Origin: Sipunculus nudus | Lineage: Eukaryota; Annelida; Sipuncula; Golfingiida; Sipunculidae | Reading direction: 5' to 3' | Assembly (NCBI GenBank): GCA_026874595.1 | Contig: CM049321.1 | Coordinates: forward strand, 6,756,979-6,820,978 | Length of the DNA stretch: 64,000 nt | Shown: one piece after another, positions 1 to 64,000 of the stretch | How the letters are laid out: each line of letters opens with the position of its first letter | How positions within the stretch are numbered: the stretch's first letter is position 1 | Program-made: the position numbers and the translations under genes | Notes under the pieces: generated by a model | The model's database searches: none | What the model was told of the DNA's origin: nothing | What the model saw: only the letters and a program-made list of their open reading frames with translations

Positions 1-1359
1 GACTTGACATATGGGGGTGTTAAGGGAAATACAGTTAATGCTATCTTTGGATTCCATTAACATAGAGGACCAAGATTTCTCTCACACACGGAGGAAAAAA
101 TCCATTAATAAACATTTTAAATTTTCGCAGCATAGTTTCTTTCATGTCGACGTTACAAGTAAACATTATATACGTTTACCTCCAAAACTGACACAAATGT
201 GGGCGTCTTATGTTCCAATTATACCAAATTACATGGATGTACCTTGTCTCAAGTTCTCGCCAAATAACAAACTAAAATATCTAGATGTGTCCAGAAATTC
301 ATTTATCCCTTGGATGAACCGGGACATATTCACAAATTTTACCGGGCTCGTCTTTCTGAGCTTATTTCAGTGTGGCTTAAAGTCTGTGAACTTCAGTGTC
401 GGTAATCTTAAACATCTCAAATTGTTGGATCTGAGTCAAAACAGTATTGTTACCTTAAATGATTCTGTTATCAGAGACTGGAATAAATTTAGCCCAATCG
501 GAAACCTAACAATTACCACGTCAGGGAACCCTCTCCAGTGTCCATGCAGTGACCTTGACAAGGTCAGAAGAATACAAAGCTTGCCTGTTCGGCTTATTGG
601 CTTCAAATGTCGTATCAAAGAAGCTTCAGGACAGAGGGATATATACACCATAAATGTTGGCCAAATGTATGCTGAATGTGGCGGTGGTTTTGACAGAAAA
701 AGAGTTTTCAAGCTGTTTATAACATATTCAATTGCACTTATTTTTCAACGGACAATTTCTTTTATTTATCGCTACTGATGGCGTTTGTTATATATCAGGT
801 ACTTTGCGAGAGAGCTGACGAGATTTCGGGCGGATCAAAGAAACGGAAATAATTATATGTTTGACGCTTTTCTGTGTTACAATACAAATGATTACTGGTT
901 TATCGAGTTAGCTATACAGGACCTTGAAGAACGATATGGGTACCATGTTTGTGTTCACGAAAGAAATATTGCTGTCGGAATAAATGTCGATGAAAACATC
1001 TCGGCGCTTTTCGCTGCAGCAGGAGTTCTTTGTTGGTAATATCAAGAAACGCCCTGAAGAGTAGGCATTTCCAAACAGAGCTTCACTTTGCCAAGGAACA
1101 GCACAGATTACGACACGCTAAGGTTATTTGTGTATTACTCAATGATCCAGAAAAAAACTTCAGGCAGGTAGATCGGCAACTCGACAAGACATACCTTTCA
1201 TGGCCTAAAACAACAGAACAACAGGTGTTCTGGTTTCGTCTTCGACGTGCACTCGGACCTCCTGCTCCACAAAATAAGAATTGTAGGCTAATGAGAACTA
1301 ACCTGTTCAACCACAGAGAAATGTGCGGAAATGCCAGTGTTTCCATTCGCATCGAATAA
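1..1359 (+). pseudogene. Toll-like receptor, 3' part, interrupted by a stop codon and a frameshift
   Basis: This is the C-terminal half of a Toll-like receptor, a membrane sensor of innate immunity. From position 11 the reading frame shows leucine-rich repeats (LKYLDVSRNSF and LKLLDLSQNSI, residues about 88-145), then an LRR C-terminal cap with Cys177, Cys179, Cys200 and Cys223 (CPC start typical of TLRs), then a hydrophobic segment (about 232-254). TGA at 776-778 stops the frame, but the same frame continues with a juxtamembrane stretch and a TIR domain: box 1 FDAFLCY from 860, box 2 region RNIAVG, then a one-base-type shift near 1022-1030 into the frame LVISRNALKSRHF, ending with the FW box 3 (FWFRLRRALG) and stop at 1359. 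The BB-loop Pro of the usual RDxxPG motif is absent. The 5' end lies outside the window, so ATG 11 is probably not the real start. Two lesions indicate a pseudogene; base errors in the assembly are the alternative. Confidence 0.85.
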
Positions 1360-2211
1360 CGTTTTGAAACGTTTAAAGAGTTTGAGTAAAATTGGATTTA
1401 AGAAATTTTTGTTTTTGTTGTAATTAAGTGACCAAGTTGTTTAAATAATTAAAACTAAGAGGCGTTGTACCCCAGGTTATTTTTGTAAGAATGTAAATTA
1501 AGGATACAGTTCAAAGGGCATATTTTGTCCATAAATGGAAGAAAAATTAAGAGATTTGGCTTAGTATAACTGTGAGAGCCTCTCAATCTGAAGATCCACG
1601 CTTTCGAAATGGTATCCCGCCCTCCGATGACGAAACAATACTGTGGGATATGTCACAGTCGATTATTTGTAGTAGTCTAAAAAGTCAATAAACGCTAATT
1701 ACAGGCTGGGATATCGGATACATAATGGTTATACTCGGTCACTTGGGTAATTGACTGTTTGGCTAGATCCATGTATTATCAAAAAACCCATGTATATAAT
1801 TATACGCATAGCTTAAGCGCAAATCTTATGAAAAACGATGTTGGTTGTCGTTGACAAATACTAATCTAACAAACTATAGTAAGCATTACTTAGCATTTGG
1901 ACAGCCTTTATGTACAAGATCTTTTGATAGCGAGGCAACTGATGGTTGCTGGGAAGAATGTGACTGTGTAAACAGAAGCTGCTGTACAGACCAAGCTTAA
2001 CCACGACTTGACTAATATTTGATTTCTATATTTAATCAGGTAAATATTAAAAAAATACCAGAGTTCAGTGTCAGACTATGCATATATATACTTTACATAT
2101 AGCTATGCTTCAGATGATGGTCATCTACCTGTAAAGGCCTAGCTTAACCACAAAGGTGATTATTAAAGGTTAGATGCTGTATAATACTTAAACAAAATAT
2201 TCTCCAGCCAA
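1360..2211. other. non-coding 3' flank of the TLR relic
   Basis: AT-rich sequence between the TIR stop codon and the 3' end of the LINE. I see no convincing open frame and no repeat beyond its membership in the tandem duplication (counterpart 10747-11598). It may hold the old 3' UTR. Confidence 0.6.
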
Positions 2212-5200
2212 ACATAATAATAATAACAATAATAGTTTATTAAGCCTTCAGAGGAAGAGTACATGAACATAAAACACAATAAAATATAAATATAAAGTAA
2301 TAAGAACACTAAAACCACAGATAAGACACCGTATTATACATAAAACCAATATATTAAAATGGTGTCAGAAGCATATTTAAGATATATTTATTATAAGGGG
2401 CGTGACTGACCAATAACTGCCGGACGGTATCTGACATTCCATCACTGACATCATATTTCAATTCCTTTATTACTCTTTGCTTGTACCCCTTATCAAACAT
2501 ATATTTGAGAAAACTTAAGCCATATTTCAAACACATTTCTTTTGATCTTGCAATGAGATCCGAATGACCACTAAGTTTGCCACAAGCATGCATATTCAGT
2601 AAATATGTATAAAAAGGCCTTGCGCGAGAGTTATTACTAAAGATGGCGCATGTTAAATCAAGACCATTCAATTCAACTGTTTTTTGTATCCTACATACAT
2701 TCAGTGCTTTCAAAATGGGAGAACTTTTGCAATATTTATGTAAACCAATACCAACCTTTACTTGTTGTGACAGTAACTTCTCCATTTTTGTTAAAGATTG
2801 TTTACTGACATATATGGCACTGGTGCCATATGTCAACACAGGTCTAATAGCTGTTTTCCACACATATGATAAAGAATCAACATCGCTTATAAAGTTTGAG
2901 AAACCAGCTCCTTGAAGAGAATAAAATGCCCTCCTGCATGCATTTATGCGGTCATCAATATGCTCCTTATGATTAGAATTTGACAAAGTAACACCAAGAT
3001 ATCTCACACTTTTGCATTTAGTCAGCTTAACACCATCAAGTCGCCATTCAGGGTGAGGTTCTAGTGTACACTGCCCAAAAACGACACACTCGGTTTTCTG
3101 TGGATTAAGCCTAAGACCATGTTGTGTTATATACGCATCAGCTAAATCAATCATCTTTTGTAAACCAGAGACAGTCAAACTTGCTAACATGAGATCGTCA
3201 GCATAACAGAATACATTGTAAGATACATTATTAATCTTTATGCCACCTGTAAAATTCGATAATGCGTTGATCAAGTCTTGATAGAATAAATTAAAGAGAA
3301 AAGGGAGGTTAGTCCTCCCTGACTTGTGCCCTTGGTAATTTTTATTGCCTCAGCTGTGAACCCCATTTAATTTGAACTGTTATTGATTTATACCAGTTCA
3401 CAATCAGTACCCAGCAGTGATAAGGTATAACATTCATAGCTTTCTTAAACAAAATAGCATGTGGTACAGCATCAAAGGCACCCTCTGCATCTAATGAACA
3501 TTTATAGACGGGAAAACCACGCTTGGAACAATACCTTATGACATCATTAGCTAGGGAAGAGGCCATATTCGTACCTCTCCCTGCAACGAATCCGAATTGC
3601 AAATCACTAAATTTATGAAGATCAGATACATCCAGTATATATAATTCCATAATTTTTTATATCGTCCATGAGATTTAAATAAGTCGATAATTTCTTGGTA
3701 TAGTAGGATCTACAGTTGTTTTTTAAGTAAAGGTAACAATAACCCTTGATAAAAACAACCTGGCACAACGCTATATCTGATACTCAGAGTAAACATTGTA
3801 CTGAGATAATTAATAATCCTAGATTTAATAGCATGTTTAAAATGTTCAGATACAATACCATCCCTACCTGGCGAGCATCTAGATTTAAGTTTTTTAATGT
3901 AACTAATAATCATAGATTCAGTTATAACTTTTTCAGAACAAATGAAAGAAGTAAGATGGTCATATTTTGCTTTAACGTCAGTGTGAGCATTCAAGATTAC
4001 AGGATTATAAACATCAGAATCGGCGAACTTTTCAGTATAATGCTCCGTCAATTTAGATATATCAATGTTATCATACGAGGCTTGTTCCATTTTTGTCCGC
4101 CTTATCAAATTCCAAAATTTCTTCATATTTCTACTCGTATACAGATTATTTAACTTCATCGATAATTTGTTCATATGATTATTCATAGCTTGGTTACAGG
4201 CTGAACGATACATTTTCTTAGCTGCTATATAACATGCATATACATGGCCCTCGCGTGGCCTATCGCATGATTTCCATATACCATACCAGAAGCGTTGTTT
4301 ATCACGTGTAATCAAGCAATCATGATTCCACCAGCTATTTGGCTTAAACCGACCCTTGTACCTAGAATGTTTATCATTTATGACCTTAGTACAGGCATTA
4401 TGCATCGTCTTATTCATGTCATCACACATTGTATTAACCACAGAATAAGCCTCATCTCTGGATTTCACGTTTTTCAGGTTTACTGCGGGTAATAGGTTAG
4501 CAGTTTCCTTAATATAACGGTGATAAGAATTACATACTTTAGTATTCGACCAATTTAGTCCGGGGTATTGCAGAATATGATTGTACACATTACATTTCTT
4601 AGTAGCAGATACAGGCAGTGAAACAGTCGTGTTCAGGGAAAGGTGATCACTATCATTGGTTGGCATATTCGACAATATTGAGCAATTACTGATTAGATCG
4701 TCAGAGAAACTAGAATAAAACACGTGGTCAACATATGATGTGTAAGATAGTCATACATCTTGACTGAAACAGAAGTTTGCAACTTTGAAATCATTACTTT
4801 ATAAAAAATCATACAACATAAAACTATGTATGTTAAATGGATGAGACCTGTACCAATATCTTGACAAATCAGCCTGGCGTGGCAGGTTAGCATTCATATC
4901 ACCAACTATCATTATGGGTGAGGGCTCCATGCTATCAATGGCTGACTGTAAGATGTCAAGAGTTTCATTGTACAGCTCAATCTGGTCAGTGCAACCATTA
5001 TAATAAGGCATATAAACACCAAAATACAGTTAATATAGTTTTGTTCCCAGACACAATCTGTACTCCTGTGACTCCATCAGACTTAACTATAATAGGTTTA
5101 TACACAATGTGTTCACGTTTCTTGGCAATGAACCCGATACCTCCGTATGGACGTCCAATCAAAGGTCTTTCTACATCAATACTGGATTTCATATGTGTCC

Positions 5201-5393
5201 AAAGATGCTCAATGCAATAGGTTTGTTTATATGATGCTAGTTCATGTGGACTGAGCCAGTGTTCGCATAGAAACAGCAAGTCACACGTTCCTTTAAGTAG
5301 ACTCTATATAAGTCCATAAGAGGATTTCATGTTTTGGCAGTTAAAAGGACATATATTAAAATTAAAATTGTTATAATTAATTTCTTGTGACAT
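2212..5393 (-). mobile_element. APE-type non-LTR retrotransposon (LINE), decayed, copy 1
   Basis: Read on the minus strand, this is one long ORF2-like region encoding an apurinic-type endonuclease followed by a reverse transcriptase, broken into several frames. The likely start is ATG at 5393-5391 (protein begins MSQEINYNN). Endonuclease pieces: LFLCEHWLSPHEL (about 5279), GDMNANLP (about 4890) and SDHLSLN (about 4640). Reverse-transcriptase pieces: SPGRDGIVSEHF (about 3860), QFGFVAGRGTNMA, SLDAEGAFDAVPH (about 3490), GTSQGGLTSPF (about 3320) and the catalytic YADD (about 3205). The frame ends at 2354; a short 3' UTR ends in a TTATTA-type tail near 2212. Frame breaks lie near 5310, 5020, 4800, 3700 and 3345, so it is dead. 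No RNase H or ORF1 was recognised. Length (about 1000 codons) fits CR1/Jockey-type elements, but I do not assign a clade. Confidence 0.9.
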
Positions 5394-6809
5394 GAATTAT
5401 TTATGAGTTCTACACAACAGTACAAAGAATCTCACAATGTCAGTAGTTGCTATAAACAAGTATGTTTCCTGGACTCTGCATGTGCTTAGTTATCGTACAT
5501 TTATGTCCCGTCTCGTTTTTAGGTAGGTCATTTGATGACGAGGAAATGGCCATATGTTACTTCACTCTTCAATATTTCATCTATACATTTATATATACAA
5601 ACAGAGTAAATGAACACATAACAACATTAAAATACAGCAGAGAGTAAATGAACACAATACACTGTTATATTAATTGTTCATACTATATCGTTTTCAGTAA
5701 ATTCGTTGTGGCATATACATATTTCACGTCTCCTTATTTTCTTATTAACGAAGGCGTCAATAAACGGGGGCGGGGGTATATTTTCCCCCAATGCTGGGCA
5801 AGGGCTGGTCAATGTAATCACCCCCCCCCCCCCCCACTATTTAGATAATAATATTTACACATTGCAAATGAAATATATTAATAAATAGAATTTTAGACTT
5901 TGGTTCAATTTATGAGTTTACTATGAAATATCATATCTATACCAGGTTTAGAATTAACTTACACAGGAAACACAAAAGCTTATTTTCTAAAACCGTATAC
6001 ATGGATATAATGGTAATCTATTTGAAATGATATACAGTATATATGTCAGAAATGTGTCATACATACGCTTAAACGATATATTATGCGTGTGTGTCTGCGA
6101 GCCCCCCCCCCCGACACACATACCTATTATGTATGTGTCTCTGCGAGCCCCCCCCCCCCCCCCCACACACACACACATCCAGCCTAGAAGATAAATTGAC
6201 GCCACTGCTTACGTTTATATTTGGGAATATTTTGTTAAATATATTGGCAGACATGTATTTTTGAGTAATTCTTCAAAACAAGTTAAGGTGTATATATGTG
6301 GCACATTCTCGTTATATTAGCAGTTAAATGCCATTAACAGGGCTACTTAAATACAAAGAACTTTCCCCCGTCATATGTTATAATGAATCTCCATGAGCAT
6401 CGACATACAGGTTAAGAATGAAAATATTTCTTATGTTTTAATGTAAAAGCTGAATTCATGAATTTACGACCAAAAGAAGAGATAAAAACAGCTTTTTTTG
6501 CAAGTGGTCAAACGACTTTCCTCGAATCGAATAGTATATGTCGTTGTGTGGTTAATGCTCGTCACATTCCAGAGCTTAATGTAGCAACCCTGCATGCCTA
6601 GAACCACTTCATTAAAATACATGTGGCGATAATATTAATCACTGGGTGCAAAAAGGTGCTGTGTATAGTGTCATCCGATAAGGTTGCCCCTTAGAGGTGA
6701 CCTTCAAAAAGGGCTGCCCTTACCAAATGACGGACAGGGTTGCCTTTGGTTTAACGTGGTAAAGTAAAGATTTTGTGGTTCTGATTCGTATCTGAACTCA
6801 AAACACAAG
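5394..6809. other. AT-rich non-coding DNA with poly-C/CA microsatellites
   Basis: Probably includes the LINE 5' UTR. Short direct repeat 'gagtaaatgaacac' at about 5603 and 5642. Poly-C runs at 5821-5835, about 6102-6112 and about 6148-6164; the last two sit in a short direct duplication (tctgcgag-C(n)-acacac). No gene is seen. Confidence 0.6.
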
Positions 6810-7060
6810 TAAAAAACCAACAAAACACAAGTACAAAACAAAACACAAGTATACAACAAAATACAAGTTTACTACAAAACACATGTACACAACAAAACAA
6901 ATGTACACAACAAAACACCAGTAAAACAAGACAACAAAACACAAGTACACAACAAAACACAAGTACACAACAGAACACAAGTACACAACAAAACACAAGT
7001 AAAACAAGACAACAAAACACAAGTACACAACAAAATACAAGTACACAACAAAACACAAGG
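6810..7060. repeat. 18-bp minisatellite (copy 1)
   Basis: Imperfect tandem units of aacaaaacacaagtacac, with a variant containing aaaacaagac. Because 18 is a multiple of 3, both strands give repetitive open frames (LVFCCV-type on the minus strand); I regard these as products of the repeat, not a gene. Confidence 0.85.
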
Positions 7061-7214
7061 CAGTGGCTAAGCAACAGAAAATATATCAAAAGTACACTAC
7101 AAAATTCAACTCCACCTACCAAATATGGTTCCCAGCCTGTAACGCATTAGATGATTTTCACTTGTGGCACACACACTCACAAAAAGACTCTAGTTAAAAC
7201 AGAGTCGGATTAAA

Positions 7215-7455
7215 TACCTCCTGAACTGGCAATACTGGACCCCGAATGGCCCTGGGCCCCGACTGGCGGCACAGGATCCCGACTGGCGACACTGGACCCC
7301 GACTTGCGGCACAGGACTACGACTGGCGGTACTGGGCCCTACTGGCGGAACAAGACCCTGGACCCAGACTGGCGGAACTTGACAAAAATGGCAGTACTTG
7401 ACCCCGACTGGCTGCACTGGTTCCCCAACTGGCGGCTGGCTGGCTCCTGGACACG
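7215..7455. repeat. GC-richer minisatellite of about 20 bp (copy 1)
   Basis: Irregular tandem units around 'gactggcggcactggacccc', about ten to twelve copies, clearly more GC-rich than the surroundings. Open frames across it on both strands are repetitive and considered spurious. Confidence 0.75.
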
Positions 7456-8101
7456 TTCCGAAGACTCCCAAACTCTCTCCACACTAGGTTTGTGGCCCTC
7501 TTAAATACACTTCTACCCTTGAGGCTCATCTATATTCACAAGCCTAATACAAACCCTACGACTGCTTCGCTACAATGGCTAATCTAAATTCATAAGCGCG
7601 TTAAATACTAGGCCTAAATAGGCTGGAAACAGTTATGTACCTACTACATTAGCATACCTCAAAGCGGCGAACTGGGTGACCGCTCTGAATTTCCCAGTTG
7701 TCTCACAACGCAATGACCCTGACCGGCGACCCTGGCCTACTTTCAACACATGCAAAGATAGAGCTAACCCGAGAAATAAAAAAAAATGATAAAACAAAAC
7801 GACACGATTTGTTTCGTGACAAATAGAACAGTAATGCTTTTCAGTGGTAAAATATCAAATACACATACGAGCAGTAATCTTTAATCAATGGAAATATGTT
7901 AATTCGCATGGTTGTGTATAATGTGTAATTCTCCAAATAAGAGTTCAAAAAGAGAGGGAACATTTTTTTTCGAGATTCCTTTTTTCTCCTTTCTTTTTCA
8001 AGCAGCATATATGAAAGGTCAGAAACTACCATCGGCAGCGGACTTTTCTCCATACTTACTATGTTTAAACAATAGAAGAATAACACGCTTTAGTGAGCAA
8101 G
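7456..8101. other. unrecognised non-coding stretch
   Basis: No supported gene or repeat here apart from its duplicate in unit 2. Short frames on both strands at 7841-8154 look random. Confidence 0.5.
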
Positions 8102-8485
8102 TCAACTCCGTTACAACAGTTTATTTTTTAAAAAATCACAAGATAATGCGGTAAAAAAGAAAACTAAATGTGGTGCTTATGTATAATTTACAAAAGAATG
8201 ACACACAATCATCATAAACACTAGAGTTTGATATGGAAATTATTTTCCTGACATTTTTATTATTGCTCTATGAAAAGGTGACGGAGCACACAAATGTTGG
8301 ACAAATATAGTGCAATGAAGAAAACTCACTGAAGGAGACAGGTTTGCTCTATATTGCGGATCTCCTACAAATTGTCCATCATATGACAATACTTTGTAAC
8401 GTTAACTGGTGCAAAGTATGAATGAAAACTATTGAAAATAGTTTTGGGCTAAAGTTTTGCGCTTACTGGAATGTAACGGAGTTGA
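8102..8485. mobile_element. MITE-like element with 14-bp perfect TIRs (copy 1)
   Basis: TCAACTCCGTTACA at 8102-8115 is an exact inverted match of TGTAACGGAGTTGA at 8472-8485, giving a 384-bp AT-rich, non-coding element. The same termini recur outside the duplication at 19657-19670 and 21486-21499, supporting a dispersed family. No clear target-site duplication is seen. Superfamily not assigned. Confidence 0.55.
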
Positions 8486-8612
8486 TAATGCACTAAATTA
8501 TTAATATATTCTTACCTTTTAACACATTTGTACAAAAAGTAAACCGATAACTATCATGTTGTATCATGCTAAAATGGATCGAAACAAGTTACCCTCAAAG
8601 TTAAACAAACGT
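8486..8612. other. spacer
   Basis: AT-rich spacer between the MITE-like element and the 231-bp doublet; nothing recognised. Confidence 0.4.
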
Positions 8613-9070
8613 TTACCACATAACGTTTATATTTAACGCATAAAGACATTTAATGTAAACTTACTGCTACATTGAACAGCGCAACTCGGGATTGTTGCGA
8701 GAAAGAATTAGCTAAATGCCTAACAACTTGGTATTTAACAATTTAAATATAAATTCAATAAAAACAAATTTCTCCTTAAATGACAAAACGTTCTTGTGAA
8801 AGTAAAGAAATGCCAGCATTATCTTATCCAGGAAAATGCATAATTACCACATAACGTTTATATTAAACGCATAGAGACATTAAATGTAAACTTACTGCTG
8901 CATTGAACAACGCAACTCGGGATTGTTATGAGAAAGAATTCACTAAAACCTACCTATTTCGTATTTAACAATTTGAATATGAATTAAAAAAAAAAACCAA
9001 ATTTCTCCTTAAATGACAAAACGTTCTTGTGAAAGTAAAGAAATGCCAGCATTATCTTATCCAGGAAAAT
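8613..9070 (+). repeat. 231-bp direct doublet (copy 1)
   Basis: Two adjacent copies (8613-8843 and 8844-about 9070), both starting ttaccacataacgtttat and ending at atcttatccaggaaaat, differ by scattered substitutions and small indels. They are older than the 9.39-kb duplication, which carries the same differences in both units. Confidence 0.85.
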
Positions 9071-9179
9071 ATTGAAACAACTAGAATACGGGTAGTCGAC
9101 TACGTGTATCCGCCGGAATCAGAGTGGGACGGTTAAAGTGAGGCATGGATTGAGTGGCAAGGGGAATAGAGTGAGGTGT

Positions 9180-10040
9180 GTTGCATAATAGCATGGATTT
9201 CTGCAGCCGAAATGTGTATGTAGGTTGCGCCACCTACCACAAAATCCAGGAAGCTGTCCAAGTTGTATACATATGCAAAATGTTAGACAGATAAGTCAAA
9301 CCACTACTTCTATATGAGTGATTTTATCCTACAGCAGACAAAAAGAATGACACTGTGCAAAAATGGTGGCAGTTGGTGCCACCAATTTTGTGTATGGTTC
9401 AGAGCTATGTGAGATCTATACACATGCAAAATTTCAGGGGGATATGTCAAACCAGTCCTGAGATATAAGCCTGAATGTCTGCAGCGTAAACATAAATGTA
9501 GGTGGCGCCACCTGCCACAAATTGAGAAAGCTATCCAAGATGTATAAAAATGATATATAAAATATATAAAATATAGGCAGATATATCAAACCACTGCCGA
9601 GATATAAGTCATTTTATCCCACGGCAGACAAACAGACGGACGCTGCGCTGTGCAAAAATGGTTGCAGGTGGCACCATCAGTATTGCGTATGATACAGAGC
9701 TATATAAGATTTATATACACATGCAAAATTTTGGCCCGATCAGTAAAACGATTCCCGAGATATGAGCTTGGATGTCTGCAGCGTAAACGTGAATGAAGGT
9801 GGCGCCACCTGTCATAAAATCAAGAAAGCTGTCCAGGATGTATAAACCTTCAAAATTTCAGGTGTATAAGTCAAACCACATCAGTGATTTTATCCTAAAC
9901 CAGATGAACAGATGGACGCTGTGCAAAAACGTTTTCAAGTGGCGCCACCATTTTTAGCGTATGTTATAAAGGTTTCCAAGGGCTACATTTGTGCAAAAAT
10001 TTTAGCCTGATCCGTCAAACAGTTCCCGAATTATAAGGGT
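9180..10040 (+). repeat. degenerate array of about 290-300-bp units with GGTGGCGCCACC cores (copy 1)
   Basis: About three diverged units, each with 'tgtctgcagcgtaaac', a GGTGGCGCCACCT-type palindrome (about 9225, 9500, 9799 and 9940), 'agtcaaaccac', 'gattttatcc' and 'gctgtgcaaaaa'. Non-coding, probably transposable-element derived. Confidence 0.7.
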
Positions 10041-10241
10041 TTATGTGTGGAAACAGACGCCCAAATGGACGCTGGAAAGAGAGGAATGGTCAGAGGTCGA
10101 CCAAAAATTAGGGTACAGCAGTTCACATGTGACCCGATTATAATTCCGAATTTCAAAAATTTCCGCCCAGTTGTTACGGAGTTCTCCGGAAACCTAAGCG
10201 GTGGCGGAGATTTCGGGCGGATCAAAGAAACGGAAATAATT

Positions 10242-10746
10242 ATATGTTTGACGCTTTTCTGTGTTACAATACAAATGATTACTGGTTTATCGAGTTAGCT
10301 ATACAGGACCTTGAAGAACGATATGGGTACCATGTTTGTGTTCACGAAAGAAATATTGCTGTCGGAATAAATGTCGATGAAAACATCTCGGCGCTTTTCG
10401 CTGCAGCAGGAGTTCTTTGTTGGTAATATCAAGAAACGCCCTGAAGAGTAGGCATTTCCAAACAGAGCTTCACTTTGCCAAGGAACAGCACAGATTACGA
10501 CACGCTAAGGTTATTTGTGTATTACTCAATGATCCAGAAAAAAACTTCAGGCAGGTAGATCGGCAACTCGACAAGACATACCTTTCATGGCCTAAAACAA
10601 CAGAACAACAGGTGTTCTGGTTTCGTCTTCGACGTGCACTCGGACCTCCTGCTCCACAAAATAAGAATTGTAGGCTAATGAGAACTAACCTGTTCAACCA
10701 CAGAGAAATGTGCGGAAATGCCAGTGTTTCCATTCGCATCGAATAA
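10242..10746 (+). pseudogene. TIR domain fragment of the TLR, copy 2
   Basis: Second copy of the TIR half, with the same frameshift near 10410-10417 as copy 1. It starts at box 1 (FDAFLCY from about 10247) and ends with the FW box 3 and stop at 10746. LRR and membrane parts are not duplicated; upstream lies the end of the 300-bp repeat array, in another frame. It cannot encode a receptor. Since both copies share the frameshift, that lesion predates the duplication (or was copied by an assembly error). Confidence 0.85.
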
Positions 10747-11598
10747 CGTTTTGAAACGTTTAAAGAGTTTGAGTAAAATTGGATTTAAGAAATTTTTGTT
10801 TTTGTTGTAATTAAGTGACCAAGTTGTTTAAATAATTAAAACTAAGAGGCGTTGTACCCCAGGTTATTTTTGTAAGAATGTAAATTAAGGATACAGTTCA
10901 AAGGGCATATTTTGTCCATAAATGGAAGAAAAATTAAGAGATTTGGCTTAGTATAACTGTGAGAGCCTCTCAATCTGAAGATCCACGCTTTCGAAATGGT
11001 ATCCCGCCCTCCGATGACGAAACAATACTGTGGGATATGTCACAGTCGATTATTTGTAGTAGTCTAAAAAGTCAATAAACGCTTATTACAGGCTGGGATA
11101 TCGGATACATAATGGTTATACTCGGTCACTTGGGTAATTGACTGTTTGGCTAGATCCATGTATTATCAAAAAACCCATGTATATAATTATACGCATAGCT
11201 TAAGCGCAAATCTTATGAAAAACGATGTTGGTTGTCGTTGACAAATACTAATCTAACAAACTATAGTAAGCATTACTTAGCATTTGGACAGCCTTTATGT
11301 ACAAGATCTTTTGATAGCGAGGCAACTGATGGTTGCTGGGAAGAATGTGACTGTGTAAACAGAAGCTGCTGTACAGACCAAGCTTAACCACGACTTGACT
11401 AATATTTGATTTCTATATTTAATCAGGTAAATATTAAAAAAATACCAGAGTTCAGTGTCAGACTATGCATATATATACTTTACATATAGCTATGCTTCAG
11501 ATGATGGTCATCTACCTGTAAAGGCCTAGCTTAACCACAAAGGTGATTATTAAAGGTTAGATGCTGTATAATACTTAAACAAAATATTCTCCAGCCAA
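10747..11598. other. non-coding flank (copy of 1360-2211)
   Basis: Duplicate of the TLR 3' flank, with one substitution noticed at about 11084. No gene seen. Confidence 0.6.
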
Positions 11599-14500
11599 AC
11601 ATAATAATAATAACAATAATAGTTTATTAAGCCTTCAGAGGAAGAGTACATGAACATAAAACACAATAAAATATAAATATAAAGTAATAAGAACACTAAA
11701 ACCACAGATAAGACACCGTATTATACATAAAACCAATATATTAAAATGGTGTCAGAAGCATATTTAAGATATATTTATTATAAGGGGCGTGACTGACCAA
11801 TAACTGCCGGACGGTATCTGACATTCCATCACTGACATCATATTTCAATTCCTTTATTACTCTTTGCTTGTACCCCTTATCAAACATATATTTGAGAAAA
11901 CTTAAGCCATATTTCAAACACATTTCTTTTGATCTTGCAATGAGATCCGAATGACCACTAAGTTTGCCACAAGCATGCATATTCAGTAAATATGTATAAA
12001 AAGGCCTTGCGCGAGAGTTATTACTAAAGATGGCGCATGTTAAATCAAGACCATTCAATTCAACTGTTTTTTGTATCCTACATACATTCAGTGCTTTCAA
12101 AATGGGAGAACTTTTGCAATATTTATGTAAACCAATACCAACCTTTACTTGTTGTGACAGTAACTTCTCCATTTTTGTTAAAGATTGTTTACTGACATAT
12201 ATGGCACTGGTGCCATATGTCAACACAGGTCTAATAGCTGTTTTCCACACATATGATAAAGAATCAACATCGCTTATAAAGTTTGAGAAACCAGCTCCTT
12301 GAAGAGAATAAAATGCCCTCCTGCATGCATTTATGCGGTCATCAATATGCTCCTTATGATTAGAATTTGACAAAGTAACACCAAGATATCTCACACTTTT
12401 GCATTTAGTCAGCTTAACACCATCAAGTCGCCATTCAGGGTGAGGTTCTAGTGTACACTGCCCAAAAACGACACACTCGGTTTTCTGTGGATTAAGCCTA
12501 AGACCATGTTGTGTTATATACGCATCAGCTAAATCAATCATCTTTTGTAAACCAGAGACAGTCAAACTTGCTAACATGAGATCGTCAGCATAACAGAATA
12601 CATTGTAAGATACATTATTAATCTTTATGCCACCTGTAAAATTCGATAATGCGTTGATCAAGTCTTGATAGAATAAATTAAAGAGAAAAGGGAGGTTAGT
12701 CCTCCCTGACTTGTGCCCTTGGTAATTTTTATTGCCTCAGCTGTGAACCCCATTTAATTTGAACTGTTATTGATTTATACCAGTTCACAATCAGTACCCA
12801 GCAGTGATAAGGTATAACATTCATAGCTTTCTTAAACAAAATAGCATGTGGTACAGCATCAAAGGCACCCTCTGCATCTAATGAACATTTATAGACGGGA
12901 AAACCACGCTTGGAACAATACCTTATGACATCATTAGCTAGGGAAGAGGCCATATTCGTACCTCTCCCTGCAACGAATCCGAATTGCAAATCACTAAATT
13001 TATGAAGATCAGATACATCCAGTATATATAATTCCATAATTTTTTATATCGTCCATGAGATTTAAATAAGTCGATAATTTCTTGGTATAGTAGGATCTAC
13101 AGTTGTTTTTTAAGTAAAGGTAACAATAACCCTTGATAAAAACAACCTGGCACAACGCTATATCTGATACTCAGAGTAAACATTGTACTGAGATAATTAA
13201 TAATCCTAGATTTAATAGCATGTTTAAAATGTTCAGATACAATACCATCCCTACCTGGCGAGCATCTAGATTTAAGTTTTTTAATGTAACTAATAATCAT
13301 AGATTCAGTTATAACTTTTTCAGAACAAATGAAAGAAGTAAGATGGTCATATTTTGCTTTAACGTCAGTGTGAGCATTCAAGATTACAGGATTATAAACA
13401 TCAGAATCGGCGAACTTTTCAGTATAATGCTCCGTCAATTTAGATATATCAATGTTATCATACGAGGCTTGTTCCATTTTTGTCCGCCTTATCAAATTCC
13501 AAAATTTCTTCATATTTCTACTCGTAAACAGATTATTTAACTTCATCGATAATTTGTTCATATGATTATTCATAGCTTGGTTACAGGCTGAACGATACAT
13601 TTTCTTAGCTGCTATATAACATGCATATACATGGCCCTCGCGTGGCCTATCGCATGATTTCCATATACCATACCAGAAGCGTTGTTTATCACGTGTAATC
13701 AAGCAATCATGATTCCACCAGCTATTTGGCTTAAACCGACCCTTGTACCTAGAATGTTTATCATTTATGACCTTAGTACAGGCATTATGCATCGTCTTAT
13801 TCATGTCATCACACATTGTATTAACCACAGAATAAGCCTCATCTCTGGATTTCACGTTTTTCAGGTTTACTGCGGGTAATAGGTTAGCAGTTTCCTTAAT
13901 ATAACGGTGATAAGAATTACATACTTTAGTATTCGACCAATTTAGTCCGGGGTATTGCAGAATATGATTGTACACATTACATTTCTTAGTAGCAGATACA
14001 GGCAGTGAAACAGTCGTGTTCAGGGAAAGGTAATCACTATCATTGGTTGGCATATTCGACAATATTGAGCAATTACTGATTAGATCGTCAGAGAAACTAG
14101 AATAAAACACGTGGTCAACATATGATGTGTAAGATAGTCATACATCTTGACTGAAACAGAAGTTTGCAACTTTGAAATCATTACTTTATAAAAAATCATA
14201 CAACATAAAACTATGTATGTTAAATGGATGAGACCTGTACCAATATCTTGACAAATCAGCCTGGCGTGGCAGGTTAGCATTCATATCACCAACTATCATT
14301 ATGGGTGAGGGCTCCATGCTATCAATGGCTGACTGTAAGATGTCAAGAGTTTCATTGTACAGCTCAATCTGGTCAGTGCAACCATTATAATAAGGCATAT
14401 AAACACCAAAATACAGTTAATATAGTTTTGTTCCCAGACACAATCTGTACTCCTGTGACTCCATCAGACTTAACTATAATAGGTTTATACACAATGTGTT

Positions 14501-14780
14501 CACGTTTCTTGGCAATGAACCCGATACCTCCGTATGGACGTCCAATCAAAGGTCTTTCTACATCAATACTGGATTTCATATGTGTCCAAAGATGCTCAAT
14601 GCAATAGGTTTGTTTATATGATGCTAGTTCATGTGGACTGAGCCAGTGTTCGCATAGAAACAGCAAGTCACACGTTCCTTTAAGTAGACTCTATATAAGT
14701 CCATAAGAGGATTTCATGTTTTGGCAGTTAAAAGGACATATATTAAAATTAAAATTGTTATAATTAATTTCTTGTGACAT
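11599..14780 (-). mobile_element. APE-type LINE, decayed, copy 2
   Basis: Same element as 2212-5393, with the same frame breaks, so it was already dead before the duplication. Endonuclease motifs (GDMNANLP, SDYLSLN) and RT motifs (SPGRDGIVSEHF, SLDAEGAFDAVPH, YADD) are in the same order. Two amino-acid differences from copy 1 are visible: His to Tyr within the SDH endonuclease motif (base about 14031) and Tyr to Phe (about 13525). The first alters a residue normally conserved in APE endonucleases, consistent with absence of selection. Confidence 0.9.
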
Positions 14781-16197
14781 GAATTATTTATGAGTTCTAC
14801 ACAACAGTACAAAGAATCTCACAATGTCAGTAGTTGCTATAAACAAGTATGTTTCCTGGACTCTGCATGTGCTTAGTTATCGTACATTTATGTCCCGTCT
14901 CGTTTTTAGGTAGGTCATTTGATGACGAGGAAATGGCCATATGTTACTTCACTCTTCAATATTTCATCTATACATTTATATATACAAACAGAGTAAATGA
15001 ACACATAACAACATTAAAATACAGCAGAGAGTAAATGAACACAATACACTGTTATATTAATTGTTCATACTATATCGTTTTCAGTAAATTCGTTGTGGCA
15101 TATACATATTTCACGTCTCCTTATTTTCTTATTAACGAAGGCGTCAATAAACGGGGGCGGGGGTATATTTTCCCCCAATGCTGGGCAAGGGCTGGTCAAT
15201 GTAATCACCCCCCCCCCCCCCCCCACTATTTAGATAATAATATTTACACATTGCAAATGAAATATATTAATAAATAGAATTTTAGACTTTGGTTCAATTT
15301 ATGAGTTTACTATGAAATATCATATCTATACCAGGTTTAGAATTAACTTACACAGGAAACACAAAAGCTTATTTTCTAAAACCGTATACATGGATATAAT
15401 GGTAATCTATTTGAAATGATATACAGTATATATGTCAGAAATGTGTCATACATACGCTTAAACGATATATTATGCGTGTGTGTCTGCGAGCCCCCCCCCC
15501 CCGACACACATACCTATTATGTATGTGTCTCTGCGAGCCCCCCCCCCCCCCCACACACACACACATCCAGCCTAGAAGATAAATTGACGCCACTGCTTAC
15601 GTTTATATTTGGGAATATTTTGTTAAATATATTGGCAGACATGTATTTTTGAGTAATTCTTCAAAACAAGTTAAGGTGTATATATGTGGCACATTCTCGT
15701 TATATTAGCAGTTAAATGCCATTAACAGGGCTACTTAAATACAAAGAACTTTCCCCCGTCATATGTTATAATGAATCTCCATGAGCATCGACATACAGGT
15801 TAAGAATGAAAATATTTCTTATGTTTTAATGTAAAAGCTGAATTCATGAATTTACGACCAAAAGAAGAGATAAAAACAGCTTTTTTTGCAAGTGGTCAAA
15901 CGACTTTCCTCGAATCGAATAGTATATGTCGTTGTGTGGTTAATGCTCGTCACATTCCAGAGCTTAATGTAGCAACCCTGCATGCCTAGAACCACTTCAT
16001 TAAAATACATGTGGCGATAATATTAATCACTGGGTGCAAAAAGGTGCTGTGTATAGTGTCATCCGATAAGGTTGCCCCTTAGAGGTGACCTTCAAAAAGG
16101 GCTGCCCTTACCAAATGACGGACAGGGTTGCCTTTGGTTTAACGTGGTAAAGTAAAGATTTTGTGGTTCTGATTCGTATCTGAACTCAAAACACAAG
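14781..16197. other. AT-rich DNA with poly-C/CA microsatellites (copy 2)
   Basis: Duplicate of 5394-6809, with different C-run lengths near 15208, 15491 and 15538. No gene seen. Confidence 0.6.
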
Positions 16198-16448
16198 TAA
16201 AAAACCAACAAAACACAAGTACAAAACAAAACACAAGTATACAACAAAATACAAGTTTACTACAAAACACATGTACACAACAAAACAAATGTACACAACA
16301 AAACACCAGTAAAACAAGACAACAAAACACAAGTACACAACAAAACACAAGTACACAACAGAACACAAGTACACAACAAAACACAAGTAAAACAAGACAA
16401 CAAAACACAAGTACACAACAAAATACAAGTACACAACAAAACACAAGG
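16198..16448. repeat. 18-bp minisatellite (copy 2)
   Basis: Duplicate of the array at 6810-7060 (aacaaaacacaagtacac units). Confidence 0.85.
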
Positions 16449-16602
16449 CAGTGGCTAAGCAACAGAAAATATATCAAAAGTACACTACAAAATTCAACTC
16501 CACCTACCAAATATGGTTCCCAGCCTGTAACGCATTAGATGATTTTCACTTGTGGCACACACACTCACAAAAAGACTCTAGTTAAAACAGAGTCGGATTA
16601 AA

Positions 16603-16843
16603 TACCTCCTGAACTGGCAATACTGGACCCCGAATGGCCCTGGGCCCCGACTGGCGGCACAGGATCCCGACTGGCGACACTGGACCCCGACTTGCGGCAC
16701 AGGACTACGACTGGCGGTACTGGGCCCTACTGGCGGAACAAGACCCTGGACCCAGACTGGCGGAACTTGACAAAAATGGCAGTACTTGACCCCGACTGGC
16801 TGCACTGGTTCCCCAACTGGCGGCTGGCTGGCTCCTGGACACG
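16603..16843. repeat. about 20-bp GC-richer minisatellite (copy 2)
   Basis: Duplicate of the array at 7215-7455. Confidence 0.75.
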
Positions 16844-17489
16844 TTCCGAAGACTCCCAAACTCTCTCCACACTAGGTTTGTGGCCCTCTTAAATACACTT
16901 CTACCCTTGAGGCTCATCTATATTCACAAGCCTAATACAAACCCTACGACTGCTTCGCTACAATGGCTAATCTAAATTCATAAGCGCGTTAAATACTAGG
17001 CCTAAATAGGCTGGAAACAGTTATGTACCTACTACATTAGCATACCTCAAAGCGGCGAACTGGGTGACCGCTCTGAATTTCCCAGTTGTCTCACAACGCA
17101 ATGACCCTGACCGGCGACCCTGGCCTACTTTCAACACATGCAAAGATAGAGCTAACCCGAGAAATAAAAAAAAATGATAAAACAAAACGACACGATTTGT
17201 TTCGTGACAAATAGAACAGTAATGCTTTTCAGTGGTAAAATATCAAATACACATACGAGCAGTAATCTTTAATCAATGGAAATATGTTAATTCGCATGGT
17301 TGTGTATAATGTGTAATTCTCCAAATAAGAGTTCAAAAAGAGAGGGAACATTTTTTTTCGAGATTCCTTTTTTCTCCTTTCTTTTTCAAGCAGCATATAT
17401 GAAAGGTCAGAAACTACCATCGGCAGCGGACTTTTCTCCATACTTACTATGTTTAAACAATAGAAGAATAACACGCTTTAGTGAGCAAG

Positions 17490-17873
17490 TCAACTCCGTT
17501 ACAACAGTTTATTTTTTAAAAAATCACAAGATAATGCGGTAAAAAAGAAAACTAAATGTGGTGCTTATGTATAATTTACAAAAGAATGACACACAATCAT
17601 CATAAACACTAGAGTTTGATATGGAAATTATTTTCCTGACATTTTTATTATTGCTCTATGAAAAGGTGACGGAGCACACAAATGTTGGACAAATATAGTG
17701 CAATGAAGAAAACTCACTGAAGGAGACAGGTTTGCTCTATATTGCGGATCTCCTACAAATTGTCCATCATATGACAATACTTTGTAACGTTAACTGGTGC
17801 AAAGTATGAATGAAAACTATTGAAAATAGTTTTGGGCTAAAGTTTTGCGCTTACTGGAATGTAACGGAGTTGA
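17490..17873. mobile_element. MITE-like element (copy 2)
   Basis: Duplicate of 8102-8485, with the same 14-bp TIRs. Confidence 0.55.
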
Positions 17874-18000
17874 TAATGCACTAAATTATTAATATATTCT
17901 TACCTTTTAACACATTTGTACAAAAAGTAAACCGATAACTATCATGTTGTATCATGCTAAAATGGATCGAAACAAGTTACCCTCAAAGTTAAACAAACGT

Positions 18001-18458
18001 TTACCACATAACGTTTATATTTAACGCATAAAGACATTTAATGTAAACTTACTGCTACATTGAACAGCGCAACTCGGGATTGTTGCGAGAAAGAATTAGC
18101 TAAATGCCTAACAACTTGGTATTTAACAATTTAAATATAAATTCAATAAAAACAAATTTCTCCTTAAATGACAAAACGTTCTTGTGAAAGTAAAGAAATG
18201 CCAGCATTATCTTATCCAGGAAAATGCATAATTACCACATAACGTTTATATTAAACGCATAGAGACATTAAATGTAAACTTACTGCTGCATTGAACAACG
18301 CAACTCGGGATTGTTATGAGAAAGAATTCACTAAAACCTACCTATTTCGTATTTAACAATTTGAATATGAATTAAAAAAAAAAACCAAATTTCTCCTTAA
18401 ATGACAAAACGTTCTTGTGAAAGTAAAGAAATGCCAGCATTATCTTATCCAGGAAAAT
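18001..18458 (+). repeat. 231-bp direct doublet (copy 2)
   Basis: Duplicate of 8613-9070. Confidence 0.85.
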
Positions 18459-18567
18459 ATTGAAACAACTAGAATACGGGTAGTCGACTACGTGTATCCG
18501 CCGGAATCAGAGTGGGACGGTTAAAGTGAGGCATGGATTGAGTGGCAAGGGGAATAGAGTGAGGTGT

Positions 18568-19428
18568 GTTGCATAATAGCATGGATTTCTGCAGCCGAAA
18601 TGTGTATGTAGGTTGCGCCACCTACCACAAAATCCAGGAAGCTGTCCAAGTTGTATACATATGCAAAATGTTAGACAGATAAGTCAAACCACTACTTCTA
18701 TATGAGTGATTTTATCCTACAGCAGACAAAAAGAATGACACTGTGCAAAAATGGTGGCAGTTGGTGCCACCAATTTTGTGTATGGTTCAGAGCTATGTGA
18801 GATCTATACACATGCAAAATTTCAGGGGGATATGTCAAACCAGTCCTGAGATATAAGCCTGAATGTCTGCAGCGTAAACATAAATGTAGGTGGCGCCACC
18901 TGCCACAAATTGAGAAAGCTATCCAAGATGTATAAAAATGATATATAAAATATATAAAATATAGGCAGATATATCAAACCACTGCCGAGATATAAGTCAT
19001 TTTATCCCACGGCAGACAAACAGACGGACGCTGCGCTGTGCAAAAATGGTTGCAGGTGGCACCATCAGTATTGCGTATGATACAGAGCTATATAAGATTT
19101 ATATACACATGCAAAATTTTGGCCCGATCAGTAAAACGATTCCCGAGATATGAGCTTGGATGTCTGCAGCGTAAACGTGAATGAAGGTGGCGCCACCTGT
19201 CATAAAATCAAGAAAGCTGTCCAGGATGTATAAACCTTCAAAATTTCAGGTGTATAAGTCAAACCACATCAGTGATTTTATCCTAAACCAGATGAACAGA
19301 TGGACGCTGTGCAAAAACGTTTTCAAGTGGCGCCACCATTTTTAGCGTATGTTATAAAGGTTTCCAAGGGCTACATTTGTGCAAAAATTTTAGCCTGATC
19401 CGTCAAACAGTTCCCGAATTATAAGGGT
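18568..19428 (+). repeat. degenerate about 300-bp array with GGTGGCGCCACC cores (copy 2)
   Basis: Duplicate of 9180-10040. Confidence 0.7.
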
Positions 19429-19594
19429 TTATGTGTGGAAACAGACGCCCAAATGGACGCTGGAAAGAGAGGAATGGTCAGAGGTCGACCAAAAATTAGG
19501 GTACAGCAGTTCACATGTGACCCGATTATAATTCCGAATTTCAAAAATTTCCGCCCAGTTGTTACGGAGTTCTCCGGAAACATAAGCGGTGGCG

Positions 19595-20520
19595 GCGGCG
19601 TCCGACTGAAAACATAGTATCCGCAAAACTCTGTTTTGGTGGATCCAATTAACAGTTGTAACGGAGTTGATCCATTTTCATGCAACAAAAATGATGGTCC
19701 TGTTATCTTATAAAATTAAGAGCCGTGCTATAAATGCAACTGGCGTAAAATGCTAGTATCATCTTAACTACTAAAATATAACCATTAATTTCACAAATAT
19801 TTAAAACACTAACGCAAATATTTAAGTAAACTGATACCAATAGTGGGATTGAAAAGAAAATGCTAAGTAAAAATGGGTCATTTAAGCACTGAACACTTTC
19901 AGCAGCCGAGTAATCAACCTTCGTGTTCCAAAAAAAAACTGTCAGTTGTAGAACAGTCCATTTTAGACGCATGAGGTCAGAATGGAATACCCAACACGCA
20001 ATCGTCATATTTGGAATGTTCTCCTGTTATGTACAAGTTATGGGAACATTCTACCAAATATAAATCCCTAACACTTCATGACATGAATCACACAGAAAAA
20101 ATAATAATGTCTATATACCCTAATACCACAACTTTGGGCTGGACCGGACCGATAACACAAAATACCGGACCGCTTATCCCTGGACCGGACTGATCCGAAA
20201 CGACATACATAATGCTTAAAGGTTTCAACTAAACAGATGACTTAAAGGATTTAGTTTCACCAACAAATCGTGTTATGAACAAAGGGTAATAAAAACCATC
20301 TCAGAAAGATTAATTTGCAACGTCAAATGTATTTAAAGCAATGGTAGCATCAATAGTATGATTATATATGTGTATTATTTTATTTATTTTTTTTCCTCTT
20401 GAGTAATAGTTAGGGGTCATTTTTGTTATTAACTTGAAGTTAAATGTTCAGCATTAGATCCCCTGCTGTGTTGCTCAATGCTGATACCATTGCTCAGTAA
20501 AATAAAACAAATTTTATACG
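19595..20520. other. AT-rich DNA after the duplication; no gene recognised
   Basis: Contains one MITE-type terminus (TGTAACGGAGTTGA, 19657-19670) and a GGACCG cluster at about 20140-20192. A 101-codon hydrophobic frame on the minus strand (19703-20008) has no recognisable domain and is not called. Confidence 0.45.
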
Positions 20521-20528
20521 TTGAATAC

Positions 20529-20593
<65 letters not shown>

Positions 20594-21209
20594 TACGTAT
20601 ATATATATATATATATTAAATCATTAACATTAGATTTATAGGTTTTCTGTGTTAAATCGCACTTAAACCACTATAAAATTAATCAGCTGATGTCAATCCG
20701 CTTCCTAGCCCAGCATATTCTTTGTATCAGCTCGCCTCACCCTGCACATTAGATAAATAAGTTTTCTTTATCAAATCGCACATAAACCGGTACATAACTA
20801 ATCAGTTTATGTCAGCCCGCATCCATCCACGCCAAGCAAATTCTTTAATCAGCTCGCCCCAACCAGCACATTTGGTTTATATTCTAACCACCATGCCCCA
20901 CACAGTAACACAAAATATATACCACTGTTTAAATTGTTATAATATATATATAACAAAGATTGTAATTTTAATTTTGTCACTAAAAATCAAAGCCAGATCC
21001 TGCGATTCAAGCATAGATTATATTATAACATTAATAGCACGTTTTACTGTGTATTATATATTCGGTTTTGTTAAATACTTGAACAAATACATGAAATGAA
21101 AAACAAATATATGGTACTAACGCAGAATTAAAAAAAAAAAGTGGACCGGACCGCTTATGTGATGCACCGGACCATCAGGGGTGGTCCGGTCCGGTCCTGT
21201 CCGCACCTG
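20139..21209. repeat. paired GGACCG-rich clusters flanking AT-rich DNA
   Basis: Clusters of ggaccggaccg/accggaccgctta occur at about 20140-20192 and 21142-21209. Both contain 'ggaccgctta' in the same orientation. The right one ends in a near-palindrome running from CAGGGGTGG to CCGCACCTG (about 21176-21209), reminiscent of a hAT-type terminus. The pair may bound a roughly 1-kb non-autonomous element, but no matching inverted terminus was found at the left. Confidence 0.3.
20529..20617. repeat. (AT)n microsatellite
   Basis: Long AT dinucleotide tract broken by 'taatacgt' near 20590-20600. Confidence 0.95.
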
Positions 21210-21485
21210 TAAAATAAACTTATTAAATATTTTTAAGGTATAAATGTTCATGTTCCCATGGCTGTCAATTTTCAAAGTTTATTTAACTAAGAATATAAGG
21301 TTTTTTTCAACAAAGAACAACAGTATTTTCCAGACCAAGATAAACGCATTAAAAGGGATCATACCATAAGTCGTGGTCAATGAAATTGTTTCTTCTCTCC
21401 AGTGTGTTTATTTATAAATCCTTTCATTAGAGAATAAATTATTACTGGTTCGATTTTTCATAGAAAAAGAATGTTTGGTGATTCG

Positions 21486-21530
21486 TCAACTCCGTTACAA
21501 TACAATCGTACAGAGTTAATTGTAACGGAG
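21486..21530. repeat. short inverted repeat related to the MITE termini
   Basis: TCAACTCCGTTACA (21486-21499) faces TGTAACGGAG (21521-21530) across 21 bases. Perfect 10-bp arms; same motif as the TIRs of the MITE-like element at 8102-8485. Could be a nearly empty derivative. Confidence 0.5.
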
Positions 21531-21666
21531 CTAATGATTTTTTTTTTTTAATTTTACTTAATTGGCGGTCATATTTAAAAAGATTGAGTTCAAATAAATA
21601 TATCATATTTATAGGATTTTCGATGCCTCTCTTATGGATTTTTATAGGTTTCCATGGTTATTTTTT

Positions 21667-22084
21667 TCATAAATGGCGCAACAATGTTGATGAGTGAATA
21701 AAGCTTTTCTTTATTTTTAATAAATTTTTTTCACTGAAAAAAATCAAAACTCTGGATTGAAGCCATGATTCTTCACTTTGAATGTCCAAAGTTGTAACGA
21801 TGGATCTGATTGGCCACTCGATTTGTTCCACTGGATGGTTGCAGATGGCATTATGTTGTAGTTGTAACAGACCTGACGAAAATTTAGGACCTGGCTTCTT
21901 TAGTCCAATGAGTGAAAAATACTGAGGAGCAGCTGATAGAACTTTTGTAATAAAAAGTAAATTTTGTATTAAACTCTTTAACTGCTTTGAACATAAGGTC
22001 AAGTGCCATTGTTACCTTGTTTGCCTGAACATTCACTGCAATGACCTCTAGAATAAACAAACAAACAAAAAAAAACAAATACAA
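21667..22084 (-). other. weak candidate exon(s) on the minus strand
   Basis: On the minus strand a pyrimidine-rich tract ending in tctag precedes AGGTCATTGCAGTGAA at 22047, giving EVIAVNVQANK up to a possible donor (AAG|gtaaca, 22016). Further along, a 111-codon frame (21667-22002) contains AAPQYFSLIGLKKPGP. The two stretches are in different frames. They could be a decayed coding fragment or chance; I recognise no family. Confidence 0.2.
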
Positions 22085-25000
22085 ATAAATGCTCCCAAGC
22101 CTGGCAGTTAACGTTATACAAATAGCTCATACTTGGTGTATTATATCTTCGGTTTTAAATTACTTTTTATTTATTTTTTTTCACTAAAAAAATAAACGGG
22201 CCTGTGATTCTTCTGGAGGGTCTGTGAAACCAGTCTGCATGTCGGCAGCAGTGAAAATTGTTATAAGTCTGAGGGCAAGCATTTCAGTCTTTTTTAACAT
22301 TTGCATGAAATATAATGCAAAATGAAGGACTGCTATTGGCGATGCCATCCCATATATTAGATATCGGCAGTCAAAGGTGTCTGTGCAAGGTGCATGGCAA
22401 AATCAGGGATACGACTACCAATATATGGTTTCATCTTTCAATTAAAAACACATTTTCATACATAAATGTATTTACATAAACATTTTATAAAATTGGGCGT
22501 TGACTATTATGAAAGAGTTCATTTATTACCATTCTCTTTATTCCTCTTCACTTGCAAAGAAAATCTTAAACTGCCCTTATATTCATACAATTCATTCCAG
22601 CACTCGCATACAACATAAAATAAAATGGTCTTCAAATCTGTGCGATATCAAGAACAAGGCTTACAGGTTAATGCGAACCTGTGCAGTAAAAATCTATCAG
22701 AACTTTATAATGCTTTCATACATTAGAGCATGCTTGACCATTATTGAAGTACGTGATTACTTTTCAAATACATGTATGTTTAACATGTACATGCCTGTAC
22801 TTGTAAAAGGCAAGTACTAAAACATTTTGAAGACTTTTTAGCCTATAACAAAACACAAAATCTATTCGATTCAGAGATACCTAGCTTGTTGTGCATGTTC
22901 AATGATATCGAGGCGAGGAATGAATGGAAGTACGGGGATATAGGTTATATGACAAATCAAATATGCTAATATCCGGTTGAAAAGTAAACTCCAGATCCAC
23001 CTTTAAAAAAATATTTCCTCCCTATATAATAACTTTTTGGGACCAATGTTAGCCCCAACACAGAATATTTATTAGGATGGAATAAATTTCAGTTTCAGAA
23101 GCAGTAATTTAGTCCATATAACAAAAAAACTTAGATGCTAACAAAAATCTAAAATTTGAGAAGGATAATACAAAAAAAGTCATTGGACTCATATACAATA
23201 GATCAAAAGATCCAGACGGCAAGCAACAGTTGATATAAAAAAATATAGCACATAGGGTACGAAACGCCGTATGGCAGAATTAAAACGTTATTAACACTAA
23301 AATAATGAATAAATATAAATATCACCGTTTCTTTTTTTTAAATAAAATACAATTAAAATCATATTTGTCATCTATGATAATATTATTATACCATTACACA
23401 GCATTCTAGCCGGTAATATTCTCTTGAAACAAAACCCAAGTGGAAGAAACGTTTTCGTTTATAGTTTTTTTTTATATCTTTGACTTGCAACATTTAAATT
23501 CTTGTTTCTATAGTTTGATTGATAGTTATTCACTTCTCTCGTTGATTTATCTGGCAGACATCAAGCAGCAGTCCTACGTGAAAGCCTTTGGATTTAACAA
23601 CATTTAAAAACTCATGTAGGTGCCCGAAAAATCAGAAAACATTTTTCGCTGCGGTGTGTGTCTCAGGGTCAACGCAGAGTCTGTCGTACATAGGAGAACA
23701 GTTACGCGGAGCATGTATAACAAAGGATAGCGCCTGTGACAATCCATGTCCGTGTAAACCTCAGGGGCGGACCCAGAGGGTTATCGGGATTGTGTGCCTC
23801 CTCACAAACAGGGAAAACGTTTGTTCTTTTCTACAGAGCTCCAAGCACATTAAAATATTAATTTCAGTTATATTAAAAAAATATAATAAAATTATCGGTT
23901 ACGTTATTATTTGAATTTAAATCAGAGTTTTGAAAAGTTTTCGTTTTTTCATGGATCAGTCTCCATAACCCCCCCCCCCCCCAAACAGATCCTCCCCTGA
24001 GCTAATCCGGGGTTAACTGGTTCAAACCCAAGCTGTGGGGCCAATGGTCAGTATGGTCAGGTCCAATTTATAGCAAGGGGTGATAATGTTCCTCTTGACA
24101 AAATTTAAATGTTTCTTATGGATTTCAAGAGAACTTTTAAAGAATACCATTGGTTTATTGAGAAAGTTAATCATAAAATTGTGAAGTTCCCTCAATTAAT
24201 GTCCATTTTTATTGGTTGTCCGTGTACTCCACACCTTCCCACCCCCTGGATGACCACTCGGGTGTAAGAACAAACCCGTAACGGTCAAATTGCGTCACTC
24301 GTCTCGTATCGTTCATGTGGTCCGGAGGTTACAGCGTATAATATCAACCTGGGAATATCATTGGTATGTGATTTAATTTTTTAAGTGGTTGATGTAGTTA
24401 TAATGACATGGTTTATACCCGGTATTTAATACTGCTGGGTTTCATTGAATATTTTCGAAAATCCTTCAACTCTGAAGGCAATATCGCACGTTTGTACTCT
24501 CATGCACACCTATAAAATATATGATAGAAAAAGTTCACTCTGATTAAAAAAATGTCCAGGTATATACTTTGTTTTACATTAACCAATTTTTCTTAGGTAA
24601 AATTATTTCCATGGAATTGACATGAAGCAACAGAAAGTCGTATAAAATTGTTCCAAATATATTGTCACATAATTGTTTGCTATTTTCACATGTGAGTGTG
24701 TTCCGTCCCTATAATATACAGAGGCACCGGGCGGCTTACTATGTAGGTTAATGTGTGTAGTTTATGCTTTAACTTACCATAGATCTTATGTCAAAATAAA
24801 AAGATGGTTTCATTGTAAGGGGCGAGTATAGAATCCAGTAACACCAAAAGGTGCATATTATGAACGCCCGGACTTTTCTGTCAGAAAACAAAACAAGAGT
24901 TTCAATAAAACTCCTTTTTGTTAAGTTTTTTCTTTTACCTGTTCAGCTAAAGAATTGTTATTATTCTTTTTTCCCTTTATCTTTTGATTTTTTTTAAAGA

Positions 25001-25517
25001 AAATTTAAGATGAAATATAAAAAAAAAATCCCCTGAAAAAAATATAAAATTTTCTGTATTAGAAACAAAAATCATTGTTTTGTTGAGTTGACGAATAAAT
25101 ATTTTGTTAAATAATTTAGAAAATAACGATCCCAAGAAAATATAAAAATATAAATATGAGTCCGATATAAAGGCTTAATTAGCAACATATGCTGCGCTCC
25201 TTGACTTAGTTAATCCCTTTATATGTAAAGATTTAATTTAAAATCTCAGTATACACAGATAATATTTATATCATGCCTTGCAATAGTAAGGTCACATATG
25301 TTACTGTTAAACGTGTTCAGAATTTTACATTGTATTTCAATACTTAGGCCTACGTAGGCTATGGTAATCCCCCTAGTAATAATCTCCGCAAAACCTCCGG
25401 CCTTTCGCCTTTGCCCTCCGAGAATTCTCCCATTTTTGCTCATTATAAGTTTCGGAGACAGAAGTGTTGAAGTGTTCCCTCTCAGTCCACGTTATCTGCA
25501 TGCTGAGTCGTGTAGTC
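22085..25517. other. long AT-rich stretch without a supported gene
   Basis: Only short random-looking frames. One plus-strand frame at 23588-23914 is Cys-rich near its middle (CRCPKNQ, ACDNPCPCKPQG) but has no clear splice sites or family. Poly-C run at about 23970-23982. Nothing else recognised. Confidence 0.45.
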
Positions 25518-25621
25518 ATGGCAATATATAGGCCAACCATGGTCAGACTGAGACCCTCCCGTAGACAAAGGTACCTAACTTATCATTGGGTCAAAGCTAA
25601 AATCTGGAGCCCGATACGTCG
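25518..25621 (+). other. candidate first coding exon
   Basis: ATG at 25518 opens 34 codons of a basic peptide (begins MAIYRPTMVRLRPSRRQRY) and runs directly into a good donor (TCG|gtgagtac at 25622). The surroundings are richer in CpG than neighbouring DNA. No downstream exon of matching phase (2) was identified, and the gene at 37 kb uses phase-1 junctions, so a link is unproven. Confidence 0.25.
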
Positions 25622-26940
25622 GTGAGTACTACGCCTGGTCCGAAATGTACGGACTTCATTCATGATGACTGTCTAATCTAATATGATGTATATTCCACCT
25701 GCCGTTTCGCTACGCTACGCTGGGGAAAGAATTGAAGTCGACCAATTATTCAACAATAATAGATGACTGTCATGAATGTTTGAATAAATAATAAAAATGT
25801 TATGAGATCATGACTCAAATGAGATTTCGGTATGGAGCCCGGCCCCAAGGTCCCCAATGTATAATTCTCAGACTTGCATGCACCAAGGCTAAATAGTAAT
25901 AGTTCAGTTAATAAATGTCAATTCGGTGTGTCATTTGAAAATAAACAAAATCAGTTCAGTTAAAAAAGGTCAATAATAATTATAGAAACATAATCTTAAA
26001 ACAGATTTTTTGTTCAACCTTGTTTTTCTTTGTTTAAAAATGAAAGTTAAATTTTTTTTCTGAAAAAAAGGTGAAAATTCAGTTTTTACTTAGAAAGAAA
26101 CATGTTTGAGAAGAAAATAAGAAAAACAATGTAGTTGTAGGTTTTTATTAGCCTGCTGAGATATTTCATGCTGTTACTGCTACTGGGTGCTTAAGAGGCT
26201 GTACTTGCAAAACATGAAAGATTCATGCATGCATCATATCTACCTGCCCTAATTGTATGTTTAAAAGTTTTCAACTGGCTGAATAATACGTGGTCTAAAA
26301 TGCCTGATTTGTCCTACATGGCTTGCTGTTGTTTTCCCAAGCACATACTAACCCAGTTTGAAATAATGAAACAGCCGTTCAAAATGGTGAAGTTTATGGT
26401 GAATGCCGATAATCCTGTCATACACCAAGTACCGTTTTTAACAAAAAAGTTGCAAAGTCATGACAAATATGTCAGATACATGGTTTTCTAGCAGAGTTAA
26501 ATAAAATCAGACACCTTTGATAGATATATTTAATTCTCACTACAATTTGAGACTGATCTTTTAAAATATACTTTAAATAAAAAAAGCATCAATATAAATA
26601 TTATAATATATAAAAATAACTGGGAAATTCCAAACTATGTAAGGTTACATTCAGTAAAAACTTGTAATAGATGTAAATGATCTGTACTTTATAGGTTTTA
26701 ATATGAATTTGAAACGCCTTTTTAGTTTTTAATGGGTGTTTACCAGAGAAGCTACCTAAACTTAATTCTGCTAACTTATATACTGATCACTGATCTTTAC
26801 AGTTTATGTTCAGGAATGCTTAAAATTCAGTAAAAAAACATTCTCTTTCTCATCCACATGTTATATTAATGAAATTTGTTATGATTGGATTCAGTCCTCA
26901 CATGTATGACCCAGCACTTAAGGAAGGAAACTGGCAACTT
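25622..26940. other. AT-rich non-coding stretch
   Basis: No recognised feature; an 88-codon plus-strand frame (26225-26491) has no identifiable domain. Confidence 0.4.
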
Positions 26941-27070
26941 TGGTGTCAGAAGGTCAAAGGTCAAGATCACATCTCAGTTTGGCTTTCAGATGATAAAAAT
27001 TCCTGTTGTGATTAAAGGCTAAAATGTTGTGCGAGTCAGAGCGTCTTGACCCATAAGTCACGTTTCATTT
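26941..27070 (+). mobile_element. relic 3' end of a Helentron-like (HINE) element
   Basis: Contains AGGTCAAAGGTCA (26951-26963), 'tttcagatgataaaa' as in the 3' ends at 51.8 and 60.5 kb, and a diverged terminus 'cagagcgtcttgacccataagtcac' near 27037-27062 compared with the family end TGACCCATGGGTCACTTG. Confidence 0.5.
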
Positions 27071-27204
27071 CACAGCTGTTGGTTTAAGGTATTTACCAGG
27101 AAGTTGATTTGTTTTATATAAATAATGATGAACAGTTTAAGGAGTTTAATCCGACTGGTAGTCGTGGCAGAATCTCTTTTTCATTTTCTTTTTCACATTT
27201 TAAG

Positions 27205-28500
27205 CTCATAAGGCTTCATTTAAGTGACCTGAACTAAAGTGATCACCCTTATGTTATCCTTTGTCCATCTGGCTGTCTTGCAGCCTATGAGGCTGTTACC
27301 AGGTCACATTTTAGCTCTGCTATAGTGATCAGTGATCACCCTAATGTTGTCCTTTTTCCATCTGGCTGTCTTTCAGCCTATGAGCCTGTTATCAGGTCAC
27401 ATTTTAGCTCTGCTATAGTGATCAGTGATCACCCTAATGTTCTTTGTCAATCTGGCTGTCTTTCAGCCTATGAGCCTGTTATCAGGTCACATTTTAGCTC
27501 TGCTATAGTGATCAGTGATCACTCTGATGTTGTCCTTTGTCCATCTGGCTGTCTTTCAGCCTATGAGCCTGTTATCAGGTCACATTATAGCTCTGCTATA
27601 GTGATCAGTGATCACCCTAATGTTGTCCTTTGTCAATCTGGCTGTCTTTCAGCCTATGAGCCTGTTATCAGGTCACATTTTAGCTCTGCTATAGTGATCA
27701 CTGATCACCCTAATGTTGTCCTTTGTCAATCTGGCTGTCTTTCAGCCTATGAGGCTGTTATCAGGTCACATTTTAGCTCTGTTATAGTGATCAGTGATCA
27801 CCCTAATGTTGTCCTTTGTCCATCTGGCTGTCTTTCAGCCTATGAGCCTGTTATCAGGTCACATTTTAGCTCTGCTATAGTGATCAGTGATCACCCTAAT
27901 GTTGTCCTTTGTCAATCTGGCTGTCTTTCAGCCTATGAGGCTGTTATCAGGTCACATTTTAGCTCTGCTGTAGTGATCAGTGATCACCCTAATGTTGTCC
28001 TTTGTCCATCTGGCTGTCTTTCAGCCTATGAGCCTGTTATCAGGTCACATTTTAGCTCTGCTATAGTGATCAGTGATCACCCTAATGTTGTCCTTTGTCA
28101 ATCTGGCTGTCTTTCAGCCTATGAGGCTGTTATCAGGTCACATTTTAGCTCTGCTATAGTGATCAGTGATCACCCTATTGTTGTCCTTTGTCCATCTGGC
28201 TGTCTTTCAGCCTATGAGCCTGTTATCAGGTCACATTTTTGCTCTGCTATAGTGATCAGTGATCACCCTAATGTTGTCCTTTGTCAATCTGGCTGTCTTT
28301 CAGCCTATGAGCCTGTTATCAGGTCACATTTTAGCTCTGCTATAGTGATCAGTGATCACCCTAATGTTGTCCTTTGTCAATCTGGCTGTCTTTCAGCCTG
28401 TGAGGCTGTTATCAGGTAACATTTTATCTCTGCTATAGTGATCAGTGATCACCTTAATGTTGTCCTTTGTTCATCTGGCTGTCTTGCAGTCTCTCTGCCA
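27205..28500 (+). repeat. 93-bp minisatellite, about 14 units, with an open frame of 364 codons
   Basis: Units of about 93 bp contain tgatcagtgatcaccctaa, 'ggctgtctttcagcctatga' and 'ggtcacattttagctctgct'. Since 93 is a multiple of 3 and the single short unit lost exactly 3 bases, one frame stays open from 27325 to 28419 (31-residue repeats such as SGCLSAYEPVIRSHF). The unit resembles the 5' region of the Helentron-like element that follows at 28519 (gtgatcaccctaatgttg, ctttgtccat), so it is best read as an expanded piece of element. Coding is unlikely: no splice sites, signal peptide or known domain. Confidence 0.85.
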
Positions 28501-28518
28501 GTTATTAGGTCACAATTT

Positions 28519-28660
28519 TAGCTCAGCTGACTGCAAGTTACCTGAGCTAATGTGATCACCCTAATGTTGTTCTTTGTCCATTAAGCTGTCTCACAGTCTG
28601 TCCAGCTTTTTTCAGGGCACAAATCATAACTGTCAAACATGGAAACTTCTAACTGTATAT
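28519..28660 (+). mobile_element. 5' end of a Helentron-like element
   Basis: Hairpin TAGCTCAGCTGACT (28519-28532) / AGTTACCTGAGCTA (28536-28549), followed by 'gtgatcaccctaatgtt', 'ctttgtcca' and 'cacaaatcataac', matching other heads in the window. Confidence 0.65.
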
Positions 28661-29480
28661 CCAGAGATGTCCTAGGCAAGTCTTCTTAAAATGTATAAAC
28701 TTAGGTGAGTGTGACCTATATTCTGTGAGTTATGAAGAAAACCATGATTTTAGCACTGTGAAAGACAGAGGGTCACAGATCATAAACAGTTAGACCTGGA
28801 AGCTTCCAACGACAAATATCCAGGAATGTTCTGGCTAAATCTAAGACATTGGAAACCTGAAATTAGGTTATGGTGACCTATATTCTGCCTGCTTCTGGCC
28901 AAAAAAATGATCTGAGCACTTAGACAGTCAAACATTCCACAAATGGTATCTGTTAAGCTAAGAATCTTCTAACAACTACCTTCCAGGTAGGTTTTCTAGG
29001 CAAATCTCCTTGGAAACCTGGAATTTGGCCATAGTGTATCATATTTGGTGAACTGCCAGCCCAAACATAATTTTGAACCCCAAGACAGTCAGACAGGGCA
29101 CTATAACCTTTAATGTTGGACCTACAACCTTCTAATGTAACATCCAGAGTTAGGGGCACTGGCCAGATTTTCTTGGAATCGGAAAATTGGGTCACTGTGA
29201 CCTAGTTATATTATGTGAGCTGGGGGGGGGGGGGGTATTATTTTAGCATTGTGAGGATCAGATGGGCTCTGAAACTTCTAACCTAACATCAAGCAAAGTC
29301 CAGGTCCATTTTCCTCAGAAATCACAAATAAGGTCAATTTGACCTATATTCTATGAGATTTGGGAGAACATATGCATGATTTGAGCACTTAGGGAGTCAT
29401 TCTTCCCATTTTTTTAGGTTCCTTAAACATATTCACCATATTTTTTTTTGCATTTGCTTTTGCCTTTTGTTGAAAATCAC
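28661..29480 (+). repeat. diverged internal repeats of the Helentron-like family
   Basis: Repeated phrases such as 'cttggaaacctgaaattagg', 'tgacctatattctg' and 'ggacctacaaccttctaa' recur about every 120-150 bp. Poly-G run at about 29222-29235. No gene. Confidence 0.6.
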
Positions 29481-31720
29481 TTGCACTTCAAGAGTGGTTC
29501 AATGTATTGGCCTGGAATTTGGCACATCCATCCATCTTGGAAAGCTTTCTCAACCACATGACAGGTAGCACCATCTATAATCAAGTATTCACAGAATACA
29601 TTTGTAGATGCTTTTGTCCTAGGAGTGTTTTGATGAAATCACCTGAAATTTTGACTGTCAGAAAATCTTTCATTAATCAATATATGGTTTTGATTAAAAA
29701 TACATTATTCAATAGTAGATGGATATATCAGCTTAGAATTTTGCACATTTATCTGTTGTATAGCTTTGTTGTAGACTAGACAGGTGGAGCCACCTACCAT
29801 CATTTTTTTTGTTTTATATATTGGTACCCTTTTCTCATGAATGGTTTGGCTTATATCTGTCTGAAATTATGCTTGTTAATTAATCTTTTATAGAATTCTC
29901 TTACACAAGACTTGTGGCACCACCTATGATCATGTATTTGTAGAATACATTCACACATTTATCTTAGGAGTTGTTTACTGTATCAGACTGAAACTGTGCA
30001 TGTCAATAGATCTTGGATTGCTTTATTTTGTATACAAGAATGGAGTTTTTATTGGTGGACCTGTGAGCTAATGGGATGGTATGGCATCATCTGTCCTTCA
30101 TCCAGCATTTGCCGTCCACTATACGTTAACCTATGCTGTCTCAAAAATTGTAATGAAATAACAGCCCCAAATTTTGTGGGAGAATCCATCACATGTCAAA
30201 CTTTATCAGATTAAACTTATTTTTGTGGCTGTTTATGCATCTACTTACATTTCATAGAGAAAAAGCTAATACACCTTTAAAAATCTTCAGCTCCTAAACT
30301 GTCCAGCCAAATTGTCCAATATTTCGTAAAAATAATTCCAGGAACAATCTCTGTCAAATTTGTTTTCAAGAAAGTTTTCTGTTTGGTGATTTTTAGCCCA
30401 GTTACATTAAGCTGAACATGGTTATTTGGCCAAAAAAAGCATACTAAAATATAAGTTACTGAGTATCAGAAACAGGTGGAGCTATCATCACCAAATGTCA
30501 TGCAAATATTGGTCCATGAGTCATATTTGAAATTGAAGTATTGTTGGATTCAATAATCAGCCTGAAATTGGGCATATGTACACATCTTTGATAGCTTCAT
30601 TTTATACAAGACAGGTGGTGCCACCTACAATCAGAGTTGCAAAGTGTATACATGTTCTGCTTATTTCTCATAAGGGATTTACCATATCAGCCTGAAATTA
30701 TGCATGTCCATTGTTACAAAACCTAATAACAACAGAACACGTAATCGTGTTCAGCACAAATTCTGTTACGGAGATAAAAAAATAAGATTCTGTAACACTA
30801 GGCAGTGTGAAATGTCAAGGGGAATGAATAAAGAAGTCTGTGATTTTTTGTTAACAAATAATTATAATTTATTCTTAGAACAATCCTAACATTACAATAC
30901 ACTAAATCAATACAATCACACAGTTTAACAATAAAATGTACACTACCAGAGTATCCAGCTCCTAGGCTTTGATTTCTGGATTCCACCACTGACACAACTC
31001 AATAAAAGTCCTTTAACATAAATAATCCACTTAAATAGAAATACTCCAAAGGCTAACTGGAGAGAGTCCGTATTAAATCTGTATTAAGTCTGTTAAATAT
31101 CTGACACCACTGGAATTATCGGTAAGGTCCCTAACCTGACAAAAAGGTAACACTCTTAGTGCTCGCTGGTATTTTCCTTTCTGCCAGCTCTAAACACAGC
31201 CCCTAATTTATAGCTTCTCACCCAAAAATTCTAGAAATGGAAAATTCCCAAAGAACAATACACACGCACATGAACAGACCTGAAAAATCTAGAACAAAGA
31301 ACGCTTTGTCTCTACGCTTCAGACCCCACACACGAGCCAGTGCGAAACAACGAGGTTCCCATAGCAACGAACTATGCCTGCACTACACGAATCAGAATGT
31401 CAACAGACACATGTGACCCTCCTGTGCACAACAAAATAGACACCTATAACACCATACATCTCTGATAGGTTTGTTGTACATACAAGACTTGTGGTGCCAA
31501 GAACAATTGTTTTCTTTTTTTTGCTTCATGCTTCTTAGCACATAGACCAAGAGTGGTTTGAAGTCTTTGCCTGGATTTTGCATGTCTATACATCATTGAT
31601 GGATTTCTTCTACATAAGACTGGTAGAGCCACCTACAATCATTTTATGTAGTGTCTATGCATGCCAGTATTTCAGGAGTGACATTTGTGTAATTGTTGCT
31701 TATACTCGGGTTCAAAATGT
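29480..31720 (+). repeat. diverged repeats with GGTGGYGCCACC cores, interrupted by a solo LTR
   Basis: Units share 'ctcaggagtggtt', 'gcctgaaattgtgcatgtcca', 'tagatctttgatagctt', 'gtggtgccacctac' and recur at 44.9-45.9 kb. The unit near 30690 is split by the LTR at 30712-31451. Confidence 0.65.
30712..31451. mobile_element. solo LTR of an LTR retrotransposon (740 bp)
   Basis: The segment begins TGTTACAAAACC and ends CACCTATAACA (5-bp TGTTA/TAACA termini) and is bounded by the 4-bp repeat ccat (30708-30711 and 31452-31455). Removing it restores a repeat unit (gcatgtccat + acatctctgatagg) that matches the intact unit at about 30560-30600. No internal region or coding capacity remains, as expected after LTR-LTR recombination. 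A 4-bp target duplication suits Gypsy- or BEL-type elements; family not assigned, orientation unknown. Confidence 0.7.
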
Positions 31721-32350
31721 TTAGTACTTGCATTGTAGATCTATGTGTCACATGTGTACTTGAAAAGTAATTGTCCGGCATGGAAGCATTATACTTGATG
31801 TTTATCCTATTGCACTGGTTGGCATTAGGCTTGCTTACAATAGCATATGGTATAGTCAAATTACATTTTGTAATATTGTTATGAAGTAGGAGGGTCATAT
31901 TAATGACTTGAAAAATATATAAAGGAATGTTAGATATTAGCAAATGTGGATAATTTATTCTGAGCTCTTCAGTGGACTGGTTTATTAGCTCAGTTGACTG
32001 TAAGTCATCTGAGCTGTAGCTATGGTCCTTTGTCTGTCTGCCTGTCAATAAGACTGGCAGTTTTTGAAACCATTAGACCTGTGAATGAAACTAAAATTTG
32101 GCAGACTGTTAGAGGTCCCAAAGTCTCCAACCATCTAAAAATATTTGTCACTGCAACTTCTTTCCTTCAAGAAATTAAGGAAAAACTTTTCCATAAAAAA
32201 CCTTTCAACTTAACAAGGATTTGCAAAAGTGTGTATCAAGTTTTAAAATAAAAAAAATCTGTGTATTTTTATCACATGAGCCTTTAAAAATCTTCAGGAT
32301 TTCTAGATCTTACATCATGTGGTTAAAGGTCAATTTTCCTTTTTTTTCAG

Positions 32351-32509
32351 AAAAGACAGTCCCTTAAAAATCATTGGCTAAAAAAGGAAAAGGGAAAAGA
32401 AGATTACACAGTCTTAAAAGGAGTCAAAGGAGGAAGAGAGGTCACCTGTTAGGTCAAGGTCAAGAAGTAGAAGATCAAGGTCACCTGACAGAAAAAGTAA
32501 AGAAGAGAG
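32351..32509 (+). other. exon-like cassette 1 (RS-rich in one frame)
   Basis: Flanked by tttttttttcag and gtaagaga. All three frames contain a stop if translated end to end, so it is a non-coding (5' UTR-type) exon or a decayed one. One frame of its second half reads as an Arg-Ser-rich tract (RSPVRSRSRSRRSRSPDRK) ending KSKEER at the donor. The RS dipeptides come from AGGTCA hexamers. Confidence 0.45.
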
Positions 32510-32576
32510 GTAAGAGATAATCAGTGTTATTGCATTCAGATGATCATTTTAGGCAGCCTTAAAGTAAGTTGTATAA

Positions 32577-32578
<2 letters not shown>

Positions 32579-32617
<39 letters not shown>
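32579..32617. repeat. (GT)n microsatellite
   Basis: About 19 GT dinucleotides following cassette 1; the counterpart after cassette 2 (about 34122-34170) is mixed GT/AT and after cassette 3 (about 35317-35368) is AT. Confidence 0.95.
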
Positions 32618-32619
<2 letters not shown>

Positions 32620-33418
32620 GTTAATAAACACGTTCAGCTCAGAAACTTATATTTTGTAGAGTTTTTATAAGCCCTTTTATGACAGACTTCTTATGGTTTT
32701 GCCCACTGTTTGTCTGTCTGTCTGTCTGTCTGAATAGTATTTAAGGTCAGAGGTCATTCTCCTACTTTGTGTTGTCATCACAATAACTAATACCAAGAAT
32801 ATGAACAATTTTGATTAAACTCATCAGAAATGTTATTAAAATATCTGGCCTCAGTTCAAATTCCAATGAAATCCATGCATACTTTATGAGGTCAGAGGTC
32901 ACTTCGTGCCTCATGCATCACTTGCTTACATTAGAATATGGTATATTCATGGAGTTGTCAAATTACTTTTTGTATTATTGTTAAGAAGAAGGAGGGGCAA
33001 ATTAATGGCTTGAAAAATATATAAAGGAATGTTAGATTTATTTCATTAGCAAATGTGGATCATTCATTTTGAGCACTTCAGTGGAGAGGTTTATTAGCTT
33101 AGTTGACTTAGTCATCTGATCTATAGCTATGGTCCATTGTCTGTCTGCCTGTCAATTAGACTGGCATTTTTTGAATCCATTAAACCTATGAATGAATCTA
33201 AAATTTGGCAGACTGTTAGAGGTCCCAAAGTCTCCAACCATCCAAAAATATTTGTCACTGCAACTTCATTCCTATAAGAGATTTACGAAAAACTTTTCCA
33301 TTTATAAACCTATCAACCTAACAGGGATTTGCAAAAGTGTGTAACAAGTTTTAAAAAAATATGAAATTCTATATATTTTTATCACATGAGCCTTTAAAAA
33401 TCTTCAGGATTTCTGGAT

Positions 33419-33828
33419 TTTTTTTTTTTTATAGATTTTCTTGGTGGAGGAAACCGCCTCCATTTTTTTTAAATGCTCGCTTAATTAAGTCTATATACAA
33501 CCGCAGAATTTTTTCATTCTGGTTTCGGACTCCGTGACAGGGGCTTGCACACAATGCTCCTGCGTCAACCAGGCTTGGTGATTCACTCCTGCGGGTCCTG
33601 GGTGTGTCTCATCCCCACTGCTGGGTCATAACACCAAGGAACCCCCAAAAAGCGCACTCGTTTGTGAGTGAAACCCGACTGTTGGGTACAGTCTCCCCAT
33701 TGGGCCTGCAGAGCACCCACCCTGGCTAGGGGTCGACCGTGAAAAATCTCACCAGATCGGCTGAGATTAGAACTCACAATCTCCCGGCTTTGAGCCCTGC
33801 ACTCTACCCCTGAGCCACAGAAGCCCGT
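33419..33828 (-). mobile_element. tRNA-derived SINE
   Basis: On the minus strand the element starts GGGCTTCTGTGGCTCAGG, with A box TGGCTCAGGGGTAGAGT (33817-33801) and B box-like GAGTTCTAATCTC (33775-33763), correctly spaced for an internal Pol III promoter. It runs about 410 bp to an A-rich tail (the T run at 33419-33431 on the plus strand). An 11-bp target-site duplication, gatttctggat, flanks it (33408-33418 and 33829-33839). Removing it restores the intron upstream of cassette 2 to match cassette 1. Family not assigned. Confidence 0.85.
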
Positions 33829-33880
33829 GATTTCTGGATCTTACATCATGTGGTTAAAGTTCAATTTTCCTTTTTTTCAG

Positions 33881-34047
33881 AAAAGACAGTCCCCTGAAGT
33901 TCATCAACAAAACACCAAGAAAATAGTAGATAACACAGTCCTAAAAGGAGTCCGAGGAGGAAGAGAGGTCACCTGTTAGGTCAAGGTCAGGAAGGCTTTA
34001 TAAAGTGGAAGATCAAGGTCACCTGACAGAAAAAGTAAAGAAGAGAG
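33881..34047 (+). other. exon-like cassette 2
   Basis: Begins aaaagacagtcccc after tttttttcag and ends aaagaagagag before gtaagaga, like cassette 1. All three frames hold stops. An indel disrupts the Arg-Ser-rich stretch. Confidence 0.45.
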
Positions 34048-34422
34048 GTAAGAGATAAACAGTGTTATTGCATTTAGATGATCAATTTTAGACAGCCTCA
34101 AAGTAAGTTGTATAAAAGTGAGTGTGTGTGTATGTGTGTGTGTGTATATAATTATATATATATATATATATGGTAAGTAAAAACCCTCAACTCGGCAACA
34201 TATATTTTGTAGAGTTTTTATAAGCCCTTTTATGACAGACTTGTTATGGTTTTGCCCACTGTCTGTCTGTCTGAATAGTATTTAAGGTCACAGGTTACTC
34301 TGCTACTTTGTGGTGTCATCACAATAACTAATACCAAGAATATGAACAATTTTGATTCATCAGATTTTTATTAAAATTATTGGCCTCATTCAAATTCCAG
34401 TGAAGTCCATGCATATTTTATG

Positions 34423-34900
34423 AGGTCAGAGGTCACCACACTTTGGAGGCACCGTGGTCACTTACCCAAAATCCTACGGATTTTCATGAAACTCCTTATA
34501 CATATTTCCAATAGGCTTAATTCTCACCTGATTTACATTCTCATCAAAATTCATGCATATCTAATGAGGTTTGAGGTCAAGGCTCTGATAAGTTACCTTG
34601 GTGACTTATAAATATCCTGTGGATACACATTAAACTCAGTATACATATTTACCAAAAGCCTTTCTCACCTGATTTACATTCTCATCAAAATTCACACATA
34701 TTAAATGAGGTCAGAGGTCACTGCACTATGAAGGTACCTTCGTGACTTACAAAAACCTATGGAATTTCATGCAACTCATTATACATATTTACCAATAGTT
34801 GCTCACCTGAATTACATTCTCATCAAAATTCACACATACTTTAAGAGGGCAGAGCTCACCAAATACATGACAGGCATATTATGCATGTTTTAGGTGCTCT
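34423..34900 (+). repeat. tandem core of about 142 bp, with AGGTCA direct repeats
   Basis: Units start near 34423, 34567, 34708 and 34845, each with an aggtcagaggtca-type DR1, 'gtgacttac', 'tttcatgaaactc', 'tatacatatttacc' and 'tctcatcaaaattca'. Non-coding; core of a Helentron-like element. Confidence 0.75.
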
Positions 34901-35119
34901 TGTGGATAATGTTATGAATTCTCCTGAGACAGAATCCAATATTCATAGTTTTACATTAAGTATACTGAAAAATGTTTTCATATTCCAACATATATAAAAA
35001 TTTTAAAAAATATAAAAAAAAAATATAAAAAGTTCAAAGATTTATCAAATAAGTCGGTAAAACTTCAGGGATTCGGGAAATTACATCATGTATTTAAAGT
35101 TAAATTTTCCTTTTTTCAG

Positions 35120-35216
35120 AAAAGACAGTCCCCTAAGACAAGTCATAATACAATTAGAAAAGGGAGAAAGAGAGAAACTTGCAAGAAGAAACCTGACAGA
35201 AAAGCAAAGAAGAGAG
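35120..35216 (+). other. exon-like cassette 3 (open)
   Basis: 97 nt between ttttttcag and gtgagaga. Open in two frames; the frame starting at its first base gives a very basic peptide (KRQSPKTSHNTIRKGRKRE...) and ends in phase 1, which would join in frame to the exon at 37133 (reading V-T-M-T-T-V). The middle Arg-Ser part present in cassettes 1 and 2 is missing. Could be an alternative N-terminal exon or a 5' UTR exon. Confidence 0.4.
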
Positions 35217-35320
35217 GTGAGAGACTATCAGTATAAATGCATTCAAATGATCATTTTTTAGCCAGCCGTAAAGTATGTTTTTTTATTTTATATTGTATTA
35301 AAGTTTGTAAAGTATAAATG

Positions 35321-35374
<54 letters not shown>

Positions 35375-35576
35375 TATTTATGATAACTCAACTCAAGGAC
35401 TTACATTTAGTGGAGTATTATATATGGTATACCCACCATCTGTCTGTCTGTACGTCTGTTCACCTTTTGTTGCAGCAATAACTTATTGGGCCTTTGATGG
35501 GTTTTCACAAAATTGATCATAACTACTAACCATCTCGTCTTAGTATGATTATGGGCAACATCCACACATATTTAAT

Positions 35577-35900
35577 AAGGTCACAGGTCACTAGGCTACT
35601 TTGTGGTGTTGCCACAATAACTTACTAAGAAATTGAAGGATTTTAAGGAAACTCATCAGAAATATATATCAATCAATAAAATATCTCCCTTAAGTTTGAT
35701 TCCAGCAAAATTTATGCTCATTTATTGAGGTCAGAGGTCACCGCACTTTAGAGGCACCTTGGTGACTTACCATAAATCTTATGCATTTTCATGAAACTGA
35801 TTATACAAATTTACCCGCAAAGTTTCTAACCCTAATTATATTCTCATCAAAATTCACACATTTTTCATGAGGTCACAGGTGACCTGATACACAACGGGAG
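35577..35900 (+). repeat. tandem core of about 145 bp (same family)
   Basis: Units near 35577, 35728 and 35870 with the same landmarks as the core at 34423-34900. Confidence 0.7.
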
Positions 35901-36196
35901 TAATATGCATATTTGTGGTGCTCTTTTAAGTAATTTTATGGAATCTCCATTAGACAGAATCCTACATTCATAGTTTTACATTGTCTACTAACAAATGCTT
36001 TTATATTTTTAACAGAGAAATTGATTAGCTGAACTGGCTTTAACTCATCTGAGCTTTAGTTAGCTTCTGCTGAAGTATCTGTCAAGTTTTGAAAATATTA
36101 AAAGTTGTATAGCTTTATCAAATGAGTCTATAAATCTTCAGGGTTTCTGGATCTTACATAATGTGTTTAAAGTTCAATTTTCCAATTTTTTTTCAG

Positions 36197-36288
36197 AAAA
36201 AGACAGTCCTAGTCAAAGAAGAAAGAGGTCAGCTGTTCAGTGTAAGTCAAACATCTAAGTGCCTGACAGCAAAAAGAGAAGAAGAGAG
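36197..36288 (+). other. exon-like cassette 4
   Basis: 92 nt between tttttttcag and gtgagaga; begins aaaaagacagtcct and ends agaagaagagag. Open in one frame, but not in the frame that would join to the 37133 exon (TGA there). An internal donor gtaagt at 36242 gives a 45-nt alternative. Confidence 0.35.
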
Positions 36289-36530
36289 GTGAGAGACTAC
36301 CATTGTTATTGCATTCAGATGATCATTTTATGAAAGTTTTGAATTATGTTGAATAAAAGTATACCTATATGTATATATATATAGTTTTAGTAAAAACTCA
36401 AGGACTTACAATGTGTTAGGTTTTTAATGATGTTATTGAATCTCCAGGGACAGGCTCTTTCATAATTTTACAGAAAGTATATTTGATAAGTGTTCACATA
36501 TTTTTAACAGAGAAATTGATTTTAAGCTCA

Positions 36531-37132
36531 GCTGATGATAAAAAATCATATGGGGCAAGTGAAAGCTGCTGGGCAATTAGCTTAAATGTGAAGCCCTGAT
36601 TTTCATAACAAAAGTAATTCTGGTTATCAAAAAATACAAAATCAGGTTACACAATTGCATGAAAGCCAATCTAATAATTATTGAAGCACCTCATATGAAG
36701 GAATCAGTTTTGTATGGAGCTTTGGTTTACCCCATTTAATAAAGTATTTAAAAAGAACCCAGAAAGCATGCTTCTCGCTGTCACCCCTTTGTCGGCAACC
36801 ACCATCAGACAACCGGTGTTACAAAAACAAAGGTTGAAAATTTTAAAGCCATTTTGACTGAATTATGATTGAAGAGGCAAACATACATGTACAGATGCTT
36901 AACAACAAAGCCATCTCATGGCCCCTCAGAGCCCATTGCTAGTCCTCGGTCAGCTAGCAGATGAGAAGTACATTGCCATTTGTAGCCAACAATGGTCCCA
37001 CTGCACATTGCTATCTGGGTATATTTGACAAAAGTGCTGCATACCTAATTTGATGTATCATGGGTTAGACATAAGTTGAACTTGATTCATTGGAAATAAT
37101 TCTTTAGCTGGACATATATCTTTTCTTTCCAG
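36531..37132. other. unique sequence upstream of the first coding exon
   Basis: Less repetitive DNA, containing a GC-richer patch (about 36770-37010). It ends in the polypyrimidine tract atcttttctttccag before 37133, so at least the final part is intron. No promoter motif identified. Confidence 0.4.
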
Positions 37133-37174
37133 TAACCATGACAACAGTAGCACAATTACGTGGAGCTGTGGAAA
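37133..37174 (+). CDS. exon 1 of the 37-57 kb gene
   Basis: Follows ttttctttccag; five bases then ATG at 37138, twelve codons (MTTVAQLRGAVE) and one base before donor gtgagttg. The acceptor shows an earlier, at least untranslated, exon exists. Confidence 0.55.
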
Positions 37175-40100
37175 GTGAGTTGATTTCTACTTTTATCTGG
37201 GTTTGCATATTATGTTGATTTACAAAGAACCAACAATTTGTGCTTGCTCAACATCTCTTGATGATGTTTGGGTTCCAGTTTGCTGACCCAGTCATTCTTT
37301 GGAAGACCTGTGCATTCTCCTCTGTTACACACATGGACCTGGCGATCTTTTTAGGATGCTAAGCCACAATGTCCATAAATTTTTGGTTAATATAGGGATT
37401 ATAAAATATTGAGTATTTAAACTAATGAGAGACATACTTTTGTCAGCGGCAATCTCCCAGAACAAACTGACCTCAGATTACATGCTAATTTGGTCACAGA
37501 TTGATTCTGTACCCCTAAACTAATGAGTGATTTCTTCTGGCTGAGCCAGGGCTTTCATTAAGACCTGTGATACAAGCAGCCCACTGGCAGGTGTGTGTTA
37601 AAAAACCCCTTGGACGGTCCACACTGACTAAGCTGGGCCTATCAGAGTTCAGTCACACACCAACAACACTCTTGTGCTGTTCCTCCAGGTCCTAAGCCAA
37701 ATGGATTATGAAAGATTTCAGTGAATGAAGTCTTTGATAAAATTTTAAATACTTCTACACAATGATTGATTTGGGGCAGAAAGAACCCTGTGAGACTCTG
37801 AAAATATAGAAAACTGCAAAAATACAGCCCCACTGATATAACAACAACCACAGTATACAGTTACTGAGTGGTGGAATCTTAGGGAGACCAGGAGAGCTGG
37901 ACTATATATTGATGTTTATACTGCTCTAAGTGATATCTCATTATGGATCTCAAGTTTTAATAAAAAAATTAGGTATAATAATCACATGTTAATTATTCAA
38001 CTACTCCAAATATATTAACCATAAATGTCATTAGTCTATTATTGTGACAACATTACTGTAAAATGAGAATATTTCTATGCAAGAGAAGCTTGTGCCATGT
38101 AAATCGACACTGCACAATACAATACATAGTTGATTTATTATAAATAAGGGTAAGGTTAGCCCCAAATTTTTGTGGTAGCATGTTGAAGGTGTATTTATAA
38201 CTTTGGTTTTTATATTTTCAGATGCGGTGAACAACCATCAGATTACAACTCAAGAACTCGAGTACATAATGTGTAAGTTTTGTAATTTTGTTAAGAACAC
38301 ACATTTTTTTTAATCTTTTAAAAATCAAGCAAAACAGTTTCCTACAAGGTTCTAAATATAGAAGACAAACGAGTGTGGAGCAAAAAAGATATTGTTTTTT
38401 TAGTGATCTTTCTTTGTCTGTCTGTTTGTCTGTCTGTGCATAAACCAGGCACAAATCTTAACTGCTGGACCTGGAATCTTCTTGACATCCAGGGAGGTCC
38501 ATGAAAAATCTCCTTGGAAACCTGGAATTAGGTCTCTGTTTCCCATATTCTTGGAGCTATAAGTCTCACAAGTACACCCAGAATAGTAAAAGAATTGAGG
38601 AAATCTCCATTATTTGAACAACTAATGCATTGCTCACCATGATTCTTTGCATGCATATTGGTCATGGAGTGTTTCATCAGTTCCTGCAGACTGGTGGTGC
38701 CCCCTGTATTTTATTCAAATTTTTATGCATTTTGAGATCTTTGAAGAAGCAGTGGTCTGTTAACCAGGCACATATTGTAACCACTTGACCTGGTTAAAAG
38801 ATATCCTTTGAAAAGTCTCTGTTACCCATATCCTCAGAGCTATGGGGCTCCTAAGTACCCCCAGAATTTTGAAATAAATTTGATACAAAAGCTCCAGTAT
38901 CTTAATAACTTATGCATGGATTGCCATGAATCTTGTCATAAATATTGACCATGACTCTCTTTGATTCATTGCATACATAATGAACATGGAGCATTCCATC
39001 AGTTCCTGCAGACTGTTGGCGCCACCTGTAATTTTTTCCAGTATACTTTCAAATAAATCCTTTGTTTAAGTTTTAGGACCATCACCTTTTTCCCTTGTAT
39101 TCAGCTGAGCATCATGGCCCATGGGCTGATTGTTAGAATTATTTATATCATTTACACAATTTTTATAATCTTTTTTATTAGCTCAGCTGACTATAAGTCA
39201 TCTGAGCTATATTAGTCGTGGTCCATTGTCCGTCAGTCCGTCTGTCCGGATGTCCGTCTGTAAGACTGGCACGTTTCGACACCATTGGACCTACAAATCT
39301 GAAATTTGGCAAACAGTTAGATGTCCACAAAACCTCCTACCAATGGGAAAATTGGGTCAATAGGACTTCATTCCTTCGAGATATTAAGGAAAAACCTTAA
39401 TTTTTTATTAGAAATCTATTTTCACACTTCAGGACTGCCTAATATCAAAACCACTCATCTGGTTTTCTTCATATATACCATAAATATTCCTCTATATAGG
39501 TCCTATATACATGCTATATATTAAGTCAGTATTATATAATTTAATAAAGTTATGGGCCCAAACATAATGGACTTTGTAAAAAAATCAGGAAGATATTTGG
39601 TCACTTAAGACCAAAAGTGTTAAAGGTAGGGACTTTTTTCCAGTAGTACAACTTTAATTAATCAAAATTTAATTGTATACCAAAAATTAGATCAAAATCT
39701 GTTAAATTTTTTTAAATATTGGCAAAAATATAAAATTTGTACCTTAAATTTTGCCCAACTTTGACCACGGCACATTTTTTCTTGTAAGTACTGTGGATTT
39801 AATTTTCACAGCATGTATACATAAGGATTTAATCTGTTAAAATCTGAAATTTGAAAATAGAAGCTGCAAAATTAGGCTAGTCATTGAATTTTTATTAGGC
39901 TCTTGTTGTATTCCCTTACATTGTCAAGCAGTCCACTTTGAGGACTGTAGGTCATTCAGTGCACATCTGTATGCTCCCCAGGCTGTTTGCATAATTTTAG
40001 ATGTCCTGAAAATCTCCTACCATACCGAAAATTGGGTCATTAGGACTTCGTTCCTTCGAGATATTAAGGATAAAAACTCTGTTTCCCATAAAAAAAAGCC

Positions 40101-43100
40101 ATTGTTACACTTCAAGGCTGCCTAATATCAAATCCACTGATCAGTTTTTGATCATATTTAGTATTCACATTCTTTCATACATTTTCTATGAACATACCAA
40201 AAATTAGGTCAGTATTGGGTATTATTTTGAAGTTATGGGCCAAAACATAATGCAATTTTTAAAACAAGTGACCCATGGGTCATGACGCTCAGCTGCCAAG
40301 CATGACCTGCGACATCATGGGCTGAGATTCACAACTTCCAGTCAAATTTTGAAAAACCAATTTGCCAATTTTTTAAAATTTTCTACGACAACAGAAATAT
40401 ATATCACCTATGTCTGGTTAAAACACAGTGAATTGATGGTCTGAGGAAAATGTATGATTGTTAAGGTATCCAGAACTATTCCCACAGCTTAGTTGATACC
40501 TGTCAGTCTCAAAAGGAAGACCACAAAGGGAAAAATAAGATCAAAATATATAGCAAAAATCAAGGAAATAATGCAAGAATTATTGAGAAACAGGTGCTTC
40601 TGTATGAATTTTTATTCAATACAAGCCAACTGTACTGCACTTTTATAAATGATGGTAATATTTATTAAGAATATTTGACCCAATCCTTTGCAAGATTACA
40701 TTAATATACGTCCGACTGCCTTCACTTTAACAATTCTTGAAATAATATGATCAAAAGGAATTTAAAGATGGTTGCCTGGTGGCCATATTGGACTTCTGAC
40801 AGGTCTGAAATCAGACAACAACCATTCTCTAAATCAGACCAAAATTGAAGGAAAATTACTGAAACTGCACTGAAAAAAGGATTTCTAAGGTGGCTAACTG
40901 GCAGACATAATGGATTTCTGACAAGTATGACATTTGATATCCCACATTCTCCAATAAGAGACCAAACTTGGGGCAAATTATCCAGTAATGAATGCCCAAA
41001 ATAATTCAAAAGGCATGTCCAGGCGCTCATATTAGATTTATAGATATGCAATTGTAAAAAGTGTAAGTCCAATATTTTTTATTATCACTCTGCTTTTCAA
41101 TGGGGTCAGCAGGGTAGGTAAACTGCCAAACCTGAAAGAAAAGAAATGTAGAAAGCATGACTAAGAGTCTTGAAATAAAACAAAAAGCCATCCTAAATCA
41201 AGGTACACATCCACCTTATGAGAACAAACACTTGCTTTTATATGTGGTGATACATATTAAAATATTCAGATATCTAGTAAACTAAGTTTATTGCTAGGAT
41301 TCCATAAAATAAACTGCAAAATGTTCCCATCATCTTATAAATCAGTAGCTAAACCTTAATACTATACTCTCATAGTCTTAATGCCTGGCTGAAGCATTCA
41401 GACAACAGTGTTTTTGTTATGAAGTAACAACGTACTTATCACTGAGCCTTATCACTTAATAGGCTGATATAAAAGGGAGTCATATGTCACCAGTGTCCCT
41501 CACAATTACAGCCACACAGGGAGATGTACCAGCTGGAGTGGGATGGTTATATATACAAGAAATATAGAGATGGTCTATAAAATAAGTAATTGTGAACACC
41601 CCTTGCCTATTACCTTGGCCTTTTGCCCACATATCAACTGGATTCTTTCTAAATGATGGGTAACTACTAACCACTTAAATCTGGTGTTATTACTTGGCAA
41701 CCAATGGGTGAATAACTTTGACCTGCAACCTTTAACCTGCTGACCAGCTGAACCCAAAATCAATAAGTTATTTATTCAAGCAAAAAGACCCATAAATATG
41801 AAGTTTGAGTCAAACTGAGTGATGCATAGATGTGGCATATGTGAAAGACTGAAGGTTTGGGTTGAACAGTTACACTTGAAATATGCTCACCAGCATTTAG
41901 AACAATTAAATATCGTGACCTTGACCTTTGACTTTTTCAATATCAATAGGCTTCTTCCCTTATTGGTAGGTAAGTCATATATGACAGATGGAAGGTACAG
42001 ATTGAAAAGTTTGCCTGAAAATGACTCCACGCAAGAAGTGGGTGCTATGAACTTGACCTTTGACCTCAAAATCAACAGGTCTTTTCCCCTGTTGGCAGAG
42101 AAACGATATCAGTGCTGGAAGGTTTGGAGTGAAAAGTCTAGCTTGAAATGTGTCCACAACCTTTTCAAAGAAGTGGATCCTGTGACCTTGACCTTTGACC
42201 TTGTGACCTCAAAATCTATAGGATCCTTCTCCAACTTAGTAGGTGAGCTATATGTGAAAGATCAAAGAATTGGGATGAAAGGGTTGGCTTAAAATGCATC
42301 CACAGGCTTTTCAAAGAAGAGGCTCCTGTGACCTTGAACTTTGACCTTTTGACCTAAAAAAAATTATGGTTCTTCCCCTGTTGGTAGGTGAGCTGTATGT
42401 GAAAGATGGAAGGTTTGGGATGAAAATTTTTTCTCAAAGAGTTATTTCTTGGGGGGTGCAAACACACCCCATAACTTTGAGAATATAGGTAGCAGTGACC
42501 TAATTTCAGGTTTGCAAGGAGATCTTTTTATAACCTCTAAGACTGCATAGGGTTCATGGCCCTAACCCCTAAGGTTATGATTTGTGCCCTGCTAACGGAC
42601 GGCCGGCCGGCCGGACGACGGACAAAGACCCATCGCTATAGCCCAGCATGACTGAAAGTCAGCTGAGCTAAAAATCAGAAAATATATTTACTCACCTAAC
42701 ATGAGAATTGCTGAACCTAGAGACTTTTTTTCAGGAATATAACTTTATTTAATCAAGATTCAATTGTTAACCCAAAATTAGATCTGAATTTTGCAAATTT
42801 TTCCAGTTATTAGCATAAATAAAAAATCAATACCTTAAATTTTGTCCAATTTTGGCACTGTTGATTTAATTTTCACAGCATATAAACATAAGGATTTAAT
42901 CTTTTAAAATCTGAAATTTCAAAGAAATTGATTGGAAAGAAAAGCTTTTATTCATGTTTTCATACACCATGTCAAGTGTTGTTTACATCTAGCCCACCTA
43001 GTAGTACAGCCTTCACTTGCATTATGTAACCCACCCCAGGCAGCTTGCCTTGGGTCAGCTTGGCTACTACCAGCAGGCTTCCCCTCTGCCCTGCACCCCC

Positions 43101-46100
43101 CCCCCCCACCAGATGGTGCATAAACTAGATGAATGTTATTATTTTCTGTATTTGATTCATTCTTATTCTAGGCTATGCTACATCTTAGATTTTGTATTGT
43201 ACCACCAGGGTTACAGTGATTAAAGTGTACATTTAATTGTGTCCACAAAGTGGTGTATTGCTATGAAAGTGTGGATGTTCATGAGATAAGTAATTCCTTA
43301 CTTCAGAAGAGTAAAAACTTCACCAGGTGTGAAATTGACTATTAATTCCAGTAATAAATTAAAACTCGGATAGTAATTAGCACAATGACATTGTTTGTCC
43401 CTCATTCAACCAACAGTGTGTATACTTTATTTGAAAAGATGTTTTATTTTATCAGATTCACTGAATCTTTTATTTTATTTTGGTGAATAATAAAATATAT
43501 GTGTATGCATAATATGACCCAATATGAGCTACACTCTGGATAAGTGATGATTGCAACTTTTGCAACAATTCTAATATTTTAACTTAGTTTGTTTTTTACT
43601 CTGTATATATAATGATTGCAACTTTTGCAACAATTCTAATATTTTAACTTATGGTTTCAGTTTTTTACTCTGTATATATAATGATTGCAACTTTTGCAAC
43701 AATTCTAATATTTTAACTTATATTTTTAGTTTTTTTTATTAAAAATTTATAAAACCTGTAAATAAAAAAATGATTCAGATAAAAACGTCTTAATGGAAAA
43801 AGTGGATATGCTTATATATAAACTTAAATGCATTATTCCCTTGAAAGTGAAATAAAGGTATTAGTCCATTCTGTCCACTTGCCTGTCCATCTGTAAATTT
43901 TCATATGCATCACAGTATCTGAAAACTTTTACTGTTTTTCTTCATGACAGTCTTGTCAGAGTATTAGTTTGCAATCATATTTTTAGAACTTTTCTATAAC
44001 CAAGTAGGAGGGCCCCTTTCCTCTTAGCTTTTCATATTCTTATATAAATGAAAAACGTTACAATAGAATATTTCTACATCCACCTTCGTGCTGCTCTAAC
44101 TTTTCCCTTCTCCTAACCCCATCCCAAAGTGGGCCTCAGTAAGCAAGAACAAAATGAATCAGATATATTCATACTTTAATATTTTGTATAATTATTCGTC
44201 CATAGGTACCTATGTACATGCCAGAAATTATGTCAATATTGTGTAATATGTAGACATAGTGGGCATCACAATAATGTACCTTGTCAAGACTAAAGAGATA
44301 TTGTGTCATTCAGTCACAAATTCATAAATCACTTCATCAGCATAGTTAATCATAACATCATATCTGTCAAATTGAAAGCTTGCAGACTACCATACACTTT
44401 AGATCCTTCAACAAATAGCCTTATCACTATTCTACTACTGCTTATTACTGGTGTCATTGCATTCATTTTTGCTCAAATATATCACAATTTTCAACCCCTC
44501 CTAAATAAATAAAAAATTAACCACTATATTTGACTCTATTAATCCATCAGTCAGGTAATTTTCATTTATCATTTACTCACATATTACATTACATTCCTTT
44601 ATAATAGCCCAACATGTCCAAGATATTCATAAGCTTTATTGACTCGATATAGTATCACAGTGGAGAAACATTTATAGTCCAATCACGATCAGCTGAGCAC
44701 CGTGACCCATGGGTCCCTTGTTACTCTTAGGTCCATTGCCTTTTTTGCCCTTATTGCGTGATTAAATTGTTTTAGTCCACATTTTTATATATTACAGAGT
44801 ACAATATATACTTATTGTAGCCGCCAAATCAAAGAATTGTGGATTCTTTTTTTTCTACATGGTTCAGCCAATGCCACTGTGTTAGTTTCCGGAGAATCCT
44901 CTGACACACTTGGACCAACATTTCCAAAACCCGGCATACGGTAGTTATTCACTCATGCACCTTTGTAGTTCTGCCTAACAAAGACTGGTGGTGCCACTGC
45001 CGTCCTTATCTGGCAGTATGAATCTGGGTGTCTTTTAATTCTAACAGCCCATATCTCAGGAGTGGTTCAATGTATTGAGCTGAAATGTTGCATATTTAAT
45101 CCATAGATCTTGGATCTTTCCATTTTGTAGTCATCTAGACTGGTGGTGTCCATCCATGTTATTGTGATCCATTTGTCTTAGTGATTGGTTCAACTTAATG
45201 GCCTGAAATTGTGCATGTCCATAGATCTTGCATGGATACCTCCATCTTACTGGTGGTACCATCCATGTGTTTGCTTTAGTTGAAAATTGCTCATATCTCA
45301 GGAGTTGGTTTAACGATTGGTCTGATATTTGGAATGTACATCCAACCTGGAAAGTTCTCACACACTAGACAGATGGCCCAACCTACCTTACTGTTTTCAA
45401 AGTATAAATAAATTAATGCTCTTTTCTCAGGAGTAATTTGCCGTATTGGCCTGAAATTGTGCATGTTGATAGACCTCAAATACCTCCAAGACTGGTGGTG
45501 CCATCTTTGATTGTTTTCATGCAGTGCCCATCCATATGTTTGCTTTGGGTGAATATTGCTCATGTCTCATGAGTGGTTCAATGTTTTGGTCCGAAATGTG
45601 GCATGTACATCCATTTTTGAGAGTTATCTTGTAAACTAGACAGGTGGCACCACCTACCTTACCATTTTCAAAGTCTAAATTAAAGCCCCTTTTTAAAGGG
45701 TGATTTGCTGTATTGGCCTGAAATTGTGCATGTCCATAGGTCTTTGATACCGGAATCTGCGGAATCTGCATCTGTTATTGAGTGCCATTCATCTATTTTT
45801 GCTTTGGGTAAATATCCCTCAAATCTGAGGAGTTGATGGATGCATTAGCCAAAAATTTTGGCATGTTTATCCGTCTTGTTGTAGACCAGAAGGGTGGTGC
45901 CACCTGCTGTTCTGTACAGAAAACATTAATGCACTTTTACTAAGTGGTAAATTGCTGTCTCAGCCTGAAACCTTGTATGGTGTATCCATCTGTTAATATA
46001 TTTTTGGAGAAAATTGCACATGAATGAGGTGTTTATTTGGCATCACTGGTGTCAAAATTGGGAGTAATGTCATGTCAGGAACATTTTATACCTTAATCTA

Positions 46101-49100
46101 TACCATGCCTCTATGATATGGCTGATACACATAGTCGCTTGTTGACTACCTGTTATCAAGTTATATTTTGTTTATGCTCATTTGTAAAATATATTACAGT
46201 GTTAATGTTTTGCTCCATTTATTTCGGTTAAGATATATAATGTGCATTATTATATACAATTTATTCTATATTTTATAGGGTTTCCTATATTCCCAGTTTG
46301 TATATTAAATGCATATTACTTTCATATAGTTGAAATACTGATAATTTTATAAATATTTGATCATGAGAGGCTACTGCATCTTGCCTATAGTCCATGAGAG
46401 TGTACATGCAGAATTTGTCTTAAATTTATACATTAAGTATTTGATTATCACCAAGTAGCAAGGCCATTTCCCCTTAGCTTTTCAAATGCTAATATATTAA
46501 AAAAATAGAAATAAGTGCATATTGAATTTGCTTATTTTATACAAGGTTCAGCTGAGCCCTGTGACCTATGGGTAACTTGTTGAAATTAAGATATTAAATA
46601 TGATGAAATGCAAGGATTTTGTGTAATTCGACAGACAAGAAATTATGATACTTAAAGACACAATTAATATTTTTCAATTAAAATTTTAGGTTGTAGATCC
46701 TAAGCTCTTTATATTGCAGATTTATAAATACTAATTAAATTTATAAGAGTTATACAAATGTGATAAAACAGTCTGATATAACACAAGTGCTCAGGTCACT
46801 TCTTAGCTCATAAAGTGAGGAATATATAACCAGTAGCTGGGGATCTCTGCAACAGAAGAGTTGAAAACCATTTGCATTTTCTCTATGAAATTAATAAGAT
46901 ATAAGTTAAATATATATTCGGAAATTATTTTGACTATAATGAAAGTTATTATTCAAACTGACATTATGGATACCTGATTGGATAAACCACATGATGGGCT
47001 TACCAGTGAGTGTACAGTGTCCTGCAGAGTGGAATTCTAATAGATTCATTTTTATATGCCAGCCTAATGATGGAAGTATTATGGGATACCAACCATCGAT
47101 CCATTAAATCTTAGTGTCCCAACAATAACTTAACGAGGTTTCAATGGATTTTCATCAAAGTCACCATGACTACTTACCAACAGATTATCTCACCCCAGTT
47201 CAATCATAGGCAAAATCCAAAAATTTAATAATAGGGTATAAGGGTCACTATGATTACCTAACAAGAATACAAACAATTTCAATAAAACTCGATCATCAGA
47301 AATGTTAATCATTAAATATCTCACCTAAGTTTGATATCCAGTGAAATCCATGCATCTTTAATGAGGTCACAGGTAACCTCACTTTGGAGGCACCTTGGTG
47401 AATCAAACAAAAAATCTATGGATATTGATGAAACACATTATAAATATTTTTACCAATAGAGTTTCTTAACTCATTAAATTCTTAGCAGATTTCAAGCATA
47501 TTTAATTAGGACAGAGGTTACCAGGCTGTTTTGCACAAGCCACATTCTTTGTGGTGTTGCTGTGATAACTCACAAAGAACATGAAGGATTTTGATAAAAC
47601 TTGTTAAAAAAGTTAATAATATTTATTGCCTATAAGTTTGATTTCCAGCGAAATCCATACATAATGACTTCAGAGGTCACTGCACTTTTGAGGCACATTG
47701 GTGACTAAACAGATATTCTATGGATTTTCATGAAACTCATTATACATATTTTACCAACAGAGTTTCTCACAAGAATTATATTCTCATCAAAATTCACACA
47801 TATTTAATGAGGTCAGAGCTCACTGCACTTTGGAGGCATCGTGGTGACTTAAAAAAACCTGAGGATTTTCATGAAACTCATACATATTAACCAATAGACT
47901 TTCTCACCTTAATTACATTTTAATCGAAATATTTAATGAGGTCCATGGTCAACAGATACAAGACAGATGTAGTCATGTTTGCAGTAGTCATACCCTGACA
48001 GGAGGCACTAAAAGCAATTTTTCAAATATGTGGAATTAACTTTAATAACTCCTGAATGATCAGCTGGAGTGATTTTCTTAGTGAAAATAAAATTGCTTGA
48101 GTAAATTATTCAGATACCAAAAATTTGCACAAATCTTTGCCAAGGCATTACCCTTACTATGGGATATTCAGAAATGCAGCATTTTCCTTTTTATAAAATT
48201 CTCAAGATCCAGATTTGCTATAGATCACTTCCACAATTTTATCAGTTGCTGCTGGTATCATTGCTGAGATATCCTGAAAATTTCATCAAAATCTGTTCAT
48301 AACATTTTGAGTAATGTTGCTAACAGACAATCCAGTGTCTGCAAAAGCATAACCACCCCCCCCCCCCCCTTGGAGGTAAATATAAATACCAGCCAGATTT
48401 CAGCTGCCAAACAGCTGAGTATATTTTTAGCTCAGCTGACTAAAAGTCATCTGAGCTATAGCAATCATTCTTTGTCTCTTGTCCGTCCAGTCATCCGGCT
48501 GACCTTTAACAGGGCACAAATCCTAACAACTGGACCAGGAATCTTCTAACCTGGCATCCATGGGAAACCTGAAATTTGGTCTCTGTTACCCATATTCTAT
48601 ATTCATATTCCATAAGCTATGGGGCTCCGAATTACCCCCCAGAATAATAAAAATTTGATACAAAAGCTCAAGTATCTGAACAACTAATGCATTGATCACC
48701 TTGATTTTAGCATGGATATTTATCTTGGAGTGTTTCATCAGTTTCTGCAGACTGGTGGCGCGACCTGTATTTTTTCAATTTTTACAATTTTTTTACTCTA
48801 TTTTTGAGACCCCTTAAGATGCGGTCATCTGTTAACAGGGCACAAATCTTAACAATTAGACCTAGAATCTTAATTTTCTCTTGTCATGCAGAGAGGCCCA
48901 TGAAAAGTCTCCTTGGAAACCTGAAATTAGGTCACTGTTACCAATAACCTCTGAGCTATGGGGCTCTGAAGTACCCCCAGAATAATATGAAAATTTGATA
49001 CAAAACCTGAAGTAACTGAACAACTATTGCATTGATCACCATGATTTTTTGCATGGATATTGATGATGGAATGTTTTATCAGTTTTCTGCAGTCTGGTGG

Positions 49101-52100
49101 TGCCATCTGTATTTTTTACAATTTTTACAAATTTTTTTCTCTATTTTTGAGACCTCTTAAGATGCGTTCATCTGTTAACAGGGCACAAATCGTAACGACT
49201 GGACCTAGAAACTTCGTACTCTCTTGACATGCAGGGAGGCCCATAAAAGTCTCTTTGGAAACCTGAAATTAGGTCTTTGTTACCCATAACCTCTGAGCTA
49301 TGGGGCTCCGAAGTACCCCCCAGAATAATGGAAAATTTAATACAAAAGCTGAAGTAACTGAACAACTTTTGTATTGATCACCATGATTTTTTGCACAGAT
49401 ATTGATCATGGAATGTTTCATCAGTTACTGCAGTCTGGTGGCGCCACCTGTATTTTTTTTATTTTTACGAATTTTTTTTCTGTTTTTGAGACCTCTTAAG
49501 ATGTGGTCATCTGTTAACAGGGCACAAATTTGTAACGACTGGACCTAGAATCTTCTCTCTTGATATGCAGGGAGGCCCATGAAAAGCCTCTGTTGAAATG
49601 TGAAATGAGGTCTCTGTTACCCATATTCTCGGAGCTATAGGGCTAATAATACCCCTCAGAATAATTCAAAATTTGATACAAATGCTCTAGTATCTGAATA
49701 ACTAATGTATTGATGACCATGATATTTTGCATGCTTACTTATCATGGACCATTTCTTCAGTTCCTGTGCCACCTGTATTTTTTTCAAATTTTCACCCATT
49801 TTTTAGCCCAGCTGACTTTAAGTCATCTGAGCTATAGGGATCAACTTTTGTCCGTTGTCCGTCCGGCCGTCCGGGCGTCTGTCCGTTAACAGGGCACAAA
49901 TCGTAACCGCTAGAACTGGAATCTTCTTACTTGACATCCTGGGAGGTCTATGGAAATTCTCCTTGTAAACCTGAAATAAGGTCACTGTGACCTATATTCT
50001 TTGAGCTATGGGGTTCCGAAGTACCCCCCAGAATATTGGAAAATTTGATACAAAAGCTCAAGTATCTGAACAACTAATGCATTGATCATCATGATTTTTT
50101 GCATGGATATTGATCATGGAGTGTTTCATCAGTTTCTGCAGACTGGTGGCGCCACCTGTATTTTTTTTATTTTTACCAATATTTTTCTCTATTTTTGAGA
50201 CCTCTTAAGATGCGGCCATCTGTTAACAGGGCACAAATTGTAACGACTACACCTAGAATCTTCTCTCTTGACATGCAGGGAGGCCCATAAAAAGTCTCTT
50301 TGGAAACCTGAAATTAGGTCTCTGTTACCCATAACCTTTGAGCTATGTGGCTCCGAAATACCCCCCAGAATAATGGAAAACTTGATACAAAAGCTCAAGT
50401 ATCTAAACAACTATTGCAGTGATCACCATGATTCTTTGCATGGATATTGATCATGGAATGTGTCATCAGTTTCTGCAGTATAGTGGGGCCACCTGTATTT
50501 TTTTTATTTTTACGAATTTTTTTCTCTATTTTTGAGACCTCATAAGATGCGGTCATCTGTTAACATGGCACGAATCTTAACAACTGGACCTAGAATCTTC
50601 TCTCTTGACATGCTGAGAGGCCCATGAAAAGTCTTCTTAAAAACTTGAAATTAGGTCTCTGTTACCCATAACTTCTGAGCTATGGGGCTCCGAAGTACCC
50701 CCTCAGAATAATGGAAAATTTGATACAAAAGCTCAAGTATCTGAACAATTATTATATTGATCACCATGATTCTTTGCATGGATATTGATCATGAAATGTT
50801 TCATCAGTTTCTTCATTCTGGTGGCGCCACCTGTATTTTTTCAATTTTTAGCTCAGCTGACTGAAAGTCATCTGAGCTATAGTGGTCACTTTTTGTCCGT
50901 CGTCCGTCCGGCCACCAGGTGTCTGTCTGTTAACAGGGCACAAATCGTAACCGCTAGACCTGGAATCTTCTTACTTGACATCCTGGGAGGGCTATGGAAA
51001 TTCTCCTTGTAAACCTGAAATTAGGTCACTGTGACCTATATTCTTTGAGCTATGGGGTTCTGAAGTACCCCCACAGAATAATGCAAAATTTAATACAAAA
51101 GCTCAAGTATCTGAACAACTAATGCATTAATCAGCATGATTCTTTGCATGGATATTGATCATGGAGTGTTTCATCAATTTCTGGAGATTGGTGGCGCCAT
51201 CTTTATTTTTTTTCTCTACTTTTGTGATCTTTAAACATTTGGTCATCTGTAAACAGGGCACAAATCATAATGACTGGACCTAAAATCTTCTGTCCTCACC
51301 TCCAGGGAAGCCCATAAAAGGTCTACATGGAAACCCGAAATAAGGTCCCTGTTACCCATATTCTGTGAGCTATGGGGCTCTGAAGTACCCCCCAGAATAA
51401 AGATTTGGTCATATATTAACAGGGCACAAATCATAATGACTGGACCTAGAATCTTCTTTCTTGTCTTGCAGGGAGGCCTTTGGAAAGTTTCTTTGGAAAT
51501 CTGAAATTAGGTCTCTGGTACCCATATCCTTCATGCTCTGGGGCTCCGAAGTACTCCCCAGAATAAAGATTTGGTCATCTGTTAACAGAGCACAAATTAT
51601 AATGACTTGACCTAGAAATTTATTTTTTGACATGCTGGGAGACCCCTGAAAAGTCATCTTGTAAACCTTGAAAATAGGTGTCTGTTACCCATATCCTTCA
51701 TGCTACAGAGCTCCATAGTACCCCAATGAATATTTGATGATTTTATTTAAGAGGTCAAGCTTTGAAAAAGTATTTCATTCAAATTTGACATTCAGATGAT
51801 AAAATTACTTTTGTCAATGTCTTCCTGGTCAGCTGAGCGTCATGACCCCTGGGTCACTTGTTTTCTCTATATTTTAGACCTTCAAATAAAGTCTCATCTG
51901 TAAACAAGGCACAAATCATAACCTCTGGACCTAGAATCTTTATACTAAAAATCTAGTGAGGTCATTGAAAAATATTCTTGGAAACCTGAAATAAGGTCTC
52001 TGTGACCTATATCCTCCAAGCTATGAGGCTTGAAAGTACCCCAAAGAATAATTAAAAATTTGATATAAACACTCCAGTATCTGAATAACTAATGCATTGA

Positions 52101-55100
52101 TCACCATGATTCTTTGCATGCTTACTGATCATGGACTGTTTCTTCAGTTCCTGCAGACTGGTGGCACCGCCTGTTTTTTTTTAATTTTCAAGCATGTTTT
52201 TTCTATTTTTGAGACAATTCAAATATAGGGTCATCTGTTAACAGAGCACAAATCATCACTGTTTGACCTAGAATCTTCTAACTTATCACCTAAAGAGGTC
52301 AATGAAAAGTCTTCATCCATACCTGAAATTAGGTCTCTGTTACCCATATCCTTCGAGCTATTTGGCTTGTAAGTACCCCCAGAATAATTAAAAATGTGAT
52401 ACAGAAACTTCTGTATTTGAATATCTAATTCATTAATTGCTATAATTCTTTGCCTGCTTTTTGATCATGGAGTGCTTCATCAGTTCCTGTAGACTAATGG
52501 CCCAACCTAAAATTTGAAACCCTCAATTGTTCAAATGGAGGAGTTTGAAAACCAGTGACCTCGGCCTTCATATTCAATGTAAAATCTGCCGAAATGTAAA
52601 ATTTTTGTGAACCCCATAAGTTTTGAAGTATTCCATATTTTTTCCTCAAATTTGGTACACATATTGTTCCTGCCAAGTTCTTGGAAAATTTCGAAAACCC
52701 TTGATAATGACCATCATCTTCAATGTCAAATCTGCCAAAATGTAACTTTTTTTAACCCCATAACTTTTGAAGTATTAAACATTTTGTCCTCAAATTTTGG
52801 TACAGCAATTGTTCCTACTAAAATCAAGGAGAAGTTAAAAAAAACCAGTGTCCTTGACCTTCATCTTCAAGATCAAATCTGCAGAAATATGACATTTTTG
52901 TGAACCCCATAACTTTTGAAGTATTCCACATTTTGTCCTCAAGTTTGGTACACCAGTTGTTCCTACCATGTTCTTGGACAAGTTCAAAACCTGGTGACCT
53001 TGACATTTCCAATCAATGTAAAAATTCTTCAATGTTGAAATGAAAAATTTTTATGAACACCATATCTTTTGTAGTATTTCCAATTTTGTCCTAAAATTTT
53101 GTACAACAATTGTTACTACCAAGCTGTCAGACAAGTTTGAAACCTGGTGACCTTGATCAGGATCTTCAAGGTCAAATCAGTGGAATTATAGTTATTGTCT
53201 TGTGGACAAGATAACTTTTGAAGTGATGAATATTTTCCTCAAAAATTTGAAACACTCCTTGTTCCTACCAAAATCTTGGATGTGATAGAAATCCTGTGAC
53301 CTTGAACCTTGATCTTAAAGGTCAAACATGCATTTCTAGGCTTATTGTGACCCCAATAACTTTGCAAGTACTGAAGATTTTACTTCAAATTTGACACACC
53401 AGTTTTTCTGCCAAAATGACAGAGTACAAAAAGCAGTGACCTTGACCTTCAAAGTCTAATCTGCTGAGATCTATATTCATTGTTTTGAGATATTGCATAT
53501 TTTACCCCTAATGTTTTGGGATGAAGCATAGGGATGAGACATAACAGGGCACAAATCATGAGCGTTGGACCTAGAATCTTCTAACTGATATCATTAGAGT
53601 TCCATGAAAAATATCCTTGGAAAATTGAAATTAGGTCATGGTTAACTATATTTTGTAAATTAGGGGAGAAAACATGAGCACCAAGTGAGTCAGGTGGGGC
53701 ACAAATTGTATCCATTTGGCCTAAAATTCTCATACATGACTTTCAGAGAGGTCCCTAAAAATCTCCTTGGAAACCGGATATGTCACTCTGACCCATTTTC
53801 TAAAAGCTGTGTGAAAGAACTTGATTTTAACACTAAATTAGTCAGGAGGGCATAAATAGTAGCAGCTGCATGTAGATTAAGGTCACTGTAACCTATATCT
53901 AAGGGTTATTGGCAAAATGCATGATTTTGACTAAAGGAGTCTTTTTGCCCATTGTTCAAGGCTCCTTGAATTCAGCTTAGTGTCATGGCCCATGGGCCAC
54001 TTGTCTTTTTCTAGATCCTGTATTCTGCTACTTTTCAGCTGGGTACTGTGTCTCATGGGGAGTTTTTTTGACAAACTGGAGCATCTTGATCCATGGGTAT
54101 TTTGTTTATTGCAGTTTGCTTTATAGCCCCTTCTTTTCCCATCATTTGATTTTTGTATTCTTCTTTGCAGGTCTCAATGCAGAAAATCTTCAAAAATATC
54201 TAATACAAGCGTACAATCCAAACAAAAAGAAAATTTACAGGCCCCACCTCAGACCAGCCAACTGGCCCACCACCGTGACTTGGCGCTCAATCAGCACACT
54301 CAGTAAGTCAACTTTTTTAATTTAACGGCTTTGGTCAAGTACAAGGGTCTGTACATCATTAAAAGTACTTCAACTTTTGACAAGTGCAAGTGCTGAATTT
54401 TTATGCTTACCGTACTTAAGTACAAGTTCAAGTACAGGAGTCTGTACTTGAATACAGGCACAAGCACTTTTATCATTTGTTTCCTTCAGACAGAGAAAAA
54501 CACTTAAAATGTTCTGAATTTGCTGCCAAGGATGTGCACACCTGTCATTTATATTGATTTCCCAATTGCCAAGCACAGATATACATGTCATTAATTGATC
54601 AGCAGTTTTCAGCAAGAATTCTCATAAATCAATAAATTCCTTATAGATGAGTTTAGTAGTCCATTTATAAAAATAGTCTCCCAGGCAGAATCCCCATCAT
54701 GCTTTACCATAGGCAAGCCTAACTTATAATTTTTAGCTCAGTTGACTGAAAGTCAACTGAGCTATAGCGATCAACCTTTGTCTGTTGTCTGTCCAGCTGT
54801 TAACAGGGCACAAATTGTAACCACTAGACCTGGAATCTTCTCACTTGACATCCAGGAAGGTCCATGAAAATCTCCTTTGAAACCCAGAATTAAGTCTGTG
54901 TTACCCATATCCTCCAAGATACAGGGCACTAAACTTCTCCCCCAGAATAATTAAAATTTGATACAAAAGCTCCAGTATCTGAATGATTAATGCATTGATC
55001 ACTATGACTCTTCGCATGCATATTGATCACGGAGTGTTTCATCAGTTCCTGAAGGCTTGTGGTGCCACCTGTATTATAATTTAATTTTTTTTCTCTATAT

Positions 55101-57506
55101 ATTTGAGACCTTCAAATAAAGCCCAATCTGTTAACTGGGCACAAATTGTAACTGCTGAACCTAGAATCTTCATCCTTTACATCTAGGAAGGTCCATGAAA
55201 AATATCCTTGGAAACTTGAAATCACGCCTTGGCTAAGCTTGGCTTATCTTCCACTCAGCCCTGCACCCCCCCAGCATGATGCATACACTTGGTGAATGTT
55301 ATAACCTTTCTGTATTTGATTCATTCTAATTTGCATTTTGAATTTTTATATTCTGTCACAGTGGGTAACAATGACTTAAGTGCATAGTTATATTTGTCAA
55401 CAAAGTTGTGTATTTCTGTAAAAGCGTAGATGAGGAATTCCTTATTTCAAAGGAGTAAAAACTTTTAATTCTTTTCAAAGGTGTGAAATTGAATATTAAT
55501 TCAATTATTAAATTATAGTTGAGATAATAATCAGCATAATTATAATGTTTCCTCTCATCCAACCAACAGTGTCTATACCAGATTTAGACCGGGAATTTTT
55601 TAAAATCAGATTTACTGAATCTTTTATTCTAGTTAATAAAATTAGGCATGTACTGAAAATTCCAATGAACAATACTTTTTTTTTTAATGATGATTCAAGG
55701 AATAATCTTAAAGATGCCATGTTGTGGCATTTTAAGCTATTTTATCTTATAAAAATAATTTTCTTTTAAATTCAGTTTAAACATTTTGTGAATTAAAAAA
55801 TTATACAGTTATATGTGTTTGCATAATTTGACATGATGTAAGCCAAACTATGGATGAATAATGATGCAAATTACAATTTGAATGAACTTATATTTTCAGA
55901 TGTTATTCATTGCATATTTTAAAAAAATTGTTAAATTAAAAAAAATAATCATACCTCCATTTGATATTATTTTAGATTTTTACCTAAAAGGTGAACTTCA
56001 GCTGAGCACAGTGACCCATGGGTCCTTTGTTAACTTTAAGGTCAATTTAGCTGAGCACAGAGCCCATGGGTCCCTTGTTTATTAGTTTTAAATCAATCTT
56101 TGTTGCATCATCAGCAGTTCATTATATGGTTATACTTAGGTGTTCCTAAATGAATATTTGGTTATGGATGAAGTGTAAGGACCAGCTTGTAAAATATCCG
56201 AGCTACCTATCACCCCTCTTAATTATAAATGGACTAACCCATTCATAAACTAGACCTTCATGCTGATGTACGTGGGCTCCTGAGGAAAATGCAAAAAAAT
56301 CAACTTCTTTGGTGCTTGAATGATCCAGAAGTAGGCCCATGTCTGGTCAGCTTTTGATTAAGTCATTTTGTTTTGCTAAGGAGCTCATCATTAATTGACA
56401 CAAAATGATATTTTATTAGCCACCGTGGTTATTCTAACTGCCTGTTTATCATGTTTAAGATAACCAATACACTGGCAGTATATGTTTGGCTAAGAAAAAT
56501 TAACCAAATTGTAGTATCTGGCTACAAATTAATACAGGTGGTCTTCCTTTTTCTGTATTCCACAGAGAGAAGCGAGTCGGTCAAGGTGGTGGCAAAAATG
56601 ATTGGAGATGGTCTGAGTGTGGGGCACCAGAACCAGCAACAGGTGCAGGCGCAGCTCACAGGCCAGCTGGCCACAGCCACAGGTCAGGTCCAGCAACTTC
56701 AGGCCAGAGTTCAGGCTTTAAATACTAAAGTAAATACCCTTGAAAAGCAGCTGGACCTGGCCAATAGCCAGCTGGCCAAGGTCCGTAAGGACCACACTAC
56801 AACATCAGAGGAGCTGCGCCAGACCAGAGACCGCAATGACGAGTTACAGAGTGAGTTAGATGCGGTCCTGGTCGAAGTGAGTGACCGCCAGGATTCATTC
56901 CCCCAGGAAATCATAGATTCTGTCGAAGCATATCGTTCGGTCCAGCGGGGTCAGAAGAGGAGCAGTGTCTTTGACACTGACTCTGAGGACTCTCACCCCG
57001 CAAAGCGCCTCAGGGTGGGTGTTCATGGGTCTCATAGAGATTCTTGGGAAGTTGCCAGAAGCCCTGTCCCTTCAGTCCATGTGCAGCCCCCTTCTCCCCC
57101 CTCTACCCAGGCCTCACACTCCACCCCATTGCCCTCCCTTTCTTCATGGACTATCATAAACACGCCCTCCGTGACATCCACCAGTCCCCGCCCCTCCCCT
57201 AGCACCTCCCTAACCCCTGCCCATCAACAACCCTCCACTTCCCCGACCTCCGCCCCGGCCTCAACCCATCTTCATCCATCCACCGCCTCCTCCCCAGCCT
57301 CAGTCCGTTCATGTCCTTCCCCCTCCCCCTCTTCACCGTCATCACCACCCACTACCTCCTCCCCAGTCCCGTCCACTTCCTCTGGTGTCCAGTCAGGACC
57401 AGCAGGCCCAGAGTCTAAAAATAAAACACCAAAAAAGGTATTAAAAGTAAGATCAGTGATTAATAAATGGAAAGACATTTTGACAGAAAAATTTGGTAAT
57501 GGGTAA
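37138..57506 (+). CDS. four-exon gene for an unrecognised 386-residue coiled-coil, Ser/Pro-rich, probably nuclear protein
   Basis: Spliced model: 37138-37174, 38222-38272, 54171-54302, 56566-57506. Every junction has cag (or ttcag) acceptors and gtgagt/gtaagt donors, and all three introns are phase 1, which makes the model self-consistent. Residues 1-73 form a compact N-terminus (MTTVAQLRGAVENAVNN; later IYRPHLRPANWPTTVTW). About 95-185 is Gln-rich and heptad-like, a likely coiled coil. About 212-224 has an acidic patch followed by HPAKRLRV, resembling a nuclear localisation signal. About 235-355 is Ser/Pro/Thr-rich and low complexity. The tail (358-386) is basic, ending KWKDILTEKFGNG. The ATG context (taaccatga) is good. 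No enzyme domain or known family is recognised; function unknown. Exon 4 is strikingly more GC-rich than its surroundings. Upstream exons (including cassette 3) could extend the 5' end. Confidence 0.6.
38222..38272 (+). CDS. exon 2 of the 37-57 kb gene
   Basis: 51 nt between tatattttcag and gtaagttt, phase 1 at both ends, encoding NAVNNHQITTQELEYIM. It is unique sequence amid repeats. Confidence 0.6.
38455..39133 (+). mobile_element. Helentron-like core units and 3' end
   Basis: Two units of about 335 bp (ctggacctggaatcttctt ... gactggtggtgccccctg), ending in a terminus TCAGCTGAGC (39101-39110), atcatggcccatgggc and tgtt. Lies in intron 2. Confidence 0.65.
40266..42670 (-). mobile_element. 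2.4-kb Helentron-like (HINE) element, minus strand, with verified ends
   Basis: On the minus strand it begins (T)AGCTCAGCTGACT, forming a hairpin with AGTCATGCTGGGCTA, continues with gtccgtcgtccggccggcc and 'agggcacaaatcataac', includes a tandem core at 41880-42460, and ends GCAGCTGAGCGTCATGACCC-atgggtcacttg. It interrupts a repeat whose uninterrupted copy is at 39570-39600: left flank ...aaaacataatgcaatttttaaaa plus right flank aaatcagaaaatat rejoin to match. Insertion is within an A/T run, with no target duplication evident. No protein is encoded. Confidence 0.75.
41880..42460 (-). repeat. tandem core of about 140-145 bp inside the HINE, four units
   Basis: Plus-strand units contain 'gtgaccttgacctttgacc', 'cttcccctgttggtaggt' and 'gtgaaagatggaaggtttggg'. 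Two perfect TGACCTTTGACCT (42054-42066, 42189-42201) are optimal DR1 nuclear-receptor sites. Confidence 0.8.
43548..43735 (+). repeat. triplicated segment of about 64-70 bp
   Basis: 'gattgcaacttttgcaacaa' followed by 'ttctaatattttaactta' occurs three times, starting near 43549, 43614 and 43683, with 'ttttttactctgtatatata' between. Confidence 0.85.
44722..46581 (+). mobile_element. GGTGGYGCCACC repeat array ending in a Helentron-like 3' terminus
   Basis: About five diverged units with 'ctcaggagtggttcaatg', 'gcctgaaattgtgcatgtcc' and 'actggtggtgccacc' (44980-45970), followed by AT-rich DNA and the end ttcagctgagc (46547-46557), gtgacctatgggtaacttgtt. No gene. Confidence 0.6.
46582..47040. other. 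AT-rich intronic DNA
   Basis: Nothing recognised. Confidence 0.4.
47041..47960 (+). repeat. tandem core of about 145 bp, five to six units
   Basis: Same unit as at 34.4 and 35.6 kb (aggtcacaggtaac 47364, aggacagaggttac about 47510, cttcagaggtcac about 47666, aggtcagagctcac 47811; 'tttcatgaaactcat', 'ttctcatcaaaattcacac'). Confidence 0.7.
47961..48427. other. intronic DNA with a poly-C run
   Basis: Poly-C run at about 48355-48369; otherwise nothing recognised. Confidence 0.4.
48428..51861 (+). mobile_element. Helentron-like cluster: three 5' heads, about eleven core units, one 3' end
   Basis: Heads (hairpin TAGCYCAGCTGACT / AGTCATCTGAGCTA) at 48428, 49804 and 50849. Core units marked by 'gttaacagggcacaaatc' recur near 48508, 48832, 49172, 49510, 49884, 50221, 50560, 50928, 51249, 51411 and 51580: about 320-340 bp, stretching to about 370 where a head intervenes and shortening to about 165 near the end. 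Most full units end in a GGTGGCGCCACCTG-type palindrome. A single terminus (TCAGCTGAGC 51829, catgacccctgggtcacttgtt) closes the cluster. Non-coding; lies in intron 2. Confidence 0.75.
51862..52500 (+). repeat. two further core units of about 340 bp
   Basis: Units at about 51897 and 52237 with the same landmarks (aaggcacaaatc, cctagaatctt, 'gtatctgaataactaatgcattgatc'), beyond the 3' end at 51861. They belong to a second element or a diverged continuation. Confidence 0.65.
52500..53490 (+). repeat. tandem array of about 143-151 bp, six to seven units
   Basis: 'ccccataacttttgaagta' or variants at about 52612, 52755, 52906, 53057, 53208 and 53354, with 'gttcctaccaagttcttgg' and 'gtgaccttgaccttcat'. 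A distinct core type in the same family. Confidence 0.75.
53491..54003 (+). mobile_element. diverged Helentron-like units with 3' end
   Basis: Two short units ('gggcacaaatcatgag', 'cttggaaaattgaaattaggtca'), then the end ttcagcttagtgtcatggcc, catgggccacttgt. Confidence 0.6.
54171..54302 (+). CDS. exon 3 of the 37-57 kb gene
   Basis: 132 nt between ttctttgcag and gtaagtca, phase 1 at both ends; encodes LNAENLQKYLIQAYNPN and then a Pro/Trp-containing stretch. The open frame and splice sites agree exactly. Confidence 0.65.
54734..56031 (+). mobile_element. Helentron-like element, about 1.3 kb, in intron 3
   Basis: Begins with a perfect hairpin, TAGCTCAGTTGACT (54734-54747), gaa loop, AGTCAACTGAGCTA (54751-54764), then 'gtctgttgtctgtccagc' and 'gttaacagggcacaaat', one and a half core units, a segment (55220-55900) paralogous to 43020-43900, and ends tcagctgagcacagtgaccc / atgggtcctttgtt at 56031. 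Non-coding; spliced out with intron 3. Confidence 0.75.
56048..56078 (+). mobile_element. extra copy of the 3' terminus
   Basis: 'tagctgagcacagagcccat' plus gggtcccttgttt directly follows the previous element end, so two 3' ends stand about 50 bp apart. Confidence 0.6.
56566..57506 (+). CDS. exon 4 (last) of the 37-57 kb gene
   Basis: Follows ctgtattccacag; A from exon 3 plus AG makes Lys74, then 312 codons to TAA (57504-57506). Encodes the coiled coil, KRLRV motif, Ser/Pro tail and basic end. Its sustained open frame and GC-rich third positions set it apart from neighbouring AT-rich DNA. Confidence 0.75.
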
Positions 57507-58960
57507 AAATATTTGAATTTATATGTAAACACTGTTATTTTTGGCATTGTTTATTTTAGATATATAAAATTTGATTAAAAACCTAAAGAACATTAGAGAA
57601 TTGTTCAAACTTTCTCCTTTGGCATTTTATTCAAAGAAAATTGCTTTCTCTTTTCTCTTTGGCAAAATTTATAAAAGAAATTGCCTTAATTAATTACTCT
57701 TTGGCACAAAATAAAAATTAAAACCAAATATTTCCTATTGGAACCTGCATGGGCAAGATCTTGTCCTTGCTAGACACCAGATTCATTGGTAATTTCCCAA
57801 GGTGTTTTTTTTTCAAAATGTACATGTACTTTCTGTTTCTGCATCAAAATTGGGATAACCTGGGGAGGGAGGGCTAAGGGGCTGGGTCAAACATATATTT
57901 TGGAAAAAGTGTACATGTGCTGCTTTGGTTTTTCTAAATGGGGGGAGGGTGGGCCCCATTTCATCCATCTGTCATTACCATATCATTCATGTCTCATTTT
58001 CATTTCAGTCATGCATGTAGTTAGTTTTTAGTAGTTTTATTGTGTGCATCATAGCTGGAATTAACTTAATTTGTTTAATAGTTTTCACTTCATTTGGCAT
58101 TTATTTTGGTGGCAATATGATATACATGGATTTTTTATAGTTTTCAGAAAATCAGGGAAATTCATATTATTCCTTAACTAAAATTATGCCACACTTTACA
58201 GTTAAACATGTGGTGGGGACTAAGTGAGCCAATAGTCCCAGATTTTGGTATAATTTTATTGTACCTTAATTTACATGTTTATTGTACCCTTAAATATTTA
58301 TTGTACCTTTAAATTCCAGCTATGATGCATGTTCCTGGCAGTCACTCACTTATATATAAGGGTGCAACAAATAATAATTCAGAAAATTTTATTGAATTAA
58401 ATGTCAATTCTATTCCCAATTTTGTCTTTTGATCTCTATATATTTATAAATGTTTATCTCAGTGATCCCACTCACATTTTGGAACAGAAAGGAAATTTTG
58501 ATTATTGCAGAGGAGGTGGTCCCTGTATAATAATTATTCTGGTGTACAAATGGAATACACCATAAATATACAAATTACATAGATCAAGCTTATGAATTGA
58601 TCTTTATTTTGCCATAAAATGATATCCAATGGCACTCCTGAAAACTGCCATTAAAACGTCATTAAATTTGGGTCAAAACACAGAATTTTTTATTAATATA
58701 TTTGGATCCCTATGTGTGTATATATATAATTATATATTTGTTGCACTTTTATATGCATCTGTTGCTGATTCATAAATATATATATTATTTGTATAAATCA
58801 TATAATTGTTAATATATATAACATTGACACATTATTTGTAAGGAGGTAACTTAAGCTTGCCATGCACTGTTTAATTTACTGGTTTAACATTCCATAGTAA
58901 ATCAATTGCTCAATAGATTAGACTTCTGAACCATATTTCCTTGATCAGATGCCCAGGGCA
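57507..58960 (+). other. probable 3' UTR and downstream DNA
   Basis: After the TAA, AT-rich sequence with a possible polyadenylation signal AATAAA near 57709 (cacaaaataaaaatt). Small local repeats: 'ctctttggcaaaat' variants at 57615-57705 and 'tttattgtacc' three times at 58255-58310. No other gene seen. Confidence 0.4.
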
Positions 58961-58969
58961 TTAATTTTT

Positions 58970-60542
58970 TAAACTGCGCTGACTGAAAGTCCTCTGAGCT
59001 ATAGTGAACACTCTGTCTGCCGTCCTTCTGTCTGTCTGTAGGTCCATCTGTCCATTAACAGGGCACAAATCATAATTGCTGGACCCAGAAAATTCTAACA
59101 GAAAACCTATGGAGGTCCATAAAAAATCTCCTATGAAAATCTCATTGGAAACCTGAAATGAGGTCACCATGACCTATATCTTCAAGCTACTGGGTTCAAA
59201 AGTACCTTCCAGAATAATTTAAAATTTGATAAAAAACTCCAGTATATATGAATAACCAGTGCATTGATTGCCGTTATTCTTTCCATGCATATTGATCATG
59301 GAGTCTTTCCTTAAGACAGGTGGCACCATCATTTTTATACAAAATTTTCTCTATTTTTGAGACCTTTGGATGAAGCAGTCTGTCTGTTAACAGAGCACAA
59401 ATCATAAGTTTGACCTAGAAACTTCTGTACATCAGCTGAGGTCCTAGGCCAGTCTCCATAGATATCTGAAATTAGGTCATGATGACCAACATTTTGTGAA
59501 GTAGAGGTTTAAAACATGATTTTGAGCATGCTGGCAGTCAGAAGGGGCATGGCACAAATTGTATCTTCTAGGCCGAGAATCTTCTTAGATTACACCAATG
59601 GAGCACCAAAAAAAATCTTATTGGAAACATGAAATTAGGTCATGGTGACCTTTTATTTGTAAACTATGGGTAAAAAACATGATTTTCAGTAACCCTAAAT
59701 ATTCAGGGACATCTTGGGCAATCTCCATTGAAACCTGAAATAAGGTCATGGTGATCCATATTTTGTGTACTACGCAGCCAGAAATCTTGGGTAATCTCCA
59801 TGGAAACCTAAAATTAGGTCACAGTGACCTATATCACTGGCCAAAAACATTTTAAGCACCCAGACAATACTTAAAACTTTACTGTTGGACTTAGAATCTT
59901 TCGGCTGGACATGTTATCATGGAACTACTGGACATGTAACGCTCCCAAGGCAGCAGAAATCTGGCACTTATAAAGAAGCTACTGATTTTCCCCCGGCCTG
60001 CTTTGACCATTTATGTTGCACTAAAACACCAGGTGGTGGGCCTGTCTGCTGAAAAAATCTGCTGATGTGACTAGCACCCAACCAAATGCCAGTCAACAAC
60101 ACTGGACAGGCATCAGGCTCTGCCCAGAAACCACATGTGAGGCCATTCTCTCTGAGCCTGTGGCCTGTTCCCACAGTTGCCTGGGTGAAGAGCGGTCACT
60201 CAAAACAAAACGAACAACATTGGCTCCATGTATTTCTCCCTTGGCTGGTAAACTGTTTTGTCTTCCATCACAGGGTCTCATTTGATTGGACCAAAATACA
60301 GTGCTCCCCTCTGGTGTAGCAATTCAGGATACGAGGTTCAAAACAAACAGGCTTTCGATATAGGTAGTAGGCCTATAGGTAAAGGGCTGTGTAAAGAGCT
60401 TACGGACATGTTGGTTTGAAGAACTTTAATTGCTGCAGCTGATTTGGGATACCACCTACAACATTTGGCATTCAGATGATAAAATTCCTTTTTGTGAATG
60501 TCCTCCTAGTCTGCTGAGTGTCATGACCCAAGGGTCACTTGT
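58970..60542 (+). mobile_element. Helentron-like element, about 1.57 kb
   Basis: Diverged head (gctgactgaaagtcctctgagctatagt, 58978-59005), 'gtccatctgtccattaacag', core units with 'acctgaaatgaggtcaccatgacc' and 'caggtggcacca', and 3' end tctgctgagtgtcatgaccc, aagggtcacttgtt at 60542. The last 85 bp (tttggcattcagatgataaa onward) match the 3' end at 51.8 kb. A GC-richer, non-matching patch at about 59935-60440 may be a further nested insertion. Confidence 0.65.
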
Positions 60543-63500
60543 TCAGTCTTGTCTACCTGTTCCACCAGTCAGGCATCAGTGATATATACACTGGGCTAGA
60601 CTTTGTTCCTTTTCTACAAGGTTAGTCAGCAGTTTGAGTAGGATTGTCATATATTATTCTACAGTGATATTTAAGTTTGTCTCCCTCTGTTTTGCTATAA
60701 CAAAAGCACCAAAGTAATCAGACACTTCTGTCTTCTGAGAACTGATAGAAAGGAAACAATTATTTATTCTCACCCATACAACTGTTATAATTCATAAAGT
60801 ATTCAAATGCTAATGTAAAAAAAATCAATCTGCAGCCTCTCCTATACGCTTGACCTGCAATAAACATGTTTACTCATAATCATATCCATAAACATGTATA
60901 TAAAAATTGAATTTGAGGCAGTAAGTTCTTTGTAGGAAACCTCTGACTTAACCTAAAATTGACTAGTAGCATAAGAAAATATATATAAAAAATTCTTTAT
61001 AGTAACTCTCAAAGTTTCATCTATAAATAAATATATATGTAGCCAAAGAATTCCACTTGTTTCTAACTGTACATTTTTTTAAACACCTTAGATTAAAACA
61101 AATACTTAAGCACAGCAATGTGACATAAAGATACTACAAGTCATTAATAGTGTTTAGAATTGCATGACTTGACATTTATGGGTCAGCTATATTTACACCA
61201 CCACCATGTGGCCAGATGTATTTTGTTTTACCCATAGTTTGTCTGAGTGTAAAAGAAAAACTTAACAGATTGTTGTGTGTATAATTAGGATAACACCCAG
61301 GAAACAATGCATTCAATTATAGGGTTAACCTTGATCACCATCATTTGTTTTTTTTTTCATCCAGAGGTTTCCTTTCTGTTGTGGCACAGTTTTTTGTTGT
61401 TGTCCCAGTTGAAGCCCAGATCAGTTGTTACGGTGCTTATGAGTTTATGGAGGTGTTTAATCTTGACAAAATATTCCTGTGTTGTCTGTAGTTTGATTAG
61501 GATCCTTGTGGAGGAAGTTGTAGTCTCTGACCACTTTCTTTTTTTACATGTTTGTGCCGTAGCCATGGTCTTTGACGGTTTTCTGACTGTTCACTTGTTA
61601 GTGAGGCACAAATCTTAGTCAATGGAAGCTTCAGTTTGATAATGCTTTATGCTGTTGGCACCTTTGTTATTAGACTTATAAAGGGACCATTGTGCCTTGT
61701 CTCGGGCATCCTATGTCTTGCTTTTTTTTTTAAATACTATTTATTATTGACATCATTAAGTAAAAAATAATGATAACATGGATAAGAAATGACATTGCTC
61801 TAATGCATGGTCAAGTTTCATCACGTCTTCATGACATGCAGGTTAAAATTGATAAGTAATATCAAGATCAAAGCATTGTTTTATTCAACAAGAAACGTTG
61901 AAAACTGGACAGAATTTAAAGGATTTTCCTCCCTTATTTTTCTTTATTTTTCATTTTGTTTTATTCTTGAGTCAATGCACCATGTATCCTTTTGAAGACA
62001 AATTTGTTTACAAGACAAATCAGCCATGATAAAAAGAACAAAGAGAGTCAAAATCTAAGGAATGGGCTGATTTCTGTTGATAAGTTTCTCTTAAATATGA
62101 AAGTTGGTAATTGTGATCTTGTTTGTTCCAAAAATCTATCAACAAAGTCTTACAGGTTCAAAACAACCTGCCAGGCAAAAAAAAAGTCAGTGGGATGAGT
62201 AACATATGTGCATAAAGAAGTACATAACATCACCACATCAGCATAAAAAAAAATATGGCAACCCAAAAACAACAAAAAACTGTTTGCACAAACAGCTCGG
62301 GTTGTTAAAGACAAAAGCTGGAAAACATGGTGATGCAAAAACCAAAACAAAAAAAGCAAAAACCAAAAAAAAAAGAACATGTACAAATGTGCCAGAAAAT
62401 GTACTCCCCACATGATTCTTGCCTGTGACTTTATCTCAAATGACTCTCAACAATTTCCTAAGTGTTTCACATATAATGACAAAATTTTTCTGTGGACCAA
62501 ATCTTTGTTACTCCATTCAACTTCAAGGAATTTTTGGTGCATTGACCAAGTGAATTTTATCCAAATTAATTTGTCTTCATTTGATTTAATCTTCACTTCA
62601 TTTGTGATGTTTGATTTTTAATGAAAATTTAAAAAAAATGAGATCTTGCATATTAAGGTATCATTGATCAAGTGTCTTCTTTTGTTTGATATTTAATTTT
62701 TTTTTCACTTTTATAATTTTTCATTTTGTACACCTGCCTAGCCCAGAACGGCCTGGTTGGTGTGTATAGTTCAATATTTACCAAATTATTTTTGTGTTGT
62801 GGTATTAAATGATAAAGTGCACCAGCATTGTCATTTCTTATCCACCTTTTCATTATTTTTTGCTGTGTGATGTCAGTAAAGAATGATATGTCAGATGAAG
62901 AGAAAAGGCTAATTTTTTGAATAAATCCAATAGTAAACAGCATGATCAGCTGTCATAACATGACTACTTGTTTAAAATTTACTAATAAATGAAGATATCA
63001 CAGGCAACTGTAATTGCACTTAGGCGTTTTATTGCATATTATAAGTACTTGTTTTTTTGTGTCAGTTTGAACTTGTTTTCCAGTCTGTTTTGCCTCTTGG
63101 CATCAGGTTTTAAAGCACCTAGTCAAGGTATCCATTTCTTCTTTTGTTTTTATCAAGCAGTGGTTTTAAATATTGGTAGTGATGGAATCCTAACCTACCA
63201 TGAATTGAGTGCATAATCTACTTTCATGTCTTATTGGGAATTTATTTGCTTCTTTATAAGCTTTGGTGTAAGGGAACAGGTTGGCAAAACTGGCACTTGT
63301 TTAATAGGTCTTACTCCTGACTTTCTAGAGCACTTGTGAGTTATGTTCCAGCTGGACTTATTAAGTCCTTAAACTGCTGGAGAACAGTGCAGAAAGAACA
63401 GGTGATGTTTTGTTAATGTAATATTAGTCTTGCAAAAAGAATTCCAGCCATGTTTTGTCATCTCACCACCTTATCCCTCAACACTTTGAAATTAGTATTT

Positions 63501-63680
63501 TTTTAATGTTCCTGCCATCCTTTAAAGTTTCTTTATGATTTCCATGATATTTAAACACTGATAAGAAGTGACTAATTGTATTATTCAGTCAGGATTCTCT
63601 CTCTAGAACATTTTGATGTGATTAACATTTCTGACATCACCAATTTAAATAATAGGGTTGTACATGTACATACCAATACA
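60543..63680. other. AT-rich stretch without a supported gene
   Basis: Several frames of 60-100 codons on both strands, none with recognisable domains, codon bias or splice signals that agree. A-rich patches at about 62247-62375. Confidence 0.45.
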
Positions 63681-63685
63681 AATCT

Positions 63686-64000
63686 CACCATATGATGTCA
63701 ATGATGAGCAAAATGCTATGTCAGAGTCTGAAAGGCCTAAACCTGCATGAGACATCATGAGTCCCTGTCCTATTTTGAATTAACATAGCAGATATACATT
63801 GAACATCTTTTAAACATCTCTTGGCATATCTTTCAGCCTTTTCAGTTTACTGTTTTTTAGCAGTTGCATTTATTATCTCACACCATATGATGTCAGTGAT
63901 GAATAAATGCCAAACCAGAAGATGTGGCTTTAAATCTGAGACATCCTGGGTAACTGTCATATCAATATTATGTTTGTAGCCTTTTCATTTAACTATTTTT
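63686..64000 (+). repeat. degenerate direct repeat of about 195 bp at the window edge
   Basis: 'accatatgatgtcaatgatga' at about 63688 and 'accatatgatgtcagtgatga' at about 63882, followed in both by 'gagacatc', 'agccttttca' and similar text. The second unit runs off the window. Confidence 0.6.

Follow-up and report, generated by a model that had tools for sequence, protein, structure and literature searches.

Strand orientation of a Helentron-like repeat family in Sipunculus nudus and its relation to the strand of sampled genes

A stretch of 64,000 nucleotides from Sipunculus nudus (contig CM049321.1, positions 6,756,979 to 6,820,978; the window) carries numerous partial and complete copies of one repeat, nearly all of them on the same strand. 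This raises the question of what the repeat is, and of what determines the strand on which a copy comes to lie.

Heads, tails and target sites

The preliminary description of this DNA had proposed a repeat family with distinct heads and tails. The family is real, as attested by 22,384 exact copies of the 31-nt head hairpin and 4,662 exact copies of the 33-nt tail in the 1.43-Gb host genome. Within the window, the 14-mer TAGCTCAGCTGACT gave 28 matches at up to three mismatches, a count that takes in the second arms of hairpins, against 3.6 expected, and none of 100 shuffled sequences reached 28. Scanning for whole heads (31 nt, at most 8 of 28 fixed positions mismatched) revealed nine plus-strand heads and one minus-strand head (42640-42670), with no hit in two shuffled windows; TAGCTCAGCTGACT matching brought the plus heads to ten, the last of them, at 33095-33123, having a spacer of 1 nt. 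The figure of at least nine heads given in the preliminary description was thus confirmed. Eight whole tails were found at up to five mismatches, seven plus and one minus (40264-40296), with degenerate ones at 54087 and 56047, and the tail at 40269 turned out to be the minus-strand one. The features are as follows.

28519..28549, plus: head, 2 mismatches, directly 3' of a 93-bp tandem array
31986..32016, plus: head, 2 mismatches
33095..33123, plus: head with 1-nt spacer, by TAGCTCAGCTGACT matching
36026..36056, plus: head relic, 5 mismatches
39101..39132, plus: tail relic, 5 mismatches
39179..39209, plus: head hairpin, exact consensus
40264..40296, minus: tail of minus-strand element, 1 mismatch, TTTT on its 3' side
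42640..42670, minus: head of minus-strand element, second arm damaged, 7 mismatches in ungapped scan
40265..42670, minus: minus-strand element, its joined flanks matched by unfilled copies at up to 85% (116 columns)
44689..44720, plus: tail, 1 mismatch
46548..46579, plus: tail, 2 mismatches
48428..48458, plus: head hairpin, exact
48615..50850, plus: tandem core, about 6.5 copies of 337 bp
49804..49834, plus: head within tandem core, 1 mismatch
50849..50879, plus: head, exact, of the 1.0-kb element whose tail is at 51829
51829..51860, plus: tail, 1 mismatch
53972..54003, plus: tail, 4 mismatches
54734..54764, plus: head, 2 mismatches
55998..56029, plus: tail, 2 mismatches; degenerate second tail at 56047
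58971..59001, plus: head relic, 5 mismatches
60510..60541, plus: tail, 3 mismatches

As had been claimed, tails carry an inverted match to the head, TCAGCTGAGC in the tail being complementary to GCTCAGCTGA in the head. At 40269 the palindrome reads alike on both strands, and the TCAGCTGAGC that goes with it is on the minus strand; the tail there accordingly belongs with the minus head at 42640-42670, and the two make up a reverse element, presumably nested inside a plus element. The tail at 44689 may be the end of the element starting at head 39179. Elements run from TAGCTC to CTTG, with one inverted repeat at the 5' end and its partner inward of the 3' palindrome, as in HINE/Helentron elements; measured from the CTTG end, this 3' subTIR is 23-32 nt away and the palindrome 4 nt. 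The central tandem repeats and microsatellite of such elements were also found, as the 337-bp core and as a GTCC-rich stretch that follows heads. Folded as DNA, the head at 39179..39209 formed a strong hairpin (-10.2 kcal/mol, z -5.5); neither of the two tails tried was unusual (z -0.2 and -0.8). Exact heads also occur as pairs 232-258 bp apart.

A T precedes 21 of 21 heads at position -1, and a T directly follows CTTG in 23 of 24 tails. Insertion is between T and T, in a T-rich/TT target like that of HINE/Helentron elements. When the flanks of inserted copies were joined and used as queries (14, some sharing a tail), six matched across the junction and eight did not. No target-site duplication was visible at the unfilled sites matched by these six, an approach to which a duplicated single T is invisible. 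The 1.0-kb element beginning at 50849 sits in the oligo-T linker of another core, and its joined flanks matched locus L012 (5135-5253) over 120 columns with one gap; those of the minus element matched locus L010 (6679-6566), among others. The match at locus L035 was short.

Orientation along the contigs

The preliminary description had missed the orientation pattern. Among adjacent features at most 8 kb apart, 85 pairs were on the same strand and 2 on opposite strands, some of these pairs being the head and tail of one element; this analysis used the 77 of 100 heads that lie within C1:0-18.8 Mb. Exact heads on contig C1, once collapsed (n=96), formed 9 strand runs compared to 26.3 expected, the minimum in 100,000 shuffles being 12, and exact tails (n=100) formed 32 runs compared to 50.7 expected, a number as low being reached in 8 of 100,000 shuffles. 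The proportion of tail pairs on the same strand was 13/14 below 20 kb, 18/23 at 20-50 kb, 23/32 at 50-100 kb and 42/74 at 100-200 kb. For merged units in C1:3-18.8 Mb, agreement was 7/8 at 8-20 kb, 26/35 at 20-50 kb, 26/46 at 50-100 kb and 46/86 at 100-200 kb. Co-orientation therefore fades at gene scale.

One run departs from this scale. At one end of C1, 57 of 58 heads are on the minus strand over about 1.05 Mb, which exceeds the length of a normal gene and counts against a reading based on transcription. Judged by the irregular spacing, tandem duplication of large units is an unlikely cause of the run. The run was first read as a sign of replication-fork direction, elements entering the lagging-strand template and gene strand being merely correlated with it. 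Bacterial IS200/IS605 elements do enter this template (PMC5371812, in excerpt), and the heads of the run point towards the contig end, as forks near a chromosome end might. However, once the first 3 Mb of C1 are set aside, little coherence is left by 50-100 kb, and both this decay and the intron analysis below weaken the fork reading.

Orientation relative to gene strand

Orientation was compared with gene strand in 23 intron stretches from 20 myosin and kinesin genes, a small sample of motor-protein genes picked for their long introns rather than at random; flanking exons were assigned to one gene by inference from their order in the profile. Head and tail profiles were built from the window only, and cut-offs of 50 bits for heads (next best 27) and 30 bits for tails (next best 14) were placed at score gaps after the scores had been seen. 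The hits below them included readings of the palindromic hairpin on its opposite strand, additional antisense matches within the L012 element and weaker sense matches. An earlier head-like hit in L027, antisense and with 8 mismatches, was at noise level and likewise left uncounted. Of the 29 matches retained, 27 were sense, a per-match count that may be inflated by nested copies inheriting the orientation of older ones; the two antisense matches are the head and tail of one element, in L012. Matches occurred in 12 of the 20 genes, 11 purely sense and one mixed (sign test on 11/11 genes, P = 0.001). On contig C2, two convergent genes differ accordingly: the myosin gene (plus) contains a plus head and tail in L035, and the kinesin gene (minus), 92-94 kb off, contains minus tails in L016. 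That orientation follows gene strand in 11 of 12 genes, which lie on both strands, and flips in this pair makes fork direction improbable as the cause.

Such agreement in 11 of 12 unlinked genes is not predicted if new copies enter the oligo-T linkers on the plus strand of older copies, inherit their orientation and so enlarge clusters by self-nesting or local duplication; nor would separate elements that lie tens of kb from one another be expected to agree. Such events are suggested by the 50849 element in its core linker, by the close pairing of exact heads and by the sole antisense intron element, which lies inside an older repeat that is itself antisense, but as a general explanation we regard them as very improbable. 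A larger supply of oligo-T targets on intron coding strands is hardly credible: TA skew was positive in 19 of 23 stretches, but in masked intron DNA T-runs of at least four on the coding strand outnumbered A-runs merely 1.13-fold (1419 vs 1259), which is quantitatively inadequate, and we rejected it.

Seven other repeat groups common to the introns split 2:1, 2:1, 2:1, 1:1, 4:0, 3:0 and 2:0. Their total by majority strand, 16 to 4, indicates that a strand bias in other repeats is also possible. A Fisher test in which 27:2 was compared with 7:4 for control copies (P = 0.04) omitted the 4:0, 3:0 and 2:0 groups, and we do not rely on it. Within 20 kb, satellite-like repeat C had the same orientation as the closest Helentron feature in 5 of 6 cases. 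Agreement was 1/4 for a SINE (670 and 2,184 copies by pattern) and 1/2 for repeat B (367 copies), both within 50 kb; these two repeats are too sparse to serve as orientation controls.

The main alternative is that insertion is blind to strand and that antisense intron copies are removed by selection, for instance because of polyadenylation signals or of antisense transcripts that would pair with pre-mRNA, where sense copies number in the thousands. Intron orientation bias of transposons has been ascribed to effects on expression (PMC9099904, PMC10030826, in excerpt), but in these excerpts L1, LTR and Alu elements show the opposite bias, towards antisense. Of 9 element stretches, some of them perhaps not single elements, 5 had more polyadenylation-type hexamers on the antisense strand than on the sense strand, 2 had fewer and 2 had equal numbers. 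We judged a 27/29 bias to be strong for one produced by selection. Exact, probably younger ends were not depleted in the sampled introns (10 seen vs 4.18 expected from the genome mean, P = 0.011), evidence against the loss of half of all insertions, and all 10 were sense. We consider selection a rather unlikely explanation.

The sense bias in the sampled genes suggests instead entry into strands laid bare by transcription. We give a probability of about one half to the reading that the family enters the single-stranded coding strand of transcribed genes, targeting being the cause. A Rep/helicase encoded elsewhere would recognise the head hairpin and the inverted repeat and palindrome of the tail, move the element as single-stranded DNA, and insert the strand into an oligo-T tract, between two T residues. 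The coding (non-template) strand would be exposed transiently, in an R-loop or transcription bubble. If the top strand of the element is joined into it, sense copies would accumulate in genes and gene-sized orientation domains would arise. The tens of thousands of copies might then be a record of the strand transcribed in the germ line, orientation maps marking ancestral germ-line transcription units; we offer this tentatively, at somewhat under even odds.

A search not exhaustive of print found no paper linking Helitrons to fork direction, to strand bias together with the lagging strand, to sense orientation together with insertion bias, or, for Helitron transposition, to R-loops together with transcription. 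If sense bias in genes is indeed nearly complete, the likely target would be single-stranded DNA exposed by transcription. How Helitron-type elements choose a target strand could then be tested with existing genomes and R-loop maps, and germ-line transcription in non-model animals could be read from sequence alone.

Class of element and comparison with known systems

The asymmetric inverted repeat, 3' palindrome, tandem cores, oligo-T target and absence of visible duplication together indicate the architecture of HINE/Helentron elements, as described in mites, flies and oyster (PMC4067079, PMC7492417, both in excerpt). The preliminary description had favoured a HINE-like element over a MITE, and named symmetric TIRs with target duplications as evidence to the contrary. 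The termini, tandem cores, T-rich target and lack of visible duplication agree with its assignment, and the internal position of the 3' repeat partner relative to the palindrome, with no duplication visible, rules against a MITE of a DDE transposon. The autonomous Rep/helicase with the same ends that it proposed to look for did not appear in the loci examined: of 143 Helitron_like_N matches listed in the genome, one full 15.7-kb locus and the 5' flanks of four others lacked the family head. Loci L003-L006 belong to one Helentron-like family with OTU and Helitron_like_N domains (Pfam run on L003-L005); the copy on C11 has no TAGCTCAG ends, and the four further 5' flanks likewise have none. The structure partly supports an assignment to non-autonomous rolling-circle elements of HINE/Helentron kind, a class for which an autonomous element with the same ends would be the proof. 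Canonical Helitrons (5' TC, 3' CTRR, insertion between A and T) do not correspond to these ends. Helitron2, with asymmetric terminal repeats, palindromes at both ends and a Rep/helicase without endonuclease, is possible, as the ends fit.

By description rather than by sequence, there is a close likeness to Cg_HINE of the Pacific oyster (PMC7492417), which has a 5' subTIR with a complementary inverted repeat, a GTCC-type microsatellite, a satellite-like tandem core, a 3' subTIR with palindrome, and a T-rich target without duplication. It differs in that the excerpts report both insertion orientations and no preference for chromosomal segments, and do not mention a link to gene strand. HINE-Mo and DINE-1 share asymmetric subTIRs, a palindrome near the 3' end, a T-rich/TT target, unfilled sites without duplication and high copy number (PMC4067079, in excerpt). 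In the mite families of that excerpt, the 3' subTIR lies about 38-60 nt and the palindrome 8-35 nt from the end, compared to 23-32 and 4 nt here, and autonomous partners are known for HINE-Mo and DINE-1, in contrast to the five loci examined here. The bacterial IS200/IS605 elements, to which we claim no sequence relation, resemble the family in single-strand transposition and in an orientation set by the exposed host strand, as we infer here; according to the excerpts of PMC5371812 replication sets that strand in bacteria, whereas in S. nudus the evidence points to transcription.

Copies, anatomy and insertion target of the family

The preliminary description had noted a hairpin at the 5' end of the elements (the head) and a 3' module composed of an inverted-repeat partner, a palindrome and a CTTG end (the tail). 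Both were borne out, their frequency in the window being far above chance. A scan allowing up to 8 mismatches recovered nine heads on the plus strand and one on the minus strand, together with seven plus and one minus tails; in a tenth plus head the spacer is 1 nt long. The tail at 40269 had to be withdrawn from the plus-strand set, as its palindrome belongs to a minus-strand element. The features concerned here are:

40265-42670, minus strand, element including the palindrome at 40269
48615-50850, tandem core (internal repeats), 337 bp x 6.5

In the 1.43-Gb genome from which the window is taken (C16:6,756,979-6,820,978), the counts for the two strands are 11,006 and 11,378 for the exact 31-nt head pattern and 2,309 and 2,353 for the exact tail pattern, while reversed control patterns of head and tail gave no genome-wide occurrence. 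The anatomy agrees with that of HINEs, the non-autonomous Helentron-derived elements, as set out in the portions of PMC4067079 and PMC7492417 available to us. The family is real, very abundant, of HINE type and ordinary in kind. Folded as DNA, the head hairpin reached -10.2 kcal/mol (z -5.5); for two tails the palindrome stem was seen in the centroid, with z not unusual.

Window and intron stretches together gave 21 heads with up to 6 mismatches. The base preceding the head was T in all 21, and the three bases further 5' were T in 16, 18 and 20 of them; CTTG was directly followed by T in 23/24 tails and by a second T in 21/24. When both flanks of an element were fused and used as query, 6 of 14 queries matched across the junction. 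The joined flanks of the plus element 50849-51860 matched other core copies, as in intron stretch L012:5135-5253 (82% over 120 columns with a single gap). For the minus element the match was to intron stretch L010:6679-6566 (85% over 116 columns). By these T flanks and junction matches, insertion is into oligo-T without duplication, except possibly of the T itself.

An autonomous partner with the same ends had been proposed as a check. Genome-wide there are at least 143 Helitron_like_N matches, and the best long-frame family (L003-L006) carries Helitron_like_N, OTU and DUF6570 domains. By this domain content it can be classed as Helentron-like, OTU being linked to Helentrons in the part of PMC4067079 consulted. 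Two copies, L003 and L004 (C7, C11), share 99.7% identity across the 3.6 kb compared, suggesting that this Rep family was probably active recently. The search did not yield the partner: neither head nor tail ends were found in the C11 copy, nor the family head in the 5' flanks of four other Helitron_like_N loci.

The window also contains other repeated DNA. A 93-bp tandem array at 27238-28528 (13.9 copies, 94% matches), with one frame open for 393 codons, ends at the head at 28519 and is perhaps a satellite expansion of a core. Within positions 1-20000 a segment of about 9.4 kb is directly duplicated, its tandem arrays and LINE frames being repeated 9387-9388 bp further on, as with 2354-3349 and 11741-12736. 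Each copy contains a plus TIR-like frame with weak Pfam matches below cut-off and a minus reverse-transcriptase frame, that of the first copy being scanned and over cut-off; the first copy additionally has a weak LRR-like frame.

Orientation relative to the host gene

Intervals of known strand were defined as lying between exons of one gene, by their order in the myosin (PF00063) or kinesin (PF00225) profile. The 23 intron stretches so obtained total 220,414 bases, come from 20 genes and were searched with head and tail profiles built solely from window copies. The matches comprised 13 heads above 50 bits (next best 27) and 16 tails above 30 bits (next best 14). Of these 29 matches, 27 were in sense with the gene. 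Both antisense matches come from one element in L012, of which they form the head and the tail; this intron also has a sense tail. Twelve of the 20 genes had matches, 11 purely sense and one mixed (P = 0.001 for the 11 in a two-sided sign test). Contributing genes lie on both strands, for example L014, L016, L018 and L020 on the minus strand and L010, L021, L022, L024, L026 and L035 on the plus strand. This result indicates that in the genes sampled the Helentron-like family is near-completely aligned with host transcription, which is the finding of interest. On C2, one gene (G000 C2:44848559-44854198) carries similar myosin-head exons (profile about 109-153) repeated several times in tandem, resembling alternatively spliced invertebrate myosin heavy chain.

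The first 21 stretches, each in gene-sense direction, were also compared all against all. Between-gene alignments were same-strand in 648 cases, including 75 between the L008/L017 tandem repeats outside the family, and opposite-strand in 208, of which 200 involve L012, through its antisense element or the adjoining relic. When the flanks of the L012 element were joined, they matched DNA of L020 that is sense there and antisense in L012, indicating that the element entered an already antisense repeat. Self-nesting, by which new copies inherit the orientation of older ones, can pass orientation on but cannot pick the gene's strand, and so does not explain the alignment. A supply of oligo-T on the coding strand does not explain it either, masked intron DNA having 1,419 T against 1,259 A runs of at least 4 on that strand.

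The main rival is selection against antisense copies. It is countered by the strength of the sense bias and by the excess of exact ends in the sampled introns (10 versus 4.18 expected, P = 0.011), to which the choice of long introns may contribute. Exact ends were sense in 10/10 cases, which argues further against selection if, as we infer, exact ends are the younger ones.

Coherence of orientation along C1

The 100 exact heads that come first on C1 include 58 lying from 96 kb to 1.147 Mb, 57 of them minus, after which nine plus heads follow. After collapsing heads less than 1 kb apart, the remaining 96 formed 9 strand runs (mean of 100,000 shuffles 26.3, never below 12). Among exact tails, the first 100, spread over C1:0.19-18.8 Mb, formed 32 runs versus 50.7 expected, a value as low in 8 of 100,000 shuffles. 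Tail pairs shared a strand in 13/14 cases below 20 kb, 18/23 at 20-50 kb, 23/32 at 50-100 kb, 42/74 at 100-200 kb and 97/162 at 200-500 kb, and in about half farther apart.

A list of 100 further heads of one subtype (77 within 18.8 Mb, some overlapping the first list) was pooled with the earlier C1 heads and tails into 178 units, same-strand features within 8 kb being joined, a rule that biases the shortest distance class. Outside the first 3 Mb, units agreed in 7/8 (8-20 kb), 26/35 (20-50 kb), 26/46 (50-100 kb) and 46/86 (100-200 kb) cases, and 107 units formed 42 runs versus 53.1 expected (332 of 20,000 shuffles as low). Coherence thus extends over gene-sized distances; the exception is the initial 1-Mb run on C1, for which we offer no explanation. 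That run (G000 C1:96419-1146478, about 1.05 Mb at one contig end) has a head density about 3.5 times the mean and exceeds the length expected from single genes.

A pure replication-fork rule is formally conceivable, above all for the C1 start, but it does not accord with the decay of coherence at gene scale or with the change of strand between convergent genes. The latter is seen on C2, where a plus-strand myosin gene with plus elements (L035) and a minus-strand kinesin gene with minus elements (L016) stand tail to tail, 92-94 kb separating the elements.

Other repeats and known systems

No dense control family was found. Of the small repeat groups shared by the sampled introns, three, B, D and a tRNA-like SINE, were each split 2:1 by strand; of four others, one was split 1:1, A 4:0, C 3:0 and the L008/L017 tandem repeat 2:0. 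Pooled by majority strand the seven groups give 16:4, the groups having been picked after the fact. Repeats outside the family, perhaps further HINEs among them, may follow the sense-strand rule as well, because repeat C shared the strand of the nearest Helentron feature in 5/6 cases within 20 kb. The repeat with the group C motif seems co-oriented with the family; the SINE was opposite to a Helentron feature within 50 kb in 3/4 cases. The window has a 141-bp tandem repeat at 34412-34860 with the group C motif CATATTTAATGAGGTCAGAGGTCACC (1,011 exact copies). The SINE lies in L010:1787-2205 (gene-sense coordinates), L014 and L022; one pattern gave 670 exact copies and a less strict one 2,184.

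No sense-strand rule for Helitrons was found in the literature searched. The oyster HINE, in the sections of PMC7492417 consulted, inserts in both orientations with no chromosomal-segment preference, and those sections make no gene-strand comparison. Orientation of IS200/IS605 is described as set by replication in the text seen of PMC5371812. According to passages of the reviews PMC9099904 and PMC10030826, L1, LTR and Alu elements in introns show an antisense bias, ascribed to effects on expression, whereas the bias of the Helentron-like family is sense.
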